In this document: piece by piece, positions 1-64,000 of the stretch
How the letters are laid out: each line of letters opens with the position of its first letter
Numbering within the stretch: position 1 is the first letter of the stretch
NCBI GenBank assembly: GCA_902774035.1
Contig: CACYHA010000005.1
Location: 16,768-80,767, forward strand
Source of the DNA: Oscillospiraceae bacterium
GTDB taxonomy: Bacteria > Bacillota > Clostridia > Oscillospirales > Acutalibacteraceae
Direction: 5' to 3'
Length of the DNA stretch: 64,000 nucleotides
Program-made: the position numbers and the translations under genes
The notes under the pieces: model-generated
Databases searched by the model: none
Seen by the model: the letters and a program-made list of their open reading frames with translations, nothing else
Told to the model about the DNA's origin: nothing

Positions 1-396
1 GAAGGTCAAAATCGCGTTCAGATTGTCGTATTCGCCCGAAAGCAAAGTGGCAAGCGTCTGCTTTTCCAGCTCGCGCTCCACAGCCTCCACGCTTTCGCGG
101 CAATCGTCGAGCAAGTCGAGATCGCCCTCCTCGTCGGAGAGTTCGATCATCACCAGCGCGTCGTCAAAAGCGGTCTTCAGGTCGTTATAGGATTTGATTT
201 TGTTTTTGAGCATGGAGATGCGCTGCAGCACCTTTTGCGACGCGGCAAGGTCTCCCCAAAAGGCCTCGTCGGTCGTTTTTGCTTCCAGCGTTTCCACTTC
301 CTGTTGCATCTCGGTCAGGCCGACGGCAGAGGCAAGCTCCTGCAGCGGCTTTTCGCTTTCCAGTAAACGCAAACGTAATTCTTCAAATTGGATCAT
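1..396 (-). CDS. prfB: Peptide chain release factor 2 (N-terminal part)
   Basis: RF2 reads UAA and UGA stop codons and triggers release of the finished peptide on the ribosome. Only the first 132 residues are present; the gene runs off the left edge. The protein starts MIQFEELRLRLLESEK and reaches GEYDNLNAILTF at the edge, just before the HAGAGGTEA region typical of RF2. AAGGAA lies 9 bases before the ATG. The in-frame stop and +1 frameshift site that many prfB genes carry near codon 25 is absent: the frame reads AVGLTEMQQEVE straight through. The match to the RF2 N-terminal domain is good; the GGQ domain is outside the window. Confidence 0.9.
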   Translation of the reverse strand, partial: MIQFEELRLRLLESEKPLQELASAVGLTEMQQEVETLEAKTTDEAFWGDLAASQKVLQRISMLKNKIKSYNDLKTAFDDALVMIELSDEEGDLDLLDDCRESVEAVERELEKQTLATLLSGEYDNLNAILTF

Positions 397-438
397 GGCA
401 ACGGGTTCCTTTCTGCCAAACATAAATATACAGGTTAT

Positions 439-466
439 ATTATACACGATTATTTTGAATGTGCAA
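439..466 (-). promoter_or_regulatory. Sigma-A-type promoter of prfB
   Basis: On the minus strand, TTGCAC (461-466) and TATAAT (439-444) are separated by 16 bases, 43 bases before the prfB start codon. Confidence 0.6.
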
Positions 467-516
467 CATTTTTAAAATTATTTTCGCAAGAAATTACATA
501 AAATAAAGAAAACGGA

Positions 517-544
517 TTGCTTTTTTTCAGAAAAACGCTACAAT
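517..544 (+). promoter_or_regulatory. Candidate promoter of the zinc-finger gene and galU
   Basis: TTGCTT (517-522) and TACAAT (539-544) with a 16-base spacer, 29 bases before the ATG at 574. The -35 box is a weak match. Confidence 0.45.
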
Positions 545-573
545 AGAAGAAAAGTGATCTGAAAGGATTTTTT

Positions 574-1617
574 ATGAAGTATCAAAACCAACTCTGCGGC
601 GGCTGCGGCCTTCCGATGCGGGAAGGCGAAGACATCGTCGTTTGCCCCGACTGCGGCGCACCGCAGCACCGCGCCTGTTATGAAAAAGAAAACCGCTGCG
701 TGTTTGCCGAACGGCACGCCGAAGGCTTTGTCTGGACGGCAAGCGGCGCACCCGCCGCGAAAAGCGAAACCTTCCCCTGCCCCGTCTGCGGCCACAAGAA
801 CGTCCCCGGCGCCGCCGAATGCGCGCGCTGCGGCCAGCCCTTCGCCCCGGAAGCGACGCAAGAGCCGATTCTGCCGCGCACGGAGATCCGCACGGAGCAA
901 CTGATCGACGAGCTGTTCTTTGACGCGCCGAACGGCGAAGCGGAGCTCGAGCTCGACGAGAACGAACGCGAACAGGTGGAATTTGTGATCACACAGCGGT
1001 TGCTGCAGGCCACGCCCGGCATGACGGAAGAGCAGGCGCACGAACGCCTTTGCGGCCACCCGCTGCGCCAGGTCATGACCTTCCTTTCCGCCCGTGCGCT
1101 CACCTTTGTCAACAAATTCCGCAAGCTGGAAAACGGCAGCGCTTTCACCTGGAACTGGGCGGCGTTCCTCTTCACACCCTACTGGTTCTTTTACCGCAAG
1201 CTCTACAAGCCCGGCATCGTGGTCATGACCGTGCGTATCTGCCTTGCGATCGCCGTATATCAGCCGATGAGCCGGATCAGCGAGCTGATGCTGACGCTCA
1301 ACGAGGCCGTGCGCGCCGGCACGCTCACCGACGCGATGTATGCCGAAACGATGGAGCAGATCGGCGCCTTCGCCCCGATCATGGCGATCTCCATAGGCGT
1401 GCTGGTGCTTTTGGCCGTGCTGTCCGGCCTGCTGGCCGACCGGCTCTATCACCGCTATGTGCAGCAGACGCTTGACCGGCTCAAGCAGGAGGAGAGCCGC
1501 GACGCCTTTTTGGTGCATTTCCTGCGCAAAAGCGCCGTCAGTCCCCTGCTCGCCGCCCTGTCTTACGCTGCGGTCTCCGTCATTCCGAACCTGATCATGT
1601 CTTTCATTGCGCAATAG
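574..1617 (+). CDS. RING/zinc-ribbon membrane protein (DUF2628-like)
   Basis: 347 residues. A RING-like Cys/His cluster lies at about residues 8-36 (CGGCG, CPDCG, then H32 and C35). A second zinc ribbon (CPVCG, CARCG) lies at about 69-86. A hydrophilic linker follows, then a DUF2628-like membrane part with WNWAAFLFTPYWFFYR near 190 and hydrophobic helices at about 190-220, 267-290 and 322-347. This arrangement is common in Clostridia, where the function is unknown. The gene ends 12 bases before galU, so the two are probably co-transcribed. AAAGGA precedes the ATG. No enzymatic motif is visible. Confidence 0.8.
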   Translation: MKYQNQLCGGCGLPMREGEDIVVCPDCGAPQHRACYEKENRCVFAERHAEGFVWTASGAPAAKSETFPCPVCGHKNVPGAAECARCGQPFAPEATQEPILPRTEIRTEQLIDELFFDAPNGEAELELDENEREQVEFVITQRLLQATPGMTEEQAHERLCGHPLRQVMTFLSARALTFVNKFRKLENGSAFTWNWAAFLFTPYWFFYRKLYKPGIVVMTVRICLAIAVYQPMSRISELMLTLNEAVRAGTLTDAMYAETMEQIGAFAPIMAISIGVLVLLAVLSGLLADRLYHRYVQQTLDRLKQEESRDAFLVHFLRKSAVSPLLAALSYAAVSVIPNLIMSFIAQ

Positions 1618-1629
1618 GAGGGGTTTTCC

Positions 1630-2511
1630 GTGAAAGTCAAAAAAGCGATCATTCCCGCCGCCGGCCTCGGCACCCGCGTTTTGCCGGCATCCAAATCCAT
1701 CCCGAAGGAGATGCTCAACATCGTGGATCGCCCCGCGATCCAGTACATTGTCGAGGAGGCTGTCGCCGCCGGGATCGAGGATATCCTCATCATCACGAAC
1801 CGCGGCAAGGGCGCCATTGAGGACCACTTTGACCACGCCTTTGAGCTGGAGGCCAATCTCAAAAACGCCCCCGGCAAGGAAAAAATCTATGAAGACGTGG
1901 TCGCCCCGGCCAACATGGCAAACATCTACTTCCTGCGCCAGAAGGTAACAAAGGGCCTCGCCCACGCCATCCTCTGCGCCAAGAGCTTCATCGGGGACGA
2001 ACCCTTCGCCATTCTTTACGGCGACGACGTGACGGTCAACCCCGGGGGCAAGCCCGTGATCGGTCAGCTCTGCGACTGCTTCGAACAGTACGGCAAGGGC
2101 ATCGTCGGCGTGAAGGAAGTGCCGCGCAAGGATGTCAGCAAATACTGCTCGCTGGATATCACACCGGTAAAGGACAAGCTGATGGACGTCCACAACATCA
2201 TTGAAAAGCCGACGGAGGATCAGATCATCTCCTGCTATTCCATTCTCGGCCGCGTGGTCATGCCGCCGGAGATCTTCGAGATCATCGCCCGCACGCCGGA
2301 GGACCCGAAGGCACGCGAGGTCTACTTCACCGATTCCATGACGATCCTCGCAAAGGAACGCGGCTTGCAGGCGCTCGACTTTGAAGGCACCCGCTTCGAC
2401 ATGGGCAACAAGTTCGGCATCATGCAGGCAAACTGCGAAGTGGCCCTGCGCCACGACGAGATCGGCGAACAGTTCCGCGCGTACATCAAAGAATTGGCAA
2501 AGACGCTGTAA
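1630..2511 (+). CDS. galU: UTP--glucose-1-phosphate uridylyltransferase
   Basis: Makes UDP-glucose from UTP and glucose-1-phosphate, supplying glycolipid, teichoic acid and exopolysaccharide synthesis in the cytoplasm. At 293 residues it has the usual length. The nucleotide-binding start reads PAAGLGTRVLPASKSIPKEM, followed by EEAVAAGIEDILIITNRGK, FAILYGDDV, GIVGVKEV and RVVMPPEIF, all typical of GalU. AGGAGGGG lies upstream of the start. Its stop is followed by a hairpin at 2527-2554. It follows the zinc-finger gene and probably shares its transcript. Confidence 0.95.
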   Translation: MKVKKAIIPAAGLGTRVLPASKSIPKEMLNIVDRPAIQYIVEEAVAAGIEDILIITNRGKGAIEDHFDHAFELEANLKNAPGKEKIYEDVVAPANMANIYFLRQKVTKGLAHAILCAKSFIGDEPFAILYGDDVTVNPGGKPVIGQLCDCFEQYGKGIVGVKEVPRKDVSKYCSLDITPVKDKLMDVHNIIEKPTEDQIISCYSILGRVVMPPEIFEIIARTPEDPKAREVYFTDSMTILAKERGLQALDFEGTRFDMGNKFGIMQANCEVALRHDEIGEQFRAYIKELAKTL

Positions 2512-2526
2512 ATAGATATAGCATAA

Positions 2527-2554
2527 GCACCCTGCCGAAGAACCGGCGGGGTGC
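2527..2554 (+). terminator. Terminator after galU
   Basis: GCACCCTGCCG pairs with CGGCGGGGTGC across a 6-base loop, with one non-Watson-Crick position, followed by a short T-rich stretch. It lies between convergent galU and the epimerase gene and could serve both. Confidence 0.75.
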
Positions 2555-2576
2555 TGTTCGTTTTCAGGGCTTATTT

Positions 2577-3575
2577 TTATGCGTTCTTTTCTTTGATCCA
2601 CTGCACGGTGTCGCGCAGGGATTCATACGCCATCATCGGTTGGTAATCCAGATCGGCAGCGGCCTTTTCAAAGCTGAAATTGCAGTTTTCGCACAGCTTG
2701 TTCATGGAAAACGGCGTGACCACGGGCGGCAGCTTCATGAGCTTGAAAAACACGCCGATGGCGGGACAAAGGCGCAGGATCGTCTTTTTGTTCATCGCGA
2801 TCTTCGGCGGTTTTTTGCCGTTGATCTTCGCCAGCGTTGCAATGAACTCCTCCACCGTCAAACGCTCGCCGCACAGATAGTAGCATTCGCCGCCGTGTCC
2901 GCGCTCCGCCGCGGCGATCATGCCCTTGGCAACGTCGCGCACATCAACGAAATTATAGGCGCCGAAGGACAGCGTGACCGGAAACAGCCCCTTCAGATAC
3001 ATCTCGATCATGGTGCAGACGGGGTTCGTGCCGTAAATATCGTTGGGGCCGATGCAGCAGCTCGGCTGAACCACCACGGTCTTCAGCGTTTCGTCGTTGG
3101 AATCCATCACATACTGGCTCGCCGCGGCCTTGCTTTTTCCGTAGGCGCCCTCGATGGGGTCGGGGTCAAAAGCGGTCAGCTCGGTAATCTTTTCCATATC
3201 GTCCGTCACGGGCACACAGTCCACGGAGGAGACATAGACGAGGTTCTTCACGCCGCACTTTTTGCAGGCGGCAACCACGTTTTTCGTGCCATCATAGTTC
3301 ACGCTCCACACCAACTGATCGCGCTCGCCGGTGATGTCCACGATGCCGGCCACATGATAGACCGTTTCCGCGCCGGCAAAGGTTTTTTCAAGATAGTCGG
3401 TATCCGTGATGTTGCCGATGCATTTTTCAAAGCCGAGGTGATCGAATTCGGTGCAGTCGAAGAGCATTGCAAGACGCACGTCTTCTCCGCGTTCAGCCAG
3501 CGCGTGCACGAGCGCATAGCCGAGATAGCCGTTTGCGCCGGTGACGACGCTCAGTTTTTTGCCCAATGGGATCAT
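2577..3575 (-). CDS. NAD-dependent epimerase/dehydratase (extended SDR)
   Basis: 332 residues. The Rossmann motif GANGYLG is at about 14-20. DVSS-like VYVSSVDCVP is followed by the catalytic pair YGKSK at about 145, and by QPSCCIGPND, typical of extended short-chain dehydrogenases that act on nucleotide sugars, flavonoids or steroids. The substrate cannot be read from the sequence. Start choice is open: GAAAGGG abuts the ATG at 3573-3575 and would be correctly spaced (9 bases) for a TTG at 3564-3566 giving MGKKLSVVTGANG. The gene is monocistronic, between galU (convergent) and gap. Confidence 0.85.
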   Translation of the reverse strand: MIPLGKKLSVVTGANGYLGYALVHALAERGEDVRLAMLFDCTEFDHLGFEKCIGNITDTDYLEKTFAGAETVYHVAGIVDITGERDQLVWSVNYDGTKNVVAACKKCGVKNLVYVSSVDCVPVTDDMEKITELTAFDPDPIEGAYGKSKAAASQYVMDSNDETLKTVVVQPSCCIGPNDIYGTNPVCTMIEMYLKGLFPVTLSFGAYNFVDVRDVAKGMIAAAERGHGGECYYLCGERLTVEEFIATLAKINGKKPPKIAMNKKTILRLCPAIGVFFKLMKLPPVVTPFSMNKLCENCNFSFEKAAADLDYQPMMAYESLRDTVQWIKEKNA

Positions 3576-3655
3576 CCCTTTCGTTTTTTTCTATCATACC
3601 ACAGCTTGCCGCATTTGGCAACAGCTCAAAGATTTTTTAATAAAAGCGCACAAAA

Positions 3656-3677
3656 ACGCCGCGGAAAACCGCGGCGT
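3656..3677 (-). terminator. Terminator after gap
   Basis: A perfect 9-bp stem (ACGCCGCGG/CCGCGGCGT) with an AAAA loop (TTTT on the minus strand), followed on the minus strand by a T run. Confidence 0.85.
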
Positions 3678-3695
3678 GCTACGTTTGTCTGGTTC

Positions 3696-4730
3696 TTACA
3701 GCTCTGCGAAGTATTTGATGGTGCGGACCATCTGAGAGGTGTAGGAGTTCTCGTTGTCATACCAGGAGACGACCTGAACTTCATAGAGACCATTACCGAG
3801 GTCGATGACCATGGTCTGGGTCGCATCGAACAGGGAACCGTACTTCATGCCGATGACGTCGGAAGAGACGATGGGATCTTCGTTGTAGCCGAAGGATTCG
3901 CTCGCGGCAGCCTTCATGGCGGCGTTGATGCCTTCCTTGGTCACGTTTTCACCCTTGACAACAGCGGTCAGGATCGTGGTGGAGCCGGTGGGCACGGGCA
4001 CGCGCTGAGCGGAGCCGATGAGTTTGCCGTTCAGCTCGGGAATGACAAGGCCGATCGCCTTGGCAGCGCCGGTGGAGTTGGGAACGATGTTCGCAGCGCC
4101 GGCACGGGCTCTTCTAAGGTCGCCCTTTCTGTGCGGGCCGTCCAGGATCATCTGATCGCCGGTGTAGGCATGGATGGTGCTCATGATGCCGCTCTGGATG
4201 GCAGCGTAATCGTTGAGGGCCTTCGCCATGGGCGCCAGGCAGTTCGTGGTGCAGGAAGCAGCGGAGATGATCTGATCGTCAGCGGTCAGAGTGTCGTTAT
4301 TCACGCTGTAAACGATGGTCTTGAGGTCGTTGCCTGCCGGCGCGGAAATGACAACTTTCTTTGCGCCCGCGTTGATGTGCGCCATGCTCTTTTCCTTGGA
4401 GCAATAGAAACCGGTGCACTCCAGAACAACGTCCACGCCGATCTCGCCCCAGGGCAGCTCGGCAGCGTTGGCCTTCGCATAGATGGTGAGCACTTTGCCG
4501 TCCACGGTGATGGTGCCGTTTTCGTCGTCTGCGGTCACGGTGTGCAGATCTTCGCCGATCTTGCCGCAGTAGCCGCCCTGTGCGGTGTCATACTTGAGCA
4601 GGTGGGCAAGCATGGAAGGTTTGGTAAGATCGTTGATGGCAACGACTTCGTAACCTTCTGCGCCGAACATCTGACGGAACGCAAGACGACCGATACGGCC
4701 AAAACCGTTGATTGCAACTTTCACTGACAT
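3696..4730 (-). CDS. gap: Glyceraldehyde-3-phosphate dehydrogenase
   Basis: Type I GAPDH of glycolysis, oxidising glyceraldehyde-3-phosphate with NAD and phosphate. 344 residues, near the usual length. The N-terminal NAD fold reads [11 protein letters not shown]; the catalytic cysteine is C160 in [12 protein letters not shown]; the catalytic His lies in [11 protein letters not shown]; the C-terminal [13 protein letters not shown] is canonical. GAGGT lies upstream of the ATG. It is monocistronic with its own terminator at 3656-3677. An Asp (ND at 33-34) in the cofactor loop fits NAD preference, as in glycolytic enzymes. Confidence 0.97.
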
Positions 4731-4776
4731 AAGAGATACCTCCGAAAAATGTTTTTTGAAAATAAATTTCGTGTAT

Positions 4777-4804
4777 ATATTAGCCTAAAATCTCTTTTTT
4801 TTCA
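4777..4804 (-). promoter_or_regulatory. Candidate promoter of gap
   Basis: Minus-strand TTGAAA (4799-4804) and TAATAT (4777-4782), 16-base spacer, about 46 bases before the start codon. Confidence 0.45.
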
Positions 4805-4870
4805 ACTGAAAAATGAAAAAAGGCGGCGGTTTTGCAAAAGTTTGTGAATCTCAACCAAAAAGGACAGTTT

Positions 4871-6229
4871 TTACTGCAGATTTTTTGCTGGACTGCTGCC
4901 GGAAACAAAGGAAACGCGGAAGACGGTTCCGGTTTTTTCGCCGCTTTCGGCAGTGATCGTCGCGCCGATGAGGGTCGTGATCTGCTTGAGGATCGGCAGG
5001 CCGAGGCCGTGGCCGCCGGCAGAAGCCCGCGCCTTGTCGCTGCGGTAAAAGCGTTCAAAAACATGGGACAGGTTCTCTTCGGAGATCACGGCGCCGAAAT
5101 TCTGGATCGTGAGGATCGCCTGCTTTTTTGTCGTTTGCAGCGTCACGCGTACCCGGCCGCCGTCGGGCTCATATTTGAGCGCGTTTTCCAGCAGACTGTT
5201 GCAGATGCGCTCGGCAAATTCCGTTGTCGCCATAGCGCTGACATTTTCCGCGATCTCGTCTTCGACCGTGATGTCGCGATCAAAGGCCACGGATTCCATC
5301 TGCAGCACGGCTTTCTGCGCCGCGCCGGTCAAATCTACGGGAACGCTCTGCACATGCAGCAACGGCGATTCCAGCGCGGAGAGCGAGAGCATTTCGTTGA
5401 TCATGCCCATCATGCCCTTTGCCGCGTCATCGGTGGAATCCAGCCATTGCCGCTGGGAAGCGACCGTTTCCTCCGGGTTGCTCTTCATGATGCTGTTGTT
5501 GGCAAGGATCACCGTGATCGGCGTTTTGAGATCGTGGGAAACATCGTCCACGAACTGCCGCTGCATCTGCATGGCGCGCTCCATGGGCTTTGCCGCCAGC
5601 TTGGCCAGCCAGTTGCTCACCACCAGCAGCAGCCCCATGGCAAGCACGAAGCCCAGCGCGAACAGGGAGAACATGCGCAGAAGCTGGAGCGCAAAATCCG
5701 ACTCGTTCGCCAGCGCGATCTTCCAGCCGCCGTCGGCAGCTTCCTTGCAATAATACAAACCTGCACTGAGCTTTCCGAAGGGCTCGCGCAGCGTCAGGAT
5801 CTCCCGAACCGCAGCGTCAATGATCGAATCGTCGGTTGTTTTGACGCTTTTGGCAATGGACACCTTCCGGGTGTCGTCGTCATAGAACACCGTGACGATT
5901 TTGTTGCGGTCCACGGAAAGGGGAGATTTTTTCGCACCGGGCCGCACCGGAGAGGCCTTCGGCTTCCTGCGGCTGGAAACATCGGTTATTTCGGAATAGA
6001 CCGGCTGGCTTCCCGCCGCCGGATCCGCGGCGTCTGCCGCATCCAGCGAGCGAAACATTTCGTTCGGGGCGTTCACCTGCTCGAGCACCTGGAACATGGT
6101 GATGCGCAGCTCCCGGTAGGCACTGTTCACCTGCATGACGCCGAGCACGATCAGCACAGCCAGCAGCACGGCGCCGACCAGCACCATGTTGGACAGCACA
6201 AACCGCTTGTGATAGCTTTCCCGCATCAT
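4871..6229 (-). CDS. Sensor histidine kinase
   Basis: 452 residues; membrane sensor of a two-component pair. TM1 is at about 13-33, an extracytoplasmic region at 34-180, TM2 at about 183-206, then HAMP-like and HisKA/HATPase domains. The phosphorylated His is H232 in DVSHDLKTPITV. The N box reads SLLENALKY; the G1 box is QNFGAVI (Asn where many kinases have Asp, a common variant in Clostridia); the F box is FERFYRSDKA; G2 is GHGLGLPIL. The start overlaps the regulator stop by 4 bases (ATGA). A second ATG (4871..6226) is equally possible; GGAGG lies 4 or 7 bases upstream respectively. The signal sensed is unknown. Confidence 0.92.
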   Translation of the reverse strand: MMRESYHKRFVLSNMVLVGAVLLAVLIVLGVMQVNSAYRELRITMFQVLEQVNAPNEMFRSLDAADAADPAAGSQPVYSEITDVSSRRKPKASPVRPGAKKSPLSVDRNKIVTVFYDDDTRKVSIAKSVKTTDDSIIDAAVREILTLREPFGKLSAGLYYCKEAADGGWKIALANESDFALQLLRMFSLFALGFVLAMGLLLVVSNWLAKLAAKPMERAMQMQRQFVDDVSHDLKTPITVILANNSIMKSNPEETVASQRQWLDSTDDAAKGMMGMINEMLSLSALESPLLHVQSVPVDLTGAAQKAVLQMESVAFDRDITVEDEIAENVSAMATTEFAERICNSLLENALKYEPDGGRVRVTLQTTKKQAILTIQNFGAVISEENLSHVFERFYRSDKARASAGGHGLGLPILKQITTLIGATITAESGEKTGTVFRVSFVSGSSPAKNLQ

Positions 6230-6897
6230 ACCACCTCCAGCCGGTAGCCCAAACGCTGAATGTTCCGGATCACAACCTTTGATTTGAGAAACTTCAGCTT
6301 TTTGCGCAAAAAGGAGATATAGACCTCCACGTTGTTGTCTGTCACTTCCGATTCCACGCCCCAGACCTTCACGATCATCATCTCTTTCGTAATCGTTGCC
6401 GTGGGGTTATAGAAAAACAGCTTGAACACCTCGAACTCCTTGCGGCTGAGCTGCACCCGTTCGGAGCCGCAAACAAGCTCGGCGGAGCGCAGATCCAGCG
6501 TCAGATCACCGAACCGCATCTGATCCACCACGACCTGCCCCATGCGCCGCGTCAGGGCGTTCACCCGCGCGAGCAGCTCCTCCGTGTCAAAGGGCTTGGT
6601 CATATAATCGTCGGCGCCGCTGTTCAGCCCGATCACCTTGTCGTGCACCGCCGTACGCGCCGTGAGCATCAGCACCGGCGTGGCGATCCCCTTTTGCCGC
6701 AGCCGCTGCACAACGCCGAACCCGTCCAGCCCGGGCAGCATGACGTCGAGGATGATCAGCTCATATGAAAAGCCCTCCGCATAATCCAGCGCAGACGGAC
6801 CGTCATGCACGGCGTCCACCAGGAACCCGTGCTGCTGCAAGATTTTTTGGATCGCGTTTGCAAGCGAGATCTCGTCTTCCACAACGAGTATATTCAT
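6226..6897 (-). CDS. OmpR/PhoB-type response regulator
   Basis: 223 residues. The receiver domain has VEDE at 6-9, the phospho-acceptor D51 in LIILDVMLPGLDG, T79 and K101 in YMTKPF. A winged-helix DNA-binding domain follows (LSRKEFEVFKLFF, VWGVESEVTDNNVEVYISFLRKKL). I chose ATG at 6897 (MNILVVEDE): AAAGG lies 9 bases upstream of it, whereas the ATG at 6906 touches the ribosome site. The longer upstream reading frame crosses a repeat and the promoter. It is the first gene of a regulator-kinase operon. Confidence 0.93.
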   Translation of the reverse strand: MNILVVEDEISLANAIQKILQQHGFLVDAVHDGPSALDYAEGFSYELIILDVMLPGLDGFGVVQRLRQKGIATPVLMLTARTAVHDKVIGLNSGADDYMTKPFDTEELLARVNALTRRMGQVVVDQMRFGDLTLDLRSAELVCGSERVQLSRKEFEVFKLFFYNPTATITKEMMIVKVWGVESEVTDNNVEVYISFLRKKLKFLKSKVVIRNIQRLGYRLEVV

Positions 6898-6928
6898 TGC
6901 AACCATCCTTTCCCCTTTGTCTTCTGCC

Positions 6929-6960
6929 ATTATACTACAAACGAAAGCTGAAAAAAAGCT
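6929..6960 (-). promoter_or_regulatory. Promoter and possible autoregulatory site of the two-component operon
   Basis: TATAAT on the minus strand at 6929-6934. The -35 region lacks a good TTGACA but holds two direct copies of AGCTTT (plus-strand AAAGCT at 6944-6949 and 6955-6960) spaced 11 bp apart, the spacing usual for tandem binding by OmpR-family regulators. Confidence 0.4.
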
Positions 6961-7003
6961 AAAAAAGAAAAACCGTCTTTGTTTTTCACCGTGCGCACGA
7001 GAA

Positions 7004-7121
7004 GCGCGGCGAAACGCGGCGGCGGAAGGCTGTGCGCTGCGCGCACAGCCGAAAAGGGCGGGCCCGCCCTTTTCGCGCGCGGCCTTCGGCCGCGCGCTTC
7101 CGCCGCCGCGTTTTGCCGCGC
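7004..7121. repeat. Three-hairpin GC-rich element, copy R1
   Basis: Outer arms at 7004-7028 and 7097-7121 pair over 25 positions with one mismatch. Inside are three hairpins: 7028-7050 (GGCTGTGCGC arm), 7052-7073 (a 22-bp perfect palindrome with arm AAAAGGGCGGG) and 7075-7097 (GCGCGCGGCC arm, TTC loop). It sits between the two-component promoter and the tsf terminator. It belongs to a family with copies at 14439, 38351, 48741, 53749 and 53953. Confidence 0.8.
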
Positions 7122-7153
7122 AGAAAGGAGACATGTTTCTAAGGCCGCGCGAT

Positions 7154-7183
7154 AAAAAAACAGGGCGGCAAAACACCGCCCTG
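7154..7183 (-). terminator. Terminator after tsf
   Basis: CAGGGCGG pairs with CCGCCCTG around an 8-base loop, with an 8-base T run on the minus strand. Confidence 0.9.
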
Positions 7184-7204
7184 CTGACTGCTAACAGCTA
7201 ACTG
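7184..7204. repeat. 7-base periodic repeat, site 1
   Basis: CTGACTG, CTAACAG and CTAACTG, three heptamers in a row, ending 3 bases from the tsf stop codon. It is one of several heptad tracts at gene 3' ends in this window. Confidence 0.6.
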
Positions 7205-7207
7205 CTC

Positions 7208-8314
7208 TTATTTCACCATGCTCGCGATCTCGGCCGCAAAGTTGTCGGCCTTCTTCTCGATGCCTTCGCCGCGCTGGAAGCGGGTGAAGCCGGTGACTTT
7301 GATTTCCGCGCCGAGCTGCTTGGCAACAGAAGCCACATAGCCGGCGACGTTGCCATCAAAGAGATCGGTGCGCACGAACGGCTGGTTCAGCAGGCAGATC
7401 TCCTTGATCTGCTTGGAGATGCGGCCATCCACGGCTTTGCCGAAGATCACGTCGGAAACGAACTGATCCTTGAGCGAAACCGCAACCTCGGCAAGCTTCG
7501 CGATGCCTTCCTTGGAAAGGAAGTTGAACAGGAACTTGTTGTTCTTCTGCTCTTCATAAGCGGCAACGTCCTCGGCGCTCCAAAGCTGTTCGGCAAGCAC
7601 CTTGTCGAAGACCTTCTTCAGGATGGGCTTCGGCAGGGAGTCGGGCTTGTTGAGTGCGCTCTCGATGGTGATGAGCTTCATCTTTGCGCGTTCCTCGTCG
7701 GAAATGTCGCTCTCGCTGAGATATTCGGGGCTCATGGCCGCGATCTGCATGGCGATGTTCTTGCCCATGGCAACGAATTCATCCTTCGCTGCGGTGGCGT
7801 CGTCGGTCTCAAACTGCACCATCACGCCAACGCTGCCGCCGGCATGGATGTAGGTTTCCACGATGCCGTCCACGCGCGCAAAGCGGCGGACCTTCATGTT
7901 TTCGCGGATGGCAAGGAAGAGCTCCTGCACGGCGGCCTCAACGGTCATGTCTTCGCCGCTCAGGGTTTCGGCAAGCAGAGCGTCGACGTCTGCCGGGTTC
8001 TTTTCGGCAACGGTCTTCGCGATCTTGCCGGCAAGCTCCACAAACTGCGGGTTTTTGGCCACAAAGTCGGTCTCGCAGTTGACTTCCACAAGCACGCCGA
8101 CCTTATTCGCCTTATCGTTATAAGCGACAACAACGCCTTCGGCTGCCACGCGGGAGGATTTCTTCTGCTGGGTAGCAAGTCCTCTTTCCTTGAGGATCTC
8201 ATTGGCCTTTTCCATGTCGCCTTCGGCTTCCACGAGGGCCTTTTTGCATTCCATCATGCCGACGCCGGTCTTTTCGCGCAGCGCCTGGACATCTTTTGCG
8301 GTAAATGCTGCCAT
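7208..8314 (-). CDS. tsf: Elongation factor Ts
   Basis: Guanine-nucleotide exchange factor for EF-Tu. The UBA-like N-terminus (AAFTAKDVQALREKTGVGMM) and the TDFVAKN motif (near 81-87) are canonical, as is the C-terminal CLLNQPFV and FTRFQRGEGIEK. At 368 residues it is about 60 longer than the roughly 300 usual in Firmicutes: extra sequence lies at about 225-290, between the ALNKPDSLPKPI stretch and the KQIKEICLLNQPFV stretch. It is the second gene after rpsB, 12 bases downstream, and has a strong terminator. Confidence 0.95.
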   Translation of the reverse strand: MAAFTAKDVQALREKTGVGMMECKKALVEAEGDMEKANEILKERGLATQQKKSSRVAAEGVVVAYNDKANKVGVLVEVNCETDFVAKNPQFVELAGKIAKTVAEKNPADVDALLAETLSGEDMTVEAAVQELFLAIRENMKVRRFARVDGIVETYIHAGGSVGVMVQFETDDATAAKDEFVAMGKNIAMQIAAMSPEYLSESDISDEERAKMKLITIESALNKPDSLPKPILKKVFDKVLAEQLWSAEDVAAYEEQKNNKFLFNFLSKEGIAKLAEVAVSLKDQFVSDVIFGKAVDGRISKQIKEICLLNQPFVRTDLFDGNVAGYVASVAKQLGAEIKVTGFTRFQRGEGIEKKADNFAAEIASMVK

Positions 8315-8326
8315 AATTCTTCCTCC

Positions 8327-9064
8327 TTATTCAGCGGCGGCTTCTTCTGCCGGCGCTTCTTCCACGGCGGGAGCGTTGGATTCGCCCTGTCTGCCTTCGA
8401 TGATCGCATCGGCCATTGCGCCGGAGATCAGGCGAACTGCACGGATGGCGTCGTCGTTGCCGGGGATGACATAATCCACTTCGTCCGGGTCACAGTTGGT
8501 GTCCACAATGGCGATGATGGGGATGCCGAGCTTATGGGCTTCCGCAACGGCGATGCGCTCTTTGCGCGGGTCAACGATGAACAGCGCGTCCGGCTGCTTC
8601 TTCATGCCGGTGATGCCGCCCATGAATTTTTCGAGCTTTTCGATCTCAAGCTGCAGCTTGATGACTTCCTTCTTCGGAAGCATGGCAAAGGTGCCGTCGG
8701 TCTCCATCTGCTTGAGCTGGGCCAGGCGGCGGATACGCTTCTGGATGGTGCCGAAGTTGGTCAGCATACCGCCGAGCCAACGGGCGTTGACATAGGGCAT
8801 GTCGCAGCGGGCGGCTTCTTCGCGGATGGAATCCATCGCCTGCTTTTTCGTGCCGACAAACAGCAGCGTGCCGCCGTTTTCGGAGAGCTCGCGCACGAAA
8901 TGATACGCCTCGTCGAGTTTGCGAACGGTCTTCTGCAGGTCGATGATGTAGATACCGTTGCGTTCTGTGAAAATGTACTCCGCCATTTTCGGGTTCCAGC
9001 GTCTTGTCTGGTGGCCGAAATGCACACCGGCTTCAAGAAGCTGCTTCATTGATACAACTGCCAT
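8327..9064 (-). CDS. rpsB: 30S ribosomal protein S2
   Basis: 245 residues. The hallmarks [37 protein letters not shown] and [19 protein letters not shown] identify S2. The start at 9062-9064 (MAVVSMKQ) is chosen because AAGGAGG lies 8 bases upstream of it and only 2 bases before the earlier ATG at 9068-9070. The tail is an Ala/Glu-rich extension ([15 protein letters not shown]). It is co-transcribed with tsf, as is usual in bacteria. The leader between 9065 and 9173 is structured and may carry ribosomal-protein autoregulation. Confidence 0.97.
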
Positions 9065-9099
9065 GGTCATATCCTCCTTAAAAAATGTTTGTAACCTCC

Positions 9100-9157
9100 G
9101 AAAGGGCAAGGGCCCGCCGCGCGGACTGGCCGCGAACAGGGCAGACTGACCCCTTTC
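9100..9157 (-). promoter_or_regulatory. Structured leader of rpsB
   Basis: GAAAGGG (9100-9106) pairs with CCCTTTC (9151-9157), enclosing further GC-rich pairings (GGGCCC, CGCGCGGACTGGCCGCG). A hairpin in this position would suit feedback by S2, but no known leader family is recognised. Confidence 0.4.
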
Positions 9158-9173
9158 GTGCGTTATCCGTTGC

Positions 9174-9202
9174 ATTATAGCACAAGCGATTTTAAATTGC
9201 AA
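9174..9202 (-). promoter_or_regulatory. Promoter of rpsB-tsf
   Basis: Minus-strand TTGCAA (9197-9202), 17-base spacer, TATAAT (9174-9179). Confidence 0.7.
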
Positions 9203-9328
9203 GGTTTTTTTGAAAAAAGTTTTCGCCATGTACCAGGGAAAAAATCATTTGTGCCGAAGCACTCGCCCCGGCACTATTTTTCATACGGCTCGCGCCGTAT
9301 TTTTGAGGAAGGTCTCCCCTCCTCTGTT

Positions 9329-9450
9329 CGGCGGAGAAGCTGCAAACGCTCGGCTGCGGCGGATTCGCTTCAAGGTGCGGGATCCTGCCGCCGCCACGGC
9401 AAAGAACAGAAGGGGAACAGAAGAATTCTGCGTTTGCAGCTTCTTCCGCC
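9329..9450. repeat. Degenerate relative of the three-hairpin element (R7)
   Basis: Outer arms 9329-9349 and 9429-9450 pair over 21 positions with a single bulge (core GAAGCTGCAAACGC). The arms begin with CGGCGGA, like the family, but the inside shows no clean set of three hairpins. It fills most of the gene-free stretch between rpsB and murC; no coding capacity is evident there. Confidence 0.45.
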
Positions 9451-9490
9451 GCTTTGCACTTTGCGCGGAACTTCTCCGCTGAAGATAGTA

Positions 9491-9521
9491 TCACCATGCA
9501 TCCGTAAAAAATGCATGGTGA
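9491..9521 (-). terminator. Hairpin after murC
   Basis: A perfect 11-bp stem (TCACCATGCAT/ATGCATGGTGA) with a 9-base loop, 15 bases beyond the murC stop. No T run follows the stem, so it may protect the 3' end rather than terminate by itself. Confidence 0.45.
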
Positions 9522-9535
9522 CAGGTGGAAGATTT

Positions 9536-10912
9536 TTACTTTTTTTCGAGCTTTGCCTTCATCAGCTTTGCGGCCTTGTAAATGTCGCCGCAGCCCAGGG
9601 TGATGATCAGGTCGCCCGCCTGCGCGTGTTCGAGCGTGTAGTCCGCGACCTCCTCAAAGGTGTTGAACCAGACGGAGCCGGGGATCTTTTCCGCGAGGTC
9701 CTTTGTGCAGATGCCGTAGGTGTTCACCTCGCGCGAGCCCATGATCTCTGTCATGACGCAGCGGTCGGGGATCTGCAGCACACGGACGAAATCGTCGAAC
9801 AGGATCTTCGTGCGCGAATAGGTGAAAGGCTGGAACACCGCCCAGACCGTGCGGTAGCCCATCTGCATCACGGCGCTCAGCGTCGCTTCCAGCTCGTTCG
9901 GGTGGTGGGCGTAGTCGTCCGCGATGGTGATGCCGCCGATCTCGGCAAGAATCTCAAACCGCCGCCCCGCGCCGGTAAAGGTTGCGATGCCCGTTTCGCA
10001 GTCCGCAAAGGACACGCCGGCGTTCACAGCCGCCGCAAAAGCGGCCAGCGCGTTGTATATGTGGTGTTTACCGGGGATCCTGAGCTGCAGGTGCGCCACG
10101 GTTTCGCCGCGAAAGACAACGTCGAACCCGGCGAACGCGCCGCGCTCAAAGGTGATGTTCGCCGCGCTGTAGTCGTTTTTGCTGTCAAGACCGAAGGTGA
10201 GCTTTTCCTTGTCGAGCCCTTCCACTGCCCGGACCGTGTTGGCGTCGTCGCCGTTATAGATCAGGGTGCGGCTCGTCAGCGCGGAAAACTTGCGGAAGGA
10301 CGCGATGATGTTGTCGAGGTTCTTGAAGTATTCCAGATGATCCTCGTCCACATTCAGGATCACGGCAACCGAGGGCGAAAGATCCAGATAGTGATCCTTG
10401 TATTCGCAGGCCTCGCAGACCAGCGTGTCGGCGCTCCCCGCGCGGCCGTGGGAGCCGATCATAGGCAGCACGCCGCCGATCACTGCGCCCGGGTCCTTCC
10501 CGGCGGTCAGCAGGATCTGCGTGAGCATGGAGGTGGTGGTCGTTTTGCCGTGGGTGCCGCAAACGCCGATGCAGTTTTTGTAGCGCCGGGTGATGGCGCC
10601 GAAGAGCTTTGCGCGTTCAAAGGCGGGGATTTCGCCGTTCTTTGCGGCAAGAAGCTCCGGGTTGTCGGGCAGGATCGCCGCCGTATAGACGATCAGATCC
10701 GCACCGGCAAGGTTTTCCGCCTTCTGGCCGAGAATGACCTTGACGCCAAGCGAACGCAGATGGTCGATGTTGTCGCCCGGGTTGTTGTCGGAGCCTTGAA
10801 CCGTATAGCCCCAGGAGAGCAAAATCTCCGCAAGCGGGCACATACCGGAACCGCCGATGCCGATGAAATGCACCGTTTTGACCTGTGCGAGCAATTGATC
10901 GATCGTTTGCAT
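9536..10912 (-). CDS. murC: UDP-N-acetylmuramate--L-alanine ligase
   Basis: Adds L-Ala to UDP-MurNAc, the first amino acid of the peptidoglycan stem peptide. 458 residues, the usual length. The N-terminal IHFIGIGGSGMCPLAEIL binds UDP; the ATP loop is GTHGKTTTTSM (near 118); ACEYKDHYL and NVDEDHLEYF are typical of MurC, and IADDYAHHPNE is the C-terminal signature. GAAGGA lies upstream of the ATG. It stands alone on the minus strand, divergent from dpaA. Confidence 0.97.
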   Translation of the reverse strand: MQTIDQLLAQVKTVHFIGIGGSGMCPLAEILLSWGYTVQGSDNNPGDNIDHLRSLGVKVILGQKAENLAGADLIVYTAAILPDNPELLAAKNGEIPAFERAKLFGAITRRYKNCIGVCGTHGKTTTTSMLTQILLTAGKDPGAVIGGVLPMIGSHGRAGSADTLVCEACEYKDHYLDLSPSVAVILNVDEDHLEYFKNLDNIIASFRKFSALTSRTLIYNGDDANTVRAVEGLDKEKLTFGLDSKNDYSAANITFERGAFAGFDVVFRGETVAHLQLRIPGKHHIYNALAAFAAAVNAGVSFADCETGIATFTGAGRRFEILAEIGGITIADDYAHHPNELEATLSAVMQMGYRTVWAVFQPFTYSRTKILFDDFVRVLQIPDRCVMTEIMGSREVNTYGICTKDLAEKIPGSVWFNTFEEVADYTLEHAQAGDLIITLGCGDIYKAAKLMKAKLEKK

Positions 10913-10944
10913 AAGGATTCCTTCTTTACTGAGTTTGTCAGTTT

Positions 10945-10973
10945 ATTATATCGCATTTTTTTGATTCTGTAAA
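10945..10973 (-). promoter_or_regulatory. Promoter of murC
   Basis: Minus-strand TTTACA (10968-10973), 17-base spacer, TATAAT (10945-10950). Confidence 0.7.
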
Positions 10974-10990
10974 CACCTTTTTGCAAATGC

Positions 10991-11018
10991 ACCAAAACTT
11001 CGCCGCCGTCATACAATG
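10991..11018 (+). promoter_or_regulatory. Candidate sigma-K promoter of dpaA
   Basis: AC at 10991-10992, a 17-base gap, then CATACAATG (10010-type position 11010-11018), close to the sigma-K pattern AC-N16/17-CATANNNTA. dpaAB is mother-cell (sigma-K) expressed in Bacillus; the match here is one base short. Confidence 0.35.
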
Positions 11019-11043
11019 GCGTATGAATGAAGGAGGGGTCCGA

Positions 11044-11898
11044 ATGGAACACAGCTTTGTGCTTCTGGCCGGGGACGCGCGTCTGCGCGCGCTGCTGCAT
11101 TTGCTGGAGGAAAAGGGAATATCCGCCCTGCATTTGACCGCCTGCCGCTCCCCTGCCGCGCTGGAAGCGGCGGTCGCGATCGCGAAGACGCTGGTGCTGC
11201 CCGTTCCGATGAGCCGCGACGGCGTTCATCTTTGCAGCAGCGGCGAGGAATGCATCCTGCTGGAGGATGTGCTCGGTGCGCTGCGGCCGGGGCAGGAAGT
11301 GTTCGGCGGCGCCATTTCCGCAGACCAAAAGGCGAAGATCGAAGCCCGGGGCGCAAAGGCGGTCGATTTTTTACGGGATGCGCCTTTCGTTTTGAAAAAC
11401 GCCGCGTTCACGGCGCAGGGTGCGCTGCGTCTGCTGCTGGAGCATCTGAATGTGCCGCTGCAGGGGCTGCCGGTGCTCGTTACGGGCTACGGCCGCGTCG
11501 GAAAAGCGGCGGGAACGCTGCTGCGTTCGGTCGGCTGCCGCGTGAGCGTTGCCGCACGCAGCGAGGTTCAGCGCACCGAAGCGGCGCTCTCCGGCTGCGC
11601 GGCGATCACGCTCGACGCGATGCCCGCGATTTTGCCGCGGACGGCAGCCATCCTCAACACGGCGCCCGCGCCCCTCTTCGACGCGGGGACACTGCGGCGC
11701 TGCCAAAAGGACGCGCTCTATCTGGAGCTTGCCTCCGCCCCCTTCGGCGCGCAGGAAACCGAGGTTCGCGCCGCCGGGCTGCACTACGTTTTCGGCGGAG
11801 GGCTGCCCGGAAGGTTTTGCGCGGCCGGGTGCGCAGACGCGATGCTGCAGGTGATGAAGGGGAAGTGCCCGCTGCTTTCCCCGATGTGTGAAACCTGA
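11044..11898 (+). CDS. dpaA: Dipicolinate synthase subunit A
   Basis: With DpaB it makes dipicolinic acid from dihydrodipicolinate in the mother cell during sporulation (SpoVFA in Bacillus). 284 residues from ATG 11044, which has GGAGGGG upstream. The N-terminal half (AGDARLRALLHLLEEKG) and the C-terminal Rossmann segment PVLVTGYGRVGKAAGTLLRSVG, then ILNTAPAPLFD and FGGGLPGRFC, match the family. Slightly shorter than the roughly 297 residues of Bacillus. dpaB follows 123 bases downstream. Its presence shows the organism makes, or recently made, endospores. Confidence 0.93.
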   Translation: MEHSFVLLAGDARLRALLHLLEEKGISALHLTACRSPAALEAAVAIAKTLVLPVPMSRDGVHLCSSGEECILLEDVLGALRPGQEVFGGAISADQKAKIEARGAKAVDFLRDAPFVLKNAAFTAQGALRLLLEHLNVPLQGLPVLVTGYGRVGKAAGTLLRSVGCRVSVAARSEVQRTEAALSGCAAITLDAMPAILPRTAAILNTAPAPLFDAGTLRRCQKDALYLELASAPFGAQETEVRAAGLHYVFGGGLPGRFCAAGCADAMLQVMKGKCPLLSPMCET

Positions 11899-12021
11899 CG
11901 GCTTTCAAGAGATTTCTGTGCAAAATGGCGGAAAACTGCCGACAGGATTTGCGCATCCGAGTGAATCGGCGGGTACACAACGGCTGAAAAAGCCGGCACC
12001 GCAGCAAAAGGAGGTGATCTC

Positions 12022-12594
12022 ATGCACAAAGCTTCTCTCGGTTATGCCATGACCGGCTCGTTCTGCACCTTTGAAAAAAGCCTTGCCGAACTGCAAAAGC
12101 TGCTGGATTCCGGCTACGCCGTGCTGCCGATCCTGTCGTTCCACGCGGCGCAGACCGACACGCGCTTCGGCAAAGCGGCCGATTTCATCGCGCGTATGGA
12201 AACGATGACCGGCCGCCCTGTCTGGCGCACGCTGACCGCCGTGGAGCCCATCGGCCCGAAAAAGCTCTGCGATCTGCTGATCGTTTCGCCCTGCACCGGC
12301 AACACGCTCGGCAAGCTGGCCGCCGGCATCTATGACACGCCGGTCACGCTCGCCGTGAAATCCCAGCTTCGCGCCGGACGGCCCGTGCTGCTCGGCGTTT
12401 CCACCAACGACGCGCTGGAAGGCTCCGCCAACAGCATCGGCACCCTGCTTGCGCGAAAGAACGTCTTCTTTTTGCCGATGGCGCAGGATGCGCCGGAGCA
12501 CAAGCCGCGTTCCGTGGTCTGCGATTTTTCGAAGACCGGCGCAGCCGCCGAAGCAGCCCTGCGCGGGGAACAACTGCAGCCCCTGTTTTTTTGA
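12022..12594 (+). CDS. dpaB: Dipicolinate synthase subunit B
   Basis: Flavoprotein-like partner of DpaA (SpoVFB). 190 residues: GYAMTGSFCTF at the N-terminus, DLLIVSPCTGNTLGKLAAGIYDTPVTLAVK in the flavoprotein fold (read here in two parts, CTGNTLGKLA and YDTPVTLAVK) and RPVLLGVSTNDAL are all diagnostic. AAAAGGAGGTGA precedes the ATG by 5 bases, an unusually complete ribosome site. A small hairpin (CGGCT/AGCCG, 11981-11995) lies just upstream in the intergenic gap; its role is unknown. Confidence 0.94.
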   Translation: MHKASLGYAMTGSFCTFEKSLAELQKLLDSGYAVLPILSFHAAQTDTRFGKAADFIARMETMTGRPVWRTLTAVEPIGPKKLCDLLIVSPCTGNTLGKLAAGIYDTPVTLAVKSQLRAGRPVLLGVSTNDALEGSANSIGTLLARKNVFFLPMAQDAPEHKPRSVVCDFSKTGAAAEAALRGEQLQPLFF

Positions 12595-12612
12595 ATCAGT
12601 GATGCTTACCTC

Positions 12613-12641
12613 TTGCCAACCGCGCATGATTCCGCTATAAT
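12613..12641 (+). promoter_or_regulatory. Promoter of the TPR/DUF4037 pair
   Basis: TTGCCA (12613-12618), 17-base spacer, TATAAT (12636-12641). Confidence 0.75.
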
Positions 12642-12661
12642 GGGGGCAGGAGGCGAAGCAT

Positions 12662-13492
12662 ATGCCATTGAACAAAGAAGACTACGCGGAACCCCGCTGC
12701 CTGCTGTGCGACATGGATCCGAACAGCGAACAGGCGAAGGTCCAGTCCGTCCCCGTGGGTCGAATTCTGGAAAAGTTCGATCAGTTCCTTGATAAAAACG
12801 ACACGGACGGCGCAAAGCGTCACCTGCTGTACTGGATCGAAGAAGCCCGCGCCGGGCATGACAAGCGCGGCCTCTTCACCCTCAGCAACGAATGGATGGG
12901 CCTTGCACGCAAGCTGGGGCTCAGGGACGAAGCGCTCAAAGCCGCGGAAGACACCCTCGCGCTGGCGGAACAGCTCGGCATGACGGAAAACGTCACCGGC
13001 GCGACGGCGCTGCTCAACGCCGGCACCGTCTGCAAGGCGTTCGGAGAAGCCGAAAAAGGGCTACCTCTCTTTGAAAAAGCAAAAGAGATCTATGAAGCGC
13101 AGCTTGCGCCGGACGACGAACGGCTGCCGGGGCTTTACAACAACATGGGGCTGGCCCTTTGCGACCTCGGCCGCTTTGACGAAGCGAAGGCCGCCTACGA
13201 AAAGGCGTTTTCGCTGACCGCAGCCGTTCCGCAGCGCGCCGGCGACGCCGCCATCACCCTGCTGAACCTCGCGAACCTCATCGAGGCGCAGCGCGGACTG
13301 ATGGAGGGCAACGACGAGATCCTCGCCTGCCTTGACCGGGCGCAGGCACTGCTGGACAGCGAAGGACTGCCCCGCGACGGCTATTACGCCTTTGTCTGCG
13401 AAAAATGTGCCCCGACCTTCGGCTACTACGGCTATTTTGATTATCAGAACGCGCTGCTTTCACGCGCAAGGAGCATTTATGAAGGGGCTTGA
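12662..13492 (+). CDS. TPR-repeat protein
   Basis: 276 residues, cytoplasmic, no signal peptide. A CLLCDMD motif near 18 is followed by helical repeats between about 40 and 245; the segments ATALLNAGTVCKAFGEAEKG and LYNNMGLALCDLGRFDEAKA are textbook TPR units. The last 30 residues are aromatic (APTFGYYGYFDYQNALL). It overlaps the next gene by 14 bases, so the two are translationally coupled and probably act together. TPR arrays bind peptides or partner proteins; the partner is likely the DUF4037 protein, by inference from the overlap. Confidence 0.85.
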   Translation: MPLNKEDYAEPRCLLCDMDPNSEQAKVQSVPVGRILEKFDQFLDKNDTDGAKRHLLYWIEEARAGHDKRGLFTLSNEWMGLARKLGLRDEALKAAEDTLALAEQLGMTENVTGATALLNAGTVCKAFGEAEKGLPLFEKAKEIYEAQLAPDDERLPGLYNNMGLALCDLGRFDEAKAAYEKAFSLTAAVPQRAGDAAITLLNLANLIEAQRGLMEGNDEILACLDRAQALLDSEGLPRDGYYAFVCEKCAPTFGYYGYFDYQNALLSRARSIYEGA

Positions 13493-14405
13493 ACTTTGCG
13501 AAAGATTCTATGAAACCTATGGCGCGCCGATGCTGCACGCGCAGTTTGCGCCGTTCGAAGAGATCATTGCCGTCGGCCTTTGCGGCAGCGGTTCGGAATG
13601 CTTCGGCTTTGATGACGAGGTCTCCCGCGACCACGATTTTGAGCCGGGGTTCTGCCTGTTCCTGCCCGGCGAAGACGTGATCGACCGGCGCACCGCCTTT
13701 CTGCTGGAACGCGCCTACGCCAAGCTGCCGAAAACCTTTCTCGGCTTTGAGCGCGCGTCCCTTTCCCCTGTTGGCGGCAACCGTCACGGCGTTTTGCGCA
13801 TGGACGACTTTTTCCGCGCGAAGGTCGGCGCGGCGGACGGAAGACTGACGGCGGAGCAATGGCTGCGCGTACCGGAGTTTTATCTTGCCGAGGCGACAAA
13901 CGGCAAGGTCTTTCGCGACGACTGCGGCGCGTTCACTGCGGTGCGCGAGCATCTGGCGCACATGCCGGAGGACATCCGTCTGAAAAAGCTGGCGGGCGCG
14001 TTGCTGCTGATGGCGCAGAGCGGACAATACAACTACGCGCGCTGTCTCGCCCACGGCGAACCCGGCGCGGCGCAGCTCGCGCTGAACGAATTCGTCGGCG
14101 CGGCGCTGCACACGGTCTTTTTGCTGAACCGCGCCTACCTGCCGTTTTACAAATGGCAGTTCCGCGCTCTGCGGGCGCTGCCGCACATGAATTCACTGGA
14201 ACCCGGGCTGCTCGCCCTGCTCATCGGCAAAGCGAAGGCTCCGGCAGAGGAAGTCGATGCGATCTGCGCCGCCGTGATCTCCGCGCTGCAATCGCAGGAA
14301 CTCACGACCCAAACCTGCGGCGACCTTGAGCGGCACGCCTATTCCGTCAACGACCGCATCGGCGATCCGCAGATCCGCAACCTGCATATTCTCGCAGGGG
14401 TTTGA
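13479..14405 (+). CDS. DUF4037 family protein, nucleotidyltransferase-like
   Basis: 308 residues from ATG 13479, which has AAGGAG upstream inside the preceding gene. GLCGSGSECFGFDDEVSRDHD near 29-49 (key pieces GSGSE and SRDHDFEPGF) resembles a nucleotidyltransferase active site with paired Asp residues, and the family is defined by this DUF4037 segment. The C-terminal half is helical. The biological substrate is unknown. The overlap with the TPR gene is conserved-looking coupling; an antibiotic-type or tRNA-type nucleotidyltransferase role is possible but unproven. Confidence 0.8.
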   Translation: MKGLELCERFYETYGAPMLHAQFAPFEEIIAVGLCGSGSECFGFDDEVSRDHDFEPGFCLFLPGEDVIDRRTAFLLERAYAKLPKTFLGFERASLSPVGGNRHGVLRMDDFFRAKVGAADGRLTAEQWLRVPEFYLAEATNGKVFRDDCGAFTAVREHLAHMPEDIRLKKLAGALLLMAQSGQYNYARCLAHGEPGAAQLALNEFVGAALHTVFLLNRAYLPFYKWQFRALRALPHMNSLEPGLLALLIGKAKAPAEEVDAICAAVISALQSQELTTQTCGDLERHAYSVNDRIGDPQIRNLHILAGV

Positions 14406-14438
14406 CCGAAGAACCGCGCACGGCAGAGCCGCGCGCAA

Positions 14439-14532
14439 GGCGGCGGCGGAACGAACCGTGCGAACGCACGGTTCAAAAACGAAGCACGCTTCGTTTTTCG
14501 CGCGGCCCGGGCCGCGCGGTTCCGCCGCCGCC
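14439..14532. repeat. Three-hairpin GC-rich element, copy R2
   Basis: Perfect 14-bp outer stem: GGCGGCGGCGGAAC (14439-14452) with GTTCCGCCGCCGCC (14519-14532). Inner hairpins: 14453-14474 (GAACCGTGC), 14475-14498 (AAAAACGAAGC) and 14499-14518 (CGCGCGGCC). Extra hairpins flank it: an imperfect one at about 14416-14437 and GCGCAGC/GCTGCGC at 14537-14553. It lies between two convergent genes. Confidence 0.9.
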
Positions 14533-14557
14533 CCTCGCGCAGCGAAGCTGCGCAAAA

Positions 14558-14590
14558 AAGCCCGCCGGGATTTAAAATCCCTGCGGGCTT
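14558..14590. terminator. Bidirectional terminator
   Basis: AAGCCCGCCGGGATT pairs with AATCCCTGCGGGCTT (one mismatch). Upstream A-run serves the minus-strand lysozyme gene; the plus-strand T run is weak. It ends both convergent units. Confidence 0.75.
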
Positions 14591-14603
14591 GCCTGTTTCT
14601 GTG

Positions 14604-16160
14604 TTATTTTGCCACGGCATACATCAAGTTAGATGGATCGGAATAGATCCTGTTGCCCTTGGCGTTCGTTATGTAGGTGCACACATAGAAATAATAGCGC
14701 ACCCCTGCGTCCAGGTCGTCGATCCCGGTCTGCGTAGTTCCCGCTTTCACGGAACGCACCTCTTCAAAGGCGCCGTCGGGATCCTTCGAAGCGAAGACCG
14801 AATAGCCCTCCGCCTTTTTGGAAGCATTCCACTGCAGCCAGATCTTCCCCCGGCCGTTGTCAATGTCGGTCAGCTTCACACCGGTGGGACGGGTATAGAC
14901 CGATAGCTCGCCGCCGTCGCTGTAGATAGCGTCGTCACCCATTTTTGCAAAAGCGGCAACCATGAAGGTGTAGTGCGTGCCGGGCTTGAGGTTCTTGATC
15001 GTGCAGCGCAGCTCATCCGCCTCCATGCGGCGCAGCTTGACCCATTCGTCGTTCACGAGCTGATAGATGCGGTAGCCCTGGGCCGCCGGATAAGCGTTCC
15101 AGACCACGGTCACGGTGTCGGCGGTTTTTTCCGTCACGTCAAAGCCCTCGACCTTTCCGTTTTCAAAGGCGGATTGGGAAAGCTTGCGCAGTGTGGTGAC
15201 CTGCTTTTCGCCGCATTTTTCGCAGACGAGGATCTTCTTGCCGTTGGAGGTGAAGGTCGGCTCCACGCGCTTGGCAACGCTGAACCGGTGCTCCAGACAA
15301 TCCACGTTGAATTTGATGGTGTTCTCGCACGGGCCGAGGAAGCCGTTGTTTGCGTTATAAGCATAAACCCGCACGGCAAACCGGCCGAGGCCGAGCTTGG
15401 AAAGATCCAGCGTGATGCGGCGCTCGTTTGCGCCGACGGGGATACCGATGGCGTTCTCCCAGTCGAAATCGTCGCCGGTCTTTTTCGCGATATACACGGC
15501 GTAGCCGGTGAAATTGCCGGTGGCGCGGTTCCAATTGATGTTGATCAGGCGGTCGGCGTCCAGCGTTTTGTCGTCCGCTTTGGAAGTGGGCTTCACCGCG
15601 GAAATGTTGTTGACGCAGTAGACCGGCCAGTAGCTGTTCACAGCGGCAGCCGCACGCGCGGAAGATCTTGCGGCGCGGTTGGAGGGAACCTCAAAATAAT
15701 AGCACCAGTAGTAACCCGCGTTGTAGGCGCCTTCCTGCGTGTTGGGCACCTTGCTCATATAGTTGTAGATGTGTTTGAACTCGTTTTTCTGCAGCTCGTG
15801 CTTCAGGTATTCCAACTGACCGGCAATGCTCAGATAATCGTAGCCGTTGTTGTTGCAGAAATTCATGAGATTTCTGAATCTGCCGCCGTTCCACTGACAC
15901 AGACCGCCGGAGGGACGGCCGTTGCAGTCGATGATCACGAGCGCGGGATCGAAATCGGATTCGTGTTCAATGTTGGACATGATACCGCAGGCAGCGGCAG
16001 GATTGAAACCGATATTCTGGGTCAGATAGGAAAACACCTGGGTCTCTTTGGAAGAACCGCCCGCCGCCGACACGCGGGGCGCGGAACCGACCAATGTCAG
16101 GACCAGAGTAAAGAACAATGTGAGCGCCAAGAACGCTGTTGTCTTCTTTGCCTTTTTCAT
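14604..16160 (-). CDS. Secreted phage-tail-lysozyme-type muramidase with Fn3 domains
   Basis: 518 residues. Signal peptide at 1-32 (MKKAKKTTAFLALTLFF, then VSAAGG). A lysozyme-like domain at about 38-180 holds GIMSNIEHESDFDPAL with the probable catalytic Glu, GLCQWNGGRFRNLM and AYNAGYYWCYYFE, matching the phage_tail lysozyme family. Three fibronectin-III-like modules follow (about 195-285, 335-425, 428-518). A CEKCGEKQ zinc knuckle lies between the first and second. It probably cuts peptidoglycan outside the membrane, in remodelling or against competitors. Promoter at 16299-16327. Confidence 0.85.
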   Translation of the reverse strand: MKKAKKTTAFLALTLFFTLVLTLVGSAPRVSAAGGSSKETQVFSYLTQNIGFNPAAACGIMSNIEHESDFDPALVIIDCNGRPSGGLCQWNGGRFRNLMNFCNNNGYDYLSIAGQLEYLKHELQKNEFKHIYNYMSKVPNTQEGAYNAGYYWCYYFEVPSNRAARSSARAAAAVNSYWPVYCVNNISAVKPTSKADDKTLDADRLININWNRATGNFTGYAVYIAKKTGDDFDWENAIGIPVGANERRITLDLSKLGLGRFAVRVYAYNANNGFLGPCENTIKFNVDCLEHRFSVAKRVEPTFTSNGKKILVCEKCGEKQVTTLRKLSQSAFENGKVEGFDVTEKTADTVTVVWNAYPAAQGYRIYQLVNDEWVKLRRMEADELRCTIKNLKPGTHYTFMVAAFAKMGDDAIYSDGGELSVYTRPTGVKLTDIDNGRGKIWLQWNASKKAEGYSVFASKDPDGAFEEVRSVKAGTTQTGIDDLDAGVRYYFYVCTYITNAKGNRIYSDPSNLMYAVAK

Positions 16161-16298
16161 GTCATCACCTCGCTTTGAGATTGCAGCCGCAAACGGCCGC
16201 TTTCGAGAAAGGACTCGATGGATGGAAAGTCAATTTCGTTCGTCTTTTTGCCCAGTTGAATGGGAGCGTTTTTGTGCATGTTGAACACAACGTTGGTT

Positions 16299-16327
16299 AT
16301 TATAGCAGAAGATCCGTTTTTTGTCAA
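16299..16327 (-). promoter_or_regulatory. Promoter of the lysozyme-Fn3 gene
   Basis: Consensus on the minus strand: TTGACA (16322-16327), 17-base spacer, TATAAT (16299-16304). The 5' leader would be about 130 bases. Confidence 0.85.
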
Positions 16328-17001
16328 CCCCCAATTTTTCGCGAGCCGCTTTTCAAGGGTTTTTCGCCTCGATTTGCCCTTTTCTGCGTTTGCGGAATCG
16401 TTTTCCCCTCCCGCTTTTCCGGTTCGTTTTCGTGTCAAAATTCGCCCGTTTTCGCCCTTGGTTTTCTTGCCCGTTTTTCGGCGCGGCAGCGTCCGGTTCA
16501 GCCGCAAAAAAAGCATTGACCGCCCCGGGGGCGGTTTATTCCGTTTGCGCTGCATTTTTTGAAATTTTTTTGCCGCAGTGCCGATTTTTCCTTTGGGCGC
16601 AAAGCGGCTGATCTTTGGTCAGCTTTGTCCATTATTCAATAAATTTGTTTTATTTAAAACATTTTGAAAGATCATTTTGAGAATCTTTCACAAAAAATCA
16701 CCGTTCGGCATTTGTTGTGTTTTTGCAAGTCGTTTTTGCGGACGCACGCGTGTGTCCGCTTCCTTTTTCCGTCGAAACGCCCCGAGCTTTTTCCTCTTTC
16801 CGCTATACTATTATATATAGCGTTTCTGTGCATTGTTTGCCGAATTCGGAAGAACGGACGCGGACTTTGTCATACTATTATATATAGCGTCTTTTGCGTT
16901 TGTTTCTTCGGCCGCGCACGGAAGCGACAATTTTCTCTTTTTTGTTTCCGGCTGCGTTTTTTCAAAAAAAGCTTCAACCGGACGCCGTCAAGAGGCAAAA
17001 A
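16328..17001. other. Long gene-free stretch
   Basis: About 670 bases without a convincing gene: frames are open because of T-rich, stop-poor composition but lack ribosome sites and protein-like content. It holds a GC hairpin (ACCGCCC/GGGCGGT, about 16518-16535) followed on the minus strand by a T run, and two copies of an AT-rich block (16805-16823, 16872-16890). Confidence 0.5.
16805..16890. repeat. Tandem AT-rich promoter-like blocks
   Basis: The 19-base block ATACTATTATATATAGCGT occurs at 16805-16823 and at 16872-16890, 67 bases apart. On the minus strand each carries TATAAT with AAACAA at the -35 distance (17-base spacer). The surrounding sequence is only loosely similar. Confidence 0.6.
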
Positions 17002-17028
17002 AGTGCCGACCCCAGAGGGCCGGCGCTC
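17002..17028 (-). terminator. Terminator after the Cys-repeat gene
   Basis: AGCGCCGGCC pairs with GGTCGGCACT on the minus strand, followed by six T. Confidence 0.8.
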
Positions 17029-17045
17029 TTTGAATTTCGGTTCGG

Positions 17046-18851
17046 TCAGGTCACACTCGGAACAACGGAGCCTGCGTTTTTGTCGTAATGTCTCACGCCG
17101 CAGTCGCAATACTCTTTGATGCCGAAATACTGCCACCAGATTTTGACGAAGAAGTAAAGGATCTTTCCGTACCAAGTCTGGTTGTGGCAAATGCACTTGC
17201 ACAGCACAAAGGCGCAAACGTCGCACTTGCCGTCGCTGTCGGCGTCGACATGGCTGTCTTTCTTATCGGTCTTCTGGGTCTCTTTTGCGCCGCAGAGCTC
17301 ACACTTGAACTCGCCGAGGATGCCCTGGGTGCAGTCGCCGGCGGCGTCTCTGATCCACTTGTGCTGACCCTTCGGGATATCCGCACTGTCGCCGTTTTCG
17401 CCGCAGACCTTGCAATGCTGGTGCATCTTGCCGTCTTCCTTGCAGGTCGGTTCCTTGTCACGGATCCATTCCCAATCGTGGTGGCCGATCTGGGGTTCTT
17501 TCTTGTTGATCTTTTCGCCGCAGGTCATGCAGTAGCCGATGATCTCGCCGTCGGTGAAGCAGCTTCTCGGCTGATTCTTCGTGTACTTCCACTGATGCTC
17601 GTGGTTGATCGCGGGGATCATCACTTCCGCTTCGGTGACCTGCTGATAGACATAAGTGCCATCGTTCAATGTGTAGTTCTTTGCTTCTTCATCCCAAACG
17701 GTGATCCATCTTTCGATCTCTGAGCCGTCGTCCAGCTTCTGCTTTTTCGTCGGACGGATGAAGTATTCCGTCTCGCCTTCCGTCTGCGTGCAGAACTGCG
17801 AGCATTCCCAGTGACGGGTTTTCACGCCTTTTTCCGTCTGTGTTGCAGCCTTGGGGTCATACGGTCCGGTGTAGTCATGTTTGCCGGGCGCTTTGATAAT
17901 AACATCCTCTGTTGATTTTCCTGCGGGCGCATAGACGTGGCCGCAGAATTTGCAGATCGTGGCGTCCATTTTATAGCCGTCTTCGAAACAGGTCACAGGT
18001 CTCTTTTTCACATCGACGATGCCGCCCTTGTGCTGCAGCGCGGGAACCTTGACAGCCTTTTCTTCCTTGGTAAGGCAGGTTTCGCAGCCCTTTGCCGCAG
18101 TCCAGCCGTCAGTCGTGCAGGTCGCCGGAATCGCAGGCGCTTTTTCAATGATATTATGCGGCTTCTTGGAAATCTCCGCGCCGCCTTCAATGTAGCGCAG
18201 GCAGTTCAGGCAGTAGTTGCCCAACTCATGGCCGACTTTCAGGCAGGTCGGTTCGATCTTGCCTCTTGCCTCAATGGCGTGGGATTCCTGCTTTGTAACG
18301 GAACCGATTTCTTCCGTTTTGTTGCAGACATCACACTTGTGATAGATTTTGAATCCTGCCACTGTGCAGTTTGAACCGGCAGGAGCATATGCATCGCCCC
18401 AGGTGTGGGGAGTTCTGACACTGTCTTCAAAGGTTTCCGTTGTGCTGAAAACATTACAGAATTTGCACTTCTTGTAAAAAACGTTGCCGTTTTTGCAAGT
18501 AGCATCGCTCTTCTGGTGGTCGGGATCCAAAAATGCCGGGTCGTTCTTCGGATAGTCCGTATTCGCGGGGAAGAAATGGATCACGGTTTCTTCCTGCGTG
18601 TACTCCTTGGAAAAATTCGGGCCGGAAGAAGTCATCTGGAAATATTTGCCGCAATTGCTGCAGTGCGCATATGCCAGATTTCCGTGGCCGTCTTTACTTG
18701 CCGCTTTTGCACCTTTCGTTGTCAGATAATCCCAGTGTGTGCAGTTGGCAGTCGTTTCTTCTCCTGTCGCGAACACGCCCAAGGGAACCGCGGTCATGAG
18801 CATGAGCACGGCCAGCAGAAGCGAGAGCGATTTGATGAAAGTCTTTTTCAT
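17046..18851 (-). CDS. Secreted Cys-repeat surface protein
   Basis: 601 residues from ATG 18851 (AGGAGA 8 bases upstream). Signal peptide at about 1-28 (SLSLLLAVLMLMTAVP, GVFA). The rest consists of roughly nine to ten repeats of about 45-60 residues, each built as TC-x-x-x-G, then C-x-x-C and a closing His (for example EPTCKEDG, CKVCG, GQHKW). These look like zinc-ribbon-like modules. The C-terminal tail has CKCICH, a hydrophobic stretch (ILYFFVKIWWQYFG) and CDCGVRHY, a terminus seen on other clostridial secreted proteins. The function is unknown; a cell-surface role is inferred. Confidence 0.8.
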   Translation of the reverse strand: MKKTFIKSLSLLLAVLMLMTAVPLGVFATGEETTANCTHWDYLTTKGAKAASKDGHGNLAYAHCSNCGKYFQMTSSGPNFSKEYTQEETVIHFFPANTDYPKNDPAFLDPDHQKSDATCKNGNVFYKKCKFCNVFSTTETFEDSVRTPHTWGDAYAPAGSNCTVAGFKIYHKCDVCNKTEEIGSVTKQESHAIEARGKIEPTCLKVGHELGNYCLNCLRYIEGGAEISKKPHNIIEKAPAIPATCTTDGWTAAKGCETCLTKEEKAVKVPALQHKGGIVDVKKRPVTCFEDGYKMDATICKFCGHVYAPAGKSTEDVIIKAPGKHDYTGPYDPKAATQTEKGVKTRHWECSQFCTQTEGETEYFIRPTKKQKLDDGSEIERWITVWDEEAKNYTLNDGTYVYQQVTEAEVMIPAINHEHQWKYTKNQPRSCFTDGEIIGYCMTCGEKINKKEPQIGHHDWEWIRDKEPTCKEDGKMHQHCKVCGENGDSADIPKGQHKWIRDAAGDCTQGILGEFKCELCGAKETQKTDKKDSHVDADSDGKCDVCAFVLCKCICHNQTWYGKILYFFVKIWWQYFGIKEYCDCGVRHYDKNAGSVVPSVT

Positions 18852-18904
18852 AAAACATTCTCCTTTTTTTGTGGCAATGAGCCAGTTTATTATTTTGCTA
18901 CTAT

Positions 18905-18933
18905 AGCATAGCATTTTTTTCAGGAAAAATCAA
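18905..18933 (-). promoter_or_regulatory. Candidate promoter of the Cys-repeat gene
   Basis: Minus-strand TTGATT (18928-18933), 17-base spacer, TATGCT (18905-18910). Confidence 0.4.
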
Positions 18934-18949
18934 GTCCGTTCAAGGAAAA

Positions 18950-18978
18950 AACGCGCCTTAAATTCCGAAAGACGCGTT
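18950..18978 (-). terminator. Terminator after alr
   Basis: AACGCGTCTT pairs with AAGGCGCGTT on the minus strand (one mismatch, 9-base loop), followed by a T run. Confidence 0.75.
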
Positions 18979-19025
18979 AAGTTTTTATGAAGGGCGTAAA
19001 CTTGTTGCGTGAATCTTAAAAAGAA

Positions 19026-20156
19026 TTAGGTCTCGCCGACGTAAACGCGGTGGACGCGGGGCATGAAATTGCAGATCACTTCGTAGCCGAAGGAGCCGAT
19101 TTTTGCGCCGATGCCGTCCGCCGTGAGGGTGTGTACGCCGTCTGTGCCGAGGATGACGACCTCGTCGCCGGGCTTCACGTCCCCCGCCCCGGTCACATCG
19201 ACCATGATCTGATCCATGCAGACCTTGCCGACCACAGGCGCTTCGATCCCGCCGACCAGAACGCTGCCGCAGCCGGTGAAAGCGCGGTTGAAGCCGTCGG
19301 CATAGCCGATGCTGACCGTGGCGATCCTGCGGCGGTCGGGAGCGATGTAGGCGCGGCCGTAGCCGATGGCGGTTCCGGGTTCCACGGTCTTGACGTGGAT
19401 CACATGGCTGAAAACCTGCATTGCCGGGCGCAGATGAACCTTCGATTTGTTGACCTCGTCCGAGGGATAGAGGCCGTAGAGCGCGATGCCCAGCCGCACC
19501 ATGTCGTAGCGGCGGTCGAACTCCATGGCGCCGGCGCTGTTGCAGATGTGGCGAATGGGAATGCTGACGCCCCGGCGCTCCAGCATGGAAAGAAAAGCGT
19601 CGAAACAGGCGGTCTGCTTTTCGGCTTCGGTCTTGTCGGCGCAGTCTGCGGTGGCGTAGTGGCTGAAAACGCCCTCCACGCAAAGATTCGGCAGGGCGGC
19701 GATCTCCGCCGCGGCATCGGCAGCGTCCTCTGTCACGGGGAAGCCGATCCGGCCCATGCCGGTATCCACGGCGATGTGGACCACAGCGGTTTTGCCGTGC
19801 TCCTTCGCTTTGGCGGAAAGCAGCTTCGCCTCGTCGATGTTATAGAGCGCCGCGCGGATGTCATGCTCCAGCAGCGCGTCGTATTCCTGCGGGTCGGTAT
19901 AGGAGAGGATCAGGATCGGCTTTTGAATGCCGGCCTGCCGCAGCTCCACGCCCTCATCCACCGCCGAAACGGCAAAGAAATCCGTGCGGCTTTCCAACTG
20001 ACGCGCCACGGCGACCGCCCCGTGGCCGTAGGCGTCGGCTTTCACGATGGAAAGCACCTTGACCCCCGCCGGCAACAGGGCGCGCAGCGAATCAAAGTTT
20101 TGCGCGATCGCGCCGAGGTCGATCTGCGCGTAGGTTCTGTAATAACGGTTGTTCAA
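19026..20156 (-). CDS. alr: Alanine racemase
   Basis: PLP enzyme that converts L-Ala to D-Ala for peptidoglycan. 376 residues, normal length. The PLP lysine lies in SIVKADAYGHG (about K39); HIAVDTGMGRIG, HICNSAGAM and TAIGYGRAYIAPDRRRIATV (tyrosine region) and GKVCMDQIMVDVT are canonical. The start is a TTG at 20154-20156 with GGAAGGGG 10 bases upstream; the in-frame ATG at 20208-20210 has no ribosome site. It lies 91 bases after the ABC exporter pair and could be the last gene of that transcript. Confidence 0.94.
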   Translation of the reverse strand: MNNRYYRTYAQIDLGAIAQNFDSLRALLPAGVKVLSIVKADAYGHGAVAVARQLESRTDFFAVSAVDEGVELRQAGIQKPILILSYTDPQEYDALLEHDIRAALYNIDEAKLLSAKAKEHGKTAVVHIAVDTGMGRIGFPVTEDAADAAAEIAALPNLCVEGVFSHYATADCADKTEAEKQTACFDAFLSMLERRGVSIPIRHICNSAGAMEFDRRYDMVRLGIALYGLYPSDEVNKSKVHLRPAMQVFSHVIHVKTVEPGTAIGYGRAYIAPDRRRIATVSIGYADGFNRAFTGCGSVLVGGIEAPVVGKVCMDQIMVDVTGAGDVKPGDEVVILGTDGVHTLTADGIGAKIGSFGYEVICNFMPRVHRVYVGET

Positions 20157-20247
20157 GCCTGAACAGCCCCTTCCGAGAGAATATCCGTATTCCAAACAAT
20201 GCGGAAACATAGCGTTTGATGCACCGATCCGGGGATCGATGAAAAAC

Positions 20248-22377
20248 TCAGGTCATTTCGAACATGCCGGTGTAAAGCTGGTAATACTTTCCGCCGTAGT
20301 CGATCAAGCTCTGGTGGTCGCCGTGTTCGATGATCTCGCCGTCCTCCAGCACAACGATGTTCTGGCTGTTGCGCACGGTGGAAAGGCGGTGGGCGATGAC
20401 CAGCACGGTCTTGCCGTCCATGAGCTGATCCATGCCCTTTTCGATCTGGCGCTCGGTGCGCGTGTCCACGGAGCTGGTGGCTTCGTCAAGCACCAGCAGC
20501 GGACGGTCGGAGACCGCGGCGCGGGCGATGTTCAAAAGCTGGCCCTGGCCCTGGCTGATGTTCACGCCGTCGGCGCGCAGGCTCGTTTCGTAGCCCTCCG
20601 GCAGCTTTTCGATGAAGGAGTGGGCGTTGGCGAGCTTGGCCGCGGCAACGATCTCCTCGTCGGTGGCGTCGAGCTTGCCGTAGCGGATGTTTTCGGCGAT
20701 CGTTCCGGCAAACAGGCGGGCGTCCTGGAGCACAAAGGCCATGGACGAGCGCAGATCGGCTTTTTTGATGTCCTTGATGTTGATGCCGTCGATGGTGATC
20801 TCGCCCTCTTCGACTTCATAGAAGCGGTTGATGAGGTTCGTGATCGTGGTCTTGCCCGCGCCCGTGGAGCCGACAAAGGCCAGCTTCTGGCCGCTGTTGG
20901 CGTGGGTCGTGACATGCTTGATCACGTTGCGGCCCTCTTCGTAGGCGAAGGTCAGATCCTTGATATCCACTTCGCAGTGCACGGGAACATACTGCGCCGT
21001 TCCGTCTTCCTGCGGCACCTTCCAGGCGAGGGAGCCGTTTTCGGCGTCTTCCTCATAGCCCATGATGCCCTCCACGACCTTGGCGAGGGTCACGTTGCCG
21101 TTGTCCTCTTCAAAGGGCGTGTCGAGCACTTCGAAGATACGCTCCGCGCCGGCGAGCGCCGAGATCAGCGAGCTGTAGCAGCCGGCGATGGAGATCACCG
21201 GGCCGCCGTAGCCGGAGGCATAGTTCAGATAAACGATCAGGTTGGCCACGCTCATCTTGCCCTTGAGCACCATGCCGACGCCCAGCGTGACGGAGATCGC
21301 GTAGTTCACGCGGGCGATCATGGAAACGATGGGACCCATGAAGCCGCCGATGATGTTCGCCTTGACGCCGATCTTCCGGTAGTTCTCGTTCAGCTCGTTG
21401 AAGCGCGCCTTGCTGCGCTCTTCAAAGCAGAAGACCTTGACGGCCTTGATGCCGCGGATGTATTCCTCCATGTAGCCGTTGCATTCGCCCATGGCCTTCT
21501 GGTGCTTTTTGAACAACGGCGAGCAAAGGTTCGTGATGCCGATCACAACGAGCACCATCAGCACCACGGCGAAGGTCAGCGTCAGCGTGATCTTCCAACT
21601 GTAGTAGATCATGATGGAAAGGGTCATGACCGCCTGGATGGTGGAGGAAATGATGGTCGGAAAGCTGTCGTTGACCAGGTCGTTGATGCGGGCAACGTCG
21701 CTGGTGAAGCGGCTCATGATCTCGCCGGTCTTGTGCCGGTCGAAATAGCCGACGGGGAGATACTGCAGATGGTTGAACAGGTCGCGCCGCAGGGTCTTCA
21801 CGGTGTCCACCGTGATATGCAGCATGAGCTTGGTATAGATGATCGCCATGGTGGAGGAAAGCAGGTTGGCGATCGCCATCATCACGATATAGCGGATGAT
21901 GACCGCCATGGCGGAATGATGATCCATGTTGCCTTTGACGACCACCTGTTCGAGCGTGTCGTAGATCGGCTGCATCAGCAGGGCGGCAACCGTGCCGATG
22001 CCGGTGGAGAGCATGACGCAGATCGCAACGATGATGAGTCTGCGCTTATGCACCGTGATATAGGAGATCAGACGCTTGGCCGCCTTTTTGATATCCTTCG
22101 GTTTGTTCTTTTCTTTCTTTTTCTGTTCTTCGAGTTCTTCTTCCGTCAGCTCTTTTTTCCGGCGTTTATGGCCGGGTTTCGCAGCTCTGTCCTTCCGGCC
22201 TGCCTCTTTGGCGGGCGCGTCCGTCACGGTTTCGTCTTTCACGGGAGATTCGGCGACGGTTTCGTCGATGACGGGAGATTCGGCGACGGTTTCGTCTTTC
22301 ACGGGAGATTCGGCGACGGTTTCGTCGATGACGGAGGGCGTGTTCTTTTCTTCGATGGGCGGGTTCTTTTCACTCAT
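20248..22377 (-). CDS. ABC exporter, fused permease/ATPase, subunit with repeat N-terminus
   Basis: 709 residues. An N-terminal cytoplasmic extension of about 85 residues carries four near-identical decapeptides (DETVAESPVK/I) and a Lys/Glu-rich stretch. A six-helix ABC transmembrane domain follows (about 90-390), then an ATPase with Walker A GSTGAGKTT, signature NISQGQGQLLN (LSGGQ variant) and Walker B LLVLDEATSSVDTRTE, H-loop IAHRLST. It overlaps the partner gene by 4 bases (ATGA), as heterodimeric exporters (lipid or drug) do. The substrate is unknown. Confidence 0.92.
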   Translation of the reverse strand: MSEKNPPIEEKNTPSVIDETVAESPVKDETVAESPVIDETVAESPVKDETVTDAPAKEAGRKDRAAKPGHKRRKKELTEEELEEQKKKEKNKPKDIKKAAKRLISYITVHKRRLIIVAICVMLSTGIGTVAALLMQPIYDTLEQVVVKGNMDHHSAMAVIIRYIVMMAIANLLSSTMAIIYTKLMLHITVDTVKTLRRDLFNHLQYLPVGYFDRHKTGEIMSRFTSDVARINDLVNDSFPTIISSTIQAVMTLSIMIYYSWKITLTLTFAVVLMVLVVIGITNLCSPLFKKHQKAMGECNGYMEEYIRGIKAVKVFCFEERSKARFNELNENYRKIGVKANIIGGFMGPIVSMIARVNYAISVTLGVGMVLKGKMSVANLIVYLNYASGYGGPVISIAGCYSSLISALAGAERIFEVLDTPFEEDNGNVTLAKVVEGIMGYEEDAENGSLAWKVPQEDGTAQYVPVHCEVDIKDLTFAYEEGRNVIKHVTTHANSGQKLAFVGSTGAGKTTITNLINRFYEVEEGEITIDGINIKDIKKADLRSSMAFVLQDARLFAGTIAENIRYGKLDATDEEIVAAAKLANAHSFIEKLPEGYETSLRADGVNISQGQGQLLNIARAAVSDRPLLVLDEATSSVDTRTERQIEKGMDQLMDGKTVLVIAHRLSTVRNSQNIVVLEDGEIIEHGDHQSLIDYGGKYYQLYTGMFEMT
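22231..22336. repeat. 30/60-bp coding repeat in the exporter N-terminus
   Basis: Tandem 30-base units encoding DETVAESPV plus K or I, alternating so that the exact repeat period is 60 bases. DNA copies are almost identical, which points to recent expansion. Confidence 0.8.
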
Positions 22378-24197
22378 TGCGCCAACACTCCTTCCTGCTG
22401 AGATACGAAGATCTCCTGATAGATCTTGTTGTTTTTGACAAGCTCGTCATGCGTGCCCATGCCGCAGATCCTGCCGTCGTCAAGAACGACGATGCGGTCG
22501 GCGTCCATGATGGACGTGATGCGCTGGGCGATGATGATCTTGGTGATGTCCTTGAACGCATCCGTGCGAAGCTGGGCGCGCACCTGCGCGTCCGTTGCGG
22601 TATCCACCGCGCTGGTGGAATCGTCAAGAATGAGCACCTTCGGCTTTTTGATGAAGGCGCGGGCCATGCAAAGGCGCTGGCGCTGGCCGCCGGAGACGGT
22701 GTTGCCGCCGTGGCCGAGCTCGGTCTCGTAGCCCTTTTCCTTTTCCATGATAAAGTCATGCGCCTGGGCGGCCTTTGCCGCTTCGATCACTTCCTCGTCC
22801 GTGGCGTCCAGCTTGCCCCAGCGGATGTTTTCGGCGATCGTGCCGGAGAAGAGCATCGTTTGCTGCAGCACCACGGAAACGCCCTCGCGCAGGTTTGTGA
22901 ACTTATAGTCCTTTACATTTTCGCCGCCGACCAGGACCTCGCCCTCGGTCGCGTCATACAGGCGCGGGATCAGGTTGACCAGCGTGGACTTTGCGCTGCC
23001 CGTGGCGCCGATGATGCCGAGCATCTCGCCCGACCGCACGGAAAGATTGATGTTTTCGAGAATGTTCTTTTCCGCCTCTTCGCTGTATTTGAAGCTGACG
23101 TTCCGGAACTCCACGGCGCCGTTTTTCACCTGCAGCATGGGGTCGCCGTCGTTGTCGTTGATCGCCGGTTCTTCGTTGAAAACCTCGTTGACGCGGGAGA
23201 TGGAAGCGCGGGCAACGATCATGGACACGAAGACCATCAGGATCACCATCAGCGAAGAAAGCACCTGGGCGATATAGCTGACGAAGGCGGTGAGCTGGCC
23301 GATGGTCAGGCCGTCCGTCACGCCGGCGAATTTATCCTTGATGATGGTGTTGCTGCCGTAGAGCATCGTGAAGATCGAGCAGGCATACATCACGATCATG
23401 ATGAAGGGCGAAATGAAGATGATCAGCGTCTGGGCGCGGATATTGGCGTCCGCCACCGCCTCGATGATCTTCTGGAAGCGGCTCTTTTCATATTCTTCAC
23501 GCACAAAGGTTTTCACCACGCGGATGCCGTTGATGTTGCCGCGCAGCGTACCGTTGAAATCGTCGGTGCGCTTGAGCATTTCCTTGAACAGCGGCACGGC
23601 CTTTTTGCCAAGAACGATCAGGATCAGGGCGATGGCCGGGATCGCGGCATAGAAGATGCGCGACATCTTGGTGCTGATGTTCAGCGCGTACTGCAGCGCC
23701 ATGATGAGCGTGAACGGGCCTTTGATGAAGATCACGATGATGTTGGAAAACAGCGACTGGATGCGGGAGGTGTCGGAGATCATGCGGGTGATCAGCGAAC
23801 CGACCTTCAGCTTATCGATGTTTTCAAAGGAAAGGTCCTGGATCTTGTTGAACAGCGCCGAGCGCATGTTGGCGCCGAAGCCCATGGTCGCGATGGAAGA
23901 ACAGCGCGACGAGATATAGCCCACGATGAGCGTGAGCAGGCAGAAGCCCAGCATTTCCAGCAGCTTCATGTGCAGGGTATGCATGGAAAACTCCGGCGTG
24001 TCGGCAAGATAGATGTAGTCCACCAGGTCGCCCATGATCTTCACGAGCTGCAGACCGATGATGACGTCGACGAACACCATCACCGGCGTCATCAGCGTCA
24101 GGATCCAATAGCCCTTGATGAAACCGAGATAGCGTTTCACATTGCCTTTTTGTTTTGGTTCTTTTGTTTTTTCTGCGGTTGGTTTTTGTTTGGCCAA
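22374..24197 (-). CDS. ABC exporter, fused permease/ATPase, partner subunit
   Basis: 607 residues. Transmembrane domain at about 20-320; ATPase with Walker A GATGSAKST (Ala-Lys in place of Gly-Lys), signature VSGGQRQRL, Walker B VLILDDSTSAVDTATD, in which the catalytic Glu is replaced by Asp, and H-loop replaced by Gln (IAQRITS). The degenerate Walker B/H-loop pair marks this as the non-catalytic-site half of an asymmetric heterodimer with the downstream subunit. The start is a TTG (24195-24197) with GGGGG 8 bases upstream. It overlaps the next gene by 4 bases. Confidence 0.92.
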   Translation of the reverse strand: MAKQKPTAEKTKEPKQKGNVKRYLGFIKGYWILTLMTPVMVFVDVIIGLQLVKIMGDLVDYIYLADTPEFSMHTLHMKLLEMLGFCLLTLIVGYISSRCSSIATMGFGANMRSALFNKIQDLSFENIDKLKVGSLITRMISDTSRIQSLFSNIIVIFIKGPFTLIMALQYALNISTKMSRIFYAAIPAIALILIVLGKKAVPLFKEMLKRTDDFNGTLRGNINGIRVVKTFVREEYEKSRFQKIIEAVADANIRAQTLIIFISPFIMIVMYACSIFTMLYGSNTIIKDKFAGVTDGLTIGQLTAFVSYIAQVLSSLMVILMVFVSMIVARASISRVNEVFNEEPAINDNDGDPMLQVKNGAVEFRNVSFKYSEEAEKNILENINLSVRSGEMLGIIGATGSAKSTLVNLIPRLYDATEGEVLVGGENVKDYKFTNLREGVSVVLQQTMLFSGTIAENIRWGKLDATDEEVIEAAKAAQAHDFIMEKEKGYETELGHGGNTVSGGQRQRLCMARAFIKKPKVLILDDSTSAVDTATDAQVRAQLRTDAFKDITKIIIAQRITSIMDADRIVVLDDGRICGMGTHDELVKNNKIYQEIFVSQQEGVLAQ

Positions 24198-24215
24198 TCG
24201 AGAGACCCCCAGTCC

Positions 24216-24257
24216 TAGATGTTATTAGAAATTAGATGTTAGATATTAGATATTAGA
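24216..24257. repeat. 7-base periodic repeat, site 2
   Basis: TAGATGT, then TATTAGA, AATTAGA, TGTTAGA, TATTAGA, TATTAGA: five or six heptamers, joined to the 110-bp tandem repeats that follow. Confidence 0.75.
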
Positions 24258-24586
24258 TCAGAAGGGCGCCGCGCTGCGCGTGATGCGCCGATCTGTGTGG
24301 ATGTCGAGAAAATAGATTACCACACGAAGGGGAGCAGACGGTACTTTCCCTTTTTGCAAGATGTTAGATCAGAAGGGCGCCGCGCTGCGCGTGATGCGCC
24401 GATCTGTGTGGATGTCGAGAAAATAGATTACCACACGAAGGGGAGCAAACGGTACTTTCCCTTTTGCAAGATGTTAGATCAGAAGGGCGCCGCGCTGCGC
24501 GTGATGCGCCGTTCTGTGTGGATGTCGATAATCATCAGCTATATTACCACACGAAAGGGAGCAGACGGTACGTTACCTTTTTGCAA
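24253..24586. repeat. Three tandem copies of a 110-bp unit
   Basis: Units start at 24253, 24364 and 24474 (each at TTAGATCAGAAGG), spaced 111 and 110 bases. Unit 3 overlaps the 3' end of the methyltransferase gene (stop at 24544); units 1 and 2 are copies of that 3' end, including the stop codon and the downstream hairpin arms (GTGTGG/CCACAC). Unit 2 has a one-base deletion relative to unit 1 within its coding-like part. This fills the stretch between the methyltransferase and the exporter genes. Confidence 0.9.
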
Positions 24587-25215
24587 TAGGCGTCGTAGCC
24601 TTCCAGCCCCTGCAGCAGCACCGCCTCTTCGTTTTTGATGCGAAGAACGATGATCGGGATATAAAAAAGCAGGATGGCAAAGGAGATCGGCGAGCCGAGC
24701 ACAATCCCCATGGAGAGAAAGAGAAGCACCGTTGCGCTGTACATCGGGTGGCGGATCACGCCGTAAAGCCCGGTGTCGATCACGGCCTGCTGCGCCTGAA
24801 TCTCAACGGTTCGGGAAAGGAACGTGTTTTCGCGCAGAACCTCGCCATACATCGCATAGGCCGCCAGAAACACCGCCGCCGCGATCCAAACCGCCCAAGG
24901 CGGAAGTACGAGCCACGAAAAGCGGAAATTCAGCCCCGCAACGGCAAACGCGGCAAGGAACATCACACCGCTCAGCACAACAACAATTTTTTGTTCCCGC
25001 TCGTCCTCTTTCGCGTTCAAACGCTTTTTCAACAGCTCCGGATCGCGGAACATCAGAAGGATACCGGCGATCAGCATCGGAACAAACAGCAGCGCCATCA
25101 GCAGCCAGCCGTTCCAAAAGCGCAGCGTTCCGGCAGGCAGGAACAGCAGCAGTCCGACGACCGCAAGTCCGGCAAAGAACTTGCCGAATGCCCGAATGAT
25201 CAGGGATTTATCCAT
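24544..25215 (-). CDS. Isoprenylcysteine carboxyl methyltransferase-like membrane protein
   Basis: 223 residues from ATG 25215 (GGAGGG 6 bases upstream). Hydrophobic helices at about 12-32, 40-60, 78-98, 105-125 and 160-185. GLYGVIRHPMYSATVL (about 148-163) and a C-terminal EGYDAYCKKVTYRLLPFVW match the PEMT/ICMT-type AdoMet-dependent methyltransferases. The substrate is unknown (lipid or modified Cys). Its last 14 codons are present two more times downstream in the tandem repeat. It lies 43 bases after mgtE on the same strand. Confidence 0.85.
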   Translation of the reverse strand: MDKSLIIRAFGKFFAGLAVVGLLLFLPAGTLRFWNGWLLMALLFVPMLIAGILLMFRDPELLKKRLNAKEDEREQKIVVVLSGVMFLAAFAVAGLNFRFSWLVLPPWAVWIAAAVFLAAYAMYGEVLRENTFLSRTVEIQAQQAVIDTGLYGVIRHPMYSATVLLFLSMGIVLGSPISFAILLFYIPIIVLRIKNEEAVLLQGLEGYDAYCKKVTYRLLPFVW

Positions 25216-25238
25216 AGAAGCCCTCCGGTGAAATGCAG

Positions 25239-25259
25239 AATTCCGCATTCCGAATTGTT
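25239..25259. repeat. 7-base periodic repeat, site 3
   Basis: AATTCCG, CATTCCG and AATTGTT, three heptamers abutting the mgtE stop codon. Confidence 0.5.
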
Positions 25260-26623
25260 CATATCAGCGCGTTTGCGATGGAGAAGTAGATCAGCAGCGA
25301 AATGGCGTCCACCATCGTTGTGATCATGGGACCGGCCATAAGCGCCGGGTCAAAGCGCAGGAGCTTTGCGATGATCGGCAAGGTGCAGCCGATGATCTTT
25401 GCCACCATGACGGCCGCCACAATGGCAAGGCAGACCACAAGGATCACATCGTTGGAGGTGTCGCTGCCAATGATGAAGCGCAGCAGGAACATGCGCGCGG
25501 CGTTGGCAAGCGAGAGCGTGACGCCGACCATGACCGACACGCGGATCTCCTTCCACAGCACGCGGAAGTAATCCTTAATCTGGATCTCGCCCAGAGCAAG
25601 ACCGCGGATGATCAGCGTGGAAACCTGGTTGCCGGCGTTGCCGCCCGTGTCCATAAGCATCGGGATGCAGGCCGTCAGTCCGGCGATGGTTGCGAGCTTG
25701 GCCTCAAAGCTTTCGATGATCTGACCGGTAAAGGTGGCGGAAACCATCAGCACCAGCAGCCAGACGATGCGGTTTTTGGCCAGCACAAAGACGTTGGTTT
25801 TCAGATACTCATCTTCGGAAGGGCGCAGAAGGGCCATCTTTTCAAAGTCCTCCGTGGCCTCTTCGTCGATGATGTCCACGATGTCGTCGATCGTGATGAT
25901 GCCGACCAGGCGCTGTTCCTTATCCACTACAGGAACGCTCAAAAGGTCGTATTTCTTTGCGATGGCGGCAACCTGCTCCTGGTCGTCCATGGTGGAAACG
26001 GAAATGAGCTGTTCGTCGTCGGACATGATGTCGCGCAGCGGCACGTCCTCGTCGTTGAGAATCAGCCGCCGCAGCGGGATCGTTCCGACCAGATGGCGGC
26101 CCCGGTCGATACAGTAGCAGGTGTAGATCGTCTCCTTATCCACACCGGTCCGGCGAATGTTTTTGATCGCCTCGCCGACCGTCCAGTCGTCGTGCAGCTC
26201 CACCATTTCGATGGTCATGGCGGAGCCGGCGGAATTGTCGGGATATTCTAAAAAGCGATTGATGATCTCCCGCGTTTCCTTATCCGTGTTGGCAAGCACC
26301 TTGCGCACCACGTTGGCGGGAACCTCTTCCAGAAAATCCACCGCGTCATCCACGTAAAGATCGTCGATCAGGCGCTCCACTTCCTTGTCCGTGATCTTTT
26401 CCACGATCGTCTGCTGCGCGTCGGAATCGAGGTAGGCAAACACGTCGGCGGAGCTGTCCTTGGGGAGAATGCGGAAGGCTGTGACCAGCCGTTGGTCGTC
26501 ATCCAGACTCATGATGAATTCGGCAATGTCCGGATAAGCCATGTCGCGCATCCGCGCACGCAAGGCGGGATAATCCTTGCTCTCCAAAAGCGCGGTCAAT
26601 TCTTCATACAGGGTTTCGTTCAT
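25259..26623 (-). CDS. mgtE: Magnesium transporter MgtE
   Basis: 454 residues from ATG 26623. Cytoplasmic MgtE-N domain (about 10-125), two CBS domains (about 130-250, e.g. IYTCYCIDRGRHLVGTIPL), then five membrane helices (about 275-454) with FTGQIIESFEA, MLMDTGGNAGNQVSTLI and PALMAGPMITTMVDA, all typical. Mg2+ in the cytosol normally closes the channel through the CBS domains. The start is uncertain: the ATG lacks a ribosome site, and a TTG at 26654-26656 (MASASKKAGVS) has AGAGG 14 bases upstream. The leader is unusual. Confidence 0.93.
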   Translation of the reverse strand: MNETLYEELTALLESKDYPALRARMRDMAYPDIAEFIMSLDDDQRLVTAFRILPKDSSADVFAYLDSDAQQTIVEKITDKEVERLIDDLYVDDAVDFLEEVPANVVRKVLANTDKETREIINRFLEYPDNSAGSAMTIEMVELHDDWTVGEAIKNIRRTGVDKETIYTCYCIDRGRHLVGTIPLRRLILNDEDVPLRDIMSDDEQLISVSTMDDQEQVAAIAKKYDLLSVPVVDKEQRLVGIITIDDIVDIIDEEATEDFEKMALLRPSEDEYLKTNVFVLAKNRIVWLLVLMVSATFTGQIIESFEAKLATIAGLTACIPMLMDTGGNAGNQVSTLIIRGLALGEIQIKDYFRVLWKEIRVSVMVGVTLSLANAARMFLLRFIIGSDTSNDVILVVCLAIVAAVMVAKIIGCTLPIIAKLLRFDPALMAGPMITTMVDAISLLIYFSIANALI

Positions 26624-26645
26624 TGACACACCGGCTTTCTTTGAC

Positions 26646-26770
26646 GCAGACGCCAAAGCCGCCGCACGGACCTCTTACCCCCTGATCCGTTTCAAAAGCA
26701 CGGCGTCTGCTTGATGATAAATGATGCTTCGTCGCCCTCGCGGGAAACTGTCCGTGTCCACAGCAGACGC
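26646..26770 (-). promoter_or_regulatory. mgtE leader with mutually exclusive pairings
   Basis: On the minus strand, GCGTCTGCT (plus 26762-26770) can pair with AGCAGACGC (26703-26711), nine perfect base pairs. The same central segment, as GCAGACGCC (26702-26710), can instead pair with GGCGTCTGC (26646-26654), again nine perfect pairs, next to the mgtE start. No M-box consensus is recognisable. A short ORF spans the region. Confidence 0.55.
26675..26761 (-). CDS. Possible 28-residue leader peptide of mgtE
   Basis: GTG start at 26759-26761, AGGAGG 10 bases upstream, TAA at 26675-26677. The product would be MDTDSFPRGRRS, then IIYHQADAVLLKRIRG. The 5' arm of the first leader hairpin lies between the ribosome site and the GTG, and the central arm covers codons 17-20, so translation would change the fold. 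The stop codon overlaps the only ribosome-site-like AGAGG ahead of mgtE. No homologue is recognised; existence of the peptide is inferred. Confidence 0.4.
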   Translation of the reverse strand: MDTDSFPRGRRSIIYHQADAVLLKRIRG

Positions 26771-26832
26771 ACCTCCTTTTGTGTGGATATCATGAAATAC
26801 TGCAAACCGCGACAAAAATCACGGTACAGAAT

Positions 26833-26862
26833 ATTGTACTACATCCGGATAGAGAAAGTCAA
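26833..26862 (-). promoter_or_regulatory. Promoter of mgtE
   Basis: Minus-strand TTGACT (26857-26862), 18-base spacer, TACAAT (26833-26838). The transcript would have a leader of about 200 bases. Confidence 0.7.
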
Positions 26863-26875
26863 TAAAAAAAGCAAA

Positions 26876-26896
26876 ATTGCCGTCCGGGACGGCAAT
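26876..26896 (-). terminator. Terminator after the oxidoreductase gene
   Basis: ATTGCCGTCC pairs with GGACGGCAAT on the minus strand, followed by a T-rich run, just upstream of the mgtE promoter. Confidence 0.85.
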
Positions 26897-26955
26897 AAAA
26901 ACCGAGAAAGCGTTCCGCCGCGCTCTGCGCGGCAGCTTCCGTAACGCGCCGCGGG

Positions 26956-27942
26956 TCATTGTGCCGCGGCGTACATGCGCAAAAAGTCCTCCGTCGCTTT
27001 GCCGCCTTCAAAAAAGTCGATCGCAAAGGGACGGCCTTCCCGCACACAGGCATAGAAATCGCCAAGCAGCGCCGGGTGTCCCCCGCCCCAGTAATCCTTG
27101 CCGACCGTGGAGTTCCGAACGGCGCCGGTCAGCTTTTCGATCTGCCCGTCCGGGGCGAGAAAATACAGCTCCGCGCCCTCCAGACGCAGCGTTCCCTTTT
27201 CGCAGAACAAATCGAGCTGCACCTTCGCGTTGCGGGTAAAAGCCACCGTCGCGTCGAGCTGGGCGGTGACGCCGTTTTGATAGCGCATCCGCGCGAGCGC
27301 GGTGTCCTCCACTTCGATCACGCCCTGCAGATGGTCGTTGGCGATGTGGGCCGTGCAGTCCTCCATGTCCGCGCCGATGAGCCAGCGCAGCAGGTCGATG
27401 GTATGCACCGCCTGATTGACCAGCACGCCGCCGCCTTCTGTGGCCTTTTTGCCGTGCCAGCCGTCGCTGTAATACTGCGCGTCGCGGCTCCACAGCACAT
27501 GGGCCGCCGCAGCGAGGAGCTTTCCGTAGGTTCCCTCCGCCAGCAAACGCTTTGCCAGGACGGCGCCCGCGTTATAGCGGTTCTGGAAACAGACGCCGCA
27601 GACAAGGCCGCTTTCGCGCTGGGCTTCGCGCAAGCGCCGCAGGCTTTCCGCCGTGATGGCGCAGGGCTTTTCGCAGAGCACGCTGACGCCGCGTTTCAGC
27701 GCTTCGCAGGCCATTTCCACATGCAGAAAATGCGGTGTGCAGATATGCACCACGTCGGGATGCTCGGTGTCGAGCAGTTCAAGATAATCGGTATAAGCGC
27801 GGCAGCCATGCGCTTCGGCGGCCGCCTTTGCGCGCGCCGGCACACAGTCCGCGACCGCGGCAAGCGTCACATCCGCCATGGCGTCCAGCGCCGCGAGATG
27901 CACCCGCGAGATTTTGCCGCAGCCGATCAACGCCGCCTTCAT
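26956..27942 (-). CDS. Gfo/Idh/MocA-family oxidoreductase
   Basis: 328 residues. N-terminal NAD(P) fold: ALIGCGKISRVH at 3-14, then DVVHICTPHFLHVEMACEAL and VLCEKPCA with the conserved Lys. The C-terminal barrel-like domain has GGGVLVNQAVHTIDLL (His of the active site). Such enzymes oxidise or reduce sugars and inositols. The start overlaps the isomerase stop by 4 bases, so the pair probably handles one sugar derivative in sequence. The substrate is unknown. Confidence 0.9.
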   Translation of the reverse strand: MKAALIGCGKISRVHLAALDAMADVTLAAVADCVPARAKAAAEAHGCRAYTDYLELLDTEHPDVVHICTPHFLHVEMACEALKRGVSVLCEKPCAITAESLRRLREAQRESGLVCGVCFQNRYNAGAVLAKRLLAEGTYGKLLAAAAHVLWSRDAQYYSDGWHGKKATEGGGVLVNQAVHTIDLLRWLIGADMEDCTAHIANDHLQGVIEVEDTALARMRYQNGVTAQLDATVAFTRNAKVQLDLFCEKGTLRLEGAELYFLAPDGQIEKLTGAVRNSTVGKDYWGGGHPALLGDFYACVREGRPFAIDFFEGGKATEDFLRMYAAAQ

Positions 27943-28808
27943 GCACAGATCTCCACAAGCAGCGCGTGCAGGGCGTCGGACGCCGCTTTGAAAGACGCGG
28001 CGTGGCTTTCATAGGCGCCCTTTGGCATAGCGCGGCGGGTTTCGCCGCCGGTCTCCAGATTCTGCAGTCCGTCGAACACCTGCAGGTGCGGCTCGAGGGT
28101 CAGCATCACGTCGCCCGTGCGCTTTGCGGCGGCGGAAAGGATCGCTTTCACGTTGCCGTCGCCCTTTCCGACAGGCACAACGCTGGAATCGGCAAACAAC
28201 GCGTCCTTCATGTGCAGATACTCCGTATAGGGTTCCAGCAGCTCGAAGGCGCGCAGGGTGTCCTCGCCGCACTGGACGAAGTTCGCCGGGTCGAACACGC
28301 CGCGCAGATGGCTGCAGTTCCGCAGCAGATCCAGGCAGCGGTCGGCCGTGTCGCCATAGATCCCCTTTTCGTTTTCATGGCAGGCCAGCACGCCGTTCGC
28401 GTGGGCATAATCCGCCATCGTCTGCACCTGTTCCAGCACGCGGCCGCGCTGCAGGGCGTAGTCGTCGTCCGCTTCAAAATAGAAACTGAACAAACGGATG
28501 TACGGGGCGGCAAGGATGTTTGCCACTTCGACCGTGCGCTTGAACGCCTCGAAATGGGAGGCAAAATCGTCTTTGATGTTGATCTTGCCGTAGCCGGAGC
28601 CGATGGAGCCGACAAGCATCCCGCTGTCGTCCAGTTCACGTTTCATTTCCTTGGCCTGCGAAGCGGAAAGCGTGTTGATGTTCAACGCCTTGCCGAAGCC
28701 GCGCAGCTCCATGTGGGTGATGCCGTTCGCCTTGCAGGCAGCGATCTGGCCGGAAAGGGACGCTTCGCCGCACTCGTCGCTGAACGCGGAAAGAATAAAG
28801 TTCGCCAT
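27939..28808 (-). CDS. Sugar phosphate isomerase/epimerase (AP-endonuclease-2 TIM barrel)
   Basis: 289 residues from ATG 28808 (GGAGG 7 bases upstream). GITHMELRGFGKALNINTLS near the N-terminus, LACHENEKGIYGD, RGVFDPANFVQCGED and LTLEPHLQVFDG supply the metal ligands typical of the xylose-isomerase-like TIM barrel family. It is the first gene of a two-gene unit with the Gfo/Idh/MocA oxidoreductase. Sugar catabolism is inferred. Confidence 0.88.
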   Translation of the reverse strand: MANFILSAFSDECGEASLSGQIAACKANGITHMELRGFGKALNINTLSASQAKEMKRELDDSGMLVGSIGSGYGKINIKDDFASHFEAFKRTVEVANILAAPYIRLFSFYFEADDDYALQRGRVLEQVQTMADYAHANGVLACHENEKGIYGDTADRCLDLLRNCSHLRGVFDPANFVQCGEDTLRAFELLEPYTEYLHMKDALFADSSVVPVGKGDGNVKAILSAAAKRTGDVMLTLEPHLQVFDGLQNLETGGETRRAMPKGAYESHAASFKAASDALHALLVEICA

Positions 28809-28841
28809 AACAGAACCTCCGAATCCATAGAATACAAAGAG

Positions 28842-28870
28842 AGTATAGCACTGTTTTTCGCCGCGCGCAA
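28842..28870 (-). promoter_or_regulatory. Promoter of the isomerase-oxidoreductase unit
   Basis: Minus-strand TTGCGC (28865-28870), 17-base spacer, TATACT (28842-28847). Confidence 0.6.
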
Positions 28871-28928
28871 GCTGTTTGCAAAGGAATTTCCGTTTTTCAC
28901 AAAAAAAGAATAAAATCCAAAAAAAGGC

Positions 28929-28957
28929 TTGACATTTCAAAAGAAATAAGATATTAT
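28929..28957 (+). promoter_or_regulatory. Promoter of tRNA-Lys
   Basis: TTGACA (28929-28934), 17-base spacer, TATTAT (28952-28957), 17 bases before the tRNA. Confidence 0.85.
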
Positions 28958-28974
28958 ATTTGAGCTGTTGAAAT

Positions 28975-29050
28975 GATCCATTAGCTCAGCCGGCAGAGCA
29001 CTTGACTTTTAATCAAGGTGTCCGGAGTTCGAATCTCCGATGGATCACCA
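28975..29050 (+). tRNA. tRNA-Lys (anticodon TTT)
   Basis: Full cloverleaf including an encoded CCA. Acceptor GATCCAT pairs with ATGGATC; the D arm contains AGCTCAGC; the anticodon arm CTTGA/TCAAG holds loop CTTTTAA with anticodon TTT; the T arm is CGGAG-TTCGAAT-CTCCG. It is a single gene with its own promoter and terminator. Confidence 0.97.
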
Positions 29051-29053
29051 GTA

Positions 29054-29090
29054 AAAACGCGTGATTTGGAAAACAAATCACGCGTTTTTT
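29054..29090 (+). terminator. Terminator after tRNA-Lys
   Basis: AAAACGCGTGATTTG pairs with CAAATCACGCGTTTT, ending in a T run. Confidence 0.92.
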
Positions 29091-29306
29091 GTATGCTGTT
29101 TGCCCTGTCGGGCAGATGATGCTGCCTGCGGCACATGAAGTGCAAACATCGCATTCTTGCCCCAAAAGAGAGCCGCCGCAGACAACGACGTTTGCTCTTT
29201 TTTTCAATGCTCTTGGATTCGGGAAGCATTTTTGAAGCGTAGTCAGGACGAAAAGCTCATTTTAAACGGCAAGATTTCCACATCTGCGGAAGCCGTCGGC
29301 CGCGGC

Positions 29307-30140
29307 TTATCCGAGCAGACCCTTTTCCGCCAGCCAGCCGTGCGCGAGCGTCCAGGCTTTTTTGCCGTTTTGCGAAACATAGGAGCTGTGGGTTTCGCCT
29401 TTGAGAACCGCAAAGTCGCTGTCGGGAATGTTTTCGGCGATGAAAAGCGTATCGGACGGCCAGAGGATGTCAAACTGACCGCTGACGATGAAGGCCGGAC
29501 AGGTGATCCGGGAAAGAAATTCCGGGGTGAAATCGGGAAGGGTCAGCATCAGGTCGTTGCGCTTGTCTTTTTTGAACAGGTTTTTCAGCGCCACACCGAG
29601 GGGAAAGTAGGGCTTGAAGGTCTTCGGGTGGGAATTCGCGCCGCAGGAGATGATCGCACCCGGCGTCTCTGGAAACTCCGACGCAAGGGTGATGACGTCG
29701 ATCCCGCCGTCGGAATGCCCCATCAACACAGGTTTCTTGAGTCCCAGCGCGGCGATAAACGCGTTCAGATCCTGCGCCATCAGGTGATAGGAGATCTCGC
29801 CCGGGTCGCTGCTGTCGCCGTGGCAGCGGCTTTCCGGCAGATAGACGGTGAACGAATCGGCAAGATAGCTCGCCGCCTCGCGCAGAGAATCGGCGTTTCC
29901 GCCGTTGCCGTGCACAAGGATCAGCGGCGGCTTTTTGCTGCCGTAGACCAGGTAGTGCATCTTCACCTGCGGAAGCTGAATGTATGCGTCCGCGGACGGT
30001 TCCGTCACAGGCGCGGGCAGATCGGCCGCGCGCAGCGTCTGCGCGTGGTATTTTTGCGGCCGGATCAGATATTCCGCCTGAGAAGCGATACCGCTGAACA
30101 TCAGAGCGAACGAAAGCAGAATGTTGAGAAAAGCCGTCAT
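29307..30140 (-). CDS. Alpha/beta hydrolase, probably membrane-anchored or exported
   Basis: 277 residues. The N-terminus (MTAFLNILLSFALMFSGIAS) is a signal peptide or anchor. Oxyanion region ILVHGNGGNAD, nucleophile Ser in LMGHSDGGID, acid in SGQFDILWPSD and His in KGETHSSYVS form a complete triad. The DSSDPGEISYHLMAQDL stretch fits serine esterases and related alpha/beta hydrolases. The substrate is unknown. GGAGGAG lies upstream. Divergent from the metallophosphoesterase gene. Confidence 0.88.
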   Translation of the reverse strand: MTAFLNILLSFALMFSGIASQAEYLIRPQKYHAQTLRAADLPAPVTEPSADAYIQLPQVKMHYLVYGSKKPPLILVHGNGGNADSLREAASYLADSFTVYLPESRCHGDSSDPGEISYHLMAQDLNAFIAALGLKKPVLMGHSDGGIDVITLASEFPETPGAIISCGANSHPKTFKPYFPLGVALKNLFKKDKRNDLMLTLPDFTPEFLSRITCPAFIVSGQFDILWPSDTLFIAENIPDSDFAVLKGETHSSYVSQNGKKAWTLAHGWLAEKGLLG

Positions 30141-30255
30141 GGAATCTCCTCCGATTTGTTGCGTTGTTTATGAAAATTGTAGCACAAAACCGACGCGATG
30201 GGAAGAGGAACGGCATATTTTTCTCGCTGTCTCCGAGAAAAAACGGCCCCGGGTA

Positions 30256-30284
30256 TGGACAGCGCAAAGGTTTGGCTCTATAAT
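30256..30284 (+). promoter_or_regulatory. Promoter of the metallophosphoesterase gene
   Basis: TGGACA (30256-30261), 17-base spacer, TATAAT (30279-30284). Confidence 0.6.
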
Positions 30285-30336
30285 AGCAGTAGAAACGTAC
30301 CGCGCAGTACGTCTTTTCCAGAAAGGAGCATACATC

Positions 30337-31920
30337 ATGAAACGCAAGTCTTCCTTTTTCACACGTCTGCCCGCGCTGTGGGCTGCGTCGGCATTGCTGG
30401 CCGCAGACGCCGCCGTGTTCCGTGCGCTGCGGATGGTCTGGGTGTTCTATGACCCGGCGCTGCGCTTCCTCGGCGGAGCGCTCGGGCTTTTTGTATTCAT
30501 GCTTTGCCTGTGCGCGGTTTCGTTCGCGCTGCTGCTTCTGCGGCTTTCGGGGCGGGAGCGCGGCGGCAAACCGCTTTGGCAAAGCAAACGCTGCACCGTT
30601 GCAAGCGGCGTCTGCTTCGTTTTTTCCGTCCTATTTGCGGCGGCGATCGCGGCGATTTTGAGCTTCAGCGGCGGCGAAACGTCCAAAACGATGCTGTTCT
30701 ATCTGCAAAACGACCTGCCCGTCCTGCTCGGCTTTGCGGCGGCTGCGGGGACGGTGCTCGTTTTGCCGCGCCTCGGCGCCCGGGGCAGAACGGTTTGCGC
30801 CGTTTGCTTTTTCGTCTGCGCCGCGGCGGCGGTGCTTTGGCTGTTCGGCGTACGTCTCCCCTACCGCCTTGTTTCGGCTCCGGTCGTGATGGACACCGGC
30901 AAAGATTACGCCGTGCTGTTTGCCACAAGCGAACCTGGCACGGGCTATGTCACCTGCAGCGTTGACGGCACGGCGCAAACGATCTTTGACCGGAAGAACG
31001 GAAGGCGCGTCGGCGACCGGCGGCTCCACACCGTCCACGTGCCCTACGACGCGCTCAAAAACAGCAGCTACACCGTCGGCAGCACCCGCGTGATCGAGGA
31101 ATTCAGCTACGGCAGCCGGCTGGGCGCAACCGTCACCGGCGGCCCCTATACCCTGCATGTCAACGAGGGCGAAACACAGACCTATCTTTTGATCTCCGAC
31201 TGGCATACCTACCTGAAGGACGCAAAGGCCGCCATCTCCCATCTCGGAGACTACGACGCGGTGCTGATGCTGGGCGACCCGGCGCCGGGAATGGACTTTG
31301 AAGCGCAGGCCGTGCGCTATCTGGTGCAGTTCGGCGGCGAGCTCACCGGCGGGGAAAAGCCGGTGCTCTATGTGCGCGGCAACCACGAGACCCGCGGCCC
31401 CTTTGCCGCCGCGTTTCCCGAACGAATCGGCTATGCGCAGCTCTATTACACGGCGGACCGCGGCCCCTACTCCTTCCTTGTCCTCGACAGCGGCGAGGAC
31501 AAGCCCGACAGTCACATCGAATACGGCGGAATGGACGATTACGCCCGGAACCGCCGGGAAGAACTGCAATGGCTGCAAAGCGTCGAGCCGAAAAACGAGA
31601 AGCTGATCGTGCTCACCCACGCCTGGCAGTTCGACGAAACGGACGAAACAACCTCCCGCGCAGCCTGGGACGCGTTTTCCGCCCTCGGCGCGCGTTTTGT
31701 GCTCAGCGGCCACAAACACACCTGCGAATTTTTGAGTGCGAAAGATGAAGACTACCGCCCTTACGCCGAAGCCTATCCGAACATCACGGCCTACATCGAC
31801 GGCGGACATTCCGGCAAAACCTATATTGCCTCCAAGCTGACGCTGACGCCGAAGGAGGTTCAAATCGAGGCCGTCAACAACCGCGGAGCAGAAGTGGAAA
31901 ACCGCGTCCTGCCCTGGTAA
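30337..31920 (+). CDS. Membrane metallophosphoesterase
   Basis: 527 residues from ATG 30337 (AAAGGAG upstream). Four hydrophobic helices lie at about 8-30, 42-65, 88-110 and 120-178. A calcineurin-like phosphoesterase domain follows (about 285-500): LLISDWHTY (D-x-H), AVLMLGDPAP (GD), VRGNHETRG (GNHE), VLTHAWQ and LSGHKHTCEF (GHxH), a full dinuclear metal set. The N-terminal helices place the catalytic domain at the membrane, probably outside. The substrate is unknown. It ends with a strong hairpin. Confidence 0.88.
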   Translation: MKRKSSFFTRLPALWAASALLAADAAVFRALRMVWVFYDPALRFLGGALGLFVFMLCLCAVSFALLLLRLSGRERGGKPLWQSKRCTVASGVCFVFSVLFAAAIAAILSFSGGETSKTMLFYLQNDLPVLLGFAAAAGTVLVLPRLGARGRTVCAVCFFVCAAAAVLWLFGVRLPYRLVSAPVVMDTGKDYAVLFATSEPGTGYVTCSVDGTAQTIFDRKNGRRVGDRRLHTVHVPYDALKNSSYTVGSTRVIEEFSYGSRLGATVTGGPYTLHVNEGETQTYLLISDWHTYLKDAKAAISHLGDYDAVLMLGDPAPGMDFEAQAVRYLVQFGGELTGGEKPVLYVRGNHETRGPFAAAFPERIGYAQLYYTADRGPYSFLVLDSGEDKPDSHIEYGGMDDYARNRREELQWLQSVEPKNEKLIVLTHAWQFDETDETTSRAAWDAFSALGARFVLSGHKHTCEFLSAKDEDYRPYAEAYPNITAYIDGGHSGKTYIASKLTLTPKEVQIEAVNNRGAEVENRVLPW

Positions 31921-31929
31921 AAAGAAAAG

Positions 31930-31967
31930 AATCACCGTCTTGCAGGCGTTTCTGCGAGACGGTGATT
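31930..31967. terminator. Bidirectional terminator
   Basis: AATCACCGTCT pairs with AGACGGTGATT, with T-rich sequence on both strands. Shared by the convergent metallophosphoesterase and ddl genes. Confidence 0.88.
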
Positions 31968-31978
31968 TTTCTTTTCTT

Positions 31979-33223
31979 TTATCTCTTTGCGCCCTTCGCA
32001 CCCTTTGCGCCGCCGAAGGACACGCCCTGCAGCACGTTGGAATCGAAGGCGTAGGTGATGTCTTCGTTTTCGCGCTCGCGTTTGAGCGCAAGGGCAAGCA
32101 TCTCGTTGATGAGCTTTTCATACGGCAGGCCGATCGGCTCCCAGAGATAGAACGAGAGCGAACCGGGAATGGTGTTGATCTCGTTGAGCCAGATCTCGCC
32201 GGATTTTGTATCCATCATGAAGTCGATGCGCGACACGCCGGAGCAGCCCAGACACCGGAAGGCGTCCACCGCCATGGTCCGGATCTTCTGCTTCTGTTCG
32301 GGCGTGATGTCGGCAGGGATCTTGCGCTTGAGCGAGGCCATGCCCTTGCTGCCGCCGCCCTTTGCGCCCTTCGCGCCGCCTTTGGCTCCTTTGGCGCCCT
32401 TTGCGCCGCCGCTGCCGTCGCCGATGTATTTGTCCTTGAAGGACAAAATCTCGTCGGCGTTGACCGGCTCCTCGCATTCCGAGGCGCGGGCGCTCTCGTA
32501 ATCGCCGAGGACAGCGCAGTTGATCTCCTTGAGGTTCTGCACCGCCATCTCCACAAGCACCTTCTGCGCGTAGCAAAACGCGGTGTCGAGGGCTTCAAAG
32601 AGCTTTGCGCGGTCGCCTGCCTTGCTGATACCGATGGACGAGCCGAGATTCACGGGCTTCACGATCACCGGGTAGCCGATGCGCTGCTCGATCTCGTTCA
32701 CCACAGCCTCGCTGTCGCGGTCATAGTCCTTTGCCGTGTAGCACTTGCAGTCGAGCACGGGGATGCCGTTGTCCTTGAGCACGGTCTTCATCACATATTT
32801 GTCCATCCCGACGGCGGACGAAAGCACGTCGCAGCCGACATAGGGGATGTTCAGCATCTTCAGGTAGCCCTGCAGCGTGCCGTCCTCCACATTTGTGCCG
32901 TGAACGATCGGAAATGCGATGTCGATGTAATCCATATAGCTCTTGCGCATGGACTTGAACGGGAATTTGAAGATCTTGACGCGCTTTTCGTCGTTGATGA
33001 GAAAGACGCGCTGGCTGATCTTCAGCAGCCGGTCGAGGTCTGTATAGTTTTCGATCTGGCCGATCTCATAGCCGGTATAGAACTTGTTGTCCTTGGTGAC
33101 ATAGATGGGGATGACGTCGTATTTTTTTGCGTCGATGCTCTGGATTGCCTGAATGGCGGAGATGATGGAGATCTCGTGCTCCACGCTTTGGCCGCCGAAA
33201 ATGACGCCGACTTTGATCTTCAT
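31979..33223 (-). CDS. ddl: D-alanine--D-alanine ligase with Gly-Ala-Lys insertion
   Basis: Joins two D-Ala with ATP for the peptidoglycan precursor. 414 residues, about 50 over the usual length. ATP-grasp hallmarks: FGGQSVEHEISI (8-20, with Glu15), HGTNVEDGTLQGYL, VKPVNLGSSIGISKA (Ser195-196), SRIDFMMD and GEIWLNEINTIPG. A low-complexity insert of Gly-Ala-Lys triplets (about 271-294) sits after EILSFKDKY, where the omega loop that closes the active site normally lies. A second Gly-Ala-Lys tract ends the protein (403-414). GAGGAGGGG upstream; it follows the MurF-like gene in an operon. Confidence 0.93.
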   Translation of the reverse strand: MKIKVGVIFGGQSVEHEISIISAIQAIQSIDAKKYDVIPIYVTKDNKFYTGYEIGQIENYTDLDRLLKISQRVFLINDEKRVKIFKFPFKSMRKSYMDYIDIAFPIVHGTNVEDGTLQGYLKMLNIPYVGCDVLSSAVGMDKYVMKTVLKDNGIPVLDCKCYTAKDYDRDSEAVVNEIEQRIGYPVIVKPVNLGSSIGISKAGDRAKLFEALDTAFCYAQKVLVEMAVQNLKEINCAVLGDYESARASECEEPVNADEILSFKDKYIGDGSGGAKGAKGAKGGAKGAKGGGSKGMASLKRKIPADITPEQKQKIRTMAVDAFRCLGCSGVSRIDFMMDTKSGEIWLNEINTIPGSLSFYLWEPIGLPYEKLINEMLALALKRERENEDITYAFDSNVLQGVSFGGAKGAKGAKR

Positions 33224-33238
33224 TGCAGTCCCCTCCTC

Positions 33239-34810
33239 TTAATAGTTGTCGGGCAGGTCGTTTTCCAGAAGAATGACCTTCTTTTTGTCGCCCGTGTTCA
33301 GCGCATAGACGCGCGTGAGCGCTTCCTCGATGGAATCCGCAACGAAGATCTTCGCCTCGTCGAAGCCCGCGTCCAGCAGACCCGCCTTGATCGGCACGGC
33401 CTGCCGCTGGCCGACCAGCGCAACGAAGTCGCAGACCGCGGCGGCGTTCGCGCCGAACTCACGGTTCAGCGTCTCCTGCTGCTCGCCGAGCTCGACCATG
33501 CCGGGCGTGACAAGGATCCGGTAGCCGTCAAACAGGGCGAAGGTCTCCAGCGCGGCCTTTGTGCCGCTGGGGTTGGAGTTGTAGGCGTCGTCGATGATCG
33601 TCGCGCCGTTCTTTTCGCTGAGCTCCAGGCGGTGCGGCACGCCCTCCAGCTTGCGCACCTGCCCCTTCAGGTCGCGCAGCGGGATGCCGAGCTTGTTGCT
33701 GACGGCGATGGCGCCGGTGATGTTCAGCACATTGTGGCGGCCGAGCAGCCGGGTGGAAAAGCGTTCGCTTTCGCCGTTCGGCGCGGTCACGGTGAACGCC
33801 GTGCCCCGGTCGGAGACCGAAACGTCGGTTGCGACATAGTCGCCCTCGCCGCTGAGAGAATAGGCGATGAAGGGACGTTCGCAGCCGTGCTCGCGGATGT
33901 TTTCGTCGTCGCCGTTGAGAAAGAGCATCCCGTCCGCCGGCAGAGCGTCCGCCAGCTCAAACTTTGTTTTTTTCACCGCATCCAGCGTTTTGAAGGACTC
34001 CAGATGCTGGGGGCCGATGGAGGTGATGACGCCGTGCTGCGGATGTACGATGTTGCACAGCTCCTTGATGTCGCCGACCCACTTTGCGCCCATTTCGCAG
34101 ATGAAGATCTCGTGGGTGGCGCGCAGCGAGCCGCGGATGGTTTTGACCACGCCCATCGGGGTATTGTAGCTTTCCGGCGTCATGAGTACATTGAATTTTG
34201 CGCGCAAAAGGGTGTTCAGAAAGTATTTTACGCTCGTTTTGCCGTAGCTGCCGGTGATGCCGATGATTGTCAGATTGTCGCAGGCGGCAAGCAGGCGTTT
34301 CGCGTCGCGGGTATAGTAGGCGTTGACGGAAAGCTCCACGGGCTTGTTGATGAGATTCGCCAGCAGCACCATGAACTCGCTGATGAAATAGAGACCCAGC
34401 AGGAAGATCAGAGCGATCGTCTCGTGGTGGTCCGGAATGAAGACCGCGGCGGAGACGATGATGACAGCCGCCGTGAGCACGGCGATCGTGACGAACATAC
34501 GCTTGACGCGCGGCGTATAGACCAGCGGCTTTTTGCCCTTGCGCGGCCACTCAAACGGAATGGCAATGAGCAGCAGCAAAAAGCAGAGGAACAGTTTGAT
34601 GTTCACATTGAACGGGATCAGCGCGATGACGAGCATCAGAACCGCCATCATATTGTGCGGCAAAAAGCGGCCGAAATTCTGGCGCAGCCATTTGAAGTGC
34701 GTGTCAAAGCGATAGGAGTTGAGCTGGAAAAAGTGCATGGAGTCCAGAATGGATAGCATATAGACCACGCCGAAGGTGATGACACACAGCAGATAAAGCG
34801 AAAACGTCAT
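33239..34810 (-). CDS. Membrane-anchored MurF-like ligase (UDP-MurNAc-tripeptide D-Ala-D-Ala ligase)
   Basis: 523 residues. Instead of a MurF N-terminal UDP domain, residues 1-160 form about four to five hydrophobic helices (FSLYLLCVITFGVVYML; IKLFLCFLLLLIAI; VTIAVLTAAVIIVSAAVFI; IALIFLLGLYFISEFMVLLA). The Mur ligase centre follows: IGITGSYGKTSVKYFL (ATP loop near 190), ICEMGAKWVGDIKELC, SIGPQHLESF, LLGRHNVLNITGAIAV and IIDDAYNSNPSG, the last being typical of MurF. The neighbouring ddl makes its D-Ala-D-Ala substrate. Whether this is the only MurF or an extra ligase cannot be seen here. Confidence 0.9.
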   Translation of the reverse strand: MTFSLYLLCVITFGVVYMLSILDSMHFFQLNSYRFDTHFKWLRQNFGRFLPHNMMAVLMLVIALIPFNVNIKLFLCFLLLLIAIPFEWPRKGKKPLVYTPRVKRMFVTIAVLTAAVIIVSAAVFIPDHHETIALIFLLGLYFISEFMVLLANLINKPVELSVNAYYTRDAKRLLAACDNLTIIGITGSYGKTSVKYFLNTLLRAKFNVLMTPESYNTPMGVVKTIRGSLRATHEIFICEMGAKWVGDIKELCNIVHPQHGVITSIGPQHLESFKTLDAVKKTKFELADALPADGMLFLNGDDENIREHGCERPFIAYSLSGEGDYVATDVSVSDRGTAFTVTAPNGESERFSTRLLGRHNVLNITGAIAVSNKLGIPLRDLKGQVRKLEGVPHRLELSEKNGATIIDDAYNSNPSGTKAALETFALFDGYRILVTPGMVELGEQQETLNREFGANAAAVCDFVALVGQRQAVPIKAGLLDAGFDEAKIFVADSIEEALTRVYALNTGDKKKVILLENDLPDNY

Positions 34811-34823
34811 AAAGCTTTCCCCC

Positions 34824-35591
34824 TCACGAAATGTTCATGAACGAAGCGATCACGCGCAAAAAGCGCTGCGGCTGTTCCAAAAACGAAAAGTGACCGGCGC
34901 CCTCAAAGGTGACAAGCGCGCTTTCCGGCATCAGCTTTTCCATCGTCTGTCCGTCGGAGAGCGGCGTGGCGGTGTCGGCTGTGCCCCAGATCAGCAGCGC
35001 GGGACATTTCACGCACGGCATCAGGTCGCACAGATCCTCGTTGACCACCTTGACCAGCGTTTCACGCATCACCGGCGAGGCGGCGTTGTAATCCGCCGAA
35101 CCGTTGCGGCGGCGCATGGACTCCATCAGATGCGGAAAGACCTTTTCCATTTTATCCTTGGAGACCACGTGCTTGACGGCGCTGTAGACGCCCTCCTTGG
35201 CGCGGCGCAGCGCCGTTTTTTCGGGCTTGACCCCGGCGGAATCCACAAGGATGACCTTTTCCACCGTGAACGGCAGCGCGCGCGCACACAGCTTGATGAT
35301 GACGCGGCCGCCGAAGGAATGGCCCAGCAGGGTGATGCTGTCAAATTCGTAGTCCTTCAAAAAGTCCAGGACAAAATCCACATAGGCGTCCACGTCCCAG
35401 GCCTCGGGCGGCTCCTGACTCTGTCCGTGGCCGGGCAGGTCGAGCGCGAGGACCCTGTATTTTTGAGAGAGCAGCGCGATCGTATCGGCAAACAGGTCGA
35501 TGTTTGCGCCCCAGCCGTGCAGCAGCAGAACAAGCTCACCCTCACCCTCGCAGATATAATTGATTCTCAGACCGTTGAGTTCTTTTGTCAA
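34824..35591 (-). CDS. Alpha/beta hydrolase heading the MurF-like/ddl operon
   Basis: 255 residues, cytoplasmic. LLLHGWGANIDLF (oxyanion), TLLGHSFGGRV (Ser), IWGTADTATPL (Asp) and EGAGHFSFL (His) complete the triad. The family includes haloperoxidase-like and ester hydrolases; the substrate is unknown. The start is a TTG (35589-35591) with AGGGGGAA 8 bases upstream; no ATG is available near the N-terminus. It is 13 bases from the MurF-like gene, so the three genes are one operon; a role in cell-wall or lipid ester metabolism is possible. Confidence 0.88.
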   Translation of the reverse strand: MTKELNGLRINYICEGEGELVLLLHGWGANIDLFADTIALLSQKYRVLALDLPGHGQSQEPPEAWDVDAYVDFVLDFLKDYEFDSITLLGHSFGGRVIIKLCARALPFTVEKVILVDSAGVKPEKTALRRAKEGVYSAVKHVVSKDKMEKVFPHLMESMRRRNGSADYNAASPVMRETLVKVVNEDLCDLMPCVKCPALLIWGTADTATPLSDGQTMEKLMPESALVTFEGAGHFSFLEQPQRFLRVIASFMNIS

Positions 35592-35638
35592 GAAAGGTTC
35601 CCCCTGAAATTAGATTTTCACTGATATTTACGCATAAC

Positions 35639-35674
35639 TATGTGTAGTATAGCACATACTGAAAATAATTTCCA
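35639..35674. promoter_or_regulatory. Divergent promoter region with a dyad
   Basis: Minus-strand TATACT (35646-35651), with TGGAAA (35669-35674) 17 bases away, starts the hydrolase-MurF-ddl operon. A dyad TATGTG-8-CACATA (35639-35644 and 35653-35658) spans the -10 box and could be an operator shared with the divergent rubrerythrin gene. Confidence 0.45.
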
Positions 35675-35728
35675 CCACATTGGAACAATTTTTCAAAAAA
35701 CAACCTATTTTTTTCAGGAGGTACCCCT

Positions 35729-36265
35729 ATGGAACTCAGAGGAAGCAAAACCGAACTTCATCTGCTCGCCGCCTTTGCCGGAGAATGTCAGGCCAGAAGC
35801 AAGTATGATTTTTTTGCGGAAAAGGCGAAGCAGGACGGCTATGAGGAGATTTCCGGCATTTTCAAAAAGACGGCCGACAACGAAAAAGAGCACGCCGCGC
35901 TCTGGTGGCGGCTGCTTTCCGGCGGCGCGGGCGAAACGAAGGACAATTTGCAGAACGCCTGCGGCGGCGAACACCACGAATGGACCAAAATGTATCCCGA
36001 ATTCGCCGGTGACGCCCGGGACGAGGGCTTTGAGAGCATCGCGGTGCTGTTTGAGGAGGCCGCGCGGGTGGAGCAGAGCCACGAGGCGCGGTTCCAGGCG
36101 CTGTTCGACGCCCTGGAAGCGCAGCAGGTGTTTTCCAGGCCGCAGGCCGAAACCTGGGTCTGCACGAGCTGCGGCCACGAGCACTACGGCAACGAGGCGC
36201 CGTCCGTCTGCCCGCTTTGCGGAAAAGCGCAGGCGTATTTTGCGATCAAAGTCGTGAATCAGTAG
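35729..36265 (+). CDS. rbr: Rubrerythrin
   Basis: Non-haem iron peroxidase that detoxifies hydrogen peroxide in anaerobes. 178 residues. The four-helix bundle carries the di-iron Glu/His ligands in FAGECQARSKYDFFAEKA, TADNEKEHAALWW and EEAARVEQSHEARF. A rubredoxin domain at the C-terminus has CTSCGHEHYG and CPLCGKAQAYF (two CxxC). AGGAGG lies 7 bases before the ATG. It is a strong sign of an anaerobic lifestyle. Confidence 0.96.
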   Translation: MELRGSKTELHLLAAFAGECQARSKYDFFAEKAKQDGYEEISGIFKKTADNEKEHAALWWRLLSGGAGETKDNLQNACGGEHHEWTKMYPEFAGDARDEGFESIAVLFEEAARVEQSHEARFQALFDALEAQQVFSRPQAETWVCTSCGHEHYGNEAPSVCPLCGKAQAYFAIKVVNQ

Positions 36266-36425
36266 TCGGCGGCCGGCATTCATTTTCCCCCACCTCATCC
36301 ACCGCAAGCGGTCCCCCTTCTCCGCCGGCGGGGAAAGCTCCGGCGGTTTCCATTCATTTTTATAAAAAAGCGAACGTGCAAAGCCCTCTCCGGCGCCAAC
36401 GGGCGGCTGAGGAGGGCTTCCTTCT
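36266..36425. repeat. Palindrome-rich intergenic segment
   Basis: Contains CCTCATCC and TTCTCC blocks, an inverted repeat CCGCCGG/CCGGCGG (about 36330-36357) and the terminator hairpin below. It resembles short intergenic repeats of gut Clostridia, but only one copy is in this window. Confidence 0.35.
36381..36419 (+). terminator. Terminator after rubrerythrin
   Basis: AAGCCCTC pairs with GAGGGCTT around a GC-rich loop of about 23 bases, followed by a T-rich stretch. Confidence 0.6.
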
Positions 36426-36477
36426 TTCGTGCGAACGGTTGTTGCACTTTTCACAAAAAACAGGAAGAGAATTGTAC

Positions 36478-36506
36478 TTGCAAAGCGGCGAAAAACGTAG
36501 TATAAT
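36478..36506 (+). promoter_or_regulatory. Promoter of the secreted hydrolase-like gene
   Basis: TTGCAA (36478-36483), 17-base spacer, TATAAT (36501-36506). Confidence 0.8.
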
Positions 36507-36559
36507 AATTATATTAAAATGTATTAATGTTTCATGAAACCGAAAAGGAGTACATAATC

Positions 36560-38149
36560 ATGAAGAAACTGTCAAAAGTCCTGGCGCTGCTGCTGAGCGC
36601 GCTGGTGCTGCTTTCCCTTGTGACACCGACGTTTGCCGAAGAACGCTCCGGCCGCAATGTCCCGAATATCCACATCCGCGGCATGGCGGGTGACATCGTC
36701 AACGCTGAAGGCGAAGAGATCGACAACCGCGCCTTCCCCGAAGGCGGCCTCGCGGGCATGGTCAAAGACTGTATGCCCTCGTTTTTGAACGCGCTGAAGG
36801 AGGACACCGACGAAGCGTGGGACGCTTACCGCGCAAAGCTGTTCCCGGCAGTGAAAGGCTGCTTCGGCCCCATGTGGCTCGACAAGAACGGCGAAGCCTC
36901 CGACGGCTCCTATCAGCGTTTCAACTGGCGGCGCGAACCCGTGACCGACAACCGCGGCCCGGACGGCTACGGCTTTGACAGCTATCCGATGGTCTGCGAC
37001 TGGCGGCTCGATCCCTTTGTCAACGCCGACGAACTGAACGACTACATTCAGGAGATCAAGCGCGTGACCGGCAGCGACAAGGTCAACATCGACGCCCGCT
37101 GCGAGGGCGCGAACATTCTTGCGGCCTATCTTGCGAAATACGGCTATGAAGATCTGCACTGCATCCAGTTCTATTCCCCCACCCTTTACGGCGCCGAGCT
37201 TGCGGACGGCCTGTTCAGCGGCAACATCCACATTGACGGCGACGCGCTGGCGCGCTACAAGGACGTCAAATTCAAAATCGAAGACGAGTTGACGAATGAA
37301 CTGGTGAACGCCATTCTGGAGTTCGCAGGCGACACCCTGCTGCTGGACGTCACGGCCTTTTCTCTGGATCTTCTGTTCATGAAGCTCTATGGCGAAGTCA
37401 TCGCGCCGCTGGTGCGCGAGACCTACGGCACATTTCCGGGCTTCTGGGCCATGGTGTCGAAAAAGAACTACTCCGCCGCGCGCAAAGGCATCTTCAAGGG
37501 CTGTGAGGACGAATATGCCGGTCTGATCGAAAAAGTCGAACACTACAACAAAGACGTGCGCCAGCATCTGGACGAACTGCTTCTCGGCGCAAAGAAAGCG
37601 GGCGTTCCGGTCGCCGTGTTCTGCTATTACGGCGACTATCAGGTTCCGCCGATCACCGAAAACGCCAATGAGCTCAGCGACAACACCATCATTCTCAAGA
37701 ACACCTCTCTCGGCGCGACCACGGCGAAATACGGAAAAACGCTTTCTGCCAAACAACTCAAAAAAGCAGCGGAAAACGGCACAGACAAATATATCTCCCC
37801 GGACAAGATGGTGGACGCCTCCACCTGTCTGTTCCCCGACACGACATGGTTCATCTGGGATTGCCCGCACGAGCTCTTCCCGGATTACATCTTTGACCGG
37901 CTGGCGGAATTCTATTATGCCGACGGAGACATGACCGTGTTCAGCAATCCCGATTTCCCGCAATACCTGATCGCGCATACCGATCCGGAGGATTCCGACG
38001 TCGGCTATCTGGAACCGATGACGGACGAAAACGCCCCGACGATCAACGCGCCGTCGCGCAACATCCGCACCGTGGACTGGAAGGATATGATCTTCCGTCT
38101 GCTGAAAGCGATCTGGGCGTTCTTCACAAACTGGCTGAAAAACCGGTAA
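36560..38149 (+). CDS. Secreted alpha/beta-hydrolase-like protein with a Cys elbow
   Basis: 529 residues from ATG 36560 (AAAAGGAG upstream). Signal peptide at 1-26 (VLALLLSALVLLSLVTPTFA). NIHIRGMAGDIV resembles an oxyanion segment, and KVNIDARCEGANILAAYLAKYG contains a nucleophile-elbow-like ARCEG, with Cys181 where Ser is usual. The C-terminus (LLKAIWAFFTNWLK) is amphipathic and may attach to the membrane. The triad partners are not assigned. No close family is recognised; lipid or ester hydrolysis is only a guess. Confidence 0.7.
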   Translation: MKKLSKVLALLLSALVLLSLVTPTFAEERSGRNVPNIHIRGMAGDIVNAEGEEIDNRAFPEGGLAGMVKDCMPSFLNALKEDTDEAWDAYRAKLFPAVKGCFGPMWLDKNGEASDGSYQRFNWRREPVTDNRGPDGYGFDSYPMVCDWRLDPFVNADELNDYIQEIKRVTGSDKVNIDARCEGANILAAYLAKYGYEDLHCIQFYSPTLYGAELADGLFSGNIHIDGDALARYKDVKFKIEDELTNELVNAILEFAGDTLLLDVTAFSLDLLFMKLYGEVIAPLVRETYGTFPGFWAMVSKKNYSAARKGIFKGCEDEYAGLIEKVEHYNKDVRQHLDELLLGAKKAGVPVAVFCYYGDYQVPPITENANELSDNTIILKNTSLGATTAKYGKTLSAKQLKKAAENGTDKYISPDKMVDASTCLFPDTTWFIWDCPHELFPDYIFDRLAEFYYADGDMTVFSNPDFPQYLIAHTDPEDSDVGYLEPMTDENAPTINAPSRNIRTVDWKDMIFRLLKAIWAFFTNWLKNR

Positions 38150-38252
38150 ACCATTCGCGGGCAGATCCGTCAAGCGCAGCAAGGGCCGGAGAACCGGCTC
38201 GCTTGCGGAGCTGAAAGTCCCAGCATTTCAAGCAACCAAAACAACAGCGAAA

Positions 38253-38288
38253 AGGACGCTTTCCGGGGGATCTCTCGGAAAGTGTCCC
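38253..38288 (+). terminator. Terminator after the secreted hydrolase-like gene
   Basis: AGGACGCTTTCCG pairs with CGGAAAGTGTCCC (mismatch in the middle), followed by TTTTT. Confidence 0.8.
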
Positions 38289-38350
38289 TTTTTGTTTTTG
38301 AAAGACACTTTTCAAAAAGCTCTTTTCGCGCAGCCTTCGCTGCGCCGAGG

Positions 38351-38443
38351 GCGGCGGCGGGCTCCCTCGTGCAGCCGCACGAGGGAGCTGTGCGCGAAAG
38401 CGCACAGCGCCGCGCGGCCGGGGCTGCGCGGGCCCGCCGCCGC
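38351..38443. repeat. Three-hairpin GC-rich element, copy R3
   Basis: Perfect 12-bp outer stem: GCGGCGGCGGGC (38351-38362) with GCCCGCCGCCGC (38432-38443). Inner hairpins: 38362-38387 (CTCCCTCGTGC), 38388-38407 (CTGTGCGC, GAAA loop) and 38408-38431 (imperfect, CCGCGC arm). Flanking hairpins: GCGCAGC (38328-38345) and GCACGGC (38449-38465). It fills the gap before the next promoter; no gene is seen there. Confidence 0.88.
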
Positions 38444-38564
38444 GTTTCGCACGGCGCAGCCGTGCGAGAAAACAAGCTGCGCTGCCGCTTTGTTTTGCAG
38501 CTCGCTCCGTTACACGCCGCATCCCGGAAAATCGCGACGACGTGCAGTTTTTTCCGAACCCGGC

Positions 38565-38593
38565 TTGACGGTTCGCGGGAAATATTGTAAAAT
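38565..38593 (+). promoter_or_regulatory. Promoter of the 38628 gene
   Basis: TTGACG (38565-38570), 17-base spacer, TAAAAT (38588-38593). Confidence 0.7.
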
Positions 38594-38627
38594 AGAGATG
38601 CAATCACACAAAGAGGAGTTTTAGAAC

Positions 38628-39302
38628 ATGGAGAATGTGTTTTCCGGTGAGATCCTGAACATCACACCGTTCAAAAAAGGCTTTGTTTTCGCGGCGAAGA
38701 AGCCGACGTCCGACGGCAGGCTCGTTGCGCAGTTTTACGGTTATGACGCGGTGAACGACAAATTCGTCCATATCAAAAAGAGCGTCTATCTCAAGGTCAA
38801 GTTCGGTTTTGAGTTTGAGGACATCGCCGCCCAGCTCGGCGACTATGTCTCCTGCGACGTGGGCGTGCTCGGCGACGGAAAGATCATGGCGATCTTCCCG
38901 AACGGCGAATACAACATCTTCAACACCGACGGTTCGCTGAATGTCTCGTCGCTTTTGACCTACCACGGCTCCCCCGTCTGCGACATCGCCGCGGATGGCG
39001 CCTACATCTGGTGCGTGGTGCCGAACGAAAACTGCGTGGTGAAATACGCTCCGCGTGAAGGCCGCATTCTGCTGCGCGTCGGCGGCGGAGAAACCACGGC
39101 GTTTGAGCACCCCTGCGCCCTGACGCTGATCGGCAACACGCTGTACATCTGCAACCAGGGTTCCTACAAGGTGCGCACACTGAACATTCAGACCAACACC
39201 GTGCGCGATTACCGCGTGTTTGACGAAAAGGTCTATAAATATCTCAACATCGGCGCAAAAGAATTCGTCTGGCTCAAGTCCGGTCTCTATGAATTAGACT
39301 GA
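38628..39302 (+). CDS. Hypothetical protein, beta-rich
   Basis: 224 residues, no signal peptide or membrane segment. Repeated strand-turn-strand pieces (GRLVAQFYGYDAVNDKFVH, GKIMAIFPNGEYNIF, AYIWCVVPNENCVVKY, NTLYICNQGSYKVRTLN) suggest a small beta-propeller, as in NHL or SMP-30-like folds, but it is too short for a full one. No family is recognised. GAGGAG lies upstream of ATG. It ends 13 bases before the carboxylesterase and should be co-transcribed with it. Confidence 0.65.
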   Translation: MENVFSGEILNITPFKKGFVFAAKKPTSDGRLVAQFYGYDAVNDKFVHIKKSVYLKVKFGFEFEDIAAQLGDYVSCDVGVLGDGKIMAIFPNGEYNIFNTDGSLNVSSLLTYHGSPVCDIAADGAYIWCVVPNENCVVKYAPREGRILLRVGGGETTAFEHPCALTLIGNTLYICNQGSYKVRTLNIQTNTVRDYRVFDEKVYKYLNIGAKEFVWLKSGLYELD

Positions 39303-39315
39303 GGAGGTCGTTCCC

Positions 39316-41175
39316 ATGAAGTTTAAAAAAGCGTTTCTTGTGTTTTTCGTGCTGTTCGCCGTGTTCTTTGCCGTGCTGCTGGAGCTCGGCAAAAACACCC
39401 TGTTCGGCTGGTTCCTCGGGCTTTTGCTGTTCGCGCTGTTTCTTGTGCTGCACGGCAAATCACTTGTGCAAAAGAAATGGCCGCTGCGTCTGCTGAGCTG
39501 GGTGCTGTTCACTGTGCTGCTCGCCTGCGCGTTCAAGCTCAGCGCACCGCCGGAAAAACAGGTCCCGGCCGTTGATGTGAGGCATCCCGCGCAGACTGAG
39601 ATCGTTTCCGTTGCGCAGGGACAGGTGCGCGGTGTGAAAACCAGAGACGAAAGCGTGGAGGTCTTTGCCGGCATCCCCTATGCGAAGCCTCCGGTGGGCG
39701 AGCTGCGCTGGAAAGCGCCCCAGCCCGCAGAAGCCTGGAGCGACGTACGCGAATGCGACACCTTCGCCCCCATGAGTATGCAGACGCGCAACCACCCGAT
39801 CTATGACACCCTCATGCAGCTTGTGGGCTTCCATCGCTTTGCGATCACGCCCAAAGACAATTACGTCGGCGCCATGAGCGAAGATTCCCTGTATCTGAAC
39901 ATCTGGCGGCCTGCAAAAACTGACGAAAAAACGCCGGTGCTGTTCTTCATTCACGGCGGCTCCCTGACCAGCGGCCAGACCGATTATTCCGAATACAACG
40001 GCGAAGCCCTCGCCCAAAAGGGGATCATCGTCGTCAACTGCGCCTACCGTCTGGGCGTGTTCGGTTATTACGCCAACGAGGAGCTCCAGTTGGAGGACGA
40101 GCACGGCACCACCGGCAACTACGGCCTGCTGGATCAGATCGCAGCCCTGCAGTGGGTGCATGACAACATTGCGGCCTTCGGCGGCGACCCGGACAACATC
40201 ACCGTGGCCGGGGAATCCGCAGGCTCTTCCAGCGTGAACGCCGTTTGCGTTTCTCCGCTGGCGAAGGGACTGTTCAAACGCGCCATTGCCGAAAGCAGCG
40301 GCATTTCCGGCCGGGCGCCGTACCACACCTTCCGCAGCCTGCCCGAAGCTTTGAAAACGGGCAAAAGCATTCAGGAGGAGTTCGGCGCCGCAAACATCGA
40401 CGAGCTGCGCAAGGTGCCTGCGGAAGAGCTTGTGAAGACCAAATTCAACAACAGCGCCATGTGCGCGGACGGTTACGCGATCGTCGAGCAGCCCTACTAC
40501 ACCTATCTGAAAAAGGAAAACAACGAGGAAGCGCTGCTGAACGGCTTCAACGCCCACGAGTGCGATGTGTTCACCTTTATGCAGAAGGTCGGCGCCGACA
40601 ATTATGAGGAGGCGATCTCCGAGGTTTGCGGCTCCCACGCCGCAGAGGTCGCAAAGCTCTATCCGCCCGAAGCGCAGCCGAAAGCCTATTCTCTCGCCCT
40701 TGTGGAAGCCGGCGGCGACGCCAAGGGCAGCTTCAACAAGGTCGTTTCCGCCGCCTGGTTCAGCTACAGCCACTATGTCTGGTCCAACGCCGTCGCGGAC
40801 GAATCAAAGCCCGTGTATCTCTACTATTTCACAAAGGACAACGGCAGCCTCGGCAGCAACCATGCCGGCGAACTGCCTTACGCCTACGGCAACCTGCGCT
40901 TCCACAGCAGGCTCTATGACGACACGGACTTTGCCCTTTCCGAAACGATGCAGAACTACTGGGTGAACTTTGTGAAGACCGGCGACCCCAACGGCGAAGG
41001 ACTGCCGGAATGGCCGCGGTTCAACGAAGACCGCACCAAGGCGATGGAACTCGGCGCAGACGTCGCCGTCACCGATCTGCCCGACCGGGCGCTGTTCGGG
41101 ATCCTGGATCTCTATCAGGAGGAGGAACTGGAAAAGCGCATAAAAACCGCAGCAGAGGTAATCCCTGAAAACTGA
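39316..41175 (+). CDS. Type-B carboxylesterase, membrane-anchored
   Basis: 619 residues. Two hydrophobic N-terminal helices (about 6-48 and 58-78) anchor it. The esterase domain begins AQGQVRGVKTRDESVEVFAG and IPYAKPPVGELRWKAPQPA, typical of type-B carboxylesterases. LFFIHGGSLTSGQ is the oxyanion hole; the nucleophile is the Ser in TVAGESAGSSSVN. AHECDVFTF and ANHAGELPYAYG (the latter as SNHAGELPYAYG) supply the acid and His regions. The substrate is unknown; the outside location is inferred from the helices. Terminator at 41198-41220. Confidence 0.88.
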   Translation: MKFKKAFLVFFVLFAVFFAVLLELGKNTLFGWFLGLLLFALFLVLHGKSLVQKKWPLRLLSWVLFTVLLACAFKLSAPPEKQVPAVDVRHPAQTEIVSVAQGQVRGVKTRDESVEVFAGIPYAKPPVGELRWKAPQPAEAWSDVRECDTFAPMSMQTRNHPIYDTLMQLVGFHRFAITPKDNYVGAMSEDSLYLNIWRPAKTDEKTPVLFFIHGGSLTSGQTDYSEYNGEALAQKGIIVVNCAYRLGVFGYYANEELQLEDEHGTTGNYGLLDQIAALQWVHDNIAAFGGDPDNITVAGESAGSSSVNAVCVSPLAKGLFKRAIAESSGISGRAPYHTFRSLPEALKTGKSIQEEFGAANIDELRKVPAEELVKTKFNNSAMCADGYAIVEQPYYTYLKKENNEEALLNGFNAHECDVFTFMQKVGADNYEEAISEVCGSHAAEVAKLYPPEAQPKAYSLALVEAGGDAKGSFNKVVSAAWFSYSHYVWSNAVADESKPVYLYYFTKDNGSLGSNHAGELPYAYGNLRFHSRLYDDTDFALSETMQNYWVNFVKTGDPNGEGLPEWPRFNEDRTKAMELGADVAVTDLPDRALFGILDLYQEEELEKRIKTAAEVIPEN

Positions 41176-41197
41176 AAAACGGAATCTGACAACACAA

Positions 41198-41220
41198 AAC
41201 CGGAAGGAGCCCCTTCCGGT
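41198..41220. terminator. Terminator after the carboxylesterase gene
   Basis: AACCGGAAGG pairs with CCTTCCGGTT; T runs on both strands, so it also suits the minus strand. Confidence 0.9.
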
Positions 41221-41282
41221 TGTTTTTATTGACGGATGTTAAATGATTGCTGTCTATCTTCACAGCGCGGGCTTTTTACCTT

Positions 41283-41310
41283 TCCACTGTCCACTGTTCA
41301 CTGCCCACTG
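41283..41310. repeat. 7-base periodic repeat, site 4
   Basis: TCCACTG, TCCACTG, TTCACTG, CCCACTG: four heptamers directly adjoining the stop codon of the sugar kinase gene. Confidence 0.8.
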
Positions 41311-42435
41311 TCATTCTTTATTCGTCTTCGCTTTTTCCGCTTCCTCTTTCACGATCTGTTCGAGCTCCGGCATCATGCGTTCCATTTCGGAAACGAGCTT
41401 GAACTGGTTGCGGGCGCGCACGAGGTTGTGGTCGGGCGTGTCGATCTTGAAATAGGTGTCGCCGCACAGATAGTCTGTCAAAAAGCGCACACCGCATTCA
41501 TAGGTCATGAGCTTTGCGGAAAAGGCAAGATGGTCGATCTCGTCCGGGGTCAGGGCGTTCACACAGGCGGAAAGAAAGCCCGCCGTATAGGCGCGGAACA
41601 TTTCCGGCGAGACCGAAACTTTGGAAAGGTCGCGTTCATCCTCCATGGCGGTCGACGCGCCGGAACGGATGGCGTCGCCGAAATCATAGAAGGAAAGGCC
41701 GGGCATGATCGTATCCAAATCAATGACGCAAATGCCCTCCTTCGTTTCCTCGTCGAAGAGGATATTGTTCAGCTTGGTGTCGTTGTGGGTCACGCGCAGC
41801 GGCACCTTGCCCTCCTTCAGCAACCGCAGAGCGATTTCGGCGTCGTCTTTTCGCGCAAGCGCGAAGGACAGCTCCTTCTGCACCTTGTGGGCGCGTCCCA
41901 CGGCATCCGCTTCGGCCGCCTCTTCCAGCGCGGCCACACGTTTCGGTGTGTTGTGAAAATCCGGAATCGTCTCATACAGGCTTTCGATCGGATATTCCGA
42001 AAGCAGACGCTGAAAATGGCCGAACCGTTCTCCCGCCGAGCGGAAGGAGCCGGCGTCGTTTGAAAGATCATAGGTGAAGGAGTGGTCGATAAAGCGGTAA
42101 ATGCGCCAGCAGGTCTCGCCCCGGCGAAGGCAGAGGCCGCCGTCGACCGTTTTGAGAAAATGCAGCGTCTCGCGCTCCGGATCGCCGCCCTGTTCGCGGA
42201 TGCGCTTGCGCAGATAATGCGTCACGCGCACAATGTTTTCCATCAGCGCGTCCGGATCCCGGAACACCGCGGTGTTGATTTTCTGCACCAGATATTTCTG
42301 CGTCTGCCCGTCCGTTTCAAAGGCAACGAGAAATGTGGAGTTGATGTGGCCGCTGGTAAAGGCGCGGTAATCCGCCGGTTCGCCCGCAATGCCGAAGGCA
42401 CGGCAAACGTCGATGATCGTTTTCAGTGATTCCAT
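41311..42435 (-). CDS. Aminoglycoside-phosphotransferase-fold sugar kinase, NahK-like
   Basis: 374 residues from ATG 42435 (GAGGAA upstream). SGHINSTFLVAFETDG and YLVQKINTAVFRDPDALMEN resemble N-acetylhexosamine 1-kinase (NahK) of Bifidobacterium. The catalytic loop VTHNDTKLNNILFD and the metal-binding VIDLDTIMPGLSFYDFGD are complete kinase motifs. It overlaps the CBM9-like gene by 13 bases in a locus with GH36 and GH2 enzymes, so it may phosphorylate a released hexose(amine) at C1. Specificity is inferred, not shown. Confidence 0.85.
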   Translation of the reverse strand: MESLKTIIDVCRAFGIAGEPADYRAFTSGHINSTFLVAFETDGQTQKYLVQKINTAVFRDPDALMENIVRVTHYLRKRIREQGGDPERETLHFLKTVDGGLCLRRGETCWRIYRFIDHSFTYDLSNDAGSFRSAGERFGHFQRLLSEYPIESLYETIPDFHNTPKRVAALEEAAEADAVGRAHKVQKELSFALARKDDAEIALRLLKEGKVPLRVTHNDTKLNNILFDEETKEGICVIDLDTIMPGLSFYDFGDAIRSGASTAMEDERDLSKVSVSPEMFRAYTAGFLSACVNALTPDEIDHLAFSAKLMTYECGVRFLTDYLCGDTYFKIDTPDHNLVRARNQFKLVSEMERMMPELEQIVKEEAEKAKTNKE

Positions 42436-43049
42436 GGTTCCTCTTCCCTTATTCGAATTGTCGCAAAATGCTCCGGCGCGTGAAAGCCCGGCGGCATCGC
42501 GCCCACAGGAGCAAAGGCCGCATAGTGCGGCACGGCGGTTTTGTCGCCGCATTTATAGAAGTTTCCGCGGTAAGTCCCCCTGGCCGCGGAAAACGGTCTG
42601 CCGCAGACGCGCTCGATCAGCGCACAGGGCAAGGCGCACTCCACGCCCCAGCCGGTCTGCACCGACAGCGGCGTCACGCGCGGCGAAAGGTCGGTCAGCG
42701 ATTTGAGAAGCACGCGGTCTTCCCTTGCAAAGCCGTACTGTGCCAAAAACACGCCGCCGCTGTTCATTTCGACGTTGAAATAACCTTTGTCCGCAAAGGG
42801 AGCAAAGAAAAATTCGAGACAACTGTCCTCGTAGACCGGATCGTCGCGCTCCCTGCACACGCAGCGCGGCGAAAGCTCGTTCGTCCAAAGGTGCGCGAAA
42901 ACCCCCTGCCCTTTCACGAAGCAGAGCCGGAAGCGGCTCTCGGGGCGAAAGGGGGCTTCGGCTTCCCAATGAAAGCTGTCGATCGCCCCAACCGGCACAC
43001 GCGCCCAGTCGGGCGCGTGCGAAAAGCAAAGACTTTGATAGGTTTTCAT
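42423..43049 (-). CDS. Carbohydrate-binding module 9-like protein
   Basis: 208 residues, no signal peptide. DDPVYEDSCLEFFFAP followed by GYFNVEMNSGGVFLAQYG is typical of the CBM9-like family; W28 and W55 are candidate sugar-stacking residues. It overlaps the kinase (13 bases) and the GH36 gene (4 bases), so all three are translationally coupled. Being cytoplasmic, it may work with the intracellular glycosidases rather than in cell-surface binding. Confidence 0.8.
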   Translation of the reverse strand: MKTYQSLCFSHAPDWARVPVGAIDSFHWEAEAPFRPESRFRLCFVKGQGVFAHLWTNELSPRCVCRERDDPVYEDSCLEFFFAPFADKGYFNVEMNSGGVFLAQYGFAREDRVLLKSLTDLSPRVTPLSVQTGWGVECALPCALIERVCGRPFSAARGTYRGNFYKCGDKTAVPHYAAFAPVGAMPPGFHAPEHFATIRIREEEPWNH

Positions 43050-45403
43050 TTTGCGGCGGTTTGTGTTTCCTTCAGATAATACATCCGGGAATCGGCGTCC
43101 AGCAAAATGCGGGTCTTGAAGGGGTTGTAGCCGCTCATGACGAAGGGCTGATGCGGTTTGAAGCCGGCAAACATCAGCGCGTCGCCGCCGAGCACATAGT
43201 GCTCCTTCTCAGTGCGCAGCTTCACCGTCTCGCTCAGGAACTCAAAGAGCTTGCCCTCCTCCACGTCGATCTTCTTGGGCAGCGGCGTGTTGATGATCTC
43301 GCCGATGTTCTTGAGGTTGAACAGCTCGGTGCGAACCGTGAGGTCATAGGTCTTTTCCGGATCGAGGCCGTCGAAGCGGATCACATCGTTGCCCCAGTTG
43401 GCGCTTGTGCGGTTGAGGAAGTAGCCGAGGATGCTCTCGCTCTTGTCAGGAGACGTGATCTGCCATTTTGCGAAGTTTTCCTTGAAGAAATCGCCGATGC
43501 GGGTGAACTCGCCGAACTGCAGCAGACGGCGGTGCGCCTTGTAGTATTCGATCTGCTTTTTGACGGCAGCCTTGTCGAATTTGGAAAGCATGGTCACGTC
43601 CAGCTCGTAGCCCAGCAGACCGAAAGCGGAAACATTGAAGCGCTGCTCGATGCCGTGCTGACGCAGGCAGGCGAAGGACGGCGTGCAGGCCACGTGCATG
43701 GTCATCACGGACTGGGGATAGCCGTAGGATGTGCCGGACTGGATGTAGATACGCTCAAGGGCGTCGGTGTCGTCGCTCGTCCAGCACTGGGGCATGAAGC
43801 AGAACGTGCCGAGGTCGAAGCGATTGCCGCCGGAGGAGCAGGCCTCAAAGAGAATGTGCGGGAAGCGCTCGGTCAGCGCTGTCCAGAGCTCATACAGGCC
43901 GAGCATATAGCGATGGAAGAATTCGCCGCTTCTCGCGTCCTTGCGGTGGGAGAACACGTCGGAAAGCTGACGGTTGTTGTCCCACTTGATGTATTCGATG
44001 TTGCCGTAGCGGAACACATCGGTCATGGTGTTGATGAGATACTCCACCACATCGGGATTCGAAAGGTCAAGCACGAGCTGGTTTCTGCCCTGCGACGGCT
44101 CATAGACGTCGGTCTTGATCGCCCAGTCGGGATGGGCGCGGTAAAGGTCGCTGTCGGGCGAGACCATTTCCGGTTCCACCCAAAGGCCGAATTTCAGGCC
44201 CATGGCGTTGATCTTCTGCGCAAGGCCCTCGATTCCGGAGGGCAGCTTTTTGCTGTTGACCGTCCAATCGCCGAGGGAGCATTTGTCGTTGTTGCGCTTG
44301 CCGAACCAGCCGTCGTCGAGCACGAACATCTCGGCGCCGATGTCCTTGGCCGCCTGCGCGATGCCGAGGATCTTCTTTTCGTTGAAGAAGAAGTAGGTCG
44401 CTTCCCAGTTGTTGACCAGGATCGGACGCTCTCTGTCCTTCCAGTAGCCGCGTACGATGTGCTCTTTGACGAATTTGTGCATGTTTTGGCTCATGCCGTT
44501 CAGACCATCGGCGCTGAAGGTCAGCACGCTCTCCGGCGTGTCAAAGTTTTTGCCCGGCTCAAGCAGCCAGTCGAACTCAAAGGGGTTGATGCCGTTCTGG
44601 ATACGCAGCAGGCCGTGGGTCGAGATCTCCGCCCGGGCAATGTGGTTGCCGGAATAGACGAGGTTGAAGCCGTAGCATTCGCCCATGTTCTCGGTGCAGT
44701 CGCTGCGCTTGATCGCGAAGAACGGGTTGTGGCGGTTGGAGCTGTAGCCCGCGATGGAGCCGATGGAAAATGTTCCGGCTGTGAGCGGGGTCTCGTGCTT
44801 GAACCGCTCGCGCAGCCAGGCGCCGTCAAAGGACAGGAAGGTATAATCGCCGCGCTGCAGATCGAGCTGCATACTCATGAGATTCTTGATATGGAAGGGT
44901 TCGTCGCCGGTGTTGCAAAGGCGGGCGGAACGGGTGATGACGTTGCAGTCCTCAAACACCGTGTAGAACAGATGCAGTTCCGCGCCGAGGACTTTATCGG
45001 CGAGAACGAGGGTCAGGGTCTGGGAATCGCCGTAGCTCGACGGCAGGCCGTGCAGCTCTGGCTTATGGTCGCTGACAAAGTAGCTCTTGAACAGAAAATC
45101 CGTGGTGAAATTGTCGATGGCGCTGGTCACCTGAATGGCTGGCTGGCGGTAGTCGCCCTTGCCGTAGCCGGAATACTCCAGCGCAATGTGGTCGAGCGAC
45201 AGGGAGGTGTCGTCCTGCGAGCGGGGCGTGGCGTTGCCATAGCCGCATTCGTGCTTATCGAACAGGAAGCTCAGATCCTCCTGATGGCGGATCTTTTTGC
45301 CGAAATACATGCTTTCGATCTGGCCGCCGGGAAGGGCGCGTAGAATGTAGCTGGTGTTTGCGGTCTGCAGATGGAAGACTTTGTCCTGGGTTGTGTAGAT
45401 CAT
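43046..45403 (-). CDS. Glycoside hydrolase family 36 (alpha-galactosidase type)
   Basis: 785 residues, cytoplasmic. N-terminal beta domain to about 300, then the barrel. The catalytic nucleophile is the Asp (about 474) in YIKWDNNRQLSD and the acid/base is an Asp (about 544) in WTSDDTDALERI; FEACSSGGNRFDLG and WFGKRNNDKCSLGDW are family motifs. GH36 includes alpha-galactosidases and alpha-N-acetylgalactosaminidases; KWDNNR rather than the commoner KWDMNR does not settle which. AAGGAGA upstream. It probably opens the downstream CBM9-like and kinase genes by overlap. Confidence 0.93.
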   Translation of the reverse strand: MIYTTQDKVFHLQTANTSYILRALPGGQIESMYFGKKIRHQEDLSFLFDKHECGYGNATPRSQDDTSLSLDHIALEYSGYGKGDYRQPAIQVTSAIDNFTTDFLFKSYFVSDHKPELHGLPSSYGDSQTLTLVLADKVLGAELHLFYTVFEDCNVITRSARLCNTGDEPFHIKNLMSMQLDLQRGDYTFLSFDGAWLRERFKHETPLTAGTFSIGSIAGYSSNRHNPFFAIKRSDCTENMGECYGFNLVYSGNHIARAEISTHGLLRIQNGINPFEFDWLLEPGKNFDTPESVLTFSADGLNGMSQNMHKFVKEHIVRGYWKDRERPILVNNWEATYFFFNEKKILGIAQAAKDIGAEMFVLDDGWFGKRNNDKCSLGDWTVNSKKLPSGIEGLAQKINAMGLKFGLWVEPEMVSPDSDLYRAHPDWAIKTDVYEPSQGRNQLVLDLSNPDVVEYLINTMTDVFRYGNIEYIKWDNNRQLSDVFSHRKDARSGEFFHRYMLGLYELWTALTERFPHILFEACSSGGNRFDLGTFCFMPQCWTSDDTDALERIYIQSGTSYGYPQSVMTMHVACTPSFACLRQHGIEQRFNVSAFGLLGYELDVTMLSKFDKAAVKKQIEYYKAHRRLLQFGEFTRIGDFFKENFAKWQITSPDKSESILGYFLNRTSANWGNDVIRFDGLDPEKTYDLTVRTELFNLKNIGEIINTPLPKKIDVEEGKLFEFLSETVKLRTEKEHYVLGGDALMFAGFKPHQPFVMSGYNPFKTRILLDADSRMYYLKETQTAAK

Positions 45404-45461
45404 CGTATGCTCTCCTTATTATTTTGTATGTTTGGCTGCGCCAAGGGTGTGAAAGGAATGA

Positions 45462-47219
45462 TCAAATGTCGTAACGCAGTTTCTCGTTGACGGCCTTTAC
45501 GGCGTCCTCGTCCAGCTTGACAAGCGCGCGATCATAGGTCAGAAGGCCGTTGACCTCGAATTCCACGTCGGAGACCTGGGTATAGACTGTGGCGGAAAGG
45601 CCCTTTTTGATCGCCGGGATCACCTGATGCTCATGGAGCTTGACATAGGCTTTCGTCAGGCTCTCCCTGCTCTTGTACATCTGATAGCCGAAGCTCTTCT
45701 TCAGGTTCCAGACATGGTCGGGATAGATCTGGCTGTAGCCGCCGTATTCGCTGAGCACAAAGGGGCGGCCGTCGTATTTCGGCGCGGTGACCGGCCAGAT
45801 GTAGCGGTGGATCGAGCGAAGCTCCGGCCCCATCTGATCGTACCAGCCGCTGGCGTGGTCAACGATACGGGAGGGATCCCTGGTCTTGACCATTTCGCCG
45901 ATGCGTTTTGCGTCGAACTGGCCCCAGCCCTCATTGAAGGGCACCCACGTGCCGATGGAAGGCACGTTGTACAGAGCGTCCATCATCTCGTTCAGCTCTT
46001 CGATGAACTGGGTGCGCCATTCGATGCGGTCGCGGTGGAAGAGCTTGTATTTGTCGTCTTTCATCGAAAGATAGACCAGCGGGCTGACAAAGCTGATCGC
46101 GTTGGGCACCACGCCGGCGTGGAAGGGGTTCAGCGCCTTGCCGCCGGAGACCATGTCCTGCCAGACGATCATGCCCAGACGGTCGCAATGGTAATACCAG
46201 CGGGCAGGTTCGACTTTGATGTGCTTGCGCAGCATGTTGAAGCCCAGCTCTTTCATCTTGGAAATGTCATAGATCATGGCCTCGTCGGTCGGGGGCGTCA
46301 GACCGCCGTCGCTCCAATAGCCCTGATCCAGCAATCCGCGCTGGAAATAAGGTTTGTTGTTGAGGAAAAGACGGTTGTAGCCGTCATATTCGCCGATGGA
46401 AAACTTGCGCATACCGAAATAGCCTCTGACGCTGTCTTCGCCGTAGGTGAGAACAAATTCATAGAGGAAGGGATCTTCCGGCGACCAGAGTCTGCAGCCC
46501 GGCAGAGCGATCTCGTCGGCAGGGGCAAGATCTTTTTCCGCGACCTGAGTTTCGCCGGCGAACACCTGCACGTGCAGCGCGCTTTCGCCGACACAGTCGG
46601 TTTCGATCTTCAGCGTTTCGGCGTCGATGTCCGGCGTAAGGCGGTAGCCGCCGATGTAGGCCTGCGGCACGGCTTCGAGCCAGACGGTCTGCCAGATGCC
46701 GCTTGTTCCGGTGTACCAGAAGCCGTGGGAATGGCTCGCCTGCTTGCCGCGGTTCTGCCAGCCGTCGTCCGTCGGGTCATAGACCCAAACGACCAGCTCG
46801 TTTTCGCCCTCCTTGAGCGTGCCGGTGATATCGGCAAAAAACGGGCAGTAGCCGCCGGTATGTTCTTTCACAAGCTTGCGGTTCACATAGACCTTGCACT
46901 GCCAGTCCACGGCGCCGAAATGCAGCAGCACCCGCTTGCCGGTGAAGGACACGGGCAGGGTGAAGACCTTGCGGTACCAGAGCCGCTCGTCGCTGCGCAG
47001 CTTTTTGCAAACGCCGCTCAGGCAGCTTTCCGGCGCAAAGGGCACCCGGATCTCGCCGTCAAACGAGGCGGGCCATTCGGTCTTTTCGTCCGTGATCGCG
47101 TAATCGAACATGCCGTTGAGATTCAGCCAGGGATCGCGCACCATCTGCGGGCGCGGGTATTCGGGCAGCGGGCAGTCGCACATGGCCTCGTCTGCCCAAC
47201 GGGTCTTCAAGGTGATCAT
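45462..47219 (-). CDS. Glycoside hydrolase family 2
   Basis: 585 residues, cytoplasmic. Jelly-roll sugar-binding domain at about 20-185 ([31 protein letters not shown]), immunoglobulin-like domain at about 190-280, then a TIM barrel. Acid/base Glu lies in [11 protein letters not shown] and the nucleophile Glu in [13 protein letters not shown]2 covers beta-galactosidase, beta-mannosidase and beta-glucuronidase; the specificity is not fixed by sequence alone. It is shorter than LacZ. GGAGGA upstream; it lies 58 bases before the GH36 gene. Confidence 0.92.
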
Positions 47220-47235
47220 CGTACATCCTCCTTCG

Positions 47236-47262
47236 GATGAAGAATTATGAATAAAGGAACGG
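47236..47262. repeat. 7-base periodic repeat, site 5 (weak)
   Basis: GATGAAG, AATTATG, AATAAAG between the GH2 start and the SH3-protein stop. The periodicity is looser than at the other sites. Confidence 0.3.
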
Positions 47263-47275
47263 TGCGCCGGGCGCG

Positions 47276-48589
47276 TTATTTCAGATAGGCCGCGGAGACC
47301 CAGCCGGAAACGCCGTGGGTCGTATCCGTCACATAGACCCAGCCGGAAACGCTGCTGCTTGCGCCCTTGACCAGCACGGGGAAGCCGTCCGAGATGGAGC
47401 GGATCACATCGTAGGAGGTGCCGGGGCCTTTGCGCAGGTTCAAGCCTTCGCCGTCAGCGGCCACAGATCTGGACTTCGGGCTGCTGTAGGTCACGTCCGG
47501 GCTGACAACGCCGGAAACGCTGCGTTCGCTCGTTGCCACGGGGCGGGCGTCGCCGATGTAGGCTTTGTTCGCCCAGCCGGAAACGCCGTAGCGGTTGGAA
47601 TAGATGTAGTAGTAGCCGTTTTCCTCCCCGGTGACCACCACATCGGCGCCGACGGAAAGGCTCAGCAGCTTTGCGGCGTCCTTGTTCGGCGCGGTGCGCA
47701 GGGCGACGCCGTTCGTCGTCACATACATCGTGCGGCGCGGCGTGGTGGTGTGCGGACGCTGCACGGTCGTGGTGGGCGCGGCCGTCGTGGTCGGGCGTGT
47801 GGTCGTCACAGCGCGCCGTGTTGTGGTCGTATGGCGCGTGGTCGTCGTATGACGCGCCGTCGTTGTCGCGGGACGGGTCGTCGTGGTCGTTTCGCGGGTC
47901 GTCGTCGGTTTCGTCGTCGTCGGTTTCGTCGTCGGTTCGGTGGAGGATTCAAACTCCGACGGCGCAGTCAGCTCGTTGTCATCGGTCAGATCGGTGTCGT
48001 CCGTGTCATCGGTGTCGTCCGTATCGTCCGTGTCGTCCGTGTCGTCGATATCCTTCGTGGTGTCGTCGGACGGCTCGGTCGCCTTCGTGGTGGAGGTCCA
48101 GAAAATCTCGTCCGTCGTCGCGGCGGTCACGGTGTCGCTCGGCTGAACCGTTGTGGCAGGCTGCTTGTCCAGAACAAAGGTCTTGACAGCATAGGCGCCG
48201 ACAGCGGCCAAAAGGAGAATGGCGATTGCGGCGATCACGGCCTTGCCCCGCTTTTTCCCGCCGCCGTCCACCATCATGTCTTCGCCGTCATCCTCAGCGA
48301 AATCTTCCGCATCGTCCTCCTCTGCGGGAGGGACGGCGGGTTCCGGCGCAGGCGTCGGCTCTTCCGTGTAAACCTCCGGCGCGGTATAGGGGGAAACGTA
48401 AACCGGAACGGAAAACTCCTCCGGTTCCTGCATCGGAGGCATCGCCGGTTCCGGAATCTCGGCCGGCGCGGGCGGCGCAGGTTCTTCCGCCGGAGGGACA
48501 AAGTCGTTATCCAGATTCAGAATGGTGCCGCACTCGGGGCAAAAGGACGCCCCGTTCGGCAGTTCGTTACCGCAAAAGCTGCATTTCAT
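47276..48589 (-). CDS. Zinc-ribbon membrane protein with Thr/Asp linker and SH3 domains
   Basis: 437 residues from ATG 48589. A zinc ribbon ([21 protein letters not shown]) opens the protein. A Pro/Glu-rich stretch, then one hydrophobic helix ([18 protein letters not shown], about 165-182), puts the rest outside the cell. A linker follows with DDT-type repeats ([15 protein letters not shown]) and a Thr/Arg/Pro-rich part. Three bacterial SH3 modules end it (about 295-360, 365-437, key G-x-x-N-x-R pieces ALRTAP and NLRKGP). Such SH3 domains bind cell wall. It is the first gene before GH2, with a gap of 56 bases and no terminator. Confidence 0.85.
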
Positions 48590-48647
48590 TGAAATCACTC
48601 CTATGCTTGAATGGTCCTGAAAAAGAACGTAAAACTTTCCAAATTTG

Positions 48648-48676
48648 ATTGTACCATATTTAGCTGCCGATTGCAA
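48648..48676 (-). promoter_or_regulatory. Promoter of the zinc-ribbon/SH3 gene
   Basis: Minus-strand TTGCAA (48671-48676), 17-base spacer, TACAAT (48648-48653). Could also drive GH2-GH36-CBM9-kinase. Confidence 0.7.
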
Positions 48677-48740
48677 GAAGAAAACGGAAAAACATTGGGG
48701 GCTGCTGCATTCCCTCTTTTTACGCACGGCCCTGCCGTGC

Positions 48741-48838
48741 GAAGGCGGCGGCGGAACCGCGCGGCCCGGGCCGCGCGAAAACGAAGCAACGCTTCGTTTT
48801 GAACCGTGCCCTGCACGGTTCGTTCCGCCGCCGCCTTC
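48741..48838. repeat. Three-hairpin GC-rich element, copy R4
   Basis: Perfect 17-bp outer stem: GAAGGCGGCGGCGGAAC (48741-48757) with GTTCCGCCGCCGCCTTC (48822-48838). Inner hairpins: 48758-48777 (CGCGCGGCC), 48778-48800 (AAAACGAAGC) and 48801-48821 (GAACCGTGC). These are the same three modules as in R2, in reverse order. Flanks: GCACGGC/GCCGTGC (48724-48740) and CGCCGCGCAGC/GCTGCGCGGCG (48838-48862). It lies between two divergent promoters. Confidence 0.92.
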
Positions 48839-48883
48839 GCCGCGCAGCGAAGCTGCGCGGCGGCAGAAAGGCGCCGTTATCCG

Positions 48884-48912
48884 TTGACAACGGCGGCAGT
48901 ATGCGCTATAAT
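48884..48912 (+). promoter_or_regulatory. Promoter of the GH28 gene
   Basis: Perfect consensus: TTGACA (48884-48889), 17-base spacer, TATAAT (48907-48912), 27 bases before the ATG. Confidence 0.92.
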
Positions 48913-48939
48913 CAAACCACTGAAATCGGAGGCGAGCTT

Positions 48940-50298
48940 ATGGCAGATTATCTTGTTTCATCCTTTGGGGCAAAGGGCGACGGACAGACCAACGACGCAG
49001 CGGCCATTCAGGCCGCGCTGGACGCCTGCTGCGAAAACGGCGGCGGCCGTGTGGTGCTGGAAAGCGGACACACCTATTACAGCGCTTCCCTTTTTTTGCG
49101 CGAAAATGTGGAGCTGCATCTGGAAAAAGGCGCTGTGCTCAAGGCAACGGGCGACCTCGCGGGCTATGTGCGCCCAAACGAAAAGATCAACGACCCGAAG
49201 ACCGCGCTGATCGGCAACCCCGTGACGGGAAAGCCCAGCTTCGTTTTCCTTTACGGCCTGCATGCCCACGGCTGCGCCGTCACCGGCAGCGGCACGATCG
49301 ACGCGAACGGTTCGGCCTTTCTTCGCCGCAAAGACCGCTACTATGTCACCGGCGATTTCTATCCCCGCCCGACGACGATCTATGTCGAAGCCAGCGACCA
49401 CATCTCCTTCCGTGATTTCACCGTGGTCGGCGCGCCCTTCTGGACGCTCCACCCCGCGGGCTGCGACGACGTGCTGATCGACCGCATCCGCATCCTCAAC
49501 GACCTCGACGCGGCGAATTCCGACGGCATCGACCCCGACCACTGCTCGAACGTGCGCATCCTCGGCTGCCACATCGTTTGCGCCGACGACTGTATCTGCC
49601 TGAAAACGAGCAAAGGCAACGCCGAATACGGCCCGTGCGAAAACATTGTCATTGACGGCTGCACGCTGACCTCCACCTCCGCCGCGATCAAAATCGGCAC
49701 CGAGGGTGTGGGCGATTTTCGCAACGTGCTCGTGTCGAACTGCGTCATCAGCCGCTCCAACCGCGGCCTTTCCATTCAGATCCGCGACGGCGGCAATGTG
49801 GAAAACGTGAGCTACAGCAACATTTCCATTGAAACGCGCCGTTTTTGCCCCGACTGGTGGGGCACGGCGGAGCCGATCGGGCTCACGAGCTTTGACCGCG
49901 ACGCGCACACAAACAGCGGCACGATCCGTAACATCCGCTTCTTCAACGTGACGACAAACGGCGAAAACGGCGTGCTCATCCACGGCGGCAAGGCGGCAAA
50001 GATCTCCGACGTCACCTTTGACCGCTGCAGCGTACATGTGACAAAAACGAGCAAATGGCCCTGCGGTCTCTATGATCTGCGGCCCTGTCTCGAATATGGG
50101 GTCGAAAAAAGCACCAACGCGGCATTCTACCTGCGCGGGTGCAAAAACATTGCGATCGAAAACACGAAAGCCGACTTCGGCAACCTCTGCGACGATTACT
50201 GCCATGCGCTCGACGCAAAAGACGTGACGGGTCTGACGCTGCGTGCGTTTGAAGGAAAAGCGGCGAAAGACGAGGAAGCATTGAGAATTGAAGATTGA
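48940..50298 (+). CDS. Glycoside hydrolase family 28 (polygalacturonase-like)
   Basis: 452 residues from ATG 48940 (GGAGG upstream), cytoplasmic. DYLVSSFGAKGDGQTNDAAA is the pectate-lyase-like opening; the beta-helix has DDVLIDRIRI, NSDGIDPDHCSNVRI, DDCICLKTSKGN and NRGLSIQIRDGG, the catalytic Asp residues being in NSDG and DDC. It probably cleaves pectic oligosaccharides inside the cell. Its last codons (ALRIED) are written in a 7-base repeat. It stands alone and is divergent from the SH3/GH2/GH36 genes. Confidence 0.92.
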   Translation: MADYLVSSFGAKGDGQTNDAAAIQAALDACCENGGGRVVLESGHTYYSASLFLRENVELHLEKGAVLKATGDLAGYVRPNEKINDPKTALIGNPVTGKPSFVFLYGLHAHGCAVTGSGTIDANGSAFLRRKDRYYVTGDFYPRPTTIYVEASDHISFRDFTVVGAPFWTLHPAGCDDVLIDRIRILNDLDAANSDGIDPDHCSNVRILGCHIVCADDCICLKTSKGNAEYGPCENIVIDGCTLTSTSAAIKIGTEGVGDFRNVLVSNCVISRSNRGLSIQIRDGGNVENVSYSNISIETRRFCPDWWGTAEPIGLTSFDRDAHTNSGTIRNIRFFNVTTNGENGVLIHGGKAAKISDVTFDRCSVHVTKTSKWPCGLYDLRPCLEYGVEKSTNAAFYLRGCKNIAIENTKADFGNLCDDYCHALDAKDVTGLTLRAFEGKAAKDEEALRIED

Positions 50299-50313
50299 AA
50301 ATGGAAAAATAAA
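50279..50313. repeat. 7-base periodic repeat, site 6
   Basis: CATTGAG, AATTGAA, GATTGAA, AATGGAA, AAATAAA. The stop codon of the GH28 gene lies inside this tract, so the repeat supplies the end of the protein. Confidence 0.7.
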
Positions 50314-50317
50314 AAAA

Positions 50318-50344
50318 CCGCTGCGGATGCGAATCTGCGGCGGC
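50318..50344. terminator. Terminator between GH28 and ilvN
   Basis: CCGCTGCGGAT pairs with ATCTGCGGCGG (two G-T pairs), with A and T runs on either side, so it works in both directions. Confidence 0.85.
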
Positions 50345-50378
50345 TTTTTACATTCGGTTCGAGACAGCGAATCAACGA

Positions 50379-50885
50379 TCAACAAAAATTTTCCGTTGTT
50401 GCAAGCGCTTCGCTGCCGCGCTGGAGCGCGACCACGCCCGTGCGGCACATTTCGAGGATACCGAGGGGGCGCAGCACGTCGATGAAGGCCTGGATCTTGT
50501 TCGGTTCGCCCGTGACCTCGATCATGATCGCGTCGGTGGAATAGTCGATGATCTTGCCGCGGTAAACGTCGGCGGCGGTCATGATCTCGCTGCGGGTCCC
50601 GGCGGAGTTTTTCACCTTCACCAGCAGGAGCTCGCGTTCCACGGAATCGCCGCGCTCAAGCAGCTTGACCTCCTTGACATTGTGGAGCTTTTTGAGCTGG
50701 CGCGTGATCTGGGTGCGGACATAATCGTCGCCCTGCATGGTGATCGTGATCCGCGAATAATCGGGGTTTTCCGTTTCGCCGACGGTCAGGGTGTCGATGT
50801 TGAAGCCGCGGCGCATGATGAGTCCGGCCACGCGGGTCAGAACGCCGTATTTGTTTTCGACATAAACTGCTATGACATTGCGCAT
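50379..50885 (-). CDS. ilvN: Acetolactate synthase small subunit
   Basis: Regulatory ACT-domain subunit of acetolactate synthase, giving feedback inhibition by valine. 168 residues, normal length. RNVIAVYVENKYGVLTRVAGLI and RGFNIDTLTVGETENPDYSRIT match the ACT domain; PLGILEMCRTGVVALQRG is the typical C-terminus. GGAG lies 9 bases before the ATG. It is the third gene of the ilvB operon, after an unrelated MBL hydrolase that lies 14 bases upstream. Confidence 0.95.
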   Translation of the reverse strand: MRNVIAVYVENKYGVLTRVAGLIMRRGFNIDTLTVGETENPDYSRITITMQGDDYVRTQITRQLKKLHNVKEVKLLERGDSVERELLLVKVKNSAGTRSEIMTAADVYRGKIIDYSTDAIMIEVTGEPNKIQAFIDVLRPLGILEMCRTGVVALQRGSEALATTENFC

Positions 50886-50899
50886 TTGAAACGCTCCTT

Positions 50900-51736
50900 T
50901 CAGCGGTCGCACTGGTGCGCCCAGTAGATCGAGGTGAAGAGAATGTGTTTTCGGCTCGGCGCGGCGGCGAAGCAGAGCTTGCTTTTTGCGCCGGGAACGC
51001 TGAGTTTCAAAAAGGCTTTTTGCGGCGTCAGCCGGTCGATCCATTCGGCATAGTCGCGCATGAAGGAGATGCTGTGGGTCAGCGGCATGTGGGCGCCGCG
51101 GTATTTCGTGTAGCCGAGGGCGGCAACCTCACGGTAGTAACGGCGGCCCTCATCGGCGTAGGTGTGCAGACTGCAGCCGGGATTCGTGAACATCCAGATG
51201 TCGATATCACTGGCGTCCCCGGCATAGATGAAGCGCTCCGCAGGATCCAGCAGGGTGATGGAACCCGGCGTGTGGCCGGGAAAATCCTTGACGACGAGCG
51301 TTTTTCCGCCGAGGTCAAAGGTGTCGCCGTCCTTCAGCGGCACATACTGCGTATTTCCGGGCTTCGTCATCAGGAGCCTGTCGATCCACTTTTGCAGCTT
51401 CTTCGTTTTGGGATATTTTTCGAACACGGCGGCCACAATATCGTCCACCAGCTTGAAATAGACGTCGTCTGTGGTGAAGGTCGGAAGATCGCGCTCGCCG
51501 ATGTAGACCTTTTCAAAGTGATGGTTGCCGTTGGCGTGGTCGGGATGGAAATGGGAATTGACAACGATCAGCTCTTTGTCCGTCAGGCTTGCGACAAATT
51601 CCCTGATATTGAACAGGTCAAGGCCGGTATCGAACAGCAGGGCTTTGCTGTCGCCCTCGATGAGAAATTCGTTGACGATCCCGTCTTTGATGCGTGTGAC
51701 CCGGTCACGCAGTTTTGCGGTTTTATAGCGGAACAT
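50900..51736 (-). CDS. MBL-fold metallo-hydrolase inside the ilv operon
   Basis: 278 residues from ATG 51736 (GGAGGAGG upstream). VVNSHFHPDHANGNHHF holds the HxHxDH zinc site; later ligands are the His in DFPGHTPGSI, the Asp in YAGDASDID and the His in GAHMPLTHSI. The enzyme may hydrolyse a thioester, lactone or phosphoester; the substrate is unknown. It starts 2 bases after ilvB ends and ilvN follows 14 bases on, so the three are one transcript under the T-box. Confidence 0.9.
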   Translation of the reverse strand: MFRYKTAKLRDRVTRIKDGIVNEFLIEGDSKALLFDTGLDLFNIREFVASLTDKELIVVNSHFHPDHANGNHHFEKVYIGERDLPTFTTDDVYFKLVDDIVAAVFEKYPKTKKLQKWIDRLLMTKPGNTQYVPLKDGDTFDLGGKTLVVKDFPGHTPGSITLLDPAERFIYAGDASDIDIWMFTNPGCSLHTYADEGRRYYREVAALGYTKYRGAHMPLTHSISFMRDYAEWIDRLTPQKAFLKLSVPGAKSKLCFAAAPSRKHILFTSIYWAHQCDR

Positions 51737-51738
51737 CG

Positions 51739-53412
51739 TTAAACCTCCTCCAAAGAAAGCGGCGAGAACGCCTGCAGCTCCGGGTCGAGCCGACAATCGA
51801 TCAGCACGGGCGTCTTTTCCTTCAGCGCCGCCGCAAAAGCTTTTTTGAACTGCGCAGGGGTTTCGGCCCTTGTTCCCTTTGCGCCGAAGGCTTCGGCAAC
51901 CCGGACAAAATCGGTTTTGCGCGCCGAAAGATCCGTCCAGGCCAGGCGGCCGCCGAAGGCGGTCTGCTGCATCTGGCGCACCATGCCGAGAGAACGGTTA
52001 TCGAACACAAGGATCACCAGCGGAAGACGCTCCGTCACCGCCGTTGCAAGCTCAGTCAGGTTCATGCCGAAGCTGCCGTCACCCGTGATCAGCAGGGTTT
52101 GCTTTCCCGTGCCGATGCACGCGCCGATGGCCGCGCCGAGACCGTAGCCCATCGTCCCGAGGCCGCCGCTGGAAACAAGGGTATGCGGCTGCCGGAAGGC
52201 GGCGAACTGCGCCGTCCACATCTGATGCTGGCCGACGTCGGTGGCAATGACCGTTTGCGGGTCGCGCAGCGCGTTGATCACGCGGAACATTGCCTGCGGC
52301 GTAAGCGCCGTTTCTCCGGCGCTTTCCGCCGATGCAAGCAAGGCGGCTTCCCTGCTGCGCAGGGCCTGCACGCGCGCCGCCCAATCCGGGTGGCTTTGCG
52401 CCGCGCAGCGATTCGCAAGAAGCAAAAACAGCACGCGCAGATCGCCGTGCAGGCCGCAGTCCACGGGAACATTTTTGCCAAGCTCGGCAATGTCGGTGTC
52501 CATCTGGATGACCGTCGCGCGGTCGTTCAGCGCTGGCAGGCCTTCCGTGGCGCGGTCGGAAAAGCGCACGCCCACGCCGAGGATCAGGTCTGCCTCCCGG
52601 AACGCCGCCGAAGCGGCATAGCGCCCATGCATCCCCTGCATCCCAAGAAAGCGCGGCGCGTCCGTCGGCACCGCCGTCAAGCCCATAAACGAACAACCGA
52701 CCACGGCGTCGAGCTTTTCCGCCAGCGCGAGCACGGCTTCGCCGAGACCGCAGCCGAGAGCGCCGCCGCCGATGTAAATATAGGGGCGTTCCGCTTTTTC
52801 GATCAGCGCCGCTGCGCGGTCAAGCTTGGCCTCCTTTGACTGCGGCAGAGACCGGGGCGCTGCGGGCGGCGCAGGCCGAAACACGCACAGCGCCTGCTGA
52901 ACATCCTTCGGAATGTCGATCAGCACCGGGCCGGGGCGGCCGGAGCGCGCAATTGCAAACGCTTCGCGGATCGTATCCGCCAGTTCGCACACGTCCTGCA
53001 CAAAGAAATTATGTTTGGTGATGGGCAACGTGACGCCGGTGATGTCGACCTCCTGAAAGCTGTCGCGGCCGATCATGGACGTGGCGACGTTTCCTGTGAT
53101 CGCCACCAACGGCACGGAATCAAGCATCGCCGTGGCGAGCCCGGTCACAAGGTTCGTGGCGCCCGGGCCGCTCGTTGCGATCACAACGCCGACCTTGCCC
53201 GTGGCCCGGGCGTAGCCGTCCGCAGCGTGCGCCGCGCCCTGCTCGTGCGCCGTGAGCACATGGCGCAGCCGACGACGGGCGTGATAAAGCTCGTCGTAGA
53301 TATCCAGCACGGTTCCCCCGGGGTAGCCGAAGACGTCGGTCACGCCCTGCTCCAGCAGCGTTTCGATCAAAATGCGTGCGCCGCGCAAGCGTTTGGTTTT
53401 TTCGTTCTGCAT
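51739..53412 (-). CDS. ilvB: Acetolactate synthase large subunit
   Basis: TPP/FAD enzyme that makes acetolactate from two pyruvate (or acetohydroxybutyrate), the first common step to valine, leucine and isoleucine. 557 residues from ATG 53412 (GGGGAGGGAG upstream). GARILIETLLEQGVTDVFG and YPGGTVLDIYDELY open the protein; AHEQGAAHAADGYARATGK holds the catalytic Glu; the TPP loop reads TGDGSFGMNLTELATAV with VILVFDN. It heads the ilvB-MBL-ilvN operon and is controlled by an upstream T-box. Confidence 0.97.
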   Translation of the reverse strand: MQNEKTKRLRGARILIETLLEQGVTDVFGYPGGTVLDIYDELYHARRRLRHVLTAHEQGAAHAADGYARATGKVGVVIATSGPGATNLVTGLATAMLDSVPLVAITGNVATSMIGRDSFQEVDITGVTLPITKHNFFVQDVCELADTIREAFAIARSGRPGPVLIDIPKDVQQALCVFRPAPPAAPRSLPQSKEAKLDRAAALIEKAERPYIYIGGGALGCGLGEAVLALAEKLDAVVGCSFMGLTAVPTDAPRFLGMQGMHGRYAASAAFREADLILGVGVRFSDRATEGLPALNDRATVIQMDTDIAELGKNVPVDCGLHGDLRVLFLLLANRCAAQSHPDWAARVQALRSREAALLASAESAGETALTPQAMFRVINALRDPQTVIATDVGQHQMWTAQFAAFRQPHTLVSSGGLGTMGYGLGAAIGACIGTGKQTLLITGDGSFGMNLTELATAVTERLPLVILVFDNRSLGMVRQMQQTAFGGRLAWTDLSARKTDFVRVAEAFGAKGTRAETPAQFKKAFAAALKEKTPVLIDCRLDPELQAFSPLSLEEV

Positions 53413-53429
53413 AAAGCTCCCTCCCCGCA

Positions 53430-53690
53430 AAAGAAAAAGAAAAAGGCTCCCGTCTCCAAAGAGACGAAAGCGCACTGTCTTCCGCGGTACCACTCTTTTT
53501 CGGCCGATGGCCGCCCTCAGGCGCTGACACGCCTTGCCCTGTAACGGGAGCACCCGTCTGCGGTTACTCGGTTCTCCGCAACCGCTCCGCGGCGACTTCC
53601 GAACGGCCTTTTGATGCCTTGCAGCGGCCGGCATCTCTCTGGGAAAAGGGAGCGTTCGTACTCCTCCGCTTCATCGCGTTTTCTTTGATT
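53430..53690 (-). promoter_or_regulatory. T-box riboswitch upstream of ilvB
   Basis: The minus strand carries the T-box core AAGAGTGGTACCGCGG (plus 53482-53497), an AGTA in stem I, AGAGAG in the distal stem-I region and a terminator hairpin (CGTCTC/GAGACG) with T-rich run before ilvB. Stem I pairs CGAACG with CGTTCG; the opposite internal loop reads GAAGTCG, giving GUC (Val) as the likely specifier codon. Uncharged tRNA would turn the operon on. Confidence 0.93.
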
Positions 53691-53696
53691 GTTTGG

Positions 53697-53725
53697 ATTA
53701 TAGCACGTTCGAGCGCGTTTGTCAA
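53697..53725 (-). promoter_or_regulatory. Promoter of the ilvB operon
   Basis: Perfect consensus on the minus strand: TTGACA (53720-53725), 17-base spacer, TATAAT (53697-53702). Confidence 0.93.
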
Positions 53726-53748
53726 GTTTTCGAAAAAGATGCGCGTGA

Positions 53749-53869
53749 GGCGGCGAAACGCATCGTGCAAAGCACAATGCAAAACGCAGCGCGGGGCGAA
53801 TGTTGAGTAAAGCTTCCGCGCACGGCTGCGCTGCGTTTTCGCGCAGCGCAGCTGCGCGGTTTCGCCGCC
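53749..53869. repeat. Three-hairpin GC-rich element, copy R6 (variant)
   Basis: Perfect 11-bp outer stem GGCGGCGAAAC (53749-53759) with GTTTCGCCGCC (53859-53869). Inside: GCATCGTGC/GCACAATGC, then AAAACGCAGCGC/GCGCTGCGTTTT closing a 35-base loop, then CGCGCAGC/GCTGCGCG. It sits 24 bases upstream of the ilvB -35 box. Confidence 0.75.
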
Positions 53870-53952
53870 GGCGGCAACAGCAAACAGCAGAACGGGGCTG
53901 CTGTTTCAGCAGCGCTCCTCTTTTTTTCGCGCACGGCCTTGCCGTGCGCGAA

Positions 53953-54050
53953 GCACGGCGGCGGAACCGTGCGGCCCCGGCCGCACGAAAACGAAGCAAG
54001 GCTTCGTTTTGAACCGTGCCGAAGGCACGGTTCGTTCCGCCGCTGCCTGC
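53953..54050. repeat. Three-hairpin GC-rich element, copy R5
   Basis: Outer stem of 10 perfect pairs next to the inner part (GCGGCGGAAC with GTTCCGCCGC) between 53953-53967 and 54034-54050. Inner hairpins: 53968-53987 (CGTGCGGCC), 53988-54010 (AAAACGAAGC) and 54011-54033 (GAACCGTGC), the same order as in R4. A flanking hairpin GCGCACGGC/GCCGTGCGC lies at 53929-53949. The R6-R5 gap (53870-53928) shows no gene. Confidence 0.88.
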
Positions 54051-54059
54051 GCCGCGCAG

Positions 54060-54090
54060 AAAAAAGACGCGGATCCCGCCGCGTCTTTTT
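54060..54090 (-). terminator. Terminator after the GH95 gene
   Basis: AAAAGACGCGG pairs with CCGCGTCTTTT (plus strand reading), with A/T runs on both sides. Confidence 0.9.
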
Positions 54091-54105
54091 CAGAAATGGA
54101 TCGCA

Positions 54106-56577
54106 TCAACTGAACCGGTAGCTTTTCCCGGTCTCCACCGGGAAGGTGGAAACACCGTTTTCAAAGGCGACTTCGATCTCCTCGCCCTCTTCTTCGCCGT
54201 TCATTTCCCGCACGATCATAATCTTGCCGTCATATTTCATGGAGCAGACGCCGTCGAACGCGGCGTGCAGCGTGCCCAGCTTCAGGCGGCCGTTCTTCCA
54301 TTCGGCGTCCACGGTGAAGCCGCCCCGGGCGCAAAGGCCCTTGAACTGTCCGTCCGTCCAGGATTTCGGCAGCGCGGGGAGAATGCGCACCACGCCGCCG
54401 TGGCTTTGCAGCAGCATTTCCGCAACGCCTGCCGTAAAGCCGAAATTGCCGTCGATCTGGAAGGGCGGATGGGTGCCGAAAAGGTTCTTGAGAATGGTTG
54501 TTTTGACCGTCTGCGCAATGATGCGTTCGCAGCTTTCGCCGTCGCCGAGCCTTGCGCGGCAGCACAGCCGATGCGCAAGCGCCCAACCGGTGGTTTTCTC
54601 TCCCCTGTCGTCCAGCGAGACCTTCGCGGCCTTTTGAAGCTCTGGCGTTGTCTCGTCGATCATCGTGAAGGGATACAGACCCAACAGATGCGAAAGGTGG
54701 CGATGGTGCCGGTCAATGTCGGCACGTTCGGCGCGGCTGAAGCTGTCCTCCCGGAACCACTCCCGGATCCGGCCTTTTTTGCCGACCGAAAGCGGCTGCA
54801 GGCGCTCCTTCTGCGCGGCGAGCTTTTCCAGCAGCGCCGCGTTCACGCCGGCGTCCATGCCTGCGTCGCGCAGCGCTTTAGCGCCTTTCAAAACGGCGTC
54901 GAACAGCGCGTAGACTATGGATTGTTCAAAGGTGCCGCCCGCGGTCACGGGTCCCTGTTCCGGCGAATAGCAGGGCGCCATCACCAGGCGGCCGGAGCGC
55001 GTGTCTTCCCGCAGCAAACGGGAAAACAGAAGCGCCGATTCTTCCAGCGTGGGATAAATCACGTCGCGCAGGGTGCCGATATCTTTGGTGAACAGATAGT
55101 GCTCAAACATTTCCACCGCCGCCCAGGCGCCGCAGACCGTCGCCCAGCCCCACTGCCAGGAATAGCCGGGTACGCAATAGCCGAAGGGGTTCGCCCAGGT
55201 GTTGGCGATCCAGCCCGTGGGATCGTCCGCGTCGCCGCTGCCGATGCCGTAAACTTTTGCCGCGGCGAGGCGGCCGGGCTTGCGCAGCGATTGAATGAAA
55301 TCGAGAAACGGCGCGGCGGTTTCAGCGAGATTCGTTACGAACGCCGGCCAGTAATTCATTTGCAGATTGATATTCAGGTGGTAGTCGCAGTTCCACGGCG
55401 GATCGTTTTTCGCGTTCCAGATGCCCTGCAGGTTTGCCGGCAGCGCCCCCTCGCGCGAGGAAGCGATCAGCAGATACCGCCCGTACTGGAACAGCAGCGG
55501 AATGAGCGCGCGGCGGTACTCTTCCTTTTTTTCGAAGCGTTTCAGCAGAGCCTCCGTCAGATGTATGTTTTCGTCGTTCGGTTCGCCGAGCGTGAACGAC
55601 ACACGGTCATAGAGCTTGCGGTAGTCGTCCAGATGGGCGCGGTAAAGGGTGCCGAAGGACACTTCCGTCGCGGCGTTCAGACGGGGGATCACCTTGTCGC
55701 GCAGCGGATCGCAGCCGTCGCAGAAGGTTGGGTACTCGTTGATGTAATCGGTCGCCGCCGCGGCAAAAAAGACCACGCAGGTCGTGTTTTCCACGCGGAT
55801 ATGTCCGTTGGGCAGCGCGGTCACCGTGCCGTCTTTGACAAGAAACTTTACGCCAAAGCCGTAACGCAGCGCGTTTTTGTTTTTGCCGTCGGGTTCGTTC
55901 AGGCCGTGGTTGTCGTGCACCGTACCGGTCAAAAGGATCGCGTCGTCGATCGCGGTGGGTTCGCCTTTCTGTTCCGAAACGAAATATGCGTCAAAGCTGA
56001 ACTTCGGCGGCTCGGGCGGCAGTTGTTCCTCCTCTTTTTCCGGCGTCTTTCCTTTTGGGGCGGGCGGCTTTCTGCGTTCGCGCATGGCGCTTTCCAACCG
56101 GCCGACAAAAACCTGATGGGGATAGGAGACAAAATAATGGCGCGAATACATTTCGTCGGAGCGGCGAAATGTCACCATGGCGGAGGCAGTGTCGAGATCC
56201 AAATCGCGCACATAGTGATCGGTGCCGCCCATCTCGTCAAATTGCAGATAGAGCGATCCCAGCGCCTGATAGGCGCCGAAAGCATCGGGGTTCCCCTGCA
56301 GCTTTTCCATCGCGGCGGCGGCTGCGCCGTTCTTGCCTTCAAAAAGCAGATCCTGCACTTCCCTGACGGATTTCCCGCCGTCAAAGTTCGCCAGTCCCGC
56401 GTTCCAGCCTTCCGCTGTCGGCCCGCCGGACCAGAGGGATTTTTCGTTGAAGGAGATCAGCTCGCAATCCGCGCGGCCGAAGACCTTTGCGCCCAGATGC
56501 CCGTTTCCGAGAGGAAGCGCTTCGTTTTCCCAGCCGAAATAGCTGTAGTTTGCCGGTGTGTTATAGCACAGGATCAT
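54106..56577 (-). CDS. Glycoside hydrolase family 95 (alpha-fucosidase/galactosidase type)
   Basis: 823 residues from ATG 56577, which has GGAGG 9 bases upstream. N-terminal beta domain with EALPLGNGHLGAKVFGRADC and ISFNEKSLWSGGP; (alpha/alpha)6 barrel with LQGIWNAKNDPPWNCDYHLN, then NINLQMNYWP; C-terminal GVAEMLLQSHGG and LPALPKSW. All are GH95 features. No signal peptide, so probably cytoplasmic. Family members remove L-fucose or L-galactose from plant or host glycans. It ends a five-gene unit and is followed by a strong terminator. Confidence 0.93.
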   Translation of the reverse strand: MILCYNTPANYSYFGWENEALPLGNGHLGAKVFGRADCELISFNEKSLWSGGPTAEGWNAGLANFDGGKSVREVQDLLFEGKNGAAAAAMEKLQGNPDAFGAYQALGSLYLQFDEMGGTDHYVRDLDLDTASAMVTFRRSDEMYSRHYFVSYPHQVFVGRLESAMRERRKPPAPKGKTPEKEEEQLPPEPPKFSFDAYFVSEQKGEPTAIDDAILLTGTVHDNHGLNEPDGKNKNALRYGFGVKFLVKDGTVTALPNGHIRVENTTCVVFFAAAATDYINEYPTFCDGCDPLRDKVIPRLNAATEVSFGTLYRAHLDDYRKLYDRVSFTLGEPNDENIHLTEALLKRFEKKEEYRRALIPLLFQYGRYLLIASSREGALPANLQGIWNAKNDPPWNCDYHLNINLQMNYWPAFVTNLAETAAPFLDFIQSLRKPGRLAAAKVYGIGSGDADDPTGWIANTWANPFGYCVPGYSWQWGWATVCGAWAAVEMFEHYLFTKDIGTLRDVIYPTLEESALLFSRLLREDTRSGRLVMAPCYSPEQGPVTAGGTFEQSIVYALFDAVLKGAKALRDAGMDAGVNAALLEKLAAQKERLQPLSVGKKGRIREWFREDSFSRAERADIDRHHRHLSHLLGLYPFTMIDETTPELQKAAKVSLDDRGEKTTGWALAHRLCCRARLGDGESCERIIAQTVKTTILKNLFGTHPPFQIDGNFGFTAGVAEMLLQSHGGVVRILPALPKSWTDGQFKGLCARGGFTVDAEWKNGRLKLGTLHAAFDGVCSMKYDGKIMIVREMNGEEEGEEIEVAFENGVSTFPVETGKSYRFS

Positions 56578-56637
56578 AGGACCGTCCTCCAAAAAGGAAC
56601 GCCAAAGCGCACGGCGTTCCGATTGTGTACTTGTTTT

Positions 56638-57072
56638 TTATCTGCCGGTGGAACCAAAGCCGCCGCTTCCGCGCGCGGTTTCGGAAAGGGTTTCGGCTTC
56701 CGTATAATCGGCCGCAAGATACGGTACGATCACAAGCTGGGCGATCCGCTCACCCGGCGCGATCATCTGCGGCACAGCGCCGTGGTTATACAGCGCCACC
56801 AGCAACTCGCCGCGGTAGTCGCTGTCGATCACGCCGACCTTGTTGGCCGGCGCGAGGCCGCGCTTGCTTGCCACAGAGGAACGCGCAAACACAAGGCCGA
56901 CAAAGCCGTCGGGGATCTCCAGCGAAAGGCCGGTGGGCACCAGCAGGGTCTCCCCGGGCGCCAGCACCGCTTCGGCGTCGAGACAGGCGTAAAGATCGGC
57001 GCCTGCGGCAGCGGCGGAGCCGCGGCTGGGCAGCACAGCGTTTTCACGCAGTTTTTTGACCGGAACAAGCAT
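56638..57072 (-). CDS. dut: dUTP diphosphatase
   Basis: 144 residues, trimeric dUTPase type. Five motifs in order: AGADLYA, FARSSVASKRG, GVIDSDYRGEL, ERIAQLVIVP and GSGGFGSTGR. It hydrolyses dUTP to keep uracil out of DNA and supplies dUMP. Start at ATG 57072 with GAGGTGA 8 bases upstream; the longer upstream frame is not needed. It sits between YhhN (10 bases) and GH95 (60 bases), an unusual position for a nucleotide gene, but the spacing implies one transcript. Confidence 0.96.
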   Translation of the reverse strand: MLVPVKKLRENAVLPSRGSAAAAGADLYACLDAEAVLAPGETLLVPTGLSLEIPDGFVGLVFARSSVASKRGLAPANKVGVIDSDYRGELLVALYNHGAVPQMIAPGERIAQLVIVPYLAADYTEAETLSETARGSGGFGSTGR

Positions 57073-57082
57073 CTTTGTCACC

Positions 57083-57832
57083 TCAATACAGCGGGATATA
57101 GCTGCGCACGACAAAGACGCTCGCGCCCAGCAGGATCTGCGCCGCAAAATAGGTCGTAATGTTGAAGATCTTCAGCGGGCGGTTGTCTTTCTGTCCGCCG
57201 AAAAGGATCAGGCCGAGGGTCGCGTCGGAAAGCAGGAACAAAATCGCGCCCACGCCGACAAACAGGAAGACGAGCACCAGGTGGTCGTTCAGTCCCCAGA
57301 CCCATTCGCCGATGCAGTAGCGCCAGGCCTTGGCCACCATGAAGGAGATCACGGCGGCATAGAGCGCCACGGGAATGACCATATAGAGCTTTTCGCGGAT
57401 CTTCTTTTTATACGCGTAAAACGCAAGCAGACCGAGAAACGCCAGAACGATCACGATCTCATACCAGGTGAAGAAGCCCTTGTTGGGCCAGGTCGTCTGG
57501 ATTGCGTGATGAAACGCGAGGATGTAGAAGATATGGCCGCCGAGGAAGGCGAAAAGCCCCAGCCCGAACACATAGATCTTGTCGGTGATGAGGTGCAAAA
57601 ACAGATCGCCCGCCCAGCCGAAGGCCAGACCCCAGAGGATCAGCCTTGCATAGTCGGTATGGTTGCCGGAGATCTTCACGGCAAGCAGCCCCGCCGCAAA
57701 GAACAGCGCGGAGCAGACCATTTTGTAACCGAAGGATTTCCAGCACTTGTTCGGCCAGGAATACTTCAGAAACAGCGGTACAAAGACGAATTCCAGCGTC
57801 ACGCAGAGCGCAAAAAGGATTTTCAGAATCAT
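57083..57832 (-). CDS. YhhN-family membrane protein (lysoplasmalogenase-like)
   Basis: 249 residues with about eight hydrophobic helices. WGLAFGWAGDLFLHL and FLGGHIFYILAFHHA near the middle, and LFLLSDATLGLILFG near the C-terminus, contain the conserved Asp and His residues of the YhhN/TMEM86 family, which cleaves lysoplasmalogens. Plasmalogens occur in anaerobic Clostridia, which makes this role plausible. It lies between the serine hydrolase (20 bases) and dut (10 bases). Confidence 0.85.
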   Translation of the reverse strand: MILKILFALCVTLEFVFVPLFLKYSWPNKCWKSFGYKMVCSALFFAAGLLAVKISGNHTDYARLILWGLAFGWAGDLFLHLITDKIYVFGLGLFAFLGGHIFYILAFHHAIQTTWPNKGFFTWYEIVIVLAFLGLLAFYAYKKKIREKLYMVIPVALYAAVISFMVAKAWRYCIGEWVWGLNDHLVLVFLFVGVGAILFLLSDATLGLILFGGQKDNRPLKIFNITTYFAAQILLGASVFVVRSYIPLY

Positions 57833-57852
57833 ATCGTTCCTCCCGAATTCTC

Positions 57853-59442
57853 TTATTTGATCACACCGATGTGCACAAGATCCACCAGCGGCGTCAGATG
57901 CGGCATCACGGTTTCAATGGGCTTGCGCAGCGCCGCAGATTTGAACACGGATTTGACGGAGCCGACAAGGTTTTCCACCATCGCGCTGGTGTCGGGCAGC
58001 GCGGTGGGCTTGAGCGTGACGAGATCGCCGTGGAACTTCAGGACCAGACGGCGCGCGGCCGCAGCCTCCATCGGGCGGATGATGATCTCCAGCTCGTTCG
58101 CGTTGTTCCAGCAACCGATGGCACAGGTCGTAAACGGCATCTGGCCGAGGACGATGTTGTCGAAGCGGTACTCACCGTCCATGCCCACATGGATGCGGTT
58201 GATCTCCTTGCCCTCGGACCAGGAGAAGATCAGCTCGTCCTCCAGCGGTTCGATGGAGATGTTGGTGATGTTGCCCGCCTTGTCCTTGCCCATAAAGGTC
58301 GCCGTCAGCGGCAGCGTGCTCACCGGGAAGCCGATCGCGTTAAGCAGCAAAGGCTTGTTGAAAACGATACGGTGGCCGCGCAGACGGTGCTCCATGGAGG
58401 AACGCGGTCTCGCGCGCAGCTTTTCATAGGGCGGGATGGAAAGCTCCACAGGCTCAGCGGATTTGTCGTCGTCGATGAAAGCCTTCGGGAAATGCTCCCA
58501 GACCACGTCGCGCATGGCCTGCTCGTTGATCTCGCCGCAGTTGATGACCGCCACGGCGTCCAGGTCTTCAAAGCCGATGCCGAACTGGCTGAACATGCCG
58601 TCGGCGCGGAAGGCGTTGAGATAGCCGCCGCAGCGCCAGAAGCAGTAGCCGTAGCCCTGCTTGGTGTCGAGCTGATCCTTGCTGTTGCAGGTCTCGGTCT
58701 GCTTTTGCGTCGCCGCCTGCGCCCAGCCCTCGGGCAGCACCTGTTTGCCGTTATAGACGCCGCCGTTCAGATAGGTCAGTATGATCTTTGCAAGATCCAT
58801 GGGCTTCATCATGATGCCCCAGCCGCCGGCCTCAACGCCGCGCGGACAGGTCTCCCAGAACGGACGCTCGATGCCCAGCGGTTCAAACAGGCGCGGCATC
58901 AGGAAGTCGATCACGCTCATGTTGTATTTTTTGTGGATGATGCAGCAAAGCAGATAGAGGTTTTCGTTGATGTAGAAAAACTCCGTGCCCGGCTCGGTCA
59001 CCCAGTTGGAGCCGATGATATCTTCAAACCAGCGATCCTTGGTCTTGTCCATGAGCGGTGTGACGGAAAGGCCGCTGCGCAGCGTCAGCAGATCCTCCAC
59101 CGTCAGTTTTTCAAGGTAGGGACTGGACTGCACCTTGCGCGCCTCGGGAAAGATATCCACAAAGCGGGTGTCCAGCGCGATCACACCCTCACCGACAGCA
59201 AAGCCGATGGCGGTTGCGGTGATGCTCTTGCTCACGGAATACATGGCGTGGCGGAACTGCGGCGCAAAAGGTTCCCGATAGACCTCGCAGGCCACCTTTC
59301 CGCGGCGGATCACGATGACGGAGTGCAGCTCCTTGCCCAAAGTCATGCAATGGTCGATGAATGCCTGCACCTCCCGGGAGCTGACGCCCACGGATTCCGG
59401 CGTTTTTGCACGAGAAAGTTCAGTGGTGTTTTTTCTTGGCAT
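57853..59442 (-). CDS. Beta-lactamase-fold serine hydrolase
   Basis: 529 residues from ATG 59442 (GGAG upstream), no signal peptide. The class C/esterase fold has YSVSKSITATAIG (catalytic SxxK) and FFYINENLYLL (YxN). A C-terminal domain of about 180 residues (after 350) is beta-rich and of unknown role. Esterase or peptidase activity on wall fragments is possible; it need not be a resistance enzyme. It overlaps the upstream GDPD-like gene by 23 bases, which implies coupled translation. Confidence 0.85.
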   Translation of the reverse strand: MPRKNTTELSRAKTPESVGVSSREVQAFIDHCMTLGKELHSVIVIRRGKVACEVYREPFAPQFRHAMYSVSKSITATAIGFAVGEGVIALDTRFVDIFPEARKVQSSPYLEKLTVEDLLTLRSGLSVTPLMDKTKDRWFEDIIGSNWVTEPGTEFFYINENLYLLCCIIHKKYNMSVIDFLMPRLFEPLGIERPFWETCPRGVEAGGWGIMMKPMDLAKIILTYLNGGVYNGKQVLPEGWAQAATQKQTETCNSKDQLDTKQGYGYCFWRCGGYLNAFRADGMFSQFGIGFEDLDAVAVINCGEINEQAMRDVVWEHFPKAFIDDDKSAEPVELSIPPYEKLRARPRSSMEHRLRGHRIVFNKPLLLNAIGFPVSTLPLTATFMGKDKAGNITNISIEPLEDELIFSWSEGKEINRIHVGMDGEYRFDNIVLGQMPFTTCAIGCWNNANELEIIIRPMEAAAARRLVLKFHGDLVTLKPTALPDTSAMVENLVGSVKSVFKSAALRKPIETVMPHLTPLVDLVHIGVIK

Positions 59443-60640
59443 GGTGATCTTCTCCTTTTTGATCCTGCTTTTTATGCATATAGACTTGCACGGCAAAGAC
59501 GAGCACGGCGAAAAACAGCACCGTGAGCACCTTGCCGGTTGTGATTTGCAGCGCGCCCTTGCGCGTTTCGTTTTCGCCCGCCGGGACCGCAAAGCTGACC
59601 GCGTTTTGCAGCGCGGAAAGCGCCGATTGCCGCACGGAGAGGGCGGCATTGCTTTCCAGCGCGGCCTCCCCTGCCGCGATCGCGGCCTCGAGCGCCTTTA
59701 CGCTCTGGGCGGAAAGGCTGTCAAGCGGCTGCGCCTGCGCGGCGTCCAGCGCCGACCGAAGCCCCGGCAGCATTTCTTCACTCCGGGCGAGGTAGGCGCA
59801 AAGCCCCGAAATATCGCCCGTTTCCACCGCGGAAAAGCCGCGGGAGATCATGTCGTCCCAGCCCGTGATGCTGTCTTCGCGCCGGCCGCAAAGGTCGGGC
59901 TGCGTCATGTTGACCATGGCGCGGCCGTTTCCGCCGACGGAAAAGCGTCCGGTCGTGAAAACCTGAAAGCTGACGCAGAAATAGTTTTTGTTCTGATACT
60001 GCACCAGCGGCAAACCGGCTTCGGACAACTCTTTCAAAAACGCGTTGGCGTTCATGACCACGTTGCCGCGATAAACGCCCAGCAGACGGATGTCGGGGTT
60101 CGCCTGCGCAAATCGGACGATCTCCTTTTGCGGCAGGAAAACGCGCGGCAGCACAAGCTCGGTCAGGCCGTTTTCGCGCAGATAGGCGCACAGGGCGTCG
60201 AGGTCTTCCGTTTCAAAATCGGCGATCAGACCGGCGCGGCCGGAGAGCGCTTCGCAGACGTCTGTGAGCTCCGTCACCTTCTGCGCGGAAAAGCCGCCGT
60301 ACAGCGCGGTCTGCATCTGCAAAAGGGTCTGCGTTTCATTTACGAGCGCCTTTTGCCCGTCGGCCAAAAGCACAAAGGCATTGTCCGCCGTTTTGGTCAG
60401 CGCCACGGAGATCAGATCGGCGCCGGCGTCCGCAGCGGCAAGCACAGCGTCCGAGGTGTTCGGCACATGGGCGGTCGTTTCGCCCCGGTGCGCCACAGCG
60501 AGCACCCCGCCCTGCGGCTCGTTCAGCTTTGATTCGAACCCGGCGGCAGCGGAAAGGGAAACGCCGAAAAGCACGGCGCAGATCAGCAGCAGCGCCATGC
60601 AGATATTCAAAGGGAGTGAAACAAAGGAATTCTTTCTCAT
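59420..60640 (-). CDS. Membrane GDPD-like protein with a degenerate active site
   Basis: 406 residues. Signal anchor at about 8-32 and a second hydrophobic helix at about 375-393; a C-terminal basic/His tail (KGEDHHAKKKHH) faces the cytoplasm. LAVAHRGETTAHVPNTSDAV (51-52 HR) aligns with the start of glycerophosphodiesterases, but the catalytic Glu of PENT is missing (VPNT), the following E-x-D is SVA, and the HD pair is lost. It is therefore probably not catalytic. The -10 box is 9 bases before the ATG, so the mRNA may be leaderless. Confidence 0.8.
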   Translation of the reverse strand: MRKNSFVSLPLNICMALLLICAVLFGVSLSAAAGFESKLNEPQGGVLAVAHRGETTAHVPNTSDAVLAAADAGADLISVALTKTADNAFVLLADGQKALVNETQTLLQMQTALYGGFSAQKVTELTDVCEALSGRAGLIADFETEDLDALCAYLRENGLTELVLPRVFLPQKEIVRFAQANPDIRLLGVYRGNVVMNANAFLKELSEAGLPLVQYQNKNYFCVSFQVFTTGRFSVGGNGRAMVNMTQPDLCGRREDSITGWDDMISRGFSAVETGDISGLCAYLARSEEMLPGLRSALDAAQAQPLDSLSAQSVKALEAAIAAGEAALESNAALSVRQSALSALQNAVSFAVPAGENETRKGALQITTGKVLTVLFFAVLVFAVQVYMHKKQDQKGEDHHAKKKHH

Positions 60641-60649
60641 AATATTGTT

Positions 60650-60678
60650 ATTATAGCACGAACGCCCCCGCTTTACAA
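60650..60678 (-). promoter_or_regulatory. Promoter of the GDPD-like operon
   Basis: Minus-strand TTGTAA (60673-60678), 17-base spacer, TATAAT (60650-60655), only 9 bases from the start codon at 60638-60640. Confidence 0.8.
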
Positions 60679-60699
60679 GCGAAGGCGAAAAAATTCGGC

Positions 60700-63096
60700 T
60701 TATCTGCCAAAAACGCGCTTTGCAAAATGTACACTTTGCATGGCATCTTTGGCATAGCAGGTCGCGCCGATCAGCTCGGCATAATCTTCGGTGAGCACCG
60801 CGCCGCCGACGACTGTTTGCACCTGCGGCGCCCGTTCGCGCAGCAGCGCCACGGTTTCGCGCATGGCGTCCAGTGTCGTGGTCATCAGCGCGGAAAGGCC
60901 GACCAGACGCACGTCGTATTCCAGAACGGCTTTGAGCACCTGCTCCGGCGGGACGTCCTTGCCGAGGTCGATCACCTCAAAGCCGAAGCTTTGCAGCAGC
61001 ACCTTCACGATGTTTTTGCCGATGTCGTGGATGTCGCCCTGCACGGTTGCAAGGATCACGCGATCCTTCGCGCCCTCGGTCTTCGGCAGCTTTTTCGCCG
61101 CCAGTTCGAACGCGGCGTTGGCGCTTTCGGCGCTCATGAGAAGCTGCGGCAAAAACAGCGCGCCTTTTTCAAAGCGTTCGCCCACAAGGCTCAGCGCGGG
61201 AATGATCTGGGTTTCGATCACCTCGAGGGCGGGCGCGGTCTCCAGCAGCTCCGCTGCCGCGGCGGCCGCCTGGGCGGAAAGCCCTTTGACGATGGCGTAC
61301 ATCAGCGGCGGCAGGTCGTCTTTTTTCTGCGGCTGCGCCGTGGGCACGGAGACCGGGAAAGCAGAACCGCGCGGGTGCTGCACGGCAAAGTCGATATAGC
61401 GCTCGCAGTGCGGATCAAGGCCGCCGAGCATCACCGAAGCGCGCAGGGTGCGCATCATCTCATCGCTGCAGGGGTTGAGGATGGCGCAGTCCAGCCCGTT
61501 TTCCAGCGCCATGGCCAGATATACGGCGGTGACGAAGGGACGATCCGGCAGAGCGAAGGAGATGTTCGACACGCCGAGACAGGTTTTCACGCCGAGGGTC
61601 TCTTTGATCAGACGGATGGAATCGAGGGTCACGCGGCCGGCCTCTTCGCCGGAGGAGACCGCCATGCACAGAGGATCGACGAGGATGTCTTTTTTGTCGA
61701 TGCCGTAGGTCGCGGCGGTATCGAGGATCGTCTTCGCCAGCGCACAGCGCCCTTCGGCCGTTTCGGGAATGCCGTCTTCACCGAGGGTGAGCGCAATGAC
61801 CGCACCGCCGTATTTTTGCATCAAAGGAAACACGGTCTCCATGCTCTTTCGCTTGGCGTTGACCGAGTTGATCAGAGGCTTGCCGTTATAGATGCGCAGC
61901 GCCCGTTCCAGCGCTTCGGGGCGGACGGTGTCGATCTGCAGCGGGAGATCGAGCACGCTTTGCAGTTCCTTCACCGCTGAGGTCAGCATGGCCGTTTCGT
62001 CGATCTCGCCGAGACCGACGTTCACATCCAGCACATCGGCGCCGGCCTCCTGCTGCGCGATGCCCTCACGCAGCAGATAGCCGAGGTCGCTGCGGCGCAG
62101 GGCGTCCTTGAGTTTGGGCTTGCCCGTGGGGTTGATCCGTTCGCCGATCACGACGGGCAGCTCGCCGAAGGTCACGGCATGGGTATAGGAAGCGACCGTC
62201 GTCGCCGTCTTCTTTTGCGGCGGAGCAAAGGGCAGGTCGTCTGTCTTTTCTTTCAGCAGGCGGATAAACTCCGGCGTTGTGCCGCAGCAGCCGCCGAGCG
62301 CCTGCACGCCGAGGGCGGCGATGTCGCGCATCACGCCTGCAAATTCTTCCGCGCCCACATCGAAGACGGTTTTGCCGTTTTCGACCCGGGGCACGCCGGC
62401 GTTGGGGTTGATGATGACCGGCCTTGAGGCGTGGCGCACATACTGCCGCGCGATGTCCAGCATCTTGTGGGGCCCGAGCGAGCAGTTTGCGCCGAGGGCG
62501 TCCGCGCCGAGGCTTTCCAGCGTTGCAACGACCGCCGGCACGTCGGCGCCCGTGAGCAGGTGCCCGGTCTCATCGTAGGCGTTCGTGACAAAGACGGGAA
62601 GGCTGCTGTTTTCCTTCGCGGCAAGCACGGCCGCCTTGGTCTCATAAAGATCGCTCATCGTTTCGATGAGGATCAGATCGAATCCGCAGCGCGCGGCGAT
62701 CCGCACGCTTTTTGCAAAGCATTCCACCGCTGTTTCAAACGGAAAATCGCCGAGGGGCTCCAGCATCTTTCCCAGCGGACCCATATCGAAGGCGAGGTAA
62801 ACGCTGTCCCTGTCGCCGCTGAAACGCGCTTTCGCTTCGCGCATTGCGGCAAAAGCGGCGGGAATGATCTCGCCGAGATTTTCAAATTTCAGGCAGTTCG
62901 CGCCGAAGGTGTTGGAGGTGATCACATTCGCCCCGGCGTTCATATAGGCAAGATGGATGTCCGTCAGCACATCGGGGTGCGTCAGGTTCCACGTTTCGGG
63001 CAGCTCGCCGGGCGCAAGACCGGCTTTTTGCAAAAGGGTGCCCATGCCGCCGTCAAAATATGTGCGGCGATCACGGATACGTTCGGCAATGTTCAT
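60700..63096 (-). CDS. metH: Methionine synthase (MetH, without activation domain)
   Basis: 798 residues. Homocysteine-methyltransferase domain first (RRTYFDGGMGTLLQKAGL; metal Cys pair in QALGGCCGTTPEF), then a pterin-binding domain (GERINPTGKPKLKDAL; ADVLDVNVGLGEIDE) and a cobalamin domain with VQGDIHDIGKNIVKVLL. The C-terminal AdoMet activation domain of E. coli MetH is absent; a separate protein upstream supplies it. It transfers methyl from methyl-THF to homocysteine. The start overlaps the activation gene by 4 bases. Confidence 0.96.
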   Translation of the reverse strand: MNIAERIRDRRTYFDGGMGTLLQKAGLAPGELPETWNLTHPDVLTDIHLAYMNAGANVITSNTFGANCLKFENLGEIIPAAFAAMREAKARFSGDRDSVYLAFDMGPLGKMLEPLGDFPFETAVECFAKSVRIAARCGFDLILIETMSDLYETKAAVLAAKENSSLPVFVTNAYDETGHLLTGADVPAVVATLESLGADALGANCSLGPHKMLDIARQYVRHASRPVIINPNAGVPRVENGKTVFDVGAEEFAGVMRDIAALGVQALGGCCGTTPEFIRLLKEKTDDLPFAPPQKKTATTVASYTHAVTFGELPVVIGERINPTGKPKLKDALRRSDLGYLLREGIAQQEAGADVLDVNVGLGEIDETAMLTSAVKELQSVLDLPLQIDTVRPEALERALRIYNGKPLINSVNAKRKSMETVFPLMQKYGGAVIALTLGEDGIPETAEGRCALAKTILDTAATYGIDKKDILVDPLCMAVSSGEEAGRVTLDSIRLIKETLGVKTCLGVSNISFALPDRPFVTAVYLAMALENGLDCAILNPCSDEMMRTLRASVMLGGLDPHCERYIDFAVQHPRGSAFPVSVPTAQPQKKDDLPPLMYAIVKGLSAQAAAAAAELLETAPALEVIETQIIPALSLVGERFEKGALFLPQLLMSAESANAAFELAAKKLPKTEGAKDRVILATVQGDIHDIGKNIVKVLLQSFGFEVIDLGKDVPPEQVLKAVLEYDVRLVGLSALMTTTLDAMRETVALLRERAPQVQTVVGGAVLTEDYAELIGATCYAKDAMQSVHFAKRVFGR

Positions 63097-63695
63097 TCTG
63101 TTTCACCTCGGATCCCGATGATGGCGGTCACGGATTTGACCGGCGTCATGAAAAACCGGTCGGAGAGCGTGATGCCGAGCTTGCGCTGCGCGTCCAGAAA
63201 AGACAGCACGTCGCGCTGATAAGACAGCGCCACGCCGCCGTAGCCCGGCGAAAACCGCGGGCAGGTCACAAGTCCGCGGGAAAGGGTCTCATTCAGTTCG
63301 TTGCACCAGCCCTCCACAGCCGCAGACGCCAGCGCGTCAAACACGGCGGCTTTGGCCGGGTCGGTTTTTTCGAGGCGCAGCAGCGTGCGGTCGACGCCTG
63401 CGCCGAGGGTCGCCGCAAAAACGAAAGCGCTGCGGCAGCCGGAAAGGTTCTTTGCCAGCGCGGGGCTTTCGATGGTGCAAAAATCAAGCGCGACGCGGTC
63501 ATCCTCCACGGAAACGCCGGTCACAGCGTGGCAGGCGCGCGGCGCGGCGGCCCGGCGCACCTCGGGTTCGCACAGCGCAAGGAGGGCGGCCGCGTCTTCA
63601 CGCAGGTCGCCGCGGCAGCCGAGATAGCGCGCAGCCTCGCGGCGGTTGATGGAAAGCGTTTCGCCGGAGCCGACAGAGAGCACGACGCCGCTCAT
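63093..63695 (-). CDS. MetH reactivation-domain protein (stand-alone)
   Basis: 200 residues. CPRFSPGYGGVALSYQRDVL and KLGITLSDRFFMTPVKSVTAI are the AdoMet-binding and Cys/Arg segments of the MetH activation domain. It would re-methylate the cobalamin of the neighbouring metH when this is oxidised. It overlaps metF by 4 bases upstream and metH by 4 bases downstream, so the three are tightly coupled. This split arrangement is known in Firmicutes and Thermotoga. Confidence 0.93.
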   Translation of the reverse strand: MSGVVLSVGSGETLSINRREAARYLGCRGDLREDAAALLALCEPEVRRAAAPRACHAVTGVSVEDDRVALDFCTIESPALAKNLSGCRSAFVFAATLGAGVDRTLLRLEKTDPAKAAVFDALASAAVEGWCNELNETLSRGLVTCPRFSPGYGGVALSYQRDVLSFLDAQRKLGITLSDRFFMTPVKSVTAIIGIRGETE

Positions 63696-64000
63696 TTCAG
63701 CAGCTCGCTGACGTTTTGCAGAATCGCTTCCGCAACGTCGGGCTTGTTCATGGAATAGATGTGGACGGCATTGACGCCGTTGGCGTAGAGATCCACGATC
63801 TGCTGGGTGGCGTAAGCGATGCCGGCCTGCTTCATCTGCAGCGGATCGGCGCCGTATTTATCCACGATGCGGCAAAACCGCTGCGGCAGCGCGGCGCCGG
63901 AGATGCGGCAGATGCGCTTGATGGAGCTGGGGTTCGTGACCGGCATGATGCCGGCGACCACCGGCACGGTGATCCCCGCTTCCCTGGCCCGGTACAGGAA
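63692..64000 (-). CDS. metF: Methylenetetrahydrofolate reductase (C-terminal part)
   Basis: Last 102 residues; the gene continues off the right edge. FLYRAREAGITVPVVAGIMPV, NPSSIKRICRISGAALP, AGIAYATQQIVDLYANG and VHIYSMNKPDVAEAIL are typical of MetF, which makes the methyl-THF used by MetH. It overlaps the activation gene by 4 bases and leads the metF-activator-metH unit. Confidence 0.93.
   Translation of the reverse strand, partial: FLYRAREAGITVPVVAGIMPVTNPSSIKRICRISGAALPQRFCRIVDKYGADPLQMKQAGIAYATQQIVDLYANGVNAVHIYSMNKPDVAEAILQNVSELLK

Follow-up and report, generated by a model that had tools for sequence, protein, structure and literature searches.

The repeat noted as six intergenic copies in the window (the whole stretch of DNA analysed, 64 kb in length) is present in dozens of copies per genome, far beyond those six, and has, as far as searched, an architecture that is new among small dispersed bacterial repeats. 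Its copies share a fold whose stems co-vary, its loops are found inverted between paralogues, one of its sites is empty in the sister genomes, and the fold recurs with other letters within the genus. What defines it is that one strand folds into three back-to-back hairpins closing on an outer stem, i.e., a four-way junction, which leaves few or no bases unpaired and which two more hairpins usually flank in the window's clade. The best explanation, to which we assign a probability of roughly 60%, is a non-autonomous, non-coding DNA repeat whose fold is preserved, partly by template switching, and which would be mobilised in trans by a fold-reading enzyme.

Fold and parts of the window copies

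All six copies listed in the first-pass annotation are present where it placed them, and the shared three-hairpin fold it described is real: coordinates, RNA and DNA folding, and shuffles agree. Folding z-scores range from -6.2 to -12.1 with RNA parameters and from -5.5 to -12.9 with DNA parameters, and none of the 200 shuffles per copy folded as well in either case. RNA folding yields one outer stem with three hairpins in five of the six copies; in the remaining one (53749-53869) the RNA MFE structure deviates in the middle, and the DNA centroid has three arms. A fold-only scanner, which looks for hairpins and a closing stem, reported four three-hairpin structures in the 64-kb window and no two-, four- or five-hairpin ones, while five Markov shuffles of the window, scanned for two, three and four hairpins, gave none. 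When a wide middle loop was permitted, five structures were obtained in the window versus zero in five shuffles. The 38351 copy escapes both scans, yet folds as described under RNAfold-type folding; it was probably missed because its A hairpin holds a non-Watson-Crick pair.

The copy at 7004-7121 (minus strand) is a cloverleaf core with a 25-bp outer stem and three hairpins in the order A-B-C on that strand, and its neighbours, the EF-Ts gene (7208-8314) and a response regulator gene, both on the minus strand, place it in a tandem context. The core at 14439-14532 (minus) lies between a GCACGGC-type hairpin with one mismatch (14416-14436) and a GCGCAGC-type hairpin (14537-14553), and is inverted relative to these two in comparison with most copies. 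The core at 38351-38443 (minus), whose arms are divergent and whose A hairpin is imperfect, is bordered by hairpins of the GCGCAGC type (38328-38345) and of the GCACGGC type (38447-38467). On the plus strand, a unit of about 160 bp (48717-48876), near whose edges similarity to other copies ends, is composed of a flanking hairpin (48723-48741), the core (48739-48840; 48741-48838 in the first-pass annotation) and a second flanking hairpin (48838-48862). The wide-loop core at 53749-53869 (minus) consists of a C hairpin, a B stem with a 35-nt loop and an A hairpin, within the outer stem GGCGGCGAAAC. Finally, a GCACGGC-type hairpin (53926-53952) precedes the core at 53955-54046 (plus), whose flanking hairpin on the right seems to be truncated at its loop. 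Outside the 48717-48876 unit, flanking hairpins carry no strand assignment. The 35-nt middle loop and the outer stem of the 53749 copy are corrections to the first-pass annotation.

Given that four of the six copies have a hairpin just beyond the outer stem (on both sides at 14439, 38351 and 48739, on one side at 53955), the unit is larger than originally drawn. Among window hairpins of at least seven pairs, those with GCACGGC or GCGCAGC arms adjoin cloverleafs only. When the 48739 region was compared by BLAST with seven other places in the window's genome assembly (G000, 85% complete), similarity started at query positions 1814-1820 and stopped at 1960-1977, i.e., about window positions 48713 to 48876. 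Together with the flanking hairpins, these edges indicate that the unit of dispersal in the window's clade measures about 160 bp and reads hairpin, cloverleaf, hairpin.

Copy number, placement and spread

A DNA search of G000 returned 59 matches, some of which are both strands of one place. A first covariance model, built on 29 copies, matched 93 times in G000 (often on both strands), 57 and 56 times in the sister genomes G018 and G041, and twice in G040, with no match at E 0.001 in the other 30 of the 34 genus genomes. In the fetched loci the scanner verified 117 distinct elements (58 in G000, 30 in G018, 27 in G041 and two in G040), 25 of which have a middle loop of more than 12 nt. The covariance-model search of this genome and its relatives, which the first-pass annotation had proposed, therefore returned many further copies rather than only the original six. 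The scans of these loci, mostly picked by similarity to a three-hairpin query or model, gave 91 three-hairpin, six two-hairpin and no four- or five-hairpin structures. Among 295 genomes of the order, the first model, with E up to 1e-4 and stricter filters, found nothing beyond G000, this model being sequence-bound. A single copy, taken as query, matched nothing in the annotated phage and plasmid collections, and a pattern scan of viral contigs gave 15 candidates.

Flanking hairpins are present on both sides of 76 of the 117 elements, on one side of 25 and on neither side of 16. In 43 elements the A side has the GCACGGC hairpin and the C side the GCGCAGC one, and the four with the opposite order show that a core can be turned round with respect to its flanks. 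In G040, GTTTGTGCAGGAGG and CCTCCTGCACAAAC mark the ends of several copies.

Gene contexts were derived from a home-made, crude gene caller on overlapping loci, so that the following counts are rough. Where both neighbours were called (96 elements), the context is convergent in 53, tandem in 39 and divergent in four, versus 60, 273 and 66 of 399 background gene pairs; the remaining verified elements lie at locus edges (11) or inside a called frame (10). All three contexts initially reported do occur (the 48739 copy is divergent by called genes), yet unevenly. Inward-read T-runs of at least four bases occupy 83 of 177 outer borders versus 35 of 177 positions further out, A-runs are found at 5 of 177, and a terminator adjoins 22 of 177 borders versus 2 of 177 further out. 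The elements do not have the layout of an intrinsic terminator, a GC hairpin followed by a T-run, as the T-runs precede the hairpins. Given that the outer edges tend to read TTTT...AAAA, the reverse of a bidirectional terminator, the terminator reading was rejected, in line with the view that these are not simple terminators.

The 48739 site is empty in both sister genomes: the flanking matches lie 52 (G018) and 5 (G041) bases apart, versus 226 and 187 in G000. By the G041 match, the absent stretch spans 48696-48882 (187 bp, without strand), with 5 bases there instead. Its right edge abuts a promoter-like TTGACA...TATAAT, and the T-run seen at 48739 is absent from both empty sites. No target duplication is visible at this one clean empty site, whose flanks are diverged. 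The 53749 and 53955 copies are also missing in both sisters, though the whole spacer differs, and the 14439 site holds a wide-loop element in G018 and none in G041. Since the 48741 copy has 18 counterparts elsewhere in G000 that match it at 90% or above along almost its entire length, while matching stretches of the sister genomes differ mostly by about 10-25%, these alignments suggest the repeat spread within G000 after the species split. Many sites, however, are common to different species, and the repeat may accordingly move little today. The proposal of mobile or structured repeats is borne out by the dozens of copies per genome, the sharp edges and the empty site. Comparison of the two sister genomes with each other yielded no cleaner empty sites, as the contigs of G041 break at the repeats.

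The transposase-like gene that the first-pass annotation suggested looking for was not found, the search covering Y1_Tnp genes in the 34 genus genomes and 17 loci. Such genes occur in 21 of the 34 genomes, in a distribution that does not match that of the repeat. The 17 loci around them (L187-L203, some cut by contig ends) contain no cloverleaf, and the G000 gene, at C16, lies close to a different palindrome. A RAYT/IS200 link was consequently rejected, there being no association in 34 genomes and 17 scanned loci, three read for frames and one by eye. Genes beside the elements were annotated for ten window proteins only.

No named family has emerged, which is consistent with the initial view, as far as Rfam and the literature, available in part, extend. 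The whole window has no Rfam match at gathering score, and none of the six loci reached that score at E up to 1, the strongest by E-value being ncS011 (28.5 bits versus a gathering score of 48). Full-text literature on cloverleaf or three-hairpin intergenic repeats, in the portions covered, yielded no description of such an element. REP, BIME and REPIN repeats are mobilised by RAYT transposases. Like them, the window repeat is short, palindromic, high-copy, non-coding and located between genes (PMC3733652, in excerpt); unlike them, with their one or two hairpins, it has three hairpins in a closing stem and no linked RAYT. REP and REPIN sequences carry a GTAG (or CGTC) tag at one end (PMC3733652, in excerpt), and the arrangement that identifies a REP/REPIN with its RAYT, a Y1_Tnp gene flanked by repeat copies, was absent from the 17 loci. 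The repeat resembles MITEs in being a dispersed non-autonomous unit with an inverted-repeat outline and an empty site in relatives, and differs from them in that its interior is paired into arms; at the one clean empty site, with its diverged flanks, no target duplication is visible. Bacterial stem-loop sequence families are likewise families of stem-loop repeats, and the main text of the survey, as far as available, does not mention cloverleaf, branched, three stem, multiple stem or composite (PMC2267715). The ends of IS200/IS605 elements use single-strand hairpins as recognition signals (PMC6006769, in excerpt), as would be the case here; the difference is that no cloverleaf accompanies the Y1_Tnp genes in the 17 loci. 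The broad kind, a short palindromic non-autonomous intergenic repeat, is already known, whereas what is new, as far as searched, is a three-arm junction kept within a genus while its letters change.

Conservation of the fold and of its loops

The two G040 matches of the first model have the same layout with largely different arms. Five G040 elements were obtained by BLAST with one of these two and by scanning the DNA nearby, and a second covariance model was built on the five. This model matches in 13 of the 34 genus genomes, and three hairpins were confirmed in 12 of these, ten by the scanner (G000, G018, G041, G040, G043, G046, G002, G008, G039 and G013) and two by RNAfold only (G010 and G016); the match in G023 is one long hairpin at a contig end. 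Neither model matches in the other 21 genomes. The 40 stretches scanned comprised 33 with three hairpins (one of them, L295, is weak and was not counted as a member), one with five (L274), one with two (L285) and five with none at the thresholds used. By RNAfold, these last five have three hairpins (L262 and L277), one (L284), two (L287) or one long hairpin (L292); L284, L285 and L287 are reduced forms with one or two hairpins in G040.

Seven genomes outside the window's clade hold 36 elements (11 in G040, nine in G043, seven in G008, four in G002, three in G046 and one each in G039 and G013), including two from G040 already among the 117, and in six of the seven the first model finds nothing at E 0.001. 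Some G040 arms resemble, by eye, arms of the window's 7004 copy, which makes common descent of the G040 and window elements plausible, with letters heavily turned over. Different subfamilies occupy some species-shared sites (e.g., L035 versus L112 and L132). Since the fold is kept though the letters have changed, these comparisons suggest that it is DNA shape as such that is preserved.

The 29-copy alignment has 42 pairs, 24 of them changed on both sides; its covariation score reaches 0.288, versus a shuffled mean of 0.114 and a maximum of 0.106 in slid controls. Mismatches account for 33 of 4,877 stem pairs in the 117 elements, versus 28 of 512 in 48 terminator-like hairpins from the same loci. 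No junction base is unpaired in 77 of the 117 elements, versus only seven of the 36 outside the window's clade.

Stems are better kept than loops at orthologous sites. From 23 listed pairs, 22 were compared (L098/L118 is without a called element), some loci serving two pairs. Over all 22, one misaligned pair included, identical positions amount to 1507/1856 in stems, 191/382 in loops and 6104/8998 in flanks. In the 18 pairs chosen for stem identity above 70%, a choice that by itself raises the stem figure, they amount to 1394/1520, 182/312 and 5382/7362, respectively; left out were L109/L126 (misaligned, all gaps), L087/L122, L035/L112 and L006/L119. The stem pairs of these 18 comprise 672 unchanged, 28 double changes, eight repairs, 27 mismatches, six G-T and 19 gaps. 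Such conservation at single sites could also reflect selection on an RNA.

The loops favour a DNA-level process over a processed RNA. When loops above 8 nt are set aside, 351 of 358 are three or four nucleotides long. Triloops make up 87 of the 107 loops of up to 8 nt in the seven other genomes, and 72 of these triloops read GNA (40) or its complement TNC (32), 69 of the 72 with a C-G closing pair; among the triloops of control hairpins, 60 of 237 belong to these two types. This bias is weaker in the window's clade (27/77 triloops in G000, 20/55 in G018 and 9/54 in G041). GNA loops on G-C stems form extraordinarily stable DNA mini-hairpins (PMC4686876, in excerpt). Between paralogues with matching arms, exact loop inversion was observed in 18 of 204 differing comparisons, with no case of complement-only or reverse-only change in the same 204; the test involved 130 element pairs, its comparisons are not independent, and 25 palindromic-loop comparisons were set aside. 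Among orthologues only, with three of 26 listed pairs skipped, inversion was found in 4 of 37, which is not significant (permutation mean 2.2, p about 0.17). A count of G-T versus A-C mismatches was left unused as a discriminator between DNA and RNA, as the elements (10 versus 12) and the control terminator hairpins (11 versus 10) are alike. Template switching has been reported to make and keep perfect stems, to invert loops and to change both members of a base pair together (PMC8794818, in excerpt). The minimal GNA/TNC-type loops and the paralogue loop inversion point to DNA, and the fully paired junctions fit it.

Proposed origin and meaning

In the proposed mechanism, the unit would multiply within a genome, entering intergenic DNA mainly at positions 3' of genes, through a putative enzyme that acts in trans and recognises the folded single strand. 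Template switches between arms during replication would copy the sequence of one arm into its partner and at times invert a loop, and would be the main cause of the co-variation; copies that have lost the fold would no longer spread or would not be kept. A bolder version, which we offer only tentatively, is that the elements form a class defined by DNA topology, i.e., a four-way junction, paired fully or nearly so, that bears three minimal hairpins of the DNA type. Its shape would be kept in the genus despite turnover of the letters, since the extruded or single-strand shape is what a dedicated enzyme would read.

It is unlikely that the elements are instead functional RNAs, transcribed as 3' UTRs, with a fold that protects or processes mRNA ends. 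The preference for sites behind genes, with its excess of convergent and shortage of divergent contexts against background, the better conservation of stems than of loops at orthologous sites, and the high stability of the RNA fold would agree with such a role, yet the GNA/TNC triloops and the exactly inverted loops speak for DNA, GNA and TNC are about equally frequent, so neither strand is favoured, and no Rfam match reaches gathering score. Still less probable is a passive by-product, in which template switching and rearrangement keep building palindromes with neither recognition nor transposition. Although this would account for loop inversion, near-perfect stems and, in some copies, cores inverted relative to their flanking hairpins, unrelated sites carry the same sharp-edged 160-bp unit, the three arms are seen again with other letters, and 21 of the 34 genus genomes match neither model. 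A chromosome-structure or protein-binding site, where the extruded junction mimics a Holliday junction and a host protein (a resolvase or nucleoid protein) selects the fold, is very improbable, for although most of the 117 junctions lack unpaired bases and the fold recurs with different letters, few junctions outside the window's clade are so paired, and the 21 genomes matching neither model indicate there is no genus-wide need for the fold.

The mobile DNA repeat thus preferred has a bearing beyond this family. Compensatory change is usually taken as proof of a functional RNA; here it is found alongside the fingerprints of a DNA process, namely inverted loops and DNA-type triloops, which calls for caution in covariation-based RNA discovery. 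The family also offers a natural system for testing the effect of template switching on palindromes, and the ways in which an element may persist by its shape despite turnover of its sequence.

Inverted repeats beside the cloverleafs

Frequent neighbours of the cloverleafs include a second dispersed inverted-repeat element of ~160-240 bp, which was seen next to the three-hairpin cores at eight of the fetched loci (L043, L045, L035, L037, L042, L029, L003 and L031). It carries a GGGGCTGTTGCATTTCGCGAAAAACGTC-like sequence at one end and the reverse complement at the other, and these termini would be reminiscent of IS6-family ends.

Additional repeats and extra DNA

A further repeat of ~161 bp is found at window 11891-11976 and at locus L207 (10404-10564). 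It has more than 30 copies in the sister genome G041, many of them 90-98% identical. In the other sister genome, G018, one copy lies at a cloverleaf edge, with a possible 4-bp duplication, and this same copy is missing from G041. Where the window's own genome (G000) has the 7004 cloverleaf, G041 presents 3.3 kb of additional DNA (contig C86, 8818-12141; locus L180).

A perfect 26-bp palindrome in G000 (L199, 649-704) is flanked by a Y1_Tnp gene and by what, by eye, was judged an IS110-type transposase; the palindrome looks like a separate REP-type repeat. Near the end of contig C179 of G023, another genome of the genus, a very long perfect hairpin (L292) is possibly an assembly fold-back.

Other features of the window

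Three tandem direct repeats of ~107 bp each occupy window 24248-24575, the third being just 65% alike. On the minus strand, a T-box leader (53457-53683) lies upstream of a thiamine-pyrophosphate enzyme gene, whose listed ORF overlaps the leader and whose product is probably acetolactate-synthase-like.
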